The position numbers and the translations under genes were made by a program. The notes beneath the pieces were generated by a model. That model was not told where the DNA came from, ran no database searches, and saw only the letters and a program-made list of their open reading frames with translations. From Chamaelirium japonicum (taxonomy: Eukaryota; Streptophyta; Magnoliopsida; Liliales; Melanthiaceae): 64,000 nt of DNA. The stretch is from contig OX393551.1 in assembly GCA_947650365.1 (NCBI GenBank), positions 2,314,001 to 2,378,000 of the forward strand, given 5' to 3'. Shown piece by piece: positions 1-64,000 of this stretch (position 1 is its first letter; each line of letters opens with the position of its first letter).

Positions 1-1243
1 ATGAATTAGAATGGATCGTACGAATGGATTAGAATGGATCGTACGAATGAATTAGAATGGATCATACAAATGAATTAGAAAGGTTACATTTGTGAGAATA
101 AATTAGAATGGATCGTACGAATGAATTAGAATGGATCGTACGAATGGATTAGAATGGATCGTACAAAAGGATTAGAATGGATCGTACGAATGAATTAGAA
201 TGGATCATACAAATGAATTAGAAAGGTTAAATTCGTGAAAATGAATTAGAATGGATCGTACGAGTGAATTAGAATGGATCGTGCGAATGAATTAGAATGG
301 ATTGTACAAATGAATTAGAATGGATACATTCGTGCGAATGAATTAGAATGGATCGTGCGAATGAATTAGAATGAATTGTACGAATGCATTAGAATGGATA
401 CATTCGTGTGAATGAATTAGAATAGATCGTACGAATGAATACGAATGGATTGTACGAATAAATTAGAATGGATCGTACGAATGAATTAGAATGGATCGTA
501 CGAATGAATTATAATGGATCCACCGAATGAGTTAGAATGGATCATACGAATGAATTAGAATGGATCATACGAATGAATTAGAATGGATTGTGCGAACGAA
601 TTAGAATGGATCGTATAAATGAATAAGAATGGATCGTACGAATGAATTAGAATGGATCGTGCGAATGAATTAGAATTAATCGTACGAATGCATTTGAATG
701 GATCGTACGAATGAATTAGAATGAATCGTACAAACGAATTAGAATGGTTCGTACAAACGAATTAGAATGGATCGTATGAACGAATTAGAATGGATCGTAC
801 GAATGAATTAGAATGGATACATTCGAGCGAATGAATTAGAATGGATCGTACGAATGAATTAGAATGGATCATAGGAATGAATTAGAATGGATCGTGCAAA
901 TGAATTGGAATGGATACATTCGTGCGAATGAATTACAATGGATCATAGGAATAAATTAGAATGGATCGTACAAATAAATTAGAATGGATCGTGCGAATAA
1001 ATTAGAATGGATCGTACGAATGAATTAGAATGGATCAACCGAATGAGTTAGAATGGATCATACGAATGAATTAGAATGGATCATACGAATGAATTAGAAT
1101 GGATCGTACGAATGAATTAGAATGGATCGTATGAATGAATAAGAATGGATCGTCCGAATGAATTAGAAAGGATCGTGCGAATGAATTAGAATGAATCGTA
1201 CGAATGCATTAGAATAGATCATACGAATGAATTAGAATGAGTC
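1..1243 (+). repeat. Satellite block, purine-rich orientation
   Basis: Monomers run from the window edge to a flip at GAGTCGTACGATCC near 1241. The first ~380 bp are duplicated at 2195-2574, recognisable by the rare GAAAGGTTACATT units at 78 and 221. Two cassettes with ACCGAATGAGTTAG followed by GAATAAG lie near 520-630 and 1034-1145. Confidence 0.93.
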
Positions 1244-2188
1244 GTACGATCCATTCTAATTCATTCGTCCTATCCATTCTAATTCATTCGCACAAATGTA
1301 TCCATTCTAATTCATTCGTACAATCCATTCTAATTCATTCGCACGATCCATTCTAATTCATTCGTATGATCCATTCTAATTCATTCCTACGATCTATTCT
1401 AATTCATTCGCTCGAATGTATCCGTTCTAATTCATTCGTACAATCCATTCTAATTCATTCGCACGATCCATTCTAATTTATTCGTACGATCCATTCTAAT
1501 TCATTCGTACGATCCATTCTAATTCATTCGTATGATCCATTCTAATTCATTCGCACAAATGTATCCATTCTAATTCATTCGTATGATCCATTCTAATTCA
1601 TTCGCACGATCCATTCTAATTCATTCGTACGATCCATTCTGATTCATTCGTACGATCCATTCTAATTCATTCGTACGATCCATTCTAATTCATTCGCACA
1701 AATGTAGCCATTCTAATTCATTTGTACGATCCATTCTAATTCATTTGCACGATCCATTCTAATTCATTCGTACGATCCATTCTAATTCATTCGCAAGATC
1801 CATTCTAATTAATTCGTACGATCCATTCTAATTCATTCGTACGATCCATTCTTATTCATTCATACGATCCATTCTAATTCATTCGTACGATCCATTCTAA
1901 TTCATTCGTTTGATCCATTCTAACTCATTCGGTGGATCTATTCTAATTCATTCATACGATCCATTCTAATTCATTCGCACGATCCATTCTAATTTATTCA
2001 TACGATCCATTCTATTTCATTCGTACGATCTATTCTAATTCATTCGCACGAATGTAACCATTCTAATTCATTCGTACGATTCATTCTAATTCATTCGTAT
2101 GAGCTATTCTAATTCATTCGTACGATCCATTCTAATTCATTCGTACGATCCATTGTAATGCATTCATAAAATCTATTCTAATTCATTT
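1244..2188 (-). repeat. Satellite block, pyrimidine-rich orientation
   Basis: Begins on the shared core TCGTACGA and ends in TTTGTACGAATG. It contains an inverted relative (about 1853-1937) of the ACCGAATGAG cassette of the preceding block, seen here as CTCATTCGGTGG, with CTTATTCATTC about 75 bp upstream. 28-bp units read as CACAAATGTATCC. Confidence 0.93.
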
Positions 2189-2576
2189 GTACGAATGAAT
2201 TAGAATGGATCGTACGAATGGATTAGAATGGATCGTACGAATGAATTAGAATGGATCGTACAAATAAATTAGAAAGGTTACATTTGTGAGAATAAATTAG
2301 AATGGATCGTACGAATGGATTAGAATGGATCGTACGAATGGATTAGAATGGATCGTACGAAAGGATTAGAATGGATCGTACGAATGAATTAGAATGGATC
2401 ATACAAATGAATTAGAAAGGTTACATTCGTGAAAATGAATTAGAATGGATCGTACGAATGAATTAGAATGGATCGTGCGAATGAATTAGAATGGATTGTA
2501 CAAATTAATTAGAATGGATACATTCGTGCGAATGAATTAGAATGGATCGGACGAATGAATTAGAATGGATCGTACG
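2189..2576 (+). repeat. Satellite block; second copy of the window start
   Basis: Monomer order and private variants match 1-380 at a constant offset of 2,194 bp; the rare GAAAGG units fall at 2272 and 2415 against 78 and 221. The block ends in GGATCGTACGATTC, a flip on the shared TCGTACGA core. Confidence 0.92.
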
Positions 2577-3408
2577 ATTCATTCTAATTCATTCGTATGA
2601 TCCATTCTAATGCATTCGTACGATTCATTCTAATTCAATCCATTCTAATTCATTCGTACGATCCATTCTTATTCATTCATACGATCCATTCTAATTTATT
2701 TGCACAATCCATTCTAATTCATTCATACGATCCATTCAAATTCCTTCGTATGATCCATTCTAACTCATTCGGTGGATCCATTCTAATTCATTCATACGAT
2801 CCATTCTAATTCATTCGCACGATCCATTCTAATTTATTCGTACGATCCATTCTAATTCATTCGTACGATCCATTCTAATTCATTCGTACGATCTATTCTA
2901 ATTCATTCGCACGAATGTAACCATTCTAATTCATTCATACGATTCATTCTAATTCATTCGTATGAGCTATTCTAATTCATTCGTATGATCCATTCTAATT
3001 CATTCGTACGATCCATTGTAATTCATTCATACAATCCATTCAAATTCATTCGCACAAATGTATCCATTCAAGTTCATTTGTACGATCCATTCAAATAAAT
3101 TCGCACGATCTATTCTAATTCAGTCGTATGAATGTATCCATTTTAATTCATTCGTACGATCCATTCTAATTCATTTGTACGATCTAATTCATTCGTACGA
3201 TCCATTGTAAATCATTCCCACAAATGTAACCTTTCTAATTCATTTGTACGATCCATTCTAATTCATTCATACGATCCATTCTAATTCATTCGCACGAATG
3301 TAACCATTCTAATTCATTCATACGATCCATTCTAATTCATTCGCACAATCCATTCTAATTCATTCATACGATCCATTCTAATTTATTCGTATGATCCATT
3401 CTAACTCA
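2577..3408 (-). repeat. Satellite block, complementary orientation
   Basis: It includes a third ACCGAATGAG-type cassette in inverted form at about 2667-2777 (CTTATTCATTC, then CTCATTCGGTGG). The region 3030-3240 is more diverged than its surroundings, with AAATTCATT and AAGTTCATT units and an interrupted monomer near 3183. It ends abruptly at CTCATTTTAGAATGG. Confidence 0.92.
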
Positions 3409-4266
3409 TTTTAGAATGGATCGTACGAACGAATTAGAATGGATCGTATGAACGAATTAGAATGGATCGTACGAATGAATTAGAATGGATACATTCGAGC
3501 GAATAAATTAGAATGGATCGTACGAATGGATTAGAATAGATCGTACGAATGGATTAGAATGGATCGTACGAATGAATTAGAATGGATCATACAAATGAAT
3601 TAGAAAGGTTACATTCGTGAGAATGAATTAGAATGGATCGTACGAATGAATTAGAATGGATCGTACGAATGAATTAGAATGGATCGTACGAATGAATTAG
3701 AATGGATACATTCGAGCGAATGAATTAGAATGGATCGTACGAATGAATTAGAATGGATCATAGAAATGAATTAGAATGGATCATGCAAATTAATTAGAAT
3801 GGATTCATTCGTGCGAATGAATTAGAATGGATCGTAGGAATGAATTAGAATGGATCGTACGAATGAATTAGAATGGTTACATTCGTGCGAATGAATTAGA
3901 ATGGATCATAGGAATGAATTAGAACGGATCGTGCAAATGAATTAGAATGGATCGTACGAATGAATTAGAATGGATCGTACGAATGAATTATAATGGATAC
4001 ATTCGAGCGAATGAATTAGAATGGATCGTACGAATGAATTAGAATGGATCGAACGAATGAATTAGAATGGATACATTCGAGCGAATTAATTAGAATAGAT
4101 CGTAGGAATGAATTAGAATGGATCATACGAATGAATTAGAATAGATCGTAGGAATGAATTAGAATGGATCGTAGGAATGAATTAGAATGGATCGTACGAA
4201 CGAATTAGAATGGATCGTACGAATGAATTAGAATGGATCGTATGAACGAATTAGAATGGATTGTAC
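3409..4266 (+). repeat. Satellite block leading into the 663-bp array
   Basis: Mixed 23- and 28-bp monomers with frequent TAGGAATG variants. A related copy of the GAAAGGTTACATTCG unit lies at about 3600. It runs into the first 663-bp unit at GGATTGTACGATCC near 4262. Confidence 0.92.
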
Positions 4267-4310
4267 GATCCAATCTAATTAGAATGGATTGTACGAACGA
4301 ACGAATCAGA

Positions 4311-4405
4311 CGATCCAATCTAATTCATTCGTACGATCCATTCTAATTCATTCGCACGAATGTATCAACTCTAATTCATTCGTACGATCTATTCTAATTC
4401 ATTCA
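4311..4405 (-). repeat. Complementary arm of 663-bp unit 1
   Basis: About four complementary monomers ending in ATTCATACATGTACG, which contains ACATGT and marks the flip to purine-rich monomers. The equivalent arms of units 2-6 follow at +663 bp steps. Unit 1 alone reads AATTCATTCGTACG at its start where the others read AATTCATTCATACG, as expected for an edge copy that escaped homogenisation. Confidence 0.9.
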
Positions 4406-4870
4406 TACATGTACGAATGAATTAGAATGGATACATTCGTGCGAATGAATTAGAATGGATCGTATGAATGAATTAGATTGGATCGTATGCATGAATTAGA
4501 ATGGATCGTGCGAATGAATTAGAATGGATCGTACGAATGAATTAGAATGGATCGAACGAATGAATTAGAATGGATACATTCGTGCAAAAGAATTAGAATG
4601 GATTGTATGAATGAATTAGAATGGATCGTGCGAATGAATTAGAATGGATCGTACGAATGAATTAGAATAGATACATTCGTGCGAAAGAATTAGAATAGAT
4701 CGTATGAATGAATTAGAATTGATCGTATGAATGAAATAGAATGGATCGTACGAATGAATTAGAATGGATCGTGTGAATGAATTAGAATGGATCGTATGAA
4801 TGAATTAGAATGGATCGTACGAAGGAATTAGAATGGATCATACGAATGAATTAGAAAGGATACATTCGAA
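4406..4870 (+). repeat. Purine-rich arm of 663-bp unit 1
   Basis: About 19 monomers with an ordered set of private variants: ATTAGATTGG, CGTATGCATG, GATCGAACG, GTGCAAAAG, GCGAAAGAATTAG, GAATGAAATAG and CGAAGGAATTAG. That order is the fingerprint used to find relics of the unit elsewhere. It ends at GGATACATTCGAATTC. Confidence 0.9.
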
Positions 4871-7800
4871 TTCATTCGTACGATCCATTCTAATTCCTTC
4901 GTACGATCCATATTCTAATTCATTCGCACGATCCAATCTAATTAGAATGGATTGTACGAACGAACGAATCAGACGATCCAATCTAATTCATTCATACGAT
5001 CCATTCTAATTCATTCGCACGAATGTATCAACTCTAATTCATTCGTACGATCTATTCTAATTCATTCATACATGTACGAATGAATTAGAATGGATACATT
5101 CGTGCGAATGAATTAGAATGGATCGTATGAATGAATTAGATTGGATCGTATGCATGAATTAGAATGGATCGTGCGAATGAATTAGAATGGATCGTACGAA
5201 TGAATTAGAATGGATCGAACGAATGAATTAGAATGGATACATTCGTGCAAAAGAATTAGAATGGATTGTATGAATGAATTAGAATGGATCGTGTGAATGA
5301 ATTAGAATGGATCGTACGAATGAATTAGAATGGATACATTCGTGCGAAAGAATTAGAATAGATCGTATGAATGAATTAGAATGGATCGTATGAATGAAAT
5401 AGAATGGATCGTACGAATGAATTAGAATGGATCGTGCGAATGAATTAGAATGGATCATACGAATGAATTAGAATGGATCGTACGAAGGAATTAGAATGGA
5501 TCGTACGAATGAATTAGAAAGGATACATTCGAATTCATTCGTACGATCCATTCTAATTCCTTCGTACGATCCATATTCTAATTCATTCGCACGATCCAAT
5601 CTAATTAGAATGGATTGTACGAACGAACGAATCAGACGATCCAATCTAATTCATTCATACGATCCATTCTAATTCATTCGCACGAATGTATCAACTCTAA
5701 TTCATTCGTACGATCTATTCTAATTCATTCATACATGTACGAATGAATTAGAATGGATACATTCGTGCGAATGAATTAGAATGGATCGTATGAATGAATT
5801 AGATTGGATCGTATGCATGAATTAGAATGGATCGTGCGAATGAATTAGAATGGATCGTACGAATGAATTAGAATGGATCGAACGAATGAATTAGAATGGA
5901 TACATTCGTGCAAAAGAATTAGAATGGATTGTATGAATGAATTAGAATGGATCGTGCGAATGAATTAGAATGGATCGTAAGAATGAATTAGAATGGATAC
6001 ATTCGTGCGAAAGAATTAGAATAGATCGTATGAATGAATTAGAATTGATCGTATGAATGAAATAGAATGGATCGTACGAATGAATTAGAATGGATCGTGT
6101 GAATGAATTAGAATGGATCGTATGAATGAATTAGAATGGATCGTACGAAGGAATTAGAATGGATCGTACGAATGAATTAGAAAGGATACATTCGAATTCA
6201 TTCGTACGATCCATTCTAATTCCTTCGTACGATCCATATTCTAATTCATTCGCACGATCCAATCTAATTAGAATGGATTGTACGAACGAACGAATCAGAC
6301 GATCCAATCTAATTCATTCATACGATCCATTCTAATTCATTCGCACGAATGTATCAACTCTAATTCATTCGTACGATCTATTCTAATTCATTCATACATG
6401 TACGAATGAATTAGAATGGATACATTCGTGCGAATGAATTAGAATGGATCGTATGAATGAATTAGATTGGATCGTATGCATGAATTAGAATGGATCGTGC
6501 GAATGAATTAGAATGGATCGTACGAATGAATTAGAATGGATCGAACGAATGAATTAGAATGGATACATTCGTGCAAAAGAATTAGAATGGATTGTATAAA
6601 TGAATTAGAATGGATCGTGTGAATGAATTAGAATGGATCGTACGAATGAATTAGAATGGATACATTCGTGCGAAAGAATTAGAATAGATCGTATGAATGA
6701 ATTAGAATGGATCGTATGAATGAAATAGAATGGATCGTACGAATGAATTAGAATGGATCGTGCGAATGAATTAGAATGGATCGTACGAATGAATTAGAAT
6801 GGATCGTACGAAGGAATTAGAATGGATCGTACGAATGAATTAGAAAGGATACATTCGAATTCATTCGTACGATCCATTCTAATTCCTTCGTACGATCCAT
6901 ATTCTAATTCATTCGCATGATCCAATCTAATTAGAATGGATTGTACGAACGAACGAATCAGACGATCCAATCTAATTCATTCATACGATCCATTCTAATT
7001 CATTCGCACGAATGTATCAACTCTAATTCATTCGTACGATCTATTCTAATTCATTCATACATGTACGAATGAATTAGAATGGATACATTCGTGCGAATGA
7101 ATTAGAATGGATCGTATGAATGAATTAGATTGGATCGTATGCATGAATTAGAATGGATCGTGCGAATGAATTAGAATGGATCGTACGAATGAATTAGAAT
7201 GGATCGAACGAATGAATTAGAATGGATACATTCGTGCAAAAGAATTAGAATGGATTGTATGAATGAATTAGAATGGATCGTGCGAATGAATTAGAATGGA
7301 TCGTACGAATGAATTAGAATGGATACATTCGTGCGAAAGAATTAGAATAGATCGTATGAATGAATTAGAATTGATCGTATGAATGAAATAGAATGGATCG
7401 TACGAATGAATTAGAATGGATCGTGTGAATGAATTAGAATGGATCGTATGAATGTATTAGAATGGATCGTACGAAGGAATTAGAATGGATCGTACGAATG
7501 AATTAGAAAGGATACATTCGAATTCATTCGTACGATCCATTCTAATTCCTTCGTACGATCCATATTCTAATTCATTCGCACGATCCAATCTAATTAGAAT
7601 GGATTGTACGAACGAACGAATCAGACGATCCAATCTAATTCATTCATACGATCCATTCTAATTCATTCGCACGAATGTATCAACTCTAATTCATTCGTAC
7701 GAACTATTCTAATTCATTCATACATGTACGAATGAATTAGAATGGATACATTCGTGCGAATGAATTAGAATGGATCGTATGAATGAATTAGATTGGATCG

Positions 7801-8185
7801 TATGCATGAATTAGAATGGATCGTGCGAATGAATTAGAATGGATCGTACGAATGAATTAGAATGGATCGAACGAATGAATTAGAATGGATACATTCGTGC
7901 AAAAGAATTAGAATGGATTGTATGAATGAATTAGAATGGATCGTGTGAATGAATTAGAATGGATCGTACGAATGAATTAGAATGGATACATTCGTGCGAA
8001 AGAATTAGAATAGATCGTATGAATGAATTAGAATGGATCGTATGAATGAAATAGAATGGATCGTACGAATGAATTAGAATGGATCGTGCGAATGAATTAG
8101 AATGGATCGTACGAATGAATTAGAATGGATCGTACGAAGGAATTAGAATGGATCGTACGAATGAATTAGAAAGGATACATTCGAA

Positions 8186-8927
8186 TTCATTCGTACGATC
8201 CATTCTAATTCCTTCGTACGATCCATATTCTAATTCATTCACACGATCCAATCTAATTCATTACTACGATCCATTCTAATTCATTCGTACGATCCATTCT
8301 AATTCATTCGCACGATCCATTCTAATTCATTCATACGATCCATTCTATTTCATTCGTACGATCCATTCTAATTCATTCGTACGATCCATTCTAATTCATT
8401 CGTACGATCCATTCTAATTCATTCGCACAATCTATACGTTCCATTCTAATTCATTCGTACGATCCATTCTAATTCATTCGCACGATCTAATCTAATTCAT
8501 TCGTACGATCCATTCTAATTCATTCGCACGAATGTATCTATTCTAATTATTCATACAATCTATTCTAATTTATTCGTACGATCCATTCTATTTCATTCGT
8601 ACAATCCATTCTATTTCATTCGTACGATCCATTCTTACTCATTCGTATGATCCATTCTAATTCATTCGCACGAATGTATCCATTCTAATTCATTCGTACG
8701 ATCAATTCTAATTCATTCGTATGATCCATTCTAATTTATTCGTCCGATCCATTCTAATTCATTCATACGATCCATTCTAATTCATTCATACAATCCATTC
8801 TAATTCATTCGTACAATCCATTCTAATTCATTCGCACAATCTATTCTAATTCATTCGTACGATCCATTCTAATTCATTCGCACGATCCATTCTAATTCAT
8901 TCATACGATCCATTCTATTTCATTCGT
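8186..8927 (-). repeat. Satellite block after the higher-order array
   Basis: Starts inside the last 663-bp unit at its GAATTC junction. Homology to the unit stops near 8258, where CATTACTACG replaces the expected tag. CATTACTACG is otherwise seen beside the GATCCAGATC junctions at 53.2 and 56.1 kb, so the array edge coincides with a known breakpoint. It ends in CATTCGTGCAAATG. Confidence 0.9.
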
Positions 8928-9268
8928 GCAAATGAATTAGAATGGATCGTACGAATGAGTAAGAATGGATCGTACGAATGAAATAGAATGGATCGTATGA
9001 ATGAATTAGAATGGATCGTACGAATGAATTAGAATGGATCGTGGGAATGAATTAGAATGGATCGTACGAATGAATTAGAATGGATCGTACGAATGAATTA
9101 GAATGGATCGTTAGAATGAATTAGAATGGATACATTCGTGCGAAAGAATTAGATTAGATCGTATGAATGAATTAGAATGGATCGTGCGAATGAATTAGAA
9201 TGGATCGTGCGAATGAATTAGAATATGGATCGTACGAATGAATTAGAATGGATCGTACGAATGAATTC
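8928..9268 (+). repeat. Satellite block
   Basis: Short purine-rich block ending with GAATATGG and then GAATTCGAATGTATCC. This is the reverse complement of the junction that closes the 663-bp units. The GAATTC is at 9263. Confidence 0.92.
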
Positions 9269-11148
9269 GAATGTATCCTTTCTAATACATTCGTACGATC
9301 CATTCTAATTCCTTCGTACGATCCATTCTAATTCATTCGTACGATCCATTCTAATTCATTCGCACGATCCATTCTAAATCATTCGTACGATCCATTCTAA
9401 TTCATTCATACGATCCATTCTTTTTCATTCATACGATCCATTCTTACTCATTCGTACGATCCATTCTAATTCATTTGCACGAAGGTATCCATTCTAATTC
9501 ATTCGTACTATCCATTCTAATTCCTTCGTACGATCCATTCTAATTCATTCGTACGATCCATTCTAATTCATTTGTACGAATGTATCCACTCTAATTCATT
9601 CATACGATCCATTCTAATTCATTCGCACGAATGTATCCATTCCAATTCATTCGTACGATCCATTCTAATTTATTCGCACAATCTATTCTAATTCATTCGT
9701 ACGATCTATTCTAATTCATTAGCATGATCCATTCTTATTCATTCGTACGATCTATTCTATTTCATTCGTACAATCCATTCTTACTCAATCGTATGATCCA
9801 TTCTAATCCATTCGCACAATCTACTCTAATTCATTCGTACGATCCATTCTATTTCATTCGTACGATCCATTCTAATTCATACGATCCATTCTATTTCATT
9901 CATATGATCCATTTTAATTCATTCGTACGATCCATTCTAATTCATTCATACGATCCATTCTAATTCATTCGTACGATCCATTCTAATTTCTTCGTATAAT
10001 CTATTCTAATTCCTTCGTACGATCCATTCTAATTCCTTCGTACGATCCATTCAAATTCATTCGCACGAATCTATCCATTCTAATTTCTTCGTATAATCTA
10101 TTCTAATTCCTTCGTATGATCCATTATAATTCCTTCGTACGATCCATTCAAATTCATTCGCACGAATCTATCCATTCTAATTCATTCGTACGATCCATTC
10201 TAATTCATTCGCACGATCCATTCTAATTCATTAATACGATCCAATCTAATTCATTCATACGATCTATTCTAATTTATTCGCACGAATATATTCTTTCTAA
10301 TTCATTCGTACGATCCAAATTCATTTATCCGTACGATCTATTCTATTTCATTCGTACGATCCATTCTTATCGTACGATCCATTCTAATTCAATCCATTCT
10401 AATTCATTCATACGATCCATTCTAATTCATTCGTACGATCCATTCTAATTCATTCGTACGATTCATTCTAATTCAATCCATTCTAATTCATTCATACGAT
10501 CCATTCTATTTCATTCGTACGATCCATTCTTACTCATTCGTATGATCCATTCGTATCCATTCTAATTCATTCATACGATCTATTCTAATTCATTCGTACG
10601 ATCCATTCTAATTCCTTCGTACGATCCATTCTAATTCATTCGTACGATCCATTCTAATTCATTCGCACGATCCATTCTAATTCATTCGTACAATCCATTC
10701 TATTTCATTCATACGATCCATTCTAATTCATTCATACGATCTATTCTAATTCTTTCGCACGATTGTATCCATTCTAATTCATTCGTACGATCCATTCTAA
10801 TTCATTCGCACGACCCATTCTAATTCATTCATACGATCCATTCTTACTCATTCGTACGATCTATTCTAATTCATTCGCACGATCCATTCTAATTCATCCG
10901 TACGATCCATTCTATTTCATTCGTACGATCCATTCTTACTCATTCGTACGATCCATTCTAATTCATTCGCACGAATGTATCCATTCTAATTCATTCGTAC
11001 GATCCATTCTAATTCATTCATACGATCCATTCTAATTCATTCATATGATCCATTCTTACTCATTCGCACGATCCATTCTTACTCATTCGTACGATCCATT
11101 CTAATTCATTCGCACGATCCATTCTAATTCATTAATACGATCCATTCT
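9267..11148 (-). repeat. Long complementary satellite block
   Basis: Includes a local duplication: CTATCCATTCTAATTTCTTCG-type units near 9985-10060 recur about 90 bp later at 10075-10160. Part of the AAATTCATTTAT cassette is present at about 10313-10375. It ends at 11144-11153 with the palindrome ATTCTAGAAT. Confidence 0.92.
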
Positions 11149-11462
11149 AGAATAGATCGTGCGAATGAATTAGAATTGATCGTACGAATGAATTGGAATG
11201 GATACATTCGTGCGAATGAATTAGAATGGATCATATGAATGAATTAGAGTGGATACATTCGTACAAATGAATTAGAATGGATCGTACGAATGAATTAGAA
11301 TGGATACATTCGTGCGAATGAATTAGAATGGATCATATGAATGAATTAGAATGGATCGTTTGACTGAATGCGAATGGATCGTGCGAATGAATTAGAATGG
11401 ATTGTATGAATGAATTAGAATGGATCGTACGAATGAATTAGAATGGATACATTCGTGTGAAT
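11149..11462 (+). repeat. Satellite block carrying the TTTGA(G)TGAATGCG marker
   Basis: Starts at ATTCTAGAATAGATCG. The marker here reads GTTTGACTGAATGCG near 11358. The block resembles 46231-46510, which begins after almost the same junction (TTCTCGAATAGATCG). Confidence 0.92.
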
Positions 11463-12027
11463 CCATTCTATTTCATTCGTACGATCCATTCTAATTCATT
11501 CGAACGATCCATTCTAGTTCATTCGTACGATCCATTCTAATTCATTCGTACGATCCATTCTAATTCATTCGCACAATCTATTCTAATTCATTCGTACGAT
11601 CCATTCTAATTCATTCGCACGATCCATTCTAATTCATTCATATGATCCATTCTATTTCATTCGTATGATCCATTCTTACTCATTCGTACGATCCATTTTA
11701 ATTCATTTGCACGAAGGTATCTATTCTAATTCATTCGTACTATCCATTCTAATTCCTTCGTACGATCCATTCTAATTCCTTCGTACGATCCATTCTAATT
11801 CATTCGTACGATCCATTCTAATTCATTCGTACGATCCATTCTAATTCCTTCGTATGATCCATTCTAATTCATTCGTACGGTATGATTCATTCTAATTCAT
11901 TCGTACGATTCATTCTAATTCAATCCATTCTAATTCATTCGTACGATCCATTCTAATTCATTCGTACGATCCATTCTAATTCAATCGTACGATTCATTCT
12001 AATTCAATCCCTTCTAATTCATTCGTA
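11463..12027 (-). repeat. Satellite block opened by the GCGAATCC-type junction
   Basis: Begins at GTGTGAATCCATTC and carries the GCACGAAGGTATC marker near 11709 and CGTACGGTATG at 11874. The same succession recurs after the matching junctions at 35422 and 47899. Confidence 0.92.
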
Positions 12028-12542
12028 CGTGGATCGTATTAATGAATTTGAATGGATCGTATGAATGAATTAGATTGGATCGTATGAATGAATTAGAATG
12101 GATCGTACGAATGAGTAAAATGGATCGTACGAATTCATTCGAATGAATTAGAATGGATACATTCAGGCGAATGAATTAGAATGGATCATACGAATGAATT
12201 AGAATGGATTCATTCGTGCGAATGAATTAGAATGGATCGTACGAATGAATTAGAGTGGATACATTTGTACAAATGAATTAGAATGGATCGTACGAATTAA
12301 TTAGAATGGATACATTCGTGCGAATGAATTAGAATGGATCATATGAATGAATTAGAATGGATCATTTGAGTGAATGCGAATGGATCGTGCGAATGAATTA
12401 GAATGGATCGTACGAATGAAATAGAAAGGATTGAATTAGAATGAATCGTATGAATGAATTAGAATGAATCATACCGTACGAATGAATTAGAATGGATCAT
12501 ATGAAGGAATTAGAATGGATCGTACGAATGAATTAGAATGGA
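12028..12542 (+). repeat. Satellite block with an internal 18-bp palindrome
   Basis: Contains AATTCATTCGAATGAATT (12132-12149), a micro-inversion of less than one monomer. It also holds a CATTTGAGTGAATGCG marker near 12363 and CATACCGTACG at 12470. It closes with GGATTCGCACG, the reverse complement of the GCGAATCC junction. Confidence 0.91.
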
Positions 12543-13752
12543 TTCGCACGAATGTATCCATTCTAATTCATTCGTACGATCCATTCTAATTCATTCATAC
12601 AATCCATTCTAATTCATTCGCACGAATGTATCCATTCTAATTCATTCGTACGATCCATTCTAATTCTTTCATATAATCCTTTCTAATTCCTTCGTATGAT
12701 CCATTCTAATTCATTCGTACGATTCATTCTAATTCAATCCATTCTAATTCATTCGTACGATCTATTCTTACTCATTCGTACGATCCATTCAAATTCATTC
12801 ATACGATCCAATCTAATTCATTCATACGATCCATTCAAATTCATTAATACGATCCAATCTAATTCATTCATACGATCCATTCTAATTCCTTCGTACGATC
12901 CATTCTAATTCATACGATCCATTCTAATTCATTCGTAAGATCCATTCTAATTCATTCATACGATTTATTCTAATTCATTCATACAATCCATTCTAATTCC
13001 TTCGTACGATCCATTCTAATTCATTCATACGATCCATTCTAATTCATTCATACGATCCATTCTAATTCATTCGTACGATCCATTTTATTTCATTCATACG
13101 ATCCATTCTAATTCATTAATACGATCCATTCTAATTCATTCGCACGATCCATTCTAATTCATTCGCACAAACTATTCTAATTCATTCATACAATCCATTC
13201 TAATTTATTCGCACGATCCATTCTAATTCATTCATACGATCCATTCTAATTCATTCATATGATCCATTCTAATTCATTCGCATGATCCATTCTTACTCAT
13301 TCGTACGATCCATTCTAATTCATTCGCACGATCCATTCTAATTCATTAATACGATCCATTCTAATTCATTCGCACGATCCATTCTAATTCATTCACACTC
13401 ATACGATCCATTCTAATTCATTCGCACGAATGTATCCTTTCTAATTCATTCGTACGATCCATTCTAATTCATTCGCACAATCTATTCTAATTCATTCGAA
13501 CGATCCATTCTAATTCATTCGTACGATCCATTCTAATTCATTCGCACGATCCATTCTAATTCATTCGCACGATCCATTCTAATTCATTAGCACGATCCAT
13601 TCTAATTCATTCGTACGATCCATTCTAATTCATTTATACGATCCAATCTAATTCATTCATATGATCCATTCTAATTCTTTCGCACGAATGTATCCATTCA
13701 AATTCATTCGTACGATCCATTCTAATTCATTAGCACGAAAAAACACGATCCA
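12543..13752 (-). repeat. Satellite block
   Basis: Complementary monomers with several TTCATTAATACG and TTCACACTCATACG variants. The CACACTCATACG run near 13390 recurs near 23280 and 39810, and as CACACGCATACG near 36530. It ends in the GAAAAAACACG junction. Confidence 0.92.
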
Positions 13753-13764
13753 CTCACATACGAA
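13733..13764 (-). repeat. GAAAAAACACG junction cassette, copy 1
   Basis: GCACGAAAAAACACGATCC followed by ACTCACATACG is the least monomer-like sequence in the window and the only short A-run. It marks the change from complementary to purine-rich monomers. Matching copies are at 36892, 40150 and 43118, with inverted copies at 19001 and 32851. Confidence 0.93.
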
Positions 13765-13919
13765 TAAATTAGAATGAATTAGAATGGATTGTGTGAATGA
13801 ATTAGAATGGATCATATGAATGAATTAGAATGGATCGTGCGAATGAATTAGAATGGATCGTGCGAATGAATTAGAATATGGATCGTACGAAGGAATTAGA
13901 ATGGATCGTACGAATGAAT
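13753..13919 (+). repeat. Short satellite block
   Basis: About seven monomers between the GAAAAAACACG cassette and a GAATTC junction (13916) preceded by GAATATGG. The same short block follows the cassette at 36.9, 40.2 and 43.1 kb. Confidence 0.92.
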
Positions 13920-14415
13920 TCGAATGTATTTTTTCTAATTCATTCGTACGATCCATTCTAATTCCTTCGTACGATCCATTCTAATTCATTCGCACGATCC
14001 ATTCTAATTCATTCGTACGATCCATTCTATTTCATTCATACGATCCATTCTAATTCATTCATACGATCTATTCTAATTCTTTCGCACGAATGTATCCATT
14101 CTAATTCATTCGTACGATCCATTCTAATTCATTCATACAATCCATTCTAATTCATTCGTATGATCCATTCTATTTCATTCGTATGATCCATTCTAATTCC
14201 TTCGTACGATCCATTCTTATTCATTCCCATGAATGTATCCATTCTAATTCATACGTAAGATCCATTCTAATTAATTTATACGATCCAATCTAATTCATTC
14301 ATACAATCCATTCTAATTCATTCGCACGAATTTATCCATTCTAACTCGTTCGTACGATCCATTCGAATTCATTCGCACGAATGTATCCATTCTAATTCAT
14401 TCGTACGATCCGTTC
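13920..14415 (-). repeat. Satellite block
   Basis: Complementary monomers with private variants ATTCCCATGAATG near 14224 and CTAACTCGTTCG near 14340. The flip at its right end, CCGTTCCGTGCGAATG, does not use one of the common palindromic cores. Confidence 0.91.
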
Positions 14416-15461
14416 CGTGCGAATGAATTCGAATGCATCGTACGAATGAATTAGAATGGATATATTTGTGCAAATGAATTAGAATAGATTGTACGAATGA
14501 ATTAGAATAGATCGTACGAATGAATTAGAATGGATTGTATGAATGAATTAGATTAGATCGTATAAATGAATTAGAATGGATCGTACGAATGAATTAGAAT
14601 AGATTATATGAATGAAATAGAATGGATCATACGAATGAAATAGAATGGATCGTACGAAGGAATTAGAATGGATCGTATGAATGAATTAGAGTGGATACAT
14701 TCGTGCGAATGAATTTGAATAGATCGTGCGAATGAATTAGAATGGATTGTACGAATGAATTAGAATGGATCGTACGAATGAAATAGAATGGATCGTACGA
14801 ATGAATTAGAATGGATACATTTGTGCAAAAGAAATAGAATGGATTGTATGAATGAATTAGAATGGATCGTGTGAATGAATTAGAATGGATCATACGAATG
14901 AATTAGAATGGATACATTCGTGCGAATGAATTAGAATGGATCGTGCGAATGAATTAGAATGGATCGTACAAATGAATTTGAATGGATCGTATGAATGAAT
15001 TAGAATGGATCGTGCGAATGAATTAGAATGGATCGTGCGAATGAATTAGAATGGATCGTACGAATGAATTAGAATGGATCGTATGAATGAATTAGATTGG
15101 ATCGTATTAATGAATTAGAATGGATCGTACGAATGAATTAGAATAGATCGTACGAATGAATTAGAATGGATACGAATGGATCGTACGAATGAATTGGAAT
15201 GGATACATTCGTGCGAATGAATTAGAATGGATCGTATGAATGAATTAGAGTGGATACATTCGTACAAATGAATTAGAATGGATCGTACGAATGAATTAGA
15301 ATGGATACATTCGTGCGAATGAATTAGAATGGATCATATGAATGAATTAGAATGGATCGTTTGAGTGAATGCGAATGGATCGTGCGAATGAATTAGAATG
15401 GATTGTACGAATGAATTAGAATGGATCGTACGAATGAATTAGAATGGATACATTCGTGCGA
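14416..15461 (+). repeat. Satellite block, duplicated at 33.5-34.1 kb
   Basis: About 14600-15180 matches 33540-34100 at a constant offset of 18,934 bp. A GTTTGAGTGAATGCG marker lies near 15358. It ends at the GTGCGAATCCATTC junction. Confidence 0.92.
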
Positions 15462-16053
15462 ATCCATTCTATTTCATTTGTACGATCCATTCTAATTCAT
15501 TCGCACGATCCATTCTAATTCATTCATACGATCCATTCTAATTCATTCGTACGATCCATTCTAATTCATTCGTTCGATCCATTCTAATTCATTCGCACGA
15601 ATGTATCCATTCTAATTCATTCGTACGATCCATTCTAATTCATTCGCACAATCTATCCTTTCTAATTCATTCGTACGATCGATTCTAATTCATTCGCACA
15701 ATCTATTATAATACATTCGAACGATCCATTCTAATTCATTAGCATGATCCATTCTAATTCATTCGTACGATCTATTCTATTTCATTCGTACGATCCATTC
15801 TAATTCATTCATACAATCCATTCTATTTCATTCATAGGATCCATTCTTACTCATTCGTACGATCCATTCGTATCCATTCTAATTCAATCGTACGATCTAT
15901 TCTAATTCATTCGTACGATCCATTCTAATTCATTAATACGATCCAATCTAATTCATTCATACGATCCATTCTAATTCATTCGTACGATCCATTCTAATTC
16001 ATTCGTACGATCCATTCTAATTCATTCGTACGATCCATTCTAATTCATTCGTA
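15462..16053 (-). repeat. Satellite block ending in a perfect palindrome
   Basis: Starts at GCGAATCC. The right end is half of a 40-bp perfect palindrome centred on GTAC at 16051-16054, so the flip to the next block is seamless. Confidence 0.92.
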
Positions 16054-16072
16054 CGAATGAATTAGAATGGAT
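16033..16072. repeat. 40-bp perfect palindrome at an orientation switch
   Basis: The arms ATCCATTCTAATTCATTCGT and their reverse complement meet with no spacer. A monomer and its inverted neighbour are fused exactly at the centre of the self-complementary TTCGTACGAA core. Such a site can form a hairpin or cruciform. Confidence 0.93.
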
Positions 16073-16221
16073 TGAATTAGAATGAATCATACGAATGAAT
16101 TAGAATGGATCGTACGAATGAATTAGAATGGATTGAATTAGAATGAATCGTACGAATGAATTAGAATAAATCATAACGTACGAATGAATTAAAATGGATC
16201 ATACGAAGGAAATAGAATGGA
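16054..16221 (+). repeat. Short satellite block
   Basis: About seven monomers, two in the truncated GGATTGAATTAG form. Near 16172 is CATAACGTACG, a variant of the CATACCGTACG marker. It closes with GGATTCTTACTC. Confidence 0.91.
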
Positions 16222-16671
16222 TTCTTACTCATTCGTACGATCCATTCTAATTCATTCGCACGAATGTATCCTTTCTAATTCATTCGTACGATCCATTCTA
16301 ATTCATTCGTACGATCCATTCTTACTCATTCGTACGATCCATTCTAATTCATTCGCACGAATGAATCCATTTTAATTCATTCGTATGATCCATTCTAATT
16401 CATTCGCATGAATGTATCCATTCTAATTCATTCGTATGATCCATTCTATCTCATTCGTACAATCCATTCTATTTCATTCGTACGATCCATTCTAATTCAT
16501 TCGCACGATCCATTCTAATTCATTCGCATGATCCATTCTAATTCATTCGTACGATCGATTCTAATTCATTCATACGATCCATTCTAATTCATTCGCACGA
16601 ATGTATCCATTCTAATTCATTCGTACGATCCATTCTAATTCATTCGCACAATCTATTCTAATTCATTCATA
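16222..16671 (-). repeat. Satellite block
   Basis: Rich in CTTACTCATTCG and CTATCTCATTCG variants. The group near 16440-16660 is repeated at about 36080-36310 and 39385-39610. It flips seamlessly at ATTCATTCATACGAATG. Confidence 0.91.
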
Positions 16672-17667
16672 CGAATGAATTAGAATGGATACATTCGTGC
16701 GAAAGAATTAGAATGGGTCGTATGAATGAATTAGATTGGATCTTACGAATGAATTAGAATGGATCGTACGAATGAATTAGAATGGATCGTATGAATGAAC
16801 TAGAATGGATCGTGCGAATGAATTAGAATGGATCGTGCGAATGAATTAGAATGGATCGTACGAATGAATTAGAATGGATCGTGCGAATGAATTAGAATAG
16901 ATCATATGAATGAATTAGAATGGATCGTATGAATGAATTAGAATGGATCGTGCGAATAAATTAGAATGGATCGTATGAATGAATTAGAATAGATTGTGCG
17001 AATGAATTAGAATGGATCGTACGAAGGAATTAGAATGGATCGTACGAAGGAATTAGAATGGATAGTACGAATGAATTAGAATGGATACCTTCGTGCAAAT
17101 GAATTAGAATGGATCGTACGAATGAATTAGAATGGATTGTACGAATGAATTAGAATGGATCGTTTGAATGAATTAGAATGGATTGTACTTATGAATTAGA
17201 ATGGGTCATACGAATGAAATAGAATGGATCGTACGAAGGAATTAGAAAGGATCGTATAAACGAATTAGAATGGATCGTATGAATGAAATAGAATAGATCG
17301 TACGAATGAATTAGAATGGATCGTATGAATGAATTAGTTTGGATCGTATGAATGAATTAGAATGGATTGTACGAATGAAATAGAATAGATCGTACGAATG
17401 AAATAGAATGGATCGTACGAATGAATTAGAATAGATTGTGCGAATAGATTAGAATGGATCATACGATTGAGTAAGAATGGATTGTACGAATGAAATAGAA
17501 TAGATCGTACGAATGAATTAGAATGGATCGTATGAATGAATTAGAATGGATCATGCGAATGATATAGAATGGATCGTATGAATGAATTAGAATGGATCGT
17601 AGTAATGAATTAGAATGGATCCTACGAATGAATTAGAATAGATTGTGCGAATGAATTAGAATGGATC
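16672..17667 (+). repeat. Satellite block with GTACTTATG marker
   Basis: About 17160-17480 contains GTACTTATGAATTAG followed by ATGGGTCATACG, found again in the same orientation at about 44170-44490 and 52850-53060. It ends with GGATCTGGATCGTGTATCC. Confidence 0.92.
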
Positions 17668-17680
17668 TGGATCGTGTATC
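17661..17680 (+). repeat. GATCTGGATC junction, copy 1
   Basis: The purine-rich to complementary switch is marked by GGATCTGGATCGTG (ATCTGG at 17665), which no ordinary monomer contains. Same-orientation copies are near 38410 and at 44698; inverted copies, read as CGATCCAGATCC, are at 53148 and 56028. Confidence 0.93.
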
Positions 17681-18381
17681 CATTCTAATTCATTCGTACG
17701 ACCCATTCTAATTCATTCGCATGATCCATTCTAATTCATTCGTACGATCTATTCTATTTCATTCGTACAATCCATTCTAATTCATTCATACGATCCAATC
17801 TAATTCATTCATACGATCCATTCTAATTCATTCGTACGATCTATTCTATTTCATTCATACGATCCATTCTAATTCGTTTGTACGATCCTTTCTAATTCCT
17901 TCGTACGATCCATTCTATTTCATTCGTATGACCCATTCTAATTCATAAGTACGATCCATTCTAATTCATTCAAACGATCCATTCTAATTCATTCAAACGA
18001 TCCATTCTAATTCATTCGTACGATCCATTCTAATTCATTCGCACGATCCATTCTAATTCATTCATACGATCCAATCTAATTCATTCATACGATCCATTCT
18101 AATTCATTCGCACGAATGTATCCATTCTAATTCATTCGCACGATCCATTCTAATTCATTCATACAATCCATTCTAATTCTTTTGTACGAATGTATCCATT
18201 CTAATTCATTCGTACGATCCATTCTAATTCATTCTAATTATCTATTCCAATTCATTCGCATGATCCATTATAATTCATTCATACGATCCAATCTAATTCA
18301 TTCGTACGATCCATTCTAATTCATTCGCACGAATGTATCAACTCTAATTCATTCGTACGATCCATTCTAATTCATTCATAC
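17668..18381 (-). repeat. Satellite block, CATAAGTACG family
   Basis: Contains CATAAGTACG at 17944, preceded by CGTTTGTACGATCCTTTC. With the next block it forms a module repeated at 44.7-45.8 kb with a 27,033-bp offset that drops to 27,010 bp after the loss of one monomer. It ends at CATACATGTACG (18377). Confidence 0.92.
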
Positions 18382-18843
18382 ATGTACGAATGAATTAGAA
18401 TGGATACATTCGTGCGAATGAATTAGAATGGATCGTATGAATGAATTAGATTGGATCGTATGCATGAATTAGAATGGATCGTGCGAATCAATTATAATGG
18501 ATCGTACGAATGAATTAGAATGGATTGAATGACTGAATTAAAATGGATACATTCGTGCAAAAGAATTAGAATGGATTGTATGAATGAATTAGAATGGATC
18601 GTGCGAATGAATTAGAATGGATCGTACGAATGAATTTGAATGGATACATTCGTGCGAAAGAATTAGAATAGATCGTATGAATGAATTAGAATGGATCGTA
18701 TGAATGAAATAGAATGGATCAGACGAATGAATTAGAATGGATCGTGTGAATGAATTAGAATGGATCGTACGAATGAATTAGAATGGATCGTACGAAGGAA
18801 TTAGAATGGATCGTACGAATGAATTAGAAAGGATACATTCGAA
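18382..18843 (+). repeat. Relic of the 663-bp unit, copy a
   Basis: Carries the unit's ordered fingerprint (ATTAGATTGG, CGTATGCATG, GTGCAAAAG, GCGAAAGAATTAG, GAATGAAATAG, CGAAGGAATTAG) between CATACATGTACG and GAATTC at 18841. It is more diverged than any unit in the 4.3-8.3 kb array, with GCGAATCAATTATAATGG and GATTGAATGACTG as private changes. Confidence 0.93.
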
Positions 18844-19012
18844 TTCATTCGTACGATCCATTCTAATTCCTTCGTACGATCCATATTCTAATTCATTCGC
18901 ACGATCCATTCTAATTCATTCGCACGATCCATTCTAATTCATTCATACGATCCATTCTAATTCATTCACACAATCCATTCTAATTCATTCTAATTTATTC
19001 GTATGTGAGTGG
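18844..19012 (-). repeat. Short satellite block
   Basis: About seven complementary monomers between the GAATTC junction and the inverted GAAAAAACACG cassette. Its counterpart is 32694-32862. Confidence 0.91.
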
Positions 19013-19029
19013 ATCGTGTTTTTTCGTGC
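19001..19029 (+). repeat. GAAAAAACACG junction cassette, inverted copy 5
   Basis: Reads GTATGTGAGTGGATCGTG followed by TTTTTTCGTGC, the reverse complement of the cassette at 13733. The flanks are inverted too, so a segment and not only the tag was inverted. Confidence 0.93.
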
Positions 19030-20956
19030 TAATGAATTAGAATGGATCGTCCGAATGAATTAGAATGGATACATTCGTGCGAAAGAATTAGAATGGATCG
19101 TATGAATGAATTAGATTGGGTCATATAAATGAATCAGAATGGATCGTATGAATGAATTAGAATGGATCATGCTAATGAATTAGAATGGATCATGCGAATG
19201 AATTAGAATTGATCGTGCGAATGAATTAGAATGGATCGTTCGAATGAATTAGAATGGATCGTTCGAATGAATTAGAATAGATTGTGCAAATGAATTAGAA
19301 TGGATCGTACTAATGAATTAGAAAGGATACAATCGTGCGAATGAATTAGAATGGATCGTATAAGTGTGAATGAATTAGAATGGATCGTGCGAATGAATTA
19401 GAATGGATCGTATTAATGAATTAGAATGGATCGTGCGAATGAATTAGAATGGATCGTACGAATGAGTAAGAATGGATCGTGCGAATGAATTAGAATGGAT
19501 CATATGAATGAATTAGAATGGATCGTATGAATGAATTAGAATGGATCGTGCGAATAAATTAGAATGGATTGTATGAATGAATTAGAATAGATTGTGCGAA
19601 TGAATTAGAATGGATCGTACGAATGAATTATAATGGATACATTCGTGCGAATGAATTAGAATGGATCGTATGAATGAATTAGAATCGATCGTACAAATGA
19701 ATTAGAATGGATCATGCGAATGAATTAGAATGGATCGTGCGAATGAATTAGAATGGATCGTACGAATGAAATAGAATAGATTGTACGAATGAGATAGAAT
19801 GGATCGTGCGAATGAATTAGAATGGATCATATGAATGAATTAGAATGGATCGTATGAATGAATTAGAATGGATCGTGCGAATAAATTAGAATGGATCGTA
19901 TGAATGAATTAGAATAGATTGTGCGAATGAATTAGAATGGATCGTACGAATTAATAAGAATGGATACATTTGGAATGAATCGTACGAATGAATTAGAATG
20001 GATCGTACGAATGAATTAGAATGGATTGAATTAGAATGAATCGTACGAATGAATTAGAATGAATCATACCGTACGAATGAATTAGAATGGATCATACGAA
20101 GGAATTAGAATAGATTGTACGAATGAATTAGAATGGATCGTACGAATGAATTAGAATGGATCGTACGAAGGAATTAGAATGGATCGTACGAAGGAATTAG
20201 AATGGATAGTACGAATGAATTAGAATGGATACCTTCGTGCAAATGAATTAGAATGGATCGTACGAATGAGTAAGAATGGATCATACGAATGAAATAGAAT
20301 GGATCGTATGAATGAATTAGAATGGATCGTACGACTGAATTAGAATGGATCGTACGAATGAATTAGAATAGATCGTACGAATGAATTAGAATGGATTGAA
20401 TTAGAATGAATCGTACGAATGAATTAGAATGGATCGTACGAATGAATTAGAATGGATCGTACGAATGAATTAGAATGGATTGAATTAGAATGAATCGTAC
20501 GAATGAATTAGAATGAATCATACCGTACGAATGAATTAGAATGGATCATAGGAATGAATTAGAATGGATCGTACGAATGAATTAGAATGGATCGTACGAA
20601 GGAATTAGAATGGATCGTACGAAGGAATTAGAATAGATAGTACGAATGAATTAGAATGGATACATTCGTGCAAAAGAATTAGAATGGATTGTATGAATGA
20701 ATTAGAATGGATCGTGCGAATGAATTAGAATGGATCGTACGAATGAATTAGAATGGATACATTCGTGCAAAGGAATTAGAATAGATCGTATGAATGAATT
20801 AGAATGGATCGTATGAATGAAATAGAATGGATCGTACGAATGAATTAGAATGGATCGTGCGAATGAATTAGAATGGATCGTACGAATGAATTAGAATGGA
20901 TCGTACGATGGAATTAGAATGGATCGTACGAATGAATTTGAAAGGATACATTCGAA
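19013..20956 (+). repeat. Long purine-rich satellite block
   Basis: About 80 monomers. CATACCGTACG occurs at 20065 and 20519, the ends of a local 454-bp tandem duplication. The last ~250 bp carry part of the 663-bp unit fingerprint (GTGCAAAAG to CGATGGAATTAG), ending at GAATTC (20954). Confidence 0.92.
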
Positions 20957-21103
20957 TTCATTCGTACGATCCATTCTAATTCATTCGCACGAATGTATCC
21001 ATTCTAATTCATTCGTACGATCCTTTCTAATTTATTCGTACAATCCATTCTAATTCATTCGCATGAATGTATCCATTCTAATTCATTCGTACGATCCATT
21101 CTA
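20957..21103 (-). repeat. Short satellite block
   Basis: About six complementary monomers. The right end, CATTCTACGAATTAG, joins the two orientations inside a truncated monomer. Confidence 0.9.
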
Positions 21104-21811
21104 CGAATTAGAATGGATCGTATGAATGAATTAGAATGGATCGTGCGAATAAATTAGAATGGATCGTATGAATGAATTAGAATAGATTGTGCGAATGAAT
21201 TAGAATGGATCGTACGAATGAATTAGAATGGATACATTCGTGCGAATGAATTAGAATTGATCATACGAATGAATTAGAATGGATAATATGAATGAATTAG
21301 AATGGATCGTACGAATGAATTAGAATGGATACATTCATGCGAATGAATTAGAATGGATCATACGAATCAATTAGAATGGATTCATTCATGCGAATGAATT
21401 AGAATGGATCGTACGAATGAGTAAGAATGGATCGTACGAATGAATTAGAATGGATTGAATTAGAATGAATCGTACGAATGAATTAGAATGGATCGTACGA
21501 ATGAATTAGAATGGATCGTACGAATGAAATAGAATGGATCGTATGAATGAATTAGAATGGATCGTGCGAATGATTTAGAATGGATCGTACGAATGAATTA
21601 GAATAGATTGTGCGAATGAATTAGAATGGATCGTGCGAAGGAATTAGAATGGATCGTACGAATGAATTAGAATAGATTGTGCGAATGAATTAGAATGGAT
21701 CGTACGAATGATTTAGAATGGATCGTACGAATGAATTAGAATGGATCGTATGAATGAATTAGAATGGATCGTGTGAATGAATTAGAATGGATCGTACGAA
21801 TGAAATAGAAT
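21104..21811 (+). repeat. Satellite block
   Basis: Mixed 23- and 28-bp monomers with one truncated GGATTGAATTAG unit near 21450. It closes with GAAATAGAATCACGAATG, a version of the GGATTCGCACG junction that has lost GGATTCG. Confidence 0.91.
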
Positions 21812-22819
21812 CACGAATGTATCCATTCTAATTCATTCAAACGATCCATTCTAATTCATTCGTACAATCCATTCTAATTCATTCGCACGATCCATTCGCA
21901 TTCACTCAAACGATCCATTCTAATTCATTCATATGATCCATTCTAATTCATTTGTATGATCCATTCTAATTCATTCGTACGATCCATTCTAATTCATTCG
22001 CACAATGTATTCTAATTCATTCGTACGATCCATTCTAATTCATTCGCACGATCCATTCTAATTCATTCATACGATCCATTCTTTTTCATTCGTACGATCC
22101 ATTCTAATTCATTCGCACGATCCATTCTAATTCATTCATACGATCCATTCTAATTCATTTGTATCCATTCTAATTCATTCATACGATCCATTCTAATTCT
22201 ACGATCCATTCTTACTCATTCGTATTATCCATTTTAATTCATTCACACGAATGTATCAACTCTAATTCATTCGTATTATCCATTCTAATTCATTCGTATG
22301 ATCCATTTTAATTCATTCGTACGATCCATTCTAATTCCTTCGTATGATCCATTCTAATTCATTCACACGAATGTATCCATTCTAATTCATTCGTACGATC
22401 CATTCTAATTCATTCGCACGATCCATTCTAATTCATTCATACGATCCATTCTATTTCATTCGTACGATCCATTCTTACTCATTCATACGATCCATTCTAA
22501 TTCATTCGTACGATCCATTCTAATTCATTAGCACGATCCAAATTCATTTATTCGTACGATCTATTCTATTTCATTCGTACGATCCATTCTTATCGCACGA
22601 TCCATTCTAATTCATTCGCACGATCCATTCTCCATTCTAATTCCTTCGTACGATCCATTCTAATTCCTTCGTATCCATTCTAATTCACTCATACGATCCA
22701 TTCTAATTCATTCATACGATCCATTCTAATTCTACGATCCATTCTAATTCATTCGCACGAATGTATCCATTCCAATTCATTCGTACGATCAATTCTATTT
22801 CATTCGCACGATCTATTCT
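21812..22819 (-). repeat. Satellite block with cassette J
   Basis: Contains CGCATTCACTCAAACG near 21900, the inverted TTTGAGTGAATGCG marker, and the AAATTCATTTAT cassette at 22531-22694. It ends at the palindrome ATTCTAGAAT (22815-22824). Confidence 0.92.
22531..22694 (-). repeat. Cassette J, copy 1 (AAATTCATTTAT to TCACTCATACG)
   Basis: An ordered run of broken monomers: GATCCAAATTCATTTAT, CTTATCGCACG, CATTCTCCATTC and CGTATCCATTC. These deletions and small insertions are specific enough to trace it. Same-orientation copies are at 23933, 53920 and 62487; inverted copies are at 34333 and 41780. Confidence 0.93.
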
Positions 22820-23159
22820 AGAATGGATCGTATTAATGAATTAGAATGGATCGTGCGAATGAATTAGAATGGATCGTACGAATGAGTAAGAATGGATCGT
22901 GCGAATGAATTAGAATGGATCATATGAATGAATTAGAATGGATCGTATGAATGAATTAGAATGGATCGTGGGAATAAATTAGAATGGATCGTACGAATGA
23001 ATTAGAATGGATCGTACGAATGAATTAGAATGGATCGTTCGAATGAATTAGAATAGATTGTGCGAATGAATTAGAATGGATCGTACGAATGAATTAGAAA
23101 GGATACATTCGTGCGAATGAATTAGAATGGATCGTATGAATGAATTAGAAAGGATACAT
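22820..23159 (+). repeat. Satellite block
   Basis: About 14 monomers, similar to the start of the block at 51343, which also follows TCTATTCTAGAATGG. It ends where GGATACATT runs directly into CATTCGCACG. Confidence 0.91.
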
Positions 23160-24731
23160 TCATTCGCACGATCCATTCTTACTCATTCGTATGATCCATT
23201 CTAATTCATTCGCACGATCCATTCTAATTCATTAATACGATCCATTCTAATTCATTTGCACGATCCATTCTAATTCATTCACACTCATACGATCCATTCT
23301 AATTTATTCGCACGAATGTATCCTTTCTAATTCATTCGTACGATCCATTCTAATTCATTCGCACAATCTATTCTAATTCATTCGAACGATCCATTATAAG
23401 TCATTCGTACGATCCATTCTAATTCATTCGTACGATCCATTCTAATTCATTCGTACGATCCATTCTAATTCATTCATACAATCCATTCTAATTCATTCGC
23501 ACGATCCATTTGCATTCACTCAAACGATCCTTTCTAATTCATTCATATGATCCATTCTAATTCATTCGCACGAATGTATCCATTCTAATTCATTCGTTCG
23601 ATCCAATCTAATTCATTCGTACAATCCATTCTATTTCATTCGCACGATCCATTCGCATTCACTCAAACGATCCATTCTAATTCATTCATATGATCCATTC
23701 TAATTCATTCGCACGAATGTATCCATTCTAATTCATTCGTATGATCCATTCTAATTCATTCGTACGAATGTATCCACTCTAATTCATTCATACGATCCAT
23801 TCTAATTCATTCGCACGAATGTATCCATTCCAATTCATTCGTACGATCCATTCTAATTCATTCGCACAATCTATTCTAATTCATTAGTACGATCCATTCT
23901 AATTCATTCGTACGATCCATTCTAATTCATTAGCACGATCCAAATTCATTTATCCGTACGATCTATTCTATTTCATTCGTACGATCCATTCTTATCGCAC
24001 GATCCATTCTAATTCATTCGCACGATCTATTCTCCATTCTAATTCCTTCGTACGATCCATTCTAATTCCTTCGTATCCATTCTAATTCACTCATACGATC
24101 CATTCTAATTCATTCATACGATCCTATCTAATTCATTCACTTGAATGTATCCATTCTAATTCATTCGTACGATCCATTCTAATTCATTCGCACAATCTAT
24201 TCTAATTCATTCATATGATCCATCCTAATTCATTCGCACGAATGTATCCATTCTAATTCATTCGTACAATCCATTCTATTTCATTCGTACGATCCATTCT
24301 TACTCATTCGTACGATCCATTCGTATCCATTCTAATTCATTCGTACGTTCCATTCTAATTCATTCGTAAGATCCATTCTAATTCATTCATATGATCTATT
24401 CTAATTCATTCATACAATCCATTCTAATTCCTTCGTACGATCCATTCTAATTCATTCGTACGATCTATTCTAATTCATTCGTACGATCCATTCTAATTCA
24501 TTCGTACAATCCATTCTAATTCATTCGCACGATCCATTCGCATTTACTCAAACGATCCATTCTAATTCATTCATATGATCCATTCTAATTCATTCTTACT
24601 CATTCGTACGATCCACGATCCATTTTAATTCATTCATACGATCCATTCTAATTCATTCATATGATCCATTCTAATTCATTCGCACGATCCATTATTACTC
24701 ATTCATACGATCCATTCTAATTCATTCGCAC
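23160..24731 (-). repeat. Satellite block with a second cassette J
   Basis: Three inverted TTTGAGTGAATGCG markers lie near 23510, 23650 and 24535, the first two about 140 bp apart. Cassette J recurs at 23933-24098, 1,402 bp after copy 1. It flips at CGCACGAAGGAATTAG. Confidence 0.92.
23933..24098 (-). repeat. Cassette J, copy 2
   Basis: Reads AAATTCATTTATCCG where copy 1 has AAATTCATTTATTCG. The CCG form is shared by the copies at 53920 and 62487, and the inverted copies read CGGATAAATG, so copy 1 carries the derived base. Confidence 0.92.
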
Positions 24732-25838
24732 GAAGGAATTAGAATGGATAGTACGAATGAATTAGAATGGATACATTCGTGCAAAAGAATTAGAATGGAT
24801 TTAATGAATGAATTAGAATGGAACGTACGAATGAATTAGAATGGATCGTACGAATGAATTAGAATGGATACATTCGTGCAAATGAATTAGAATGGATACA
24901 TTCATGGGAATGAATTAGAATGGATCGTATGAATGAATTAGAATGGATCGTATGAATGAATTAGAATGGATCGTACGAATGAATTAGAATGGATACATTC
25001 GTGCGAATGAATTAGAATGGATCGTACGAATGAGTAAGAATGGATCGTACGAATGAAATAGAATGGATCGTACGGATGAATTAGAATGGATCGTGCGAAT
25101 GAATTAGAATGGATCGTATAAATGAGTAAGAATGGATCGTATGAATGAATTAGAATGGATCATACGAAGGAATTAGAATAGATCATACGAAGAAATTTGA
25201 ATGGATCGTACGAATGAATTAGAATGGATCGTATGAATGAATTAGAATGGATCGTGCGAATGAATTAAAATGGATCGTATGAATGAAATAGAATGGATCG
25301 TATGAATTAGAATGGATCGTACGAATGAAATAGAATGGATCGTACGAATGAATTAGAATGGATCATGCTAATGAATTAGAATTGATCGTACGAATGAATT
25401 AGAATAGATTGTGCGAATGAATTAAAATGGATCGTATAAATGAATTAGAATGGATCGTATGAATGAATTAGAATGGATCGTGCGAATGAATTAAAATGGA
25501 TCGTATGAATGAAATAGAATGGATCGTACGAATGAATTAGAATAGATTGTGCGAATGGATTAGAATGGATCATACGATTGAGTAAGAAAGGATTATACGA
25601 ATGAAATAGAATAGATCGCACGAATGAATTAGAATGGATCGTATGAATGAATTAGAATGGATCGTTCGAATGAATTAGAATAGATTGTGCGAACGAATTA
25701 GAATGGATCGTACGAATGAATTAGAATGGATCGTGAGAATAAATTAGAATGGATCGTATGAATGAATTAGAATGGATCGTGCGAATGAATTAGAATATGG
25801 ATCGTACGAAGGAATTAGAATGGATCGTACGGATGAAT
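24732..25838 (+). repeat. Satellite block
   Basis: The stretch 25150-25620 resembles 34780-35060 and 42230-42500 (CGTATGAATTAG deletion unit, GGATTAG unit, CATACGATTGAGTAAG). It ends with GAATATGG and GAATTC (25835). Confidence 0.92.
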
Positions 25839-26172
25839 TCGAATGTATCCTTTCTAATTCATTCGTACGATCCATTCTAATTCTTTCGTACGATCCATTC
25901 TAATTCATTCGCACGATCCATTCTAATTCATTCGCACGATCCATTCTAATTCATTCATACGATCCATTCTAATTCATTTGCAAGAATGTATCCATTCTAA
26001 CTCATTCGTACGATCCATTCTAATTCATTCGTATGATCTATTCTAATTCATTCGCATGATCCATTATAATTCATTCATACGATCCAATCTAATTTATTCG
26101 TACGATCCATTCTAATTCATTCGCACGAATGTATCAACTCTAATTCATTCGTACGATCCATTCTAATTCATT
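25839..26172 (-). repeat. Satellite block
   Basis: Short complementary block leading to CATACATGTACG near 26171, the entrance of a 663-bp unit relic. Confidence 0.91.
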
Positions 26173-26500
26173 CATACATGTACGAATGAATTAGAATGGA
26201 TACATTCGTGCGAATGAATTAGAATGGATCGTATGAATGAATTAGATTGGATCGTATGCATGAATTAGAATGGATCGTGCGAATGAATTAGAATGGATCG
26301 TACGAATGAATTAGAATGGATCGTACGAATGAATTAGAATGGATACATTCGTGTGAATGAATTAGAATGGATCATATGAATGAATTAGAATGGATCGTTT
26401 GAGGGAATGCGAATGGATCGTGCGAATGAATTAGAATGGATTGTACGAATGAATTAGAATAGATCGTACGAATAAATTAGAATGGATACATTCGTGCGAA
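26173..26500 (+). repeat. Truncated 663-bp unit relic fused to the TTTGAGTG block
   Basis: The first ~140 bp follow the 663-bp unit (ATTAGATTGG, CGTATGCATG). At about 26330 it changes to the segment carrying GTTTGAGGGAATGCG, which ends at GCGAATCC. This is a recombinant between two families seen separately elsewhere. Confidence 0.9.
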
Positions 26501-27482
26501 TCCATTCTATTTCATTCGTACGATCTATTCTAATTCATTCGCACGATCCATTCTAATTCATTCATACAATCCATTCTAATTCATTCGTACGATCCATTCT
26601 AATTCATTCGTACGATCCATTCTAATTCATTCGCACAATCTATTCTAATTCATTCGTATGATCCATTCTAATTCATTCATACGATCCATTCTAATTCATT
26701 CGTACGATTCATTCTAATTCAATCCATTCTAATTCATTCGTACGATCCATTCTTACTCATTCGTACGATCCATTCTAATTCATTCGCACGAATGAATCCA
26801 TTCTAATTCATTCGTATGATCCATTCTAATTCATTTGCACGATCCATTCTAATTCATTCGTACGATCCATTCTATTTCATTCATACGATCCATTCTAATT
26901 CATTCATACGATCTATTCTAATTCTTTCGCGCGAATGTATCTATTCTAATTCATTCGCACGATCCATTCTAATTCATTCATACAATCCATTCTAATTCTT
27001 TTGCACGAATGTATCCATTCTAATTCATTCGTACTATCTATTCTAATTCCTTCGTACGATCCATTCTAATTCCTTCGTACGATCCATTCTAATTCATTCG
27101 TACGATCCATTCTAATTCATTTGTACGATCCATTCTAATTCCTTCGTATGATCCATTCTAATTCATTCGTACGGTATGATTCATTCTAATTTATTCGTAC
27201 GATTCATTCTAATTCAATCCATTCTAATTCATTCGTACGATCCATTCTAATTCATTCGTACGATCCATTTTAATTCATTCGTACGATTCATTCTAATTCA
27301 ATCCATTCTAATTCATTCGTACGATCTATTCTAATTCATTCGTACGATCCATTCTAATTCATTCGCACGATCCATTCTAATTCATTCATACGATCCATTC
27401 TAATTCATTCATATGATCCATTCTAATTCATTCGCACGATCCATTCTAATTCATTCGCACGATCCATTCTAATTCATTCGTA
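26501..27482 (-). repeat. Satellite block
   Basis: Contains CGTACGGTATG at 27168. The right end is half of a 40-bp perfect palindrome. Confidence 0.92.
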
Positions 27483-27501
27483 CGAATGAATTAGAATGGA
27501 T
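27462..27501. repeat. Second 40-bp perfect palindrome
   Basis: Same construction as at 16033-16072: ATCCATTCTAATTCATTCGT meets its reverse complement at GTAC (27480-27483) with no spacer. Confidence 0.93.
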
Positions 27502-28194
27502 ACATTCATGCGAATGAATTAAAATGGATCATACGAATGAATTAGAATGGATTCATTCGTGCGAATGAATTAGAATGGATCGTACGAATGAGTAAGAATG
27601 GATCGTACGAATGAATTAGAATGGATTGAATTAGAATGAATCGTACGAATGAATTAGAATGGATCGTACGAATGAATTAGAATGGATCGTACGAATGAAT
27701 TAGAATGGATTGAATTAGAATGAATCGTACGAATGAATTAGAATGAATCATACCGTACGAATGAATTAGAATGGATCATACGAAGGAATTAGAATGGATC
27801 GTACGAATGAATTAGAATGGATCGTACGAATGAATTAGAATGGATCGTACGAAGGAATTAGAATGGATCGTACGAAGGAATTAGAATGGATAGTACGAAT
27901 GAATTAGAATGGATACCTTCGTGCAAATGAATTAGAATGGATCGTACGAATGAGTAAGAATGGATCGTACGAATGAAATAGAGTGGATCGTATGAATGAA
28001 TTAGAATGGATCGTGCGAATGAATTAGAATGGATCGTACGAATGAATTAGAATAGATTGTGTGAATGAATTATAATGGATCGTACGAATGAATTAGAATG
28101 GATCGTACGAATGAATTAGAATGGATCGTATGAATGAATCAGAATGGATCGTGCGAATGAATTAGAATGGATCGTACGAATGAAATAGAATGGA
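27483..28194 (+). repeat. Satellite block
   Basis: Two truncated GGATTGAATTAG units and CATACCGTACG at 27749. The order of variants resembles 51730-52110 and 55560-55930. It closes with GGATTCGCACGAATG, the inverted GCGAATCC junction. Confidence 0.92.
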
Positions 28195-29503
28195 TTCGCA
28201 CGAATGTATCCATTCTAATTCATTCATACGATCCATTCTAATTCATTCGTACAATCCATTCTAATTCATTCGCACGATCCATTCGCATTCACTCAAACTA
28301 TCCATTCTAATTCATTCATATGATCCATTCTAATTCATTCGCACGAATGTATCCATTCTAATTCATTTGTACGATCCATTCTAATTCATTTGTACGAATG
28401 TATCCACTCTAATTCATTCATACGATCCATTCTAATTCATTCGCACGAATGTATCCATTCCAATTCATTCGTACGATCCATTCTAATTCATTCGCACAAT
28501 CTATTCTAATTCATTCGTACGATCAATTCTAATTCATTAGCATGATCCATTCTAATTCATTCGTACGATCTATTCTATTTCATTCGTACAATCCATTCTT
28601 ACTCAATCGTATAATCCATTCTAATCCATTTGCACAATCTATTCTAATTCATTCGTACGATCCATTCTATTTCATTCGTACGATCCATTCTAATTCATAC
28701 GATCCATTCTAATTCATTCATACGATCCATTCTATTTCGTTCGCACGAATGTATCCATTCTAATTCATTCGCACGATCCATTCTAATTCATTCGTACGAT
28801 CTATTCTATTTCATTCGTACAATCCATTCTAATACATTCGTACGATCCATTCTAATTCATTCGCACAATCTATTCTAATTCATTCGAATGATCCATTCTA
28901 ATTCATTCGTACGATCCATTCTAATTCATTCGTACGATCCATTCTAATTCATTCGCACGATCCATTCTAATTCATTCGCACGATCCATTCTAATTCATTC
29001 GCACGATCCATTCTAATTTATTCATACAATCCATTCTAATTCGTTTGTACGATCCTTTCTAATTCCTTCGTACGATCCATTCTATTTCATTCGTATGACC
29101 CATTCTAATTCATAAGTACGATCCATTCTAATTCATTCAAACGATCCATTCTAATTCATTCGCACGATCCATTCTAATTCATTCATACGATCCAATCTAA
29201 TTCATTCATATGATCCATTCTAATTCATTCGCACGAATGTATCCATTCTAATTCATTCGCACGATCCATTCTAATTCATTCATACAATCCATTCTAATTC
29301 TTTTGCACGAATGTATCCATTCTAATTCATTCGTACGATCTATTCTAATTCATTCGTATGATCTTTTCTAATTCATTCGCATGATCCATTATAATTCATT
29401 CATACGATCCAATCTAATTCATTCGTACGATCCATTCTAATTCATTCGCACGAATGTATCAACTCTAATTCATTCGTACGATCCATTCTAATTCATTCAT
29501 ACA
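28195..29503 (-). repeat. Satellite block, CATAAGTACG family
   Basis: An inverted TTTGAGTGAATGCG marker lies near 28278 and CATAAGTACG at 29111. With the next block it forms a module repeated at 31.8-32.7 kb (offset 2,707 bp, becoming 2,730 bp after a one-monomer change). It ends at CATACATGTACG (29498). Confidence 0.92.
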
Positions 29504-29941
29504 TGTACGAATGAATTAGAATGGATACATTCGTGCGAATGAATTAGAATGGATCGTATGAATGAATTAGATTGGATCGTATGCTTGAATTAGAATGGAT
29601 CATGCGAATGAATTAGAATGGATCGTACGAATGAATTAGAATGGATCGAACGAATGAATTAGAATGGATACATTCGTGCAAAAGAATTAGAATGGATTGT
29701 ATGAGTGAATTAGAATGGATCGTGCGAATGAATTAGAATGGATCGTACGAATGAATTAGAATGGATACATTCGTGCGAAAGAATTAGAATAGATCGTATG
29801 AATGAATTAGAATGGATCGTATGAATGAAATAGAATGGATCGTACGAATGAATTAGAATGGATCGTGCGAATGAATTAGAATGGATCGTATGAATGAATT
29901 AGAATGGATCGTACGAATGAATTAGAAAGGATACATTCGAA
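29504..29941 (+). repeat. Relic of the 663-bp unit, copy b
   Basis: Complete purine-rich arm with the full fingerprint. It lacks the CGAAGGAATTAG monomer just before the end and has CGTATGCTTG in place of CGTATGCATG. GAATTC is at 29939. Confidence 0.93.
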
Positions 29942-32233
29942 TTCATTCGTATGATCCATTCTAATTCCTTCGTACGATCCATATACTAATTCATTCGCAC
30001 GATCTATTCTAATTCATTCGCACGATCCATTCTAATTCATTCATACGATCCATTCTAATTCATTCGTACGATCCATTCTAATTCATTCGTACGAATGTAT
30101 CCACTCTAATTCATTCATATGATCCATTCTAATTCATTCGTATGATCCATTCTATTTCATTCGTACGAATGTATCCATTCTAATTCATTCGTACAATCCA
30201 TTCTAATTCATTCGCACGATCTATTCGAATTCATTCGCACGAATGTATCCACTCTAATTCATTCATACGATCCATTCTAATTCCTTCGTACGATCCATTC
30301 TATTTCATTCGTATGATCCATTCTATTTCATTCATATAATCCATTCTAATTCATTCGCACGATCCATTCTAATTCATTCATACGATCCATTCTATTTCAT
30401 TCGTACGATCCATTCTAATTCATTCGCACGAATGTATCCATTCCAATTCATTCGTACGATCCATTCTAATTCATTCGTACGATCCATTCTAATTCATTCG
30501 TACGATCTATTTTATTTCATTCGTACAATCCATTTTTACTCAATCGTATGATCCATTCTAATCCATTCGCACAATCTACTCTAATTCATTCGTACGATCC
30601 ATTCTATTTCATTTGCACGAAGGTATCCATTCTAATTCATACAATCCATTCTTATTCATTCATACGATCCAATCTAATTCATTCATACGATCCATTCTAT
30701 TTCATTCGCACGAATGTATCCATTCTAATTCATTCGCACGATCCATTCTAATTCATTCATACAATCCATTCTAATTCATTCGTACGATCCATTCTAATTC
30801 ATTTGTACGAATGTATCCACTCTAATTCATTCAATGTATCCACTCTAATTCATTCATACGATCCATTCTAATTCCTTCGTACGATCCATTCTATTTCATT
30901 CGTATGATCCATTCTATTTCAATCATATAATCCATTCTAATTCATTCGCACGATCCATTCTAATTCATTCATACGATCCATTCGAATTCATTCGTATGAT
31001 CCATTCTAATTCATTCGTTCGATCCATTCTAATTTATTCGCACGATCCATTCTAATTCATTCATACGATCCATTCTTACTCATTCGTACGATCCATTTTA
31101 ATTCATTCGCACGATCCATTCTAATTCATCCGTACGATCCAATCTATTTCATTCATACGATCCATTCTTACTCATTCGTACGATCCATTCTAATTCATTC
31201 ACACGAATGTATCCATTCTAATTCATTCGTACAATCCATTCTTACTCAATCGTATGATCCATTCTAATCCATTCGCACAATCTATTCTAATTCATTCGTA
31301 CGATCCATTCTATTTCATTCGTACGATCCATTCTAATTCATACGATCCATTCTATTTCATTCATACGATCCATTTTAATTCATTCGCACGATCCATTCTA
31401 ATTCATTCATACGATCCATTCTAATTCATTTATACGATCCATTTTAATTCATTTGCACAATCTATTCTAATTCATTCGTATGATCAATTCTAATTCATTC
31501 GCACGATCCATTCTAATTCATTCGCACGATCCATTCTAATTCATTCATACGATCCAATCTAATTCATTCATACGATCCATTCTAATTCATTCGCACGATC
31601 CATTCTAATTCATTCGTACGATCTATTTTATTTCATTCGTACAATCCATTCTAATTCATTCATACGATCCAATCTAATTCATTCATACGATCCATTCTAA
31701 TTCATTCGTACGATCTATTCTATTTAATTCATACGATCCATTCTAATTCGTTTGTACGATCCTTTCTAATTCCTTCGTACGATCCATTCTGTTTCATTCG
31801 TATGACCCATTCTAATTCATAAGTACGATCCATTCTAATTCATTCAAACGATCCATTCTAATTCATTCGTACGATCCATTCTAATTCATTTGCACGATCC
31901 ATTCTAATTCATTCATACGATCCAATCTAATTCATTCATACGATCCATTCTAATTCATTCGCACGAATGTATCCATTCTAATTCATTCGCACGATCCATT
32001 CTAATTCATTCATACAATCCCTTCTAATTCTTTTGCACGAATGAATCCATTCTAATTCATTCGTACGATCCATTCTAATTCATTCGTATGATCTATTCTA
32101 ATTCATTCGCATGATCCATTATAATTCATTCATACGATCCAATCTAATTCATTCGTACGATCCAATCTAATTCATTCGCATGAATGTACCAACTCTAATT
32201 CATTCGTACGATCCATTCTAATTCATTCATACA
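29942..32233 (-). repeat. Longest complementary satellite block
   Basis: About 2.3 kb in one orientation. Two closely similar stretches, near 30090-30380 and 30810-30990, carry CTACTCTAATTC/CCACTCTAATTC and TCATATAATCC. CATAAGTACG is at 31818. It ends at CATACATGTACAAATG (32228). Confidence 0.92.
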
Positions 32234-32693
32234 TGTACAAATGAATTAGAATGGATACATTCGTGCGAATGAATTAGAATGGATCGTATCAATGAATTAG
32301 ATTGGATCGTATGCATGAATTAGAATGGATCGTGCGAATGAATTAGAATGGATCGTACGAATGAATTAGAATGGATCGAACGAATGAATTAGAATGGATA
32401 CATTCGTGGAAAAGAATTAGAATGGATTGTATTAATGAATTAGAATGGATTGTGCGAATGAATTAGAATGAATCGTACGAATGAATTAGAAAGGATACAT
32501 TCGTGCGAAAGAATTAGAAAAGATCGTATGAATGAATTAGAATGGATCGTATGAATGAAATAGAATGGATCGTACGAATGAATTAGATGGATCGTGCGAA
32601 TGAATTAGAATGGATCGTACGAATGAATTAGAATGGATCGTACGAAGGAATTAGAATGGATCGTACGAATGAATTAGAAAGGATACATTCGAA
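32234..32693 (+). repeat. Relic of the 663-bp unit, copy c
   Basis: Full fingerprint with private changes GTGGAAAAG, GTATTAATG and a one-base deletion (GAATTAGATGGATCG near 32583). GAATTC is at 32691. As in copy a, it is followed by a short complementary block and the inverted GAAAAAACACG cassette. Confidence 0.93.
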
Positions 32694-32862
32694 TTCATTC
32701 GTACGATCCATTCTAATTCCTTCGTACGATCCATATTCTAATTCATTCGCACGATCCATTCTAATTCATTCGCACGATCCATTCTAATTCATTCATACGA
32801 TCCATTCTAATTCATTCACACAATCCATTCTAATTTATTCTAATTTATTCGTATGTGAGTGG
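32694..32862 (-). repeat. Short satellite block
   Basis: Counterpart of 18844-19012; begins CGTACGATCC after GAATTC and ends in TAATTTATTC repeated twice. Confidence 0.91.
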
Positions 32863-32879
32863 ATCGTGTTTTTTCGTGC
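32851..32879 (+). repeat. GAAAAAACACG junction cassette, inverted copy 6
   Basis: Reads GTATGTGAGTGGATCGTG then TTTTTTCGTGC, identical to 19001-19029. Confidence 0.93.
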
Positions 32880-35421
32880 TAATGAATTAGAATGGATCGT
32901 ACGAATGAATTAGAATGGATACATTCGTGCGAAAGAATTAGAATGGATCGTATGAATGAATTAGATTGGATCGTATAAATGAATTAGAATGGATCTTACG
33001 AATGAATTAGAATGGAACGTACGAATGAATTAGAATGGATCGTACGAGTGAATTAGAATGGATACATTCGTGCAAATGAATTAGAATGGATACATTCATG
33101 GGAATGAATTAGACTGGATCGTACAAAGGAATTAGAATGGATCATACGAATGAAATATAATGGGTTGTACAAAGGAATTAGAATGGATCGTACGCAGGAA
33201 TTAGAACGGTTTGTACGAAGGAATTAGAATGGATCGTACGAATGAATTAGAATGGATACATTCGTGCGAATGAATTAGAATGGATCGTACGAATGAGTAA
33301 GAATGGATCGTACGAATGAAATAGAATGGATCTTACGGATGAATTAGAATGGATCGTGCGAATGAATTAGAATGGATCGTACGAATGAGTAAGAATGGAT
33401 CGTATGAATGAATTAGAATGGATCGTGCGAATAAATTAGAATGGATCGAACGAATGAATTAGAATAGATCATACGAATGAATTAGAATGGATCGTATGAA
33501 TGAATTAGAATGGATCGTGTGAATGAATTAGAGTGGATTATATGAATGAAATAGAATGGATCATACGAATGAAATAGAATGGATCGTACGAAGGAATTAG
33601 AATGGATCGTATGAATGAATTAGAGTGGATACATTCGTGCGAATGAATTCAAATAGATCGTGCGAATGAATTAGAATGGATTGTACGAATGAATTAGAAT
33701 GGATCGTATGAATGAAATAGAATGGATCGTACGAATGAATTAGAATGGATACATTCGTGCAAAAGAAATAGAATGGATTGTATGAATGAATTAGAATGGA
33801 TCGTGTGAATGAATTAGAATGGATCATACGAATGAATTAGAATGGATACATTCGTGCGAATGAATTAGAATGGATCGTGCGAATGAATTAGAATGGATCG
33901 TACGAATGAATTAGAATGGATCATATGAATGAATTAGAATGGATCGTGCGAATGAATTAGAATGGATCGTGCGAATGAATTAGAATGGATCGTACGAATG
34001 AATTAGAATGGATCGTACGAATGAATTAGATTGGATCGTATTAATGATTTAGAATGGATCGTACGAATAAATTAGAATAGATCGTACGAATGAATTAGAA
34101 TGGATATGAATGGATCGTACGAATGAGTAAGAATGGATCGTACGAATGAAATACAATGGATTGTACCAATGAATTAGAATGGATACATTCATGCGAATGA
34201 ATTAGGATGGATCGTATGAATGAATTAGAATAGATTGTGCGAATGAATTAGAATGGATCGTACGAATGAATTAGAATAGATACATTCATGCGAATGAATT
34301 AGAATGGATCGTATGAATGAATTAGAATGGATCGTATTAGTGAATTAGAATGGATACGAAGCAATTAGAATGGATCGTACAAAGGAATTAGAATGGAGAA
34401 TGGATCGTGCGAATGAATTAGAATGGATTGTGCGATAAGAATGGATCGTACGAATGAAATAGAATAGATCGTACGGATAAATGAATTTGGATCGTGCTAA
34501 TGAATTAGATTGGATCGTACGAATGAATTAGAATGGATCGTACTAATGAATTAGAATATATTGTGCGAATGAATTAGAATGGATCGTACGAATGAATTAG
34601 AAAGGATATATTCGTGCGAATGAATTAGAATAGATCGTATGAATGAATTAGTTTGGATCGTATTAATGAATTAGAATAGATCGTGCGAATGAATTAGAAT
34701 GGATCGTACGAATGAATTAGAATGGATAGATTCGTGCGAATGAATTTGAATGGATCGTACGAAGGAATTAGAATGGATCGTACGAAGGAATTAGAATAGA
34801 TCATACGAAGAAATTAGAATGGATCGTACGAATGAATTAGAATGGATCGTATGAATGAATTAGAATGGATCGTGCGAATGAATTAAAATGGATCGTATGA
34901 ATGAAATAGAATGGATCGTATGAATTAGAATGGATCGTACGAATGAAATAGAATGGATCGTACGAATGAATTAGAATAGATTGTGCGAATGGATTAGAAT
35001 GGATCATACCACTGAGTAAGAATGGATTGTTCGAATGAAATAGAATAGATCGTACGAATGAATTAGAATGGATCATGCTAATGAATTAGAATTGATCGTA
35101 CGAATGAATTAGAACAGATTGTGCGAATAAATTAGAATGGATCGTACGAATGAATTGGAATGGATATATTCGTGCGAATGAATTAGAATGGATCGTATGA
35201 ATGAATTAGAGTGGATACATTCGTACAAATGAATTAGAATGGATCGTACGAATGAATTAGAATGGATACATTCATGCGAATGAATTAGAATGGATCATAT
35301 GAATGAATTAGAATGGATCGTTTGAGTGAATGCGAATGGATCGTGTGAATGAATTAGAATGGATTGTACGAATGAATTAGAATGGATCATACGAATGAAT
35401 TAGAATGGATACATTCGTGCG
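32863..35421 (+). repeat. Longest purine-rich satellite block
   Basis: About 2.5 kb in one orientation and a composite. 33540-34100 matches 14600-15180, and 34340-35421 matches 41790-42868 at an offset of 7,447-7,448 bp. Inverted cassette J is at 34333-34497 and GTTTGAGTGAATGCG near 35320. It ends at GCGAATCC. Confidence 0.92.
34333..34497 (+). repeat. Cassette J, inverted copy 5
   Basis: Reads GGATACGAAG, GGAGAATGG, GCGATAAGAATGG, CGGATAAATG and AATTTGGATCGTGC, the reverse complement of copies 1-4 in the expected order. Confidence 0.93.
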
Positions 35422-36911
35422 AATCCATTCTATTTCATTCGTACGATCCATTCTAATTCATTCGCATGATCCATTCAAATTCATTCATACGATCCATTCT
35501 AATTCATTCGTACGATCCATTCTAATTCATTCGTACGATCTATTCTAATTCATTCGCACGATCCATTCTAATTCATTCATACGATCTATTCTAATTCATT
35601 CATACGATCCATTCTATCTCATTCGTACGATCCATTCTTACTCATTCGTACGATCCATTCTAATTCATTTGCACGAAGGTATCGATTCTAATTCATTCGT
35701 ACTATCCATTCTAATTCCTTCGTACGATCCATTCTAATTCCTTCGTACGATCCATTCTAATTCATTCACACGATCCATTCTAATTCCTTCGTATGATCCA
35801 TTCTAATTCATTCGTACGGTATGATTCATTCTAATTCATTCGTACGATTCATTCTAATTCAATCCATTCTAGTTCATTCGTACGATCCATTCTAATACAT
35901 TCGTACGATCCATTCTAATTCATTCGTACGATTCATTCTAATTCAATCCATTCTAATTCATTCGTATGATCCATTCTTACTCATTCGTACAATCCATTCT
36001 AATTCATTCGCACGAATGAATCCATTCTAATTCATTCGTATGATCCATTCTAATTCATTCGCATGAATGTATCCATTCTAATTCATTCGTACGATCCATT
36101 CTATCTGATTCGTACAATCCATTCTATTTTATTCGTACGATCCATTCTAATTCATTCGCACGATCCATTCTAATTCATTCGCATGATCCATTCTAGTTCA
36201 TTCGTACGATCGATTCTAATTCATTCATACGATCCATTCTAATTCATTCGCACGAATGTATCCATTCTAATTCATTCGAACGATCCATTCTAATTCATTC
36301 GCACAATCTTTTCTAATTCATTCATACGATCGATTCTAATTTATTTGCACGATCCATTCTAATTCATTCATACGATCCATTCTAATTCATTCATATGATC
36401 CATTCTAATTCATTCGCACGATCCATTCTTACTCATTCGTACGATCCATTCTAATTCATTCGCACGATCCATTCTAATTCATTAATACGATCCATTCTAA
36501 TTCATTCGCACGATCCATTCTAATTCATTCACACGCATACGATCCATTCTAATTCATTCGCACGAATGTATCCTTTCTAATTCATTCGTACGATCTATTC
36601 TAATTCATTCGCACAATCTATTCTAATTCATTCGAACGATCCATTCTAATTCATTCGTACGATCCATTCAAATTCATTCGTACGATCCATTCTAATTCAT
36701 TCGCACGATCCATTCTAATTCATTCGCACGATCCATTCTAATTCATTAGCACGATCCATTCTAATTCATTCGTACGATCCATTCTAATTCATTTATACGA
36801 TCCAATCTAATTCATTCATACGATCCATTCTAATTCTTTCGCACGAATGTATCCATTCTAATTCATTCGTACGATCCATTCTAATTCATTAGCACGAAAA
36901 AACACGATCCA
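35422..36911 (-). repeat. Satellite block, duplicated at 38.9-40.2 kb
   Basis: The marker order GCACGAAGGTATC (35671), CGTACGGTATG (35813), CTATCTGATTCG, CACACGCATACG and GAAAAAACACG (36892) is repeated from 38952 to 40150. The offset falls from 3,281 to 3,258 bp, a loss of exactly one monomer. Confidence 0.93.
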
Positions 36912-36922
36912 CTCACATACGA
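36892..36922 (-). repeat. GAAAAAACACG junction cassette, copy 2
   Basis: Identical core to 13733-13764, preceded by the same TTCATTAGCACG monomer. Confidence 0.93.
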
Positions 36923-37066
36923 ATAAATTAGAATGAATTAGAATGGATTGTGTGAATGAATTAGAATGGATCGTATGAATGAATTAGAATGGATCGTGCG
37001 AATGAATTAGAATGGATCGTGCAAATGAATTAGAATATGGATCGTACGAAGGAATTAGAATGGATC
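36912..37066 (+). repeat. Short satellite block with a recombinant end
   Basis: Follows the cassette as at 13.8 and 40.2 kb through GAATATGG. Then at GGATCGCATTCACTC it jumps into an inverted TTTGAGTGAATGCG segment and never reaches the usual GAATTC. Confidence 0.92.
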
Positions 37067-37253
37067 GCATTCACTCAAACGATCCATTCTAATTCATTCA
37101 TATGATCCATTCTAATTCATTCGCACGAATGTATCCATTCTAATTCATTCGTACGATCCATTCTAATTCGTTTGTACGAATGTATCCACTCTAATTCATT
37201 CATACGATCCATTCTAATTCATTTGTACGAATGTATCTACTCAAATTCATTCG
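37067..37253 (-). repeat. Short satellite block
   Basis: Starts within CGCATTCACTCAAACG and ends with ATTCATTCGTACGAATG, a seamless flip on the shared core. Confidence 0.92.
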
Positions 37254-38411
37254 TACGAATGAATTAGAATGGATCGTATGAGTGTGAATGAATTAGAATG
37301 GATCGTGCGAATGAATTAGAATGGATCGTATTAATGAATTAGAATGGATCGTATGAATGAAATAGAATAGATCGTACGAATGAATTAGAATGGATCATAT
37401 GAATGAATTAGAATGGATCGTACGAAGGAATTAGAATAGATTGAATGAATGAATTAGAATAGATCGTATGAATGAATTAGAATGGATCTTACGAATGAAT
37501 TAGAATGGATCGTATGAATTAGAATGGATCGTACGAAGGAATTAGAATGGATCGTATGAATGAATTAGATTGGATCGTATTAATGAATTTGAATGGATCG
37601 TATGAATGAATTAGATTGGATCGTATGAATGAATTAGAATGGATCTTGCGAATAAATTAGAATGGATTGAATTAGAATGAATCGTACGAATGAATAAGAA
37701 TGGATACATTCGTGCGAATGATTTAGAATGGATCGTACGAATGAATTAGAATAGATTGTGCGAATGAATTAGAATGGATCGTATGAATTAGAATTGATCG
37801 TACGAATGAATTAGAATGGATCATACGAAGGATTTAGAATGGATCGTACGAATGAATTAGAATGGATACATTCGTGCGAATGAATTAGAATGGATCATAC
37901 GAAGGAATTAGAATGGATCGTACGTATGAATTAGAATGGATCGTACGAATGAATTAGAATGGATACATTCGTGCGAATGAATTAGAATGGATCATACGAA
38001 GGAATTAGAATGGATCGTACGAATGAATTAGAATGGATCGTACGAATGAATTAGAATGGATCGTACGAATGAATTAGAATGGTTACATTCGTGCGAATGA
38101 ATTAGAATGGATCATACGAATGAATTAGAGTTGATACATTCGTGTGAATGAATTAAAATGGATAATACGAATGAGTAAGAATGGATCGTAGAATTAGAAT
38201 GGATCGTATGAATGAATTAGAATGGATACATACGAATGAATTAGAATGGATCGTATGAATGAATTAGAATGGATCGTGCGAATGAATTAGAATGGATCGT
38301 ACGAATGAATTAGAATAGATCGTATGAATGAATTAGAATGGATCGTAGTAATGAATTAGAATGGATCCTACGAATGAATTAGAATAGATTGTGCGAATGA
38401 ATTAGAATGGA
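37254..38411 (+). repeat. Satellite block
   Basis: The first ~400 bp match the start of 54627-56026 (CGTATGAGTGTGAATG, a CGTATGAATTAG deletion unit, GAATTTGAATGG). The unusual CGTAGAATTAG and GGATACATACG units near 38190-38230 recur near 59320-59350. It ends with GGATCTGGATCGTG. Confidence 0.92.
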
Positions 38412-38420
38412 TCTGGATCG
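38400..38420 (+). repeat. GATCTGGATC junction, copy 2
   Basis: Same switch as at 17661, also preceded by a CGTAGTAATG monomer and a GGATCCTACG monomer within ~80 bp. Confidence 0.92.
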
Positions 38421-40168
38421 TGTATCCATTCTAATTCATTCGTACGACCCATTCTAATTCATTCGCACAATCCATTCTAATTCATTCGTACGATATATTC
38501 TATTTCATTCGTACAATCCATTCTAATTCATTCATATGATCCAATCTAATTCATTCATACGATCCATTCTAATTCATTCGTACGATCTATTCTATTTCAT
38601 TCATACGATCCATTCTAATTCGTTTGTACGATCCTTTCTAATTACTTCGTACGATCCATTCTATTTCATTCGTATGACCCATTCTAATCATAAGTACGAT
38701 CCATTCTAATTCATTCAAACGATCCATTCTAATTCATTCGTACGATCCATTCTAATTCATTCGCACGATCCATTCTAATTCATTCATACGATCCAATCTA
38801 ATTCATTCATACGATCCATTCTAATTCATTCGCACGAATGTATCCATTCTAATTCATTCGCACGATCCATTCTAATTCATTCATACGATCCATTCTATTT
38901 CATTCGTACGATCCATTCTTACTCATTCGTACGATCCATTCTAATTCATTTGCACGAAGGTATCCATTCTAATTCATTCGTACTATCCATTCTAATTCCT
39001 TCGTACGATCCATTCTAATTCCTTCGTACGATCCATTCTAATTCATTCATACGATCCCTTCTAATTCATTCGTACCATCCATTCTAATTCCTTCGTATGA
39101 TCCATTCTAATTCATTCGTAGGATATGATTCATTCTAATTCATTCGTACGATTCATTCTAATTCAATCCATTCTAATTCATTCGTACAATCCATTCTAAT
39201 TCATTCGTACGATCCATTCTAATTCATTTGTACGATTCATTCTAATTCAATCCATTATAATTCATTCGTACGATCCATTCTTACTCATTCGTACGATCCA
39301 TTCTAATTCATTCGCACGAATGAATCCATTCTAATTCATTCGTATGATCCATTCTAATTCATTCGCTTGAATGTATCCATTCTAATTCATTCGTACGATC
39401 CATTCTATCTCATTCGAACAATCCATTCTATTTCATTCGTACGATCCATTCTAATTCATTCGCACGATCCATTCTAATTCATTCGCATGATCCATTCTAA
39501 TTCATTTGTACGATCGATTCTAATTCATTCATACGATCCATTCTAATTCATTCGCACGAATGTATCCATTCTAATTCATTCGTACGATCCATTCTAATTC
39601 ATTCGCACAATCTATTCTAATTCATTCATACGATCCATTCTAATTTATTCGCACGATCCATTCTAATTCATTCATACGATCCATTCTAATTCATTCATAT
39701 GATCCATTCTAATTCATTCGCACGATCCATTCTTACTCATTCGTACGATCCATTCTAATTCATTCGTACGATCCATTCTAATTCATTAATACGATCCATT
39801 CTAATTCATTCACACTCATACGATCCATTCTAATTCATTCGCACAAATGTATCCTTTCTAATTCATTCGTACGATCCATTCTAATTCATTCGCACAATCT
39901 ATTCTAATTCATTCGAACGATCCATTCTAATTCATTCGTACGATCCATTCTAATTCATTCACACGATCCATTCTAATTCATTCGCACGATCCATTCTAAT
40001 TCATTAGCACGATCCATTCTAATTCATTCGTACGATCCATTCTAATTCATTTATACGATCCAATCTAATTCATTCATACGATCCATTCAAATTCTTTCGC
40101 ATGAATGTATCCATTCTAATTCATTCATACGATCCATTCAAATTCATTAGCACGAAAAAACACGATCC
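38412..40168 (-). repeat. Satellite block
   Basis: Two modules joined: the CATAAGTACG module (CATAAG at 38689, with one T lost before it), then the copy of 35.6-36.9 kb described under that block. The crossover lies near 38880. Confidence 0.92.
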
Positions 40169-40178
40169 ACTCACATAC
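40150..40178 (-). repeat. GAAAAAACACG junction cassette, copy 3
   Basis: Same core and flanks as copy 2; start of an ~870-bp segment repeated exactly 2,968 bp downstream. Confidence 0.93.
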
Positions 40179-40336
40179 GAATAAATTAGAATGAATTAGA
40201 ATGGATTGTGTGAATGAATTAGAATGGATCGTATGAATGAATTAGAATGGATCATGCGAATGAATTAGAATGGATCGTGCGAATGAATTAGAATATGGAT
40301 CGTACGAATGAATTAGAATGGATCGTACGAATGAAT
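40169..40336 (+). repeat. Short satellite block
   Basis: Contains GAATATGG and ends at GAATTC (40333). The penultimate monomer is CGAATGAATTAG where the other copies have CGAAGGAATTAG. Confidence 0.92.
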
Positions 40337-40796
40337 TCGAATGTATCCTTTCTAATTCATTCGTACGATCCATTCTAATTCCTTCGTACGATCCATTCTA
40401 ATTCCTTCGTACGATCCATTCTAATTCATTCGTACGATCCATTCTAATTCATTCGTACGATCCATTCTATTTCATTCATACGATCCATTCTAATTCATTC
40501 ATACGATCTATTCTAATTCTTTCGCACGAATGTATCCATTGTAATTAATTCGTACGATCCATTCTAATTCATTCGCACGATCCATTCTAATTCATTCATA
40601 CAATCCATTCTAATTCTTTTGTACGAATGTATCCATTCTAATTCATTCGTTCGATCCATTCTAATTCATTCGTACGATCCATTCTAATTCATTCGCACGA
40701 TCCATTCTAATTCATGCATACGATCCAATCTAATTCATTCATACGATCCATTCTAATTCATTCGCACGAATGTATCCATTCTAATTCATTCGTACA
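40337..40796 (-). repeat. Satellite block
   Basis: Carries the CATGCATACGATCC variant near 40713, shared with 43681, 58045 and 63763. It ends at CGTACATTTATGAATG (40791), where its duplicates read CGTACATGTATG. Confidence 0.92.
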
Positions 40797-42868
40797 TTTA
40801 TGAATGAATTAGAATGGATCGTACAAATGAATTAGAGTTGATACATTCGTGCGAATGAATTAGAATGGATCGTACGAATGAATTAGATTGGATCGTATGA
40901 ATGAATTATAATGGATCATGCGAATGAATTAGAATAGATCATACGAATGAATTAGAATGGATCGTACGAATGAATTAGAATGGATACATTCGTGCAAAAG
41001 AATTAGAATGGATTGTACGAATGAATTAGATTGGGTCGTATAAATGAATTAGAATGGATCGTACGAATGAATTAGAATCGATCGTGGTAATGAATTCGAA
41101 TAGATCGTGCAAATGAATTAGAATGGATTGTACGAATGAATTAGAATGGATCGTACGAATGAAATAGAATAGATCGTACGAATGAATTAGAATGGATACA
41201 TTCGTGCAAAAGAAATAGAATGGATTGTATGAATGAATTAGAATGGATCATGTGAATGAATTAGAATGGATCATACGAATGAATTAGAATGGATACATTC
41301 GTGCGAATGAATTAGAATGGATCGTGCGAATGAATTAGAATGGATCGTACGAATGAACTAGAATGGATCGTATGAATGAATTAGAATGGATCGTGCGAAT
41401 GAATTAGAATGGATCGTGCGAATGAATTAGAATGGATCGTACGAATGAATTAGAATGGATCGTATGAATGAATTAGATTGGATCGTATTAATGAATTAGA
41501 ATGGATCGTACAAATGAATTAGAATAGATCGTACGAATGAATTAGAATGGATACGAATGGATCGTACGAATGAGTAAGAATGGATCGTACGAATGAAATA
41601 GAATGGATTATACGAATGAATTAGAATGGATACATTCGTGCGAATGAATTACGATGGATCGTATGAATGAATTAGAATAGATTGTGCGAATGAATTAGAA
41701 TGGATCGTACGAATGAATTAGAATGGATACATTCATGCGAATGAATTAGAATGGATCGTATGAATTAATTAGAATGGATCATATGAGTGAATTAGAATGG
41801 ATACGAAGGAATTAGAATGGATCGTACGAAGGAATTAGAATGGAGAATGGATCGTGTGAATGAATTAGAATGGATCGTGCGATAAGAATGGATCGTACGA
41901 ATGAAATAGAATAGATCGTACGGATAAATGAATTTGGATCGTGCTAATGAATTAGAATGGATCGTACGAATGAATTAGAATGGATCGTACTAATGAATTA
42001 GAATAGATTGTGCGAATGAATTAGAATGGATCGTACGAATGAATTAGAAAGGATATATTCGTGCGAATGAATTAGAATAGATCGTATGAATGAATTAGAT
42101 TGGATCGTATTAATGAATTAGAATGGATCGTGCGAATGAATTAGAATGGATCGTACGAATGAATTAGAATGGATAGATTCGTGCGAATGAATTTGAATGG
42201 ATAGTACGAAGGAATTAGAATGGATCGTACGAAGGAATTAGAATAGATCATACGAAGAAATTAGAATGGATCGTACGAATGAATTTGAATGGATCGTATG
42301 AATGAATTTGAATGGATCGTGCTAATGAATTAAAATAGATCGCATGAATGAAATAGAATGGATCGTATGAATTAGAATGGATCGTACGAATGAAATAGAA
42401 TGGATCGTACGAATGAATTAGAATAGATTGTGCGAATGGATTAGAATGGATCATACGATTGAGTCAGAATGGATTGTACGAATGAAATAGAATAGATCGT
42501 ACGAATGAATTAGAATGGATCATGCTAATGAATTAGAATTGATCGTACGAATGAATTAGAATAGATTGTGCGAATGAATTAGAATGGATCGTACGAATGA
42601 ATTGGAATGGATACATTCGTGCGAATGAATTAGAATGGATCGTATGAATGAATTAGAGTGGATGCATTCGTACAAATGAATTAGAATGGATCAAACGAAT
42701 GAATTAGAATGGATACATTCGTGCGAATAAATTAGAATGGATCATATGAATGAATTAGAATGGATCGTTTGAGTGAATGCGAATGGATCGTGCGAATGAA
42801 TTAGAATGGATTGTATGAATGAATTAGAATGGATCGTACGAATGAATTAGAATGGATACATTCGTGCG
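40797..42868 (+). repeat. Long purine-rich satellite block
   Basis: The first ~200 bp are shared with 43765. 41160-41560 resembles the 14.8/33.7 kb copies, and 41790-42868 is the 7,447-bp-offset copy of 34340-35421. Inverted cassette J is at 41780-41944 and GTTTGAGTGAATGCG near 42766. Confidence 0.92.
41780..41944 (+). repeat. Cassette J, inverted copy 6
   Basis: 165 bp, like copy 5. Order GGATACGAAGG, GGAGAATGG, GCGATAAGAATGG, CGGATAAATG, AATTTGGATCGTGC. Confidence 0.93.
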
Positions 42869-43136
42869 AATCCATTCTATTTCATTCGTACGATCCATTC
42901 AAATTCATTCGCACGATCCATTCTAATTCATTCATACGATCCATTCTAATTCATTCGTACGATCCATTCTAATTCATTCATACGATCCATTCTTATTCAT
43001 TCGCACAATCTATTCTAATTCATTTGTACGATCCATTCTAATTCATTCATACGATCCATTCTAATTCATTCATATGATCCATTCTAATTCATTTGTACGA
43101 TCCATTCTAATTCATTAGCACGAAAAAACACGATCC
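42869..43136 (-). repeat. Satellite block
   Basis: Short join between a GCGAATCC junction and the GAAAAAACACG cassette. It is much shorter than the equivalents at 11.5-13.7 and 35.4-36.9 kb, so most of that module is deleted here. Confidence 0.92.
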
Positions 43137-43147
43137 ACTCACATACG
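43118..43147 (-). repeat. GAAAAAACACG junction cassette, copy 4
   Basis: Start of the second member of the 2,968-bp-offset pair. Just after it, TTAGAAATAATTAG replaces TTAGAATGAATTAG. Confidence 0.93.
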
Positions 43148-43313
43148 AATAAATTAGAAATAATTAGAATGGATTGTGTGAATGAATTAGAATGGATCGT
43201 ATGAATGAATTAGAATGGATCGTGCGAATGAATTAGAATGGATCGTGCGAATGAATTAGAATATGGATCGTACGAAGGAACTAGAATGGATCGTACGAAT
43301 GAATTCCTATGTA
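43137..43313 (+). repeat. Short satellite block
   Basis: Contains GAATATGG and ends at 43311 with GAATTCCTATGTATC, a mutated form of the GAATTCGAATGTATCC junction. Confidence 0.91.
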
Positions 43314-43764
43314 TCTTTTCTATTTCATTCATACGATCCATTCTAATTCCTTCGTACGATCCATTCTAATTCATTCGTACGCTCCATTCTAATTCATTCG
43401 CACGATCCATTCTAATTCATTCGTACGATCCATTCTATTTCATTCATACGATCCATTCTAATTCATTCATACGATCTATTCTAATTCTTTCGCACGAATG
43501 TATCCATTCTAATTCATTCGTACGATCCATTCTAATTCATTCGCACGATCCATTCTAATTCATTCATACAATCCATTCTAATTCTTTTGCACGAATGTAT
43601 CAATTCTAATTCATTCGTTCGATCCATTCTAATTCAATCGTACGATCCATTCTAATTCATTCGCACGATCCATTCTAATTCATGCATACGATCCAATCTA
43701 ATTCATTCATACGATCCATTCTAATTCATTCGCACGAATGTATCCATTCTAATTCATTCGTACA
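43314..43764 (-). repeat. Satellite block
   Basis: Copy of 40337-40796; ends at CGTACATGTATG (43759), exactly 2,968 bp after the matching position. Confidence 0.93.
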
Positions 43765-44700
43765 TGTATGAATGAATTAGAATAGATTGTACGAATGAAT
43801 TAGAGTTGATACATTCGTGCGAATGAATTAGAATGGATCGTACGAATGAATTAGATTGGATCGTATGAATGAATTATAATGGATCATGCGAATGAATTAG
43901 AATAGATCATACGAATGAATTAGAATGGATCGTACGAATGAATTAGAATGGATACATTCGTGCAAAAGAATTAGAATGGATTGTATGAATGAATTAGAAT
44001 GGATCGTGCGAATGAATTAGAATGGATACATTCGTGCGAATGAATTAGAATGGATCGTATGAATGAATTAGATTGGATCGTATGAATGAATTAGAATGGA
44101 TCATACGAATGAATTAGAATGGATCGTATGAATGAATTAGAATGGATTGTACGAATGAATTAGAATGGATCGTTTGAATGAATTAGAATGGATCGTACTT
44201 ATGAATTAGAATGGGTCATACGAATGAAATAGAATGGATCGTACGAAGGAATTAGAAAGGATCGTACAAACGAATTAGAATGGATCGTATGAATGAAATA
44301 GAATAGATCGTACGAATGAATTAGAATGGATCGTATGAATGAATTAGATTGGATCGTATGAATGAATTAGAATGGATTGTACGAATGAAATAGAATAGAT
44401 CGTACGAATGAAATAGAATGGATCGTACGAATGAATTAGAATAGATTGTGCGAATGGATTAGAATGGATCATACGATTGAGTAAGAATGGATTGTACGAA
44501 TGAAATAGAATAGATCGTACGAATGAATTAGAATGGATCGTATGAATAAATTAGAATGGATCGTGCGAATGAATTAGAATGGATCGTACGAATGAATTAG
44601 AATGGATCGTACGAATGAATTAGAATGGATCGTAGTAATGAATTAGAATGGATCCTACGAATGAATTAGATTAGATTGTGCGAATGAATTAGAATGGATC
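43765..44700 (+). repeat. Satellite block
   Basis: Begins as a copy of 40797-41020, then from about 44150 follows 17150-17667 (GTACTTATGAATTAG near 44204). It ends at GATCTGGATC. Confidence 0.92.
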
Positions 44701-44712
44701 TGGATCGTGTAT
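44690..44712 (+). repeat. GATCTGGATC junction, copy 3
   Basis: ATCTGG at 44698. Flanks match copy 1 on both sides, consistent with one duplication of about 1.7 kb. Confidence 0.93.
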
Positions 44713-45391
44713 CCATTCTAATTCATTCGTACGACCCATTCTAATTCATTCGCACGATCCATTCTAATTCATTCGTACGATCTATTCTATTTCATTCGTA
44801 CAATCCACTCTAATTCATTCATACGATTCAATCTAATTCATTCATACGATCCATTCTAATTCATTCGTACGATCTATTCTATTTCATTCATACGATCCAT
44901 TCTAATTCGTTTGTACGATCCTTTCTAATTCCTTCGTACGATCCATTCTATTTTATTCGTATGACCCATTCTAATTCATAAGTACGATCCATTCTAATTC
45001 ATTCAAACGATCCATTCTAATTCATTTGTACGATCCATTCTAATTCATTCGGACGATCCATTCTAATTCATTCATACGATCCAATCTAATTCATTCATAC
45101 GATCCATTCTAATTCATTCGCACGAATGTATCCATTCTAATTCATTCGCACGATCCTTTCTAATTCATTCATACAATCCATTCTAATTCTTTTGCACGAA
45201 TGTATCCATTCTAATTCATTCGTACGATCCATTCTAATTCATTCGTATGATCTATTCTAATTCATTCACATGATCCATTATAATTCATTCATACGATTCA
45301 ATCTAATTCATTCGTACGATCCATTCTAATTCATTGGCACGAATGTATCAACTCTAATTCGTTCGTACGATCCATTCTAATTCATTCATAC
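44701..45391 (-). repeat. Satellite block, CATAAGTACG family
   Basis: CATAAG at 44977. One monomer shorter than 17668-18381, between CATAAG and CATACATGTACG (45387). Confidence 0.92.
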
Positions 45392-45850
45392 ATGTACGAA
45401 TGAATTAGAATGGATACATTCGTGCGAATGAATTAGAATGGATCGTATGAATGAATTAGATTGGATCGTATGCATGAATTAGAATGGATCGTGCGAATGA
45501 ATTAGAATGGATCGTACGAATGAATTAGAATGGATCGAACGAATGAATTAGAATGGATACATTCGTGCAAAAGAATTAGAATGGATTGTATGAATGAATT
45601 AGAATGGATCGTGCGAATGAATTAGAATGGATCGTACGAATGAATTAGAATGGATACATTCGTGCGAAAGAATTAGAATAGATCGTATGAATGAATTAGA
45701 ATGGATCGTATGAATGAAATAGAATGGATCGTACGAATGAATTAGAATGGATCGTGCGAATGAATTAGAATGGATCGTACGAATGAATTAGAATGGATCG
45801 TACGAAGGAATTAGAATGGATCGTACGAATGAATTAGAAAGGATACATTC
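45392..45850 (+). repeat. Relic of the 663-bp unit, copy d
   Basis: The closest relic to the array units: all fingerprint variants are present, including GATCGAACG and CGAAGGAATTAG. Its end differs: GGATACATTCTAATTC in place of GGATACATTCGAATTC, so the EcoRI-like core is lost. Confidence 0.93.
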
Positions 45851-46098
45851 TAATTCATTCGCACAATCTATTCTAATTCATTCGTACGATCCATTCTAAT
45901 TCATTCGCACGATCCATTCTAATTCATTCGTACGATCCATTTTTATTCATTCACAAGAATGTATACATTCTAATTCATTCAAACAATCTATTCTAATTCA
46001 TTCGTACGATCCATTCTAATTCATTCGTACAATCCATTCTATTTCATTCGTACGATCCATTCTTACTCATTCGTATGATCCATTCTATTTCATTCGCA
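45851..46098 (-). repeat. Short satellite block
   Basis: Includes CACAAGAATGTATACATTC near 45955. It flips at ATTCGCACGAATGAATTAG. Confidence 0.9.
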
Positions 46099-46230
46099 CG
46101 AATGAATTAGAATGGATCGTACGAATGAATTAGAATGGATCATATGAATGAATTAGAATAGATCGTGCGAATGAATTAGAATTAGAATTCATTCGTACGA
46201 TCCATTCTAATTCATTAATACGATCCATTC
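46099..46230. repeat. Two very short alternating satellite blocks
   Basis: About 90 bp purine-rich (46099-46189), then about 40 bp complementary (46190-46230) joined at TTAGAATTCATTCG. These are the shortest blocks outside the higher-order array, two to four monomers each. Confidence 0.88.
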
Positions 46231-47898
46231 TCGAATAGATCGTGCGAATGAATTAGAATTGATCGTACGAATGAATTGGAATGGATATATTCGTGCGAAT
46301 GAATTAGAATGGATCGTATGAATGAATTAGAGTGGATACATTTGTACAAATGAATTAGAATGGATCGTACGAATGAATTAGAATGGATACATTCGTGCGA
46401 ATGAATTAGAATGGATCATATGAATGAATTAGAATGGATCGTTTGAGTGAATGCGAATGGATCATGCGAATGAATTAGAATGGATTGTACGAATGAATTA
46501 GAATGGATCGTACGAATGAATTGGAATGGATCGTATGAATGAATTAGAATGGATCGTACGAATGAAATAGAATGGATCGTACGAATGAATTAGAATGGAT
46601 TGAATTAGAATGAATCGTACGAATGAATTAGAATGAATCATACCGTACGAATGAATTAGAATGGATCATATGAATGAATTAGAATGGATCATAGGAATGA
46701 ATTAGAATGGATCGTACGAATGAATTAGAATGGATCGTATGAATGAATTAGAATGGATCGTGCAAATGAATTAGTATGGATCATGCGAATGAATTAGAAT
46801 GGATCGTACGAATGAATTAGAATGGATCGTATGAATGAATTAGATTGGATCGTATTAATGAATTAGAATGGATCGTACGAATGCATTAGAATAGATCGTA
46901 CGAATGAATTAGAATGGATACGAATGGATCGTACGAATGAGTAAGAATGGATCGTACGAATGAAATAGAATGGATTGTACGAATGAATTAGAATGGATAC
47001 ATTCGTGCGAATGAATTAGGATGGATCGTATGAATGAATTAGAATGGATCGTACGAATAAATTAGAATGGATACATTCGTGCGAATGAATTAGAATGGAT
47101 CGTATGAATGAATTAGAATCGATCGTACGAATGAATTAGAATGGATCATGCGAATGAATTAGAATGGATCGTGCGAATGAATTAGAATGGATCATATGAA
47201 TGATTTAGAATGGATCGTATGAATGAAATAGAATGGATCGTACGAATGAATTAGACTGGATCGTGCGAATGAATTAGAATGGATCGTACGAATGAATTAG
47301 AATGGATCGTACGAAGGAATTAGAATGGATAGTACGAATGAATTAGAATGGATACCTTCGTGCAAATGAAATAGAATGGATCGTACGAATGAATTAGAGT
47401 AGATTGTGCGAATGGATTAGACTGGATCATACGATTGAGTAAGAATGGATTGTACGAATGAAATAGAATAGATCGTACGAATGAATTAGAATGGATCGTA
47501 CGAATAAATTAGAATGGATCGTTCGAATGAATTAGAATGGATCGTGCGAATAAATTAGAATGGATCGTTCGGATGAATTAGAATGGATCGTGCGAATGAA
47601 TTAGAATGGATCGTACGAAGGAATTAGAATGGATCGTGCGAATGAATTAGAATGGATCGTACGAAGGAATTAGAATGGATCGTATGAATGAATTAGAATG
47701 GATCGTGCGAATGAATTAGAATGGATCGTATGAATGAATTAGAATGGATCGTGCGAATGAATTAGAATGGATTGTACGAATGAATTAGAATAGATCGAAC
47801 GAATGAATTAGAATGGATCGTACGAATGAGTAAGATTGGATCGTACGAATGAATTAGAATGGTTCGTATGAATGAATTAGAATGGATACATTCGTGCG
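46231..47898 (+). repeat. Purine-rich satellite block
   Basis: The first ~280 bp copy 11149-11460, including GTTTGAGTGAATGCG near 46440. CATACCGTACG is at 46639. It closes with GCGAATCC. Confidence 0.92.
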
Positions 47899-48968
47899 AA
47901 TCCATTCTATTTCATTCGTACGATCAATTCTAATTCATTCGCATGATCCATTCTAATTCATTCATACGATCCATTCTAATTCATTCGTACGATCCATTCT
48001 AATTCATTCGTACGATCAATTCTAATTCATTCGCACAATCTATTCTAATTCATTCGTACGATCCATTCTAATTCATTCGCACGATCCATTCTAATTCATT
48101 CATACGATCCATTCTAATTCATTCGTACGATCCATTCTAATTCATTCGTACGATCAATTCTAATTCATTCGCACAATCTATTCTAATTCATTCGTACGAT
48201 CCATTCTAATTCATTCGCACGATCCATTCTAATTCATTCATACGATCCATTCTATTTCATTTGTACGATCCATTCTTACTCATTCGTACGATCCATTCTA
48301 ATTCATTTGCACGAAGGTATCCATTCTAATTCATTCGTACTATCCATTCTAATTCCTTCGTACGATCAATTCTAATTCCTTCGTACGATCCATTCTAATT
48401 CATTCGTACGATCCATTCTAATTCATTCGTACGATCCATTCTAATTCCTTCGTATGATCCATTCTAATTCATTCGTACGGTATGATTCATTCAAATTCAT
48501 TCGTACGATTCATTCTAATTCAATCCATTCTATTTCATTCGTACGATCCATTCTAATTCATTCGTACGATCCATTCTAATTCATTCGTACGATCTATTCT
48601 AATTCATTCGCACGAACCATTCTAATTCATTCGTACGATCCAATCTAATTCATTGGTACGATCCAATCTAATTCATTCCAATCTGATCCATTCTATTTCA
48701 TTCGTACGATCCATTCTAATTCATTCGCACGAACCATTCTAATTCATTCGTATGATCCAATCTAATTCATTCGCACGATCCATTCTATTTCATTCGTACG
48801 ATCTATTCTAATTCATTCGTACAATCCATTCTAATTCATTCGTACGATTCATTCTAATTCATTCGCACGAACCATTCTAATTCATTCGTACGATCCAATC
48901 TAATTCATTCGTAAGATCCATTCTAATTCATTCGCACGATCCATTCTAATTCATTTGCACGAAGGTAT
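47899..48968 (-). repeat. Satellite block
   Basis: An internal tandem duplication of about 140 bp: CGTACGATCAATTC then CGCACAATC near 48010 and again near 48150. CGTACGGTATG is at 48474. 48600-48960 has repeated CGCACGAACCATTC units that are rare elsewhere. Confidence 0.91.
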
Positions 48969-49496
48969 TAGATTGGATCGTACGAATGAATTAGAATGGA
49001 TACATTCGTGCGAGTGAATGCGAATGGATCGTGCGAATGAATTAGAATGGATTGTACGAATGAATTAGAATGGATCGAACGAATGAATTAGAATGGATCG
49101 TACGAATGAATTTGAATGGATAATACGAATGAATTAGAATGGATCGTACGAATGAATTAGAATGGTTCGAATTTGAATGGATCGTGCGAATGAATTAGAA
49201 TATGGATCGTACGAATGAATTAGAATGGTTCGTGCGAATGAATTAGAATGGATCGTACGAATGAATTAGAATAGATTGTGCGAATGAATTAGAATAGATC
49301 GTACGAATGAATTAGAATGGATCATACGAATGAATTAGAATGGATCATACGAATGAATTAGAATGGATCATATGAATGAATTAGAATGGATCGTTTAAGT
49401 GAATGCGAATGGATCGTGCGAATGAATTAGAATGGATTGTACGAATGAATTAGAATGGATCGTACGAATGAATTAGCATGGATACATTCGTGCGAA
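48969..49496 (+). repeat. Satellite block
   Basis: Starts at GAAGGTATTAGATTGG. It has a deleted marker GCGAGTGAATGCG near 49010 and GTTTAAGTGAATGCG near 49383. The broken unit GGTTCGAATTTGAATGG near 49165 is unique here. Confidence 0.91.
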
Positions 49497-50338
49497 TCCA
49501 TTCTATTTCATTCGTACGATCCATTCTAATTCATTCGCACGATCCATTCTAATTCATTCATATGATCCATTCTAATTTATTCGTACGATCTATATTCTAA
49601 TTCATTCGCACGATCCATTCTAATTCATTCATACGATCCATTCTAATTTATTCGCACGATCCATTCTAATTCATTCGTACGATCTATTCTATTTCATTCG
49701 TACAATCCATTCTTACTCAATCGTATGATCCATTCTAATCCATTCACACAATCTATTCTAATTCATTCATACGATCCATTCTAATTTATTCGCACGATCC
49801 ATTCTAATTCCTTCGTATGATATATTCTAATTCATACGTACGGTATGATTCATTCTAATTCATTCGTACGATTCATTCTAATTCAATCCATTCTAATTCA
49901 TTCGTACGATCCATTCTAATTCATTCGTACGATCCATTCTAATTCATTCGTACGATTCATTCTAATTCAATCCATTCTAATTCATTCGTACGATCCATTC
50001 TTACTCATTCGTACGATTCATTCTAATTCATTCGCACGAATGAATCCATTCTAATTCATTCGTACGATCCATTCTAATTCATTCGTACGATCCATTCTAA
50101 TTCATTCGCACGATCCATTCTAATTCATTCGTACGATCCATATTCTAATTCATTCGCACGATCCATTCTAATTCGAACCATTCTAATTCATTCGTACGAT
50201 CCATTCTAATTCATTCGTACGATCCATTCTAATTCATTCGTACAATCCATTCTAATTCATTCGCACGATCCATTCGCATTCACTCGCACGAATGTATCCA
50301 TTCTAATTCATTCGTACGATCCAATCTAATACCTTCGT
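49497..50338 (-). repeat. Satellite block
   Basis: Opened by GCGAATCC; CGTACGGTATG is at 49838. Near 50275 the marker reads CGCATTCACTCGCACG, a recombinant of the inverted TTTGAGTG marker with a 28-bp unit. Confidence 0.91.
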
Positions 50339-50679
50339 GCAAATGAATTAGAATGGATCGTGCGAATGAATTAGAATGGATCGTACGAATGAATTAGATT
50401 GGATCGTACAAATGAATTGGAATGAATCGTGCGAATGAATTAGAATGAATCGTACGAATGAATTAGAATGGATCTTACAAATGAATTAGAATGGATCGTA
50501 CAAATGAATTAGAATGGATTGAATTAGAATGAATCGTACGAATGAATTCGTATGAATGAATTAGAATGGATCAGACGAATGAATTAGAATGGATACATTC
50601 GTGCGAATGAATTAGAATGGATCGTGCGAATGAATTAGAATGGATCGTACGAATGAATTAGAATGGATACATTCGTGCG
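50339..50679 (+). repeat. Satellite block
   Basis: About 14 monomers, including GAATTCGTATGAATG near 50546, a small deletion within the palindromic core. It ends at GCGAATCC. Confidence 0.91.
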
Positions 50680-51342
50680 AATCCATTCTATTTCATTCGT
50701 ACGATCCATTCTAATTCCTTCGCACGATCCATTCTAATTCATTCATACGATCCATTCTAATTCATTCGTACGATCCATTCTAATTCATTCGTATGATCCA
50801 TTCTAATTCATTCGCACAATCTATTCTAATTCATTCGTACGAATGTATCCACTCTAATTCATTCATATGATCCATCCTAATTCATTTGTACGAATGTATC
50901 CATTCTAATTTATTCATACGATCCATTCTAATTCATTCGCACGAATGTATCCATTCCAATTCATTCGTACGATCCATTCTAATTCATTCGCACAATCTAT
51001 TCTAATTCATTCGTACGATCAATTCTAATTCATTAGCATGATCCATTCTAATTCATTCATATGATCTATTCTATTTCATTTGTACGATCCATTCTAATTC
51101 TTTTGCACGAATGTATCCATTCTAATTCATTCGTACGATCCATTCTTATTCATTCGTACGATCCATTCTAATTCATTCGCACGATCCATTCTAATTCATT
51201 CATACAATCTATTCTAATTCATTCGTACGATCCATTCTACGATCCATTCTAATTCATTCGTACGTTCCATTCTAATTCATTCGTACGATCCATTCAAATT
51301 CATTCGTACGATCAATTCTAATTCATTCACACGATCTATTCT
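50680..51342 (-). repeat. Satellite block
   Basis: Includes a broken unit CATTCTACGATCCATTC near 51236. It ends in TCTATTCTAGAATGG; ATTCTAGAAT is at 51338-51347. Confidence 0.92.
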
Positions 51343-52302
51343 AGAATGGATCGTGCGAATGAATTAGAATGGATCGTGCGAATGAATTAGAATGGATCGT
51401 ACGAATGAGTAAGAATGGATCGTGCGAATGAATTAGAATGGATCATATAAATGAATTAGAATGGATCGTATGAATGAATTAGAATGGATCGTGTGAATAA
51501 ATTAGAATGGATCGTATGAATGAATTAGAATAGATTGTGCAAATGAATTAGAATGGATCGTACGAATGAATTAGAATGGATACATTCGTGCGAATGAATT
51601 AGAATGGATCGTATGAATGAATTAGAATCGATCGTACGAATGAATTAGAATGGATCATGCGAATGAATTAGAATGGATCGTGCGAATGAATTAGAATGGA
51701 TTGTACGAATAAGATAGAATGGATCGTACGAATGAATTAGAATGGATACATTCATGCGAATGAATTAGAATGGATCATATGAATGAATTAGAATGGATTC
51801 ATTCGTGCGAATGAATTAGAATGGATCGTACGAATGAGTATGAATGGATCGTACGAATGAATTAGAATGGATTGAATTAGAATGAATCGTACGAATGAAT
51901 TAGAATGGATCGTACGAATGAATTAGAATGGATCATACGAATGAATTAGAATGGATTGAATTAGAATGAATCGTAGGAATGAATTAGAATGAATCATACC
52001 ATACGAATGAATTAGAATGGATCATACGAAGGAATTAGAATGGATCGTACGAATGAATTAGAATGGATCGTACGAATGAGTATGAATGGATCGTACGAAT
52101 GAAATAGAATGGATCGTTCGAATGAATTAGAATGGATCGTGCGAATGAATTAGAATGGATCGTACGAATGAATTAGAATAGATTGTGCGAACGAATTAGA
52201 ATGGATCGTACGAATGAATTAGAATGTATCGTACGAATGAATTAGAATGGATCGTATGAATGAATTAGAATGGATCGTGCGAATGAATTAGAATGGATTC
52301 AT
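51343..52302 (+). repeat. Satellite block
   Basis: Two truncated GGATTGAATTAG units; a CATACCATACG variant is at 51995. The order of variants resembles 27.5-28.2 kb. It ends in GGATTCATTCGAATTC (GAATTC at 52305). Confidence 0.92.
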
Positions 52303-52638
52303 TCGAATTCATTTGTACGATCCATTCTAATTCATTCGTACGATCTATATTCTAATTCATTCGCACGATCCATTCTAATCCATTCATACGATCCATTCTA
52401 ATTTATTCGCACGATCCATTCTAATTCATTCGTACGATCCTTTCTAATTCATTCGGACAATCTATTCTAATTCACTCAAACGATCCATTCTAATTCATTC
52501 ATATGATCCATTCTAATTCATTCGCACGAATGTATCCATTCTAATCCATTCGTACGATCCATTCTAATTCATTTGTACGAATGTATCCACTCTAATTCAT
52601 TCATACGATCCATTCTAATTCATTCGCACGAATGTATC
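52303..52638 (-). repeat. Satellite block
   Basis: About 14 monomers with a shortened inverted marker AATTCACTCAAACG near 52460. It joins the next block at ATGTATCAATGGATCG, a junction shared with 58510. Confidence 0.91.
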
Positions 52639-53146
52639 AATGGATCGTACGAATGAATTAGAATGGATTGAATTAGAATGAATCGTACGAATGAATTAGA
52701 ATGGATCGTGCGAATGAATTAGAATGGATTGTACGAATGAATTAGAATGGATCGTATGAATGAATTAGATTGGATCGTATGAATGAATTAGAATGGATCG
52801 TATGAATGAATTAGAATGGATCGTACGAATGAATTAGAATGGATCGTTTGAATGAATTAGAATGGATCGTACTTATGAATTAGAATGGGTCATACGAATG
52901 AAATAGAATGGATCGTACGAAGGAATTAGAAAGGATCGTACAAACGAATTAGAATGGATCGTATGAATGAAATAGAATAGATCGTACGAATGAATTAGAA
53001 TGGATCGTATGAATGAATTAGATTGGATCGTATGAATGAATTAGAATGGATTGTACGAATGAAATAGATTAGATCGTACGAATGAATTAGAATGGATCGT
53101 GCGAATGAATTAGAATGGGTCGTACGAATGAATTAGAATGGATACA
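52639..53146 (+). repeat. Satellite block
   Basis: Third copy of the GTACTTATG segment (52850-53060). It closes with GGATACACGATCCAGATCC. Confidence 0.92.
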
Positions 53147-53160
53147 CGATCCAGATCCAT
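53141..53160 (-). repeat. GATCCAGATC junction, inverted copy 4
   Basis: ACACGATCCAGATCC is the reverse complement of GGATCTGGATCGTGT at 17.7, 38.4 and 44.7 kb. The following CGTAGGATTC and CATTACTACG monomers are the reverse complements of the monomers that precede those copies. Confidence 0.93.
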
Positions 53161-54626
53161 TCTAATTCATTCGCACAATCTATTCTAATTCATTCGTAGG
53201 ATTCATTCTAATTCATTACTACGATCCATTCTAATTCATTCATACGATCCATTCTAATTCATTCGTACGATCCATTCTAATTCATTCGCACGATCCATTC
53301 TAATTCATTCATACGATCCATTCTAATTCATTCGTACGATCTATTCTATTTCATTCGTACAATCCATTCTTACTCAATCGTATGATCCATTCTAATCCAT
53401 TCGCACAATCTATTCTAATTCATTCATACGATCCATTCTATTTCATTCGAAGAATCCATTCTATTTCATTCGCACGATCCATTCTAATTCATTCAAACGA
53501 TCCATTCTAATTCATTCGTATGTATCCATTCTAATTCATTCATACGATCCATTCTAATTCTACGATCCATTCTTACTCATTCATATTATCCATTTTAATT
53601 CATTCACACGAATGTATCAACTCTAATTTATTCGTATGATCCATTCTAATTCATTCGCACGAATGTATCCATTCTAATTAATTCGTACGATCCATTCTAA
53701 TTCATTCGTACGATCCATTCTAATTCCTTCGTATGATCCATTCTAATTCATTCGCATGAATGTATCCATTCTAATTCATTCGTACGATCCATTCTAATTC
53801 ATTCGCACGATCCATTCTAATTCATTCATACGATCCATTCTATTTCATTCGTACAATCCATTCTTACTCATTCGTACGATCCATTCTAATTCATTCGTAC
53901 GATCCATTCTAATTCATTAGCACGATCCAAATTCATTTATCCGTACGATCCATTCTTATCGCACGATCCATTCTAATTCATTCGCACGATCCATTCTCCA
54001 TTCTAATTCCTTCGTACGATCCATTCTAATTCCTTCGTATCCATTCTAATTCACTCATACGATCCATTCTAATTCATTCATACGATCCATTCTAATTCAT
54101 TCGCACAATCTATTCTAATTCATTCATACGATCCATTCTAATTTATTCACACGATCCATTCTAATTCCTTCGTATGATCCATTCTAATTCATTCATATGA
54201 TCCATTCTAATTCATTCGCACGATCCATTCTAATTCATTCATATGATCCATTCTAATTCATTCGTATGATCCAATCTAATACATTCATACGATCCATTCT
54301 AATTCATTCGCACGATCCATTCTAATTCATTCATACGATCCATTCTAATTCATTCGCACGAATGTATCCATTCTAATTCATTCGTACGATCAATTCTAAT
54401 TCATTCGCACGGTCCATTCTAATTCATTCATACGATCCATTCTATTTCATTCGTACGATCCATTCTTTCTCATTCGTACGATCCATTCTAATTCATTTGC
54501 ACGAAGGTATCCATTCTAATTCCTTCGTACGATCCATTCTAATTCCTTCGTACGATCCATTCTAATTCATTCATACGATCCATTCTAATTCATTTGTACG
54601 AATGTATCCACTCTAATTCATTCGTA
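53147..54626 (-). repeat. Satellite block with cassette J
   Basis: Cassette J is at 53920-54062 and GCACGAAGGTATC near 54498. It ends in a 28-bp perfect palindrome around GTACG near 54625. Confidence 0.92.
53920..54062 (-). repeat. Cassette J, copy 3
   Basis: 143 bp. One monomer shorter than copies 1 and 2: CCGTACGATCC runs straight into ATTCTTATCGCACG. Confidence 0.92.
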
Positions 54627-56026
54627 CGAATGAATTAGAATGGATCGTATGAGTGTGAATGAATTAGAATGGATCGTGCGAATGAATTAGAATGGATCGT
54701 ATTAATGAATTAGAATGGATCGTATGAATGAAATAGAATAGATCGTACGAATGAATTAGAATGGATCGTATGAATGAATTAGAATGGATCGTACGAAAGA
54801 ATTAGAATGGATTGTATGAATGAATTAGAATAGATCGTATGAATGAATTAGAATGGATCTTACGAATGAATTAGAATGGATCGTATGAATTAGAATTTAT
54901 CGTACGAAGGAATTAGAATGGATCGTATGAATTAATTAGATTGGATCGTATTAATGAATTTGAATGGATCGTATGAATGAATTAGATTGGATCGTATGAA
55001 TGAATTAAAATGGATCGTACGAATGAGTAAGAATGGATCGTACGAATGAATTAGAATGGATTGAATTAGAATGAATCGTACGAATGAATTAGAATGGATC
55101 ATACGAAGGAATTAGAATGGATCGTACTAATGAATTAGAATGGATCGTACGAATGAATTAAAATGGATCGTATGAAGGAATTAGAATGGATCGTACGAAG
55201 GAATTAGAATGGATTGTACGGATGAATTAGAATGGATACCTTCGTGCAAATGAATTAGAATGGATCGTACGAATGATCAAGAATGGATCGTACGAATGAA
55301 ATAGAATGGATCGTATGAATGAATTAGAATGGATCGTGCGAATGAATTAGAATGGATCGTACGAATGAATTAGAATAGATTGTGCGAATGAATTAGAATG
55401 GATCGTACGAATGAATTAAAATCGATCGTACGAATGAATTAGAATGGATCATGCGAATGAATTAGAATGGATCGTGCGAATGAATTAGAATAGATCGTAC
55501 GAATGAAATAGAATGGATTATACGAATGAGATAGAATGGATCATATGAATGAATTAGAATGGATACATTCATGCGAATGAATTAGAATGGATCATACGAA
55601 TGAATTAGAATGGATTCATTCGTGCGAATGAATTAGAATGGATCGTACGAATGAGTAAGAATGGATCGTACGAATGAATTAGAATGGATTGAATTAGAAT
55701 GAATCGTACGAATGAATTAGAATGGATCGTACGAATAAATTAGAATGGATCGTACGAATGAATTAGAATGGATTGAATTAGAATGAATCGTACGAATGAA
55801 TTAGAATGAATCATACCGTACGAATGAATTAGAATGGATCATACGAAGGAATTAGAATGGATCGTATGAATGAATTAGAATGGATCGTACGAATGAATTA
55901 GAATGGATCGTACGAAGGAATTAGAATGGATCGTACGAATGAATTAGAATGGATCATGCGAATGAATTAGAATGGATCGTACGAATGAATTAGAATGGGT
56001 CGTACGAATGAATTAGAATGGATACA
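54627..56026 (+). repeat. Purine-rich satellite block
   Basis: The first ~400 bp match 37254-37660. Further on it follows the 27.5-28.2 kb order, with CATACCGTACG at 55812. It ends at the second inverted GATCCAGATC junction. Confidence 0.92.
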
Positions 56027-56040
56027 CGATCCAGATCCAT
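56021..56040 (-). repeat. GATCCAGATC junction, inverted copy 5
   Basis: 2,880 bp after copy 4, with matching flanks of about 60 bp to the left and 90 bp to the right. Confidence 0.93.
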
Positions 56041-57133
56041 TCTAATTCATTCGCATAATCTATTCTAATTCATTCGTAGGATCCATTCTAATTCATTACT
56101 ACGATCCATTCTAATTCATTCATACGATCCATTCTAATTCATTCATATGATCCATTCTAATTTATTCGCACGATCCATTCTAATTCCTTCGTATGATCCA
56201 TTCTAATTCATTCATATGATCCATTCTAATTCATTCGCACGATCCATTCTAATTCATTCGTATGATCCATTTTCATTCATTTGTACGATCCATTCTAATT
56301 CAATCGCACGATCCATTCTATTTCATTCGTACGATCCATTCTAATTCATTCGCACGAATGTATCCATTCCAATTCATTCGTACGATCCATTCTAATTCAT
56401 TCGCACAATCTATTCTAATTCATTCGTACGATCAATTCTAATTCATTCGCACGTATCCATTCTAATTCATTCATACGATCCATTCTATTTCATTCGTATG
56501 ATCCATTCTTACTCATTCGTACGATCCATTCTAATTCATTCGTACGATCCATTCTAATTCATTCGCACGATCCATTCTAATTCATTCGCACGATCCATTC
56601 TAATTCATTCATACGATCTATTCTAATTTATTCGCACGATCCATTCTAATTCATTCGTACGATCCATTCTAATTCATTCGCACAATCTATTCTAATTCAT
56701 TCGAACGATCCAATCTAATTCATTCGTATGATCCATTCTAATTCATTCGTACGATCTATTCTATTTCATTCGTACAATCCATTCTTACTCAATCGTATGA
56801 TCCATTCTAATCCATTCGCACAATCTATTCTAATTCATTCATACGATCCATTCTAATTCATTCATAAGATCCATTCTACGATCCATTCTTATTCATTCGT
56901 ACGTTTCATTCTAATTCATTAGCACGATCAATGCTAATTCATTCGTACGATTCATTCTAATTCAATCCATTCTAATTCATTCATACGATCCATTCTAATT
57001 TATTCGCACGATCCATTCTAATTCATTCGTACGGTATGATTCATTCTAATTCATTCGTACGATTCATTCTAATTCAATCCATTCTAATTCATTCGTACGA
57101 TCCATTCTAATTCATTCGTACGATCCATTCTAA
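56027..57133 (-). repeat. Satellite block
   Basis: CGTACGGTATG is at 57028; broken units CATTCTACGATCC and CGATCAATGCTAATTC lie near 56875-56935. It ends in a 22-bp palindrome. Confidence 0.92.
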
Positions 57134-57144
57134 TTAGAATGGAT
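57123..57144. repeat. 22-bp palindrome at an orientation switch
   Basis: ATCCATTCTAA meets TTAGAATGGAT with no spacer, centred on CTAATTAG. The same construction is at 58765-58786. Confidence 0.92.
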
Positions 57145-57749
57145 TGAATTAGAATGGATCATGCGAATGAGTAAGAATGGATCGTACGAATGAATTAGAA
57201 TGGATTGAATTAGAATGAATCGTACGAATGAATTAGAATGGATCATACGAAGGAATTAGAATGGATCGTGCGAATGAATTAGAATGGATCGTGCGAATGA
57301 AATAGAATGGATCGTATGAATGAATTAGAATGGATCGTGCGAATGAATTAGAATGGATCGTACGAATGAATTAAAATGGATGGTACGAATGAATTAGAAT
57401 GGATGTTACGAATGAATTAGAATGGATCGTATGAATGAATTAGAATGGATCGTGTGAATAAATTAGAATGGATCGTATGAATGAATTAGAATGGATTGAG
57501 TGAATGAATTAGAATGGATCGTACGAATGAATTAGAATGGATCGTATGAATGAATTAGAATGAATCGTGCGAATGAATTAGAATGGATCGTACGAATGAA
57601 TTAGAATAGATTGTGCGAATGAATTAGAATGGATCGTACGAATGAATTAGAATGGATCGTACGAATGAATTAGAATGGATCGTATGAATGAATTAGAATG
57701 GATCGTGCGAATGAATTAGAATGGATCGTACGAATGAAATAGAATGGAT
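57134..57749 (+). repeat. Satellite block
   Basis: About 26 monomers with two truncated units at its start. It closes with GGATTCGCACGAATG, the inverted GCGAATCC junction. Confidence 0.92.
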
Positions 57750-58137
57750 TCGCACGAATGTATCCATTCTAATTCATTCGTACGATCCATTCTAATTCAT
57801 TCGTACAATCCATTCTAATTCATTCGCACGATCCATTCGCATTCACTCAAACGATCCATTCTAATTCATTCATATGATCCATTCTAATTCATTCGCACGA
57901 ATGTATCCATTCTAATTCATTCGTACGATCCATTCTAATTCATTCGTACGATCCATTCTTACTCATTCGTACGATCCATTCTAATTCATTCGTTCGATCC
58001 ATTCTAATTCATTCATACGATCCATTCTAATTCATTCGCGCGATCTATTCTAATTCATGCATACGATCCAATCTAATTCATTCATACGATCCATTCTAAT
58101 TCATTCGCACGAATGTATCCATTCTAATTCATTCGTA
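57750..58137 (-). repeat. Satellite block
   Basis: Inverted TTTGAGTGAATGCG marker near 57837; CATGCATACG near 58045. It ends at CGTACATGTATG. Confidence 0.92.
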
Positions 58138-58368
58138 CATGTATGAATGAATTAGAATGGATCGTACGAATGAATTAGAGTTGATACATTCGTGCGAATG
58201 AATTAGAGTTGATACATTCGTGCGAATGAATTAGAATGGATCGTACGAATGAATTAGATTGGATCGTATGAATGAATTATAATGGATCATGCGAATGAAT
58301 TAGAATAGATCATACGAATGAATTAGAATGGATCGTACGAATGAATTAGAATGGATACATTCGTGCGA
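58138..58368 (+). repeat. Short satellite block
   Basis: Follows 43765-43970, with the TTAGAGTTGATACATTCG unit duplicated in tandem. It ends at GCGAATCC. Confidence 0.92.
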
Positions 58369-58706
58369 ATCCATTCTATTTCATTCGTACAATCCATTCT
58401 AATTCATTCGCACGATCCATTCTAATTCATTCATACGATCCATTCTAATTCATTCGCACGATCCATTCTAATTCATTCATAGGATCCATTCTAATTCATT
58501 CGCACGAATGTATCAATGGATCGTACGAATGAATTAGAATGGATTGAATTAGAATGAATCGTACGAATGAATTAGAATGGATCGTGCGAATGAATTAGAA
58601 TGGATTATACGAATGAATTAGAATGGATCATACGAATGAATTAGAATGGATCGTGCGAATGAATTAGAATGGATCGTACGAATGAATTAGAAAGGATACA
58701 TTCGAA
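58369..58706. repeat. Two short satellite blocks
   Basis: Complementary 58369-58515, then purine-rich 58516-58706. They are joined at ATGTATCAATGGATCG (as at 52638) and closed by GGATACATTCGAATTC (GAATTC at 58704). Confidence 0.9.
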
Positions 58707-58773
58707 TTCATTCGTACGATCCATTCTAATTCATTCGCACAATCTATTCTAATTCATTCGTACGATCCATTCT
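58707..58773 (-). repeat. Very short satellite block
   Basis: Three complementary monomers between GAATTC and a 22-bp palindrome (58765-58786) centred on CTAATTAG. Confidence 0.91.
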
Positions 58774-61184
58774 AATTAGAATGGATACATTCGTGCGAAT
58801 GAATTAGAATCGATCGTACGAATGAATTAGAATGGATCATGCGAATGAATTAGAATGGATCGTGCGAATGAATTAGAATGGATCGTATGAATGAATTAGA
58901 ATGGATCGTATAAATGAAATAGAATGGATCGTACGAATGAATTAGAATGGATCGTGCGAATGAATTAGAATGGATCGTACGAATGAGTAAGAATGGATCG
59001 TACGAATGAAATAGAATGGATCGTATGAATGAATTAGAATGGATCGTGCGAATGAATTAGAATGGATCGTACGAATGAATTAGAAAGGATACATTCGTGC
59101 GAATGAATTAGAATGGATCATACGAAAAAATTAGAAAGGATCGTACGAATGAATTAGAATGGATCGTACGAATGAATTAGAATGGATCGTACGAATGAAT
59201 TAGAATGGATACATTCGTGCGAATAAATTAGAATGGATCATACGAATGAATTAGAGTTGATACATTCGTGTGAATGAATTAAAATGGATAATACGAATGA
59301 GTAAGAATGGATCGTAGAATTAGAATGGATCGTATGAATGAATTAGAATGGATACATACGAATGAATTAGAATGGATCGTATGAATGAATTAGAATGGAT
59401 CGTGCGAATGCATTAGAATGAATCGTACGAATGAATTAGAATGGATCGTACGAATGAATTAGAATGGATCGTACGAATGAATTAGAATGGATCGTACGAA
59501 TGAATTAGAATGGATCGTACGAAGGAATTAGAATGGATCGTACGAAGGAATTAGAATGGATAGTACGATGAAGTAGAATGGATACCTTCGTGCAAATGAA
59601 TTAGAATGGATCGTACGAATGAGTAAGAATGGATCGTACGAATGAATTAGAATGGATCGTACGAATGAAATAGAATGGATACATTCGTGCGAATGAATTA
59701 GAATGGATCATATGAATGGATTAGAATGGATAGTTTGAGTGAATGCGAATGGATCGTGCGAATGAATTAGAATGGATTGTACGAATGAATTAGAATGGAT
59801 CGTACGAATGAATTAGATTGGATCGTATTAATGAATTAGAATGGATCGTGCGAATGAATTAGTATGGATCTTACGAATGAATTAGAATGGAACGTATAGA
59901 TTGTGCGAATGAATTAGAATGGATCGTACGAATGAATTAGAATGGATCGTACGAATGAATTAGAATGGATCGTACGAATGAGTAAGAATGGATCGTACGA
60001 ATGAAATAGAATGGATCGTATGAATGAATTAGAATAGATACGTGCGAATGAATTAGAATTGATCGTACGAATGAATTAGAATAGATTGTGCGAATGAATT
60101 AGAATGGATCGTACGAATGAATTGGAATGGATACATTCGTGCGAATGAATTAGAATGGATCGTACGAATGAAATAGAATGGATCGTGCGAATGAATTAGA
60201 ATTGATCGTACGAATGAATTAGAATGGATCGTACGAATGACTTAGAATGGATCGATCGAATGAATTAGAATAGATTGTGCGAATGAATTAGAATGGATCG
60301 TACGAATGAATTAGAAAGGATACATTCGTGCGAATGAATTAGAATGGATCGTATGAGTATGAATGAATTAGAATGGATTGTGCGAATGAATTAGAATGGA
60401 TCGTACGAATGAATTAGAATGGATCGTACGAATGAATTAGAATGGATACATTCGTGCAAACGAATTAGAATGGATTGTATGAATGAATTAGAATGGATCG
60501 TGCGAATGAATTAGAATGGATTGTACGAATGAATTAGAATGGATCGTATGAATGAATTAGAATGGATCGTATTAATGAATTAGAATGGACCGTATGAATG
60601 AATTCGAAAAGATCGTGCGAATGAATTAGAATGGATCGTACGAATGAATTAGAATAGATTGTGCGAATGAATTAGAATGGATCGTACGAATGAATTAGAA
60701 TGGATCGTGCGATAAGAATGGATCGTACGGATAAATGAATTTGGATCGTGCTAATGAATTAGAATGGATCGTACGAATGAATTAGAATGGGTCGTACGAA
60801 TGAATTAGAATAGATCGTACGAATGAGTAAGAATGGATCGTACGAATGAGTAAGAATGGATCGTACGAATGAAATAGAATGGATCGTATGAATGAATTAG
60901 ACTGGATCGTGCGAATGAATTAGAATGGATTGTACGAATGAATTAGAATGGATCGTACGAATGAATTAGAATGGATTGAATTAGAATGAATCGTACGAAT
61001 GAATTAGAATGGATCATGCTAATGAATTAGAATGGATCGTACAAATGAATTAGATTGGATCGTACGAATGAATTAGAATGGATCGTGCAAATGAATTAGA
61101 ATGGATCGTACGAATGAATTAGAATGGATCGTACGAAGGAATTAGAATGGATCGTACGAATGAATTAGAAAGGATACATTCGAA
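58774..61184 (+). repeat. Long purine-rich satellite block
   Basis: About 2.4 kb, composite. CGTAGAATTAG near 59320 is shared with 38.2 kb and AGTTTGAGTGAATGCG lies near 59731. Part of inverted cassette J (GCGATAAGAATGG, CGGATAAATG, AATTTGGATCGTGC) is at about 60708-60751. It ends at GAATTC (61182) with the 663-bp unit's closing monomers. Confidence 0.92.
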
Positions 61185-62720
61185 TTCATTCGTACGATCC
61201 ATTCTAATTCCTTCGTACGATCCATATTCTAATTCATTCGCACAATCCATTCTAATTCATTCATACGATCCATTCTAATTTATTCGCACGATCCATTCTA
61301 ATTCATTCGCACAATCTATTCTAATTCATTCATACGATCCATTCTAATTTATTCGCACGATCCATTCTAATTCATTCATACGATCCATTCTAATTCATTT
61401 GTACGAATGTATCCATTCTAATTCATTCGTACGATCCATTCTAATTCATTTGTACCAATGTATCCACTCTAATTCATTCATACGATCCATTCTAATTCAT
61501 TCGCACGAATGAATCCATTCTAATTCATTCGTACAATCCATTCTATTTCATTAGTCCGATCCATTCTTACTCATTCGTAAGATCCATTCTAATTCATTGG
61601 CACGAATGTATCCTTTCTAATTCATTCGTATGATCCATTCTAACTCATTCGTGCGATCCATTCTAATTAATTCATACGATCCATTCTATTTCATTCGTAC
61701 GATCCATTCTAATTCATTCGCACGATCCATTCTAATTCATTCATACGATCCATTCTAATTCATTCGTATGTATCCATTCTAATTCATTCATACGATCCAT
61801 TCTAATTCTACGATCCATTCTTACTCATTCGTATTATCCATTTTAATTCATTCACACGAATGTATCAACTCTAATTCATTCGTATGATCCATTCTAATTC
61901 ATTCGCACGAATGTATCCATTCTAATTCATTCGTACGATCCATTCTAATTCATTCGTACGATCCATTCTAATTCATTCGTACGATCCATTCTAATTCCTT
62001 CGTATGATCCATTCTAATTCATTCGCACGAATGTATCCATTCTAATTCATTCGTACGATCCATTCTAATTCATTCGCACGATCCATTCTAATTCATCCAT
62101 ACGATCCATTCTAATTCATTCGTACGATCCATTCTAATTCATTCGTACGATCCATTCTAATTCATTCGCACAATCTATTCTAATTCATTCGTACGATCCA
62201 TTCTAATTCATTCGCACGATCCATTCTAATTTATTCATACGATCCATTCTATTTCATTCGCACGATCCATTCTAATTCATTCGCACGATCCATTCTAATT
62301 CCTTCGTATGATCCATTCTAATTCATTCGTACGATTCATTCTAATTCAATCCATTCTAATTCATTCGTACGATCCATTCTTACTCATTCGTACGATCCAT
62401 TCTAATTCATTCGCACGAATGAATCCATTCTAATTCATTCGTACGATCCATTCTAATTCATTCGTACGATCCATTCTAATTCATTAGCACGATCCAATTT
62501 TATTTATCCGTACGATCCATTCTTATCGCACGATCCATTCTAATTCATTCGCACGATCCATTCTCCATTCTAATTCCTTCGTACGATCCATTCTAATTCC
62601 TTCGTATCCATTCTAATTCACTCATACGATCCATTCTAATTCATTCATACGATCCATTCTAATTCATTCGCACAATCTATTCTAATTCATTCATACGATC
62701 CATTCTAATTTATTCGCACG
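61179..62720 (-). repeat. Satellite block with cassette J
   Basis: The stretch 61740-62075 resembles 22140-22400 and 53520-53800 (CATTCTAATTCTACG, CGTATTATCC). Cassette J is at 62487-62629. It ends at CGCACGCTCGTACGAATG. Confidence 0.92.
62487..62629 (-). repeat. Cassette J, copy 4
   Basis: 143 bp, with the same missing monomer as copy 3. It reads CAATTTTATTTATCCG where the others have CAAATTCATTTATCCG. Confidence 0.92.
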
Positions 62721-62779
62721 CTCGTACGAATGAATTAGAATGGATCGTACGAATGAATTAGAATGGATACATTCGTGCG
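62721..62779 (+). repeat. Very short satellite block
   Basis: Two and a half monomers between CTCGTACGAATG and GCGAATCCATTC. Confidence 0.9.
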
Positions 62780-63846
62780 AATCCATTCTTTTTCATTCGT
62801 ACGATCTATTCTAATTCATTCGCACGATCCATTCTAATTCATTCATACGATCCATTCTAATTCATTCGTACGATCCATTCTAATTCATTCATACGATCCA
62901 TTCTATTTCATTCGTATGATCCATTCTATTTCATTCATATAATCCATTCTAATTCTTTCGCACGATCCATTCTAAGTCATTCATACGATCCATTCTAATT
63001 CATTCGTATGATCCATTCTAATTCATTCGTTCGATCCATTCTAATTTATTCGCACGATCCATTCTAATTCATTCATACGATCCATTCTTACTCATTCGTA
63101 CGATCCATTCTAATTCATTCGCACGATCCATTCTAATTCATCCGTACGATCCATTCTATTTCATTCGTACGATCCATTCTTACTCATTCGTACGATCCAT
63201 TCTAATTCATTCGCACGATCCATTCTAATTCATCCGTACGATCCATTCTATTTCATTCATACGATCCATTCTTACTCATTCGTACGATCCATTCTAATTC
63301 ATTCGCACGAATGTATCCATTCTAATTCATTCGTACGATCCATTCTAATTCCTTCGTACAAACCATTCTAATTCCTGCGTACGATCCATTCTAATTCCTT
63401 TGTACGACCCATTATATTTCATTCGTATGATCCATTCTAATTCCTTTGTACAATCCAGTCTAATTCATTCCCATGAATGTATCCATTCTAATTCATTTGC
63501 ACGAATGTATCCATTCTAATTCATTCATACGATCCATTCTAATTCATTCATACGATCTATTCTAATTCTTTCGCACAAATGTATCCATTCTAATTCATTC
63601 GTACGATCCATTCTAATTCATTCGCACGATCCATTCTAATTCATTCATACAATCCATTCTAATTCTTTTACACGAATGTATCCATTCTAATTCATTCGTT
63701 CGATCCATTCTAATTCATTCGTACGATCCATTCTAATTCATTCGCACGATCCATTCTAATTCATGCATACGATCCAATCTAATTCATTCATACGATCCAT
63801 TCTAATTCATTCGCACGAATGTATCCATTCTAATTCATTCGTACAT
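62780..63846 (-). repeat. Satellite block
   Basis: Tandem repeat of about 113 bp near 63070-63290 (CATCCGTACG, then CTATTTCATTC, then CTTACTCATTCG). CATGCATACG lies near 63763 and the end is CGTACATGTATG, as at 43.8 and 58.1 kb. Confidence 0.92.
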
Positions 63847-64000
63847 GTATGAATGAATTAGAATGGATCGTACGAATGAATTAGATTGGATCGTGCGAAT
63901 GAATTAGAATGGATCGTACGAATGAATTAGAATGGATCGAAAACGAATGAATTAGAATGGATCGTATGAATGAATTAGAATGGATCGTACGAATGAATTA
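63847..64000 (+). repeat. Satellite block running off the window
   Basis: Ordinary monomers after CGTACATGTATG, with one irregular GGATCGAAAACGAATG unit near 63940. The array continues beyond the window. Confidence 0.92.

Follow-up and report, generated by a model that had tools for sequence, protein, structure and literature searches.

Most orientation flips in a 23-bp satellite array are probably copies of about thirty junction families

Introduction

Unequal exchange and break-induced replication, the usual models for how satellites grow, picture copying that runs head to tail. The locus described here raises the question of how a satellite built of short monomers comes to turn round about once in every 640 bp, and of whether so many flips mean as many separate events. 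The window, by which we mean the whole stretch of 64,000 bp that was analysed, corresponds to C3:2314001-2378000 of a 1.52-Gb assembly and lies 2.3 Mb from the C3 end.

Satellites that change orientation are known from other organisms. In Tribolium madens, T. freemani and T. castaneum, macro-dyad satellite arrays switch orientation at conserved inversion sites, which are of few types with many occurrences and define cassettes containing a minor satellite; hairpins have been proposed at these sites, and the orientation changes were verified by the authors on raw reads (PMC13081366). According to the same authors, such symmetries have been documented only in Tribolium (PMC13081366). Large-scale inversions, for example one of 3.2 Mb, are described in primate alpha satellite (PMC11062924), and 1,738 both-strand reads of human HSat2,3 were excluded as candidate inversion breakpoints (PMC4022460). 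Higher-order repeats have been explained by break-induced replication, in which out-of-register re-initiation copies multi-monomer units, and template switching to other chromosomes is discussed as part of this model (PMC8997354).

The Array and Its Flips

Tandem monomers fill the window from end to end. Segmentation with a two-strand cyclic HMM, which models the 23-bp monomer in either orientation, assigned 63,842 of the 64,000 bp, of which 32,172 bp read + and 31,670 bp read -; the other 158 bp fitted neither strand (Table 1). The reading changes strand at 100 flips, 50 of them head-to-head (H) and 50 tail-to-tail (T), which delimit 101 merged blocks with a mean of 632 bp and a median of 453 bp, equivalent to one flip per ~640 bp; the 102 unmerged blocks range from 34 to 2,538 bp. 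A count of fuzzy words, independent of the HMM, gave 107 runs, some of which are single hits. With 100 flips, the head-to-tail arrangement expected of satellite DNA with higher-order repeats is not what is found here. A multi-monomer unit of 663 bp is repeated in tandem and reaches 98.9-99.5% identity in the longest alignments, yet it covers only 4 kb; these units (4310-8177) contain 23 flips, and the remaining 77 lie outside them. The lengths of neighbouring blocks are uncorrelated when the tandem unit is left out (rho -0.06, 76 pairs), and reach rho 0.20 (p 0.047) when it is included.

The initial annotation, made from the letters alone, had described a flip-rich satellite of short monomers, and this description is borne out; its estimate of about 79 alternating blocks, plus about four flips in each higher-order unit, was close to the 77 and 23 flips counted. 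It had also expected the G/C skew to change sign at block edges, and the sign of the skew indeed follows the orientation in 102/102 unmerged blocks. The hairpin potential that it attributed to the array agrees with the predicted folding energy of 300-bp single-strand DNA pieces, which averages -110.9 kcal/mol at 79 junctions vs -24.1 kcal/mol inside 64 blocks.

Words of the monomer were absent from the literature searched. No exact match to the satellite was found in viral contigs or in the genome contigs searched, none to window 9500-10500 in plasmids or phages, and no Rfam match in the window or in five non-satellite samples. The C3 contig starts with 10 kb of CCTAAAC, which we take to be a telomere of the Arabidopsis type, read on its C strand, and which makes a plant host likely. 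Samples of C3 contained the satellite at 1.5, 2.0, 2.28, 2.304-2.314, 2.378-2.388, 2.40, 2.45 and 2.6 Mb, and lacked it at 0-10 kb and at 0.2, 0.8, 2.2, 3.0 and 5.0 Mb.

Table 1. Coordinates of the satellite, its repeated units and named flips in the window, and of the segments rearranged on C7.
Feature	Position	Strand	Evidence and remarks
23-bp satellite GAATGAATTAGAATGGATCGTAC with 28-bp variant GAATGAATTAGAATGGATACATTCGTGC	1..64000	.	HMM segmentation, junction list; 100 flips
Six tandem 663-bp units, four flips each (H3, T1a, H1, T2)	4268..8258	+	Self-BLAST 98.9-99.5%, block table
708-bp module, 453-bp + block between flips T1a and H1	7625..8332	+	Five other places in the window, 94.9-97.0%, self-BLAST
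Module copy, direct	18283..18990	+	96.9%, self-BLAST
Module copy, direct	32134..32840	+	96.5%, self-BLAST
Module copy, inverted	40189..40896	-	97.0%, self-BLAST
Module copy, inverted	43162..43864	-	97.0%, self-BLAST
Module copy, direct	45293..46099	+	94.9%, self-BLAST
T3 flip, insert AAAAACACGATCCACTCA	13739..13756; also 36898, 40156, 43124 (+) and 19006, 32856 (-)	+	Unassigned by the HMM at six places; family with 4 forward, 2 reverse
H4 flip	17660..17695; also 38423, 44710 (+) and 53143, 56023 (-)	+	Five copies, 3 forward, 2 reverse
H2 flip (at 35411)	35400..35425	+	13-member family at 92%, 9 forward, 4 reverse
Segment inverted on C7, two overlapping alignments	24935..44670	+	44,670-27,551, 97.2% over 17,228 columns; 28,126-24,935, 96.7%
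Segment forward on C7, just ahead of the inverted copy	26323..29927	+	96.8%; the two C7 copies match inverted, 95.1% over 2.4 kb

Recurrent Junctions and Their Flanks

Junctions were compared over 160 bp around each flip, in both orientations and by single linkage, after 20 junctions belonging to later tandem 663-bp units had been left out, which reduced the 100 junctions to 80. At 92% identity these form 31 families, and ten multicopy families hold 59/80 junctions; conserved inversion sites, a feature of macro-dyad arrays, are therefore present, and they are common to other chromosomes. When window pieces were joined at random from + to -, 18/400 such joins matched a real junction at the same level. 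At 94%, 52/80 junctions belong to multicopy families vs 3/400 control joins, while at 90% the control is weak (111/400). The family count itself varies with the threshold, being 13 at 88%, 31 at 92% and 37 at 94%. The idea of ~100 independent flip events is rejected, since 80 junctions fall into 31 families.

Members of a family resemble each other beyond the flip. The first 100 bp outside the junction words have a median identity of 0.89 to 0.98 for families H1, H2, H4, T1a and T3, compared with 0.85 for 296 random in-phase pairs, and this excess dwindles over 400 to 1,000 bp. The small families T5 and T12 have one flank only in common (2/9 families compared), and H3 and T2 yielded no flank pair outside the tandem unit in this comparison; note also that the flank word search counted the near-palindromic T1a sites at 58.1 and 63.8 kb both ways, which produced two T1a self-pairs. 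The recurrence of the junctions, together with common flanks that fade, argues that the families are copies by descent, reshuffled later at a scale of hundreds of bases. At 80/100 junctions one flank or both can be followed elsewhere without the flip (at least 250 bp at 91% or more), as expected of segments copied into new neighbourhoods.

Counting copies per 120-bp piece is uninformative because plain monomers match everywhere: flip-spanning pieces have a mean of 4.9 matches vs 41.5 for the others, a difference confounded by these monomers, and the inverted share of matches is 0.48 for flip-spanning and 0.51 for other pieces. The count does not favour the view that flips are copied more often than other parts of the array, nor is it firm counter-evidence.

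Orientation within the window is mixed at every scale compared. Both orientations occur in 8/10 multicopy families, and 104/210 junction pairs at 92% identity or more are inverted. With rising distance, inverted pairs amount to 10/23 (<5 kb), 15/29, 28/58, 40/79 and 11/21 (>40 kb). The 708-bp module likewise recurs in direct and in inverted copies (Table 1), and inverted modules of 0.7-1.8 kb at 92-97% are found throughout the window.

Flips in Common with Other Chromosomes

The same flips are present on other contigs. Among the 40 candidates scored out of 3,794, at least seven other copies of window 1-600 were found at 99%, on C2, C4 (two), C7, C11, C12 and C62. On six chromosome-sized contigs this piece lies on the + strand near the low end and on the - strand near the high end, and thus keeps one polarity relative to the nearest contig end. 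A flip was counted as shared if it matched a window junction at 94% or more over 160 bp. By this measure, matches were found for 49/52 flips on C7 (40 kb), 25/28 on C11 (20 kb), 38/41 on C12 (30 kb), 13/15 on C4, 13/15 on C2 and 14/16 on C62, and for 25/79 flips in eight other C3 samples; part of the misses is due to the absence of the tandem T2 junction from the reference set. The same flips differ by ~3% (~97% identity) on the six other contigs. Copies of the 663-bp unit, counted by the H3 junction, number six in the window, two on C4, C7, C11, C12 and C62, and one on C2; with six copies in the window vs one or two elsewhere, plain tandem growth likely added ~16 of its flips.

A large segment that carries flips lies inverted on the C7 contig. 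Window 26,323-29,927 corresponds in the forward sense to C7 8,701-12,300, and window 44,670-27,551 to C7 12,375-29,545 in the inverted sense, continued by inverted 28,126-24,935. Eighteen flips lie within window 27,551-44,670, and 26.3-29.9 kb of the window is present on C7 in both orientations. The arrangement on C7, with its inverted 20-kb segment, is an unbalanced inverted duplication. In the 20 kb compared, C11 and C7 are colinear (97.4%) even across the junction, and the match of C11 to the window is inverted, running from 45,225 to 37,076; C12 keeps the order of the window piecewise up to 23.2 kb and returns to the forward sense at 30.1-31.8 kb. The C7 switch point contains a patch of 106 bp from a third place, matching window 43,259-43,364 (98.1%), and this patch has in C11 a perfect inverted copy ~1.4 kb downstream. 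Serial template switching would leave such a structure, and duplication followed by inversion could do so too.

Palindrome Arms and Founder Junctions

The flips are not fresh palindromes. The arms (75 to 100 bp) beside 85 flips have a mean identity of 87.9% vs 85.6% for in-phase random pairs; none of the 85 reaches 97%, vs 1.0% of controls, and 8/85 reach 95%, vs 2.2% of controls, five of these eight being tandem copies of one junction.

At the junctions themselves, the + and the - reading overlap by at least 6 bp in 12/31 families vs 2.6 expected from 3,000 random joins per type, and 0/20,000 resamplings reached 12 families. The excess is smaller once families are lumped, with 8/25 vs 2.1 expected at 90% (p 0.001) and 4/13 vs 1.1 expected at 88% (p 0.019). 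The words common to both readings are TCGTACGA and, as part of the 28-bp variant, CATTCGTGCGAATG. Inserts of at least 2 bp occur in 6/31 families, no more than in random joins. With many families of little overlap and six with inserts, one mechanism does not account for every founder; for only a part of the founders is annealing at strand-symmetric words the likely route.

Copying in Either Orientation

Taken together, these data make it probable that most flips are copies of ~30 junction families, spread by the copying of segments of 0.1 to 20 kb in either orientation. Spread by duplication had already been proposed in the initial annotation, and it is well supported by the junction families and their common flanks, by the six unit copies in the window vs one or two elsewhere and by the flips found on other chromosomes; half of the pairs are inverted at all distances.

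The mechanism that we infer starts from founder flips that would be small in number, diverse and older than their copies. Part of them may have been born at words of the monomer that are the same on either strand (TCGTACGA and, for the 28-bp variant, CATTCGTGCGAATG), and at such a strand-symmetric word a DNA end could anneal to the opposite strand. Subsequent copying would proceed by break-induced replication, with the template switched between repeats that lie out of register and repeats that are inverted. Orientation would not matter to this copying, since from any point of the array both orientations can be reached within ~2.5 kb: inverted templates would be no harder than direct ones for a resected end or a restarted fork to find, and copies would be left in either orientation. 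Existing founder flips would be subject to copying just as the rest of the array is and, once both orientations were present, more copying would multiply old flips and make no new ones. The template switching suggested in the initial annotation would fit part of the founders, where overlaps of at least 6 bp occur in 12/31 families (2.6 expected), and the unbalanced inverted duplication of C7 and C11.

The initial annotation had also put forward frequent inversion. One could suppose that inversion in place, by crossing-over between inverted module copies, was the main maker of flips and that duplication added copies afterwards. The material for it is at hand in the inverted modules of 0.7-1.8 kb at 92-97%, it would agree with the full mixing of orientation, and duplication plus inversion could yield the C7 arrangement. 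We nevertheless consider it unlikely. A search of partial power, which recovered 37/58 synthetic inversions, found no balanced inversion (X-Y-Z vs X-inverted Y-Z) in the window when homologous segments down to 180 bp and 91% identity were compared; the single large difference between chromosomes is unbalanced, and 31 families cover the 80 junctions. Balanced inversion inside the window is on these grounds rejected as the main source of flips, within the power stated.

It could also be argued that selection keeps the flips, with hairpins or cruciforms at flips organising chromatin. The same has been proposed by the authors for Tribolium madens (PMC13081366), the idea is akin to that of dyad symmetry at centromeres (PMC8997354), and the predicted folding is much stronger at flips than inside blocks. 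Any flip would give strong folding, though, the families are explained by copying alone, and no result of this analysis points to a centromeric position of the array. Symmetry of arm length, as evidence of selection, is rejected, since neighbouring block lengths are unmatched outside the tandem unit, and selection appears quite improbable as the reason for the flips.

That the flips are artefacts of assembly or sequencing is, on indirect evidence, very unlikely even for repeats of a kind that can be misassembled, since fold-back reads, here rejected, give near-perfect arms whereas 0/85 arms reach 97%, and since misassembly as the main cause is made unlikely by copies of the same flips, diverged by ~3%, at other loci on six other contigs.

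Relation to Known Satellite Systems

Of the systems in print, the Tribolium macro-dyad arrays come closest to the present array, which resembles them in its orientation changes within the array and in its conserved inversion sites (PMC13081366). It differs from them, as described in that paper, in several respects: Tribolium monomers measure about 110-704 bp and two satellites intermingle, whereas the window has a 23-bp monomer; and Tribolium subarrays extend over several kb, mostly two per array and with a trend to symmetry, whereas the blocks here average 0.63 kb without symmetry of length, with 31 junction families in these 64 kb (PMC13081366). With two of the features present and long symmetric subarrays absent, we would call the array a variant of the Tribolium kind and not a member of it. 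Alpha satellite and HSat2,3 also change orientation, but the available text on them describes no density like one per 0.64 kb (PMC11062924, PMC4022460), and the break-induced replication model, as presented, describes head-to-tail arrays, whereas half of the matching junction pairs here are inverted (PMC8997354). A literature search, with subscription papers mostly outside its scope, found no satellite with flips this dense, which is weak evidence of novelty.

We tentatively suggest, as a possibility and not as the probable case, that the satellite has no polarity: amplification would take no account of orientation in this genome, inversion junctions would be inherited, multiplied and moved between chromosomes as units, and the array would be strand-symmetric already below 5 kb. 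The macro-dyad state might then be open to any satellite with a strand-symmetric monomer word and a few founder flips, and not be peculiar to one beetle genus. The array provides a second case of conserved inversion sites, unrelated to that of Tribolium and likely in a plant (PMC13081366). With its ~30 junction families, copying events can be traced inside chromosomes and from one chromosome to another; they allow copying in the inverted sense to be counted and template switching to be told from inversion, and open to study whether DNA prone to hairpins serves a use or is only tolerated.

Macro-dyad arrays of the Tribolium type have a putative centromeric or pericentromeric position; the window lies 2.3 Mb from the C3 end, and related arrays occur at interior positions too. 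Further related arrays are at C6:56.8, C9:38.8, C4:48.0 and C1:2.49 Mb, where 18 flips were counted in 20 kb, five of them matching a window junction at 92% or more. Elsewhere in the genome, related array contains 246 flips in 170 kb, so that the window is not exceptional.

Distribution and polarity of satellite copies

Among the 40 matches scored of 3,794 candidates, the first 600 bp of the window (on C3) and its 99% copies were found on contigs C2, C3, C4, C7, C11 and C12 of the host assembly, and in these scored copies the piece has a single polarity toward the nearest contig end on all six large contigs, a pattern that stands despite mixed orientation at a finer scale. On C11 a mere 28 kb separates the scored copy from the start of the contig; the corresponding distance on the others is 2.3-2.9 Mb. 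The flip-bearing 23-bp satellite of the window is also found at interior chromosome loci (Table).

The start of contig C3

The opening 10 kb of C3 consists of CCTAAAC repeats only, an intact Arabidopsis-type telomere, and close to it lies a 119-bp tandem repeat with many GATCGG words. Further in, a non-satellite stretch of 52% GC (L014, C3:2200000-2205000) lies within the satellite domain, with pure satellite samples on either side (2.0 and 2.28 Mb).

Table. Repeats in sampled stretches of the assembly
Feature	Location	Detail
Satellite with flips (orientation switches), interior loci	L035-L038: C6:56.84, C9:38.79, C4:48.04, C1:2.49 Mb	88-89% identity to window 1-600
119-bp tandem repeat	L010 (C3:200000-205000), positions 1-481	4 copies, 96% matches
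CCTAAAC repeat tract	L009 (C3:1-10000)	1,428.6 copies, 100% matches
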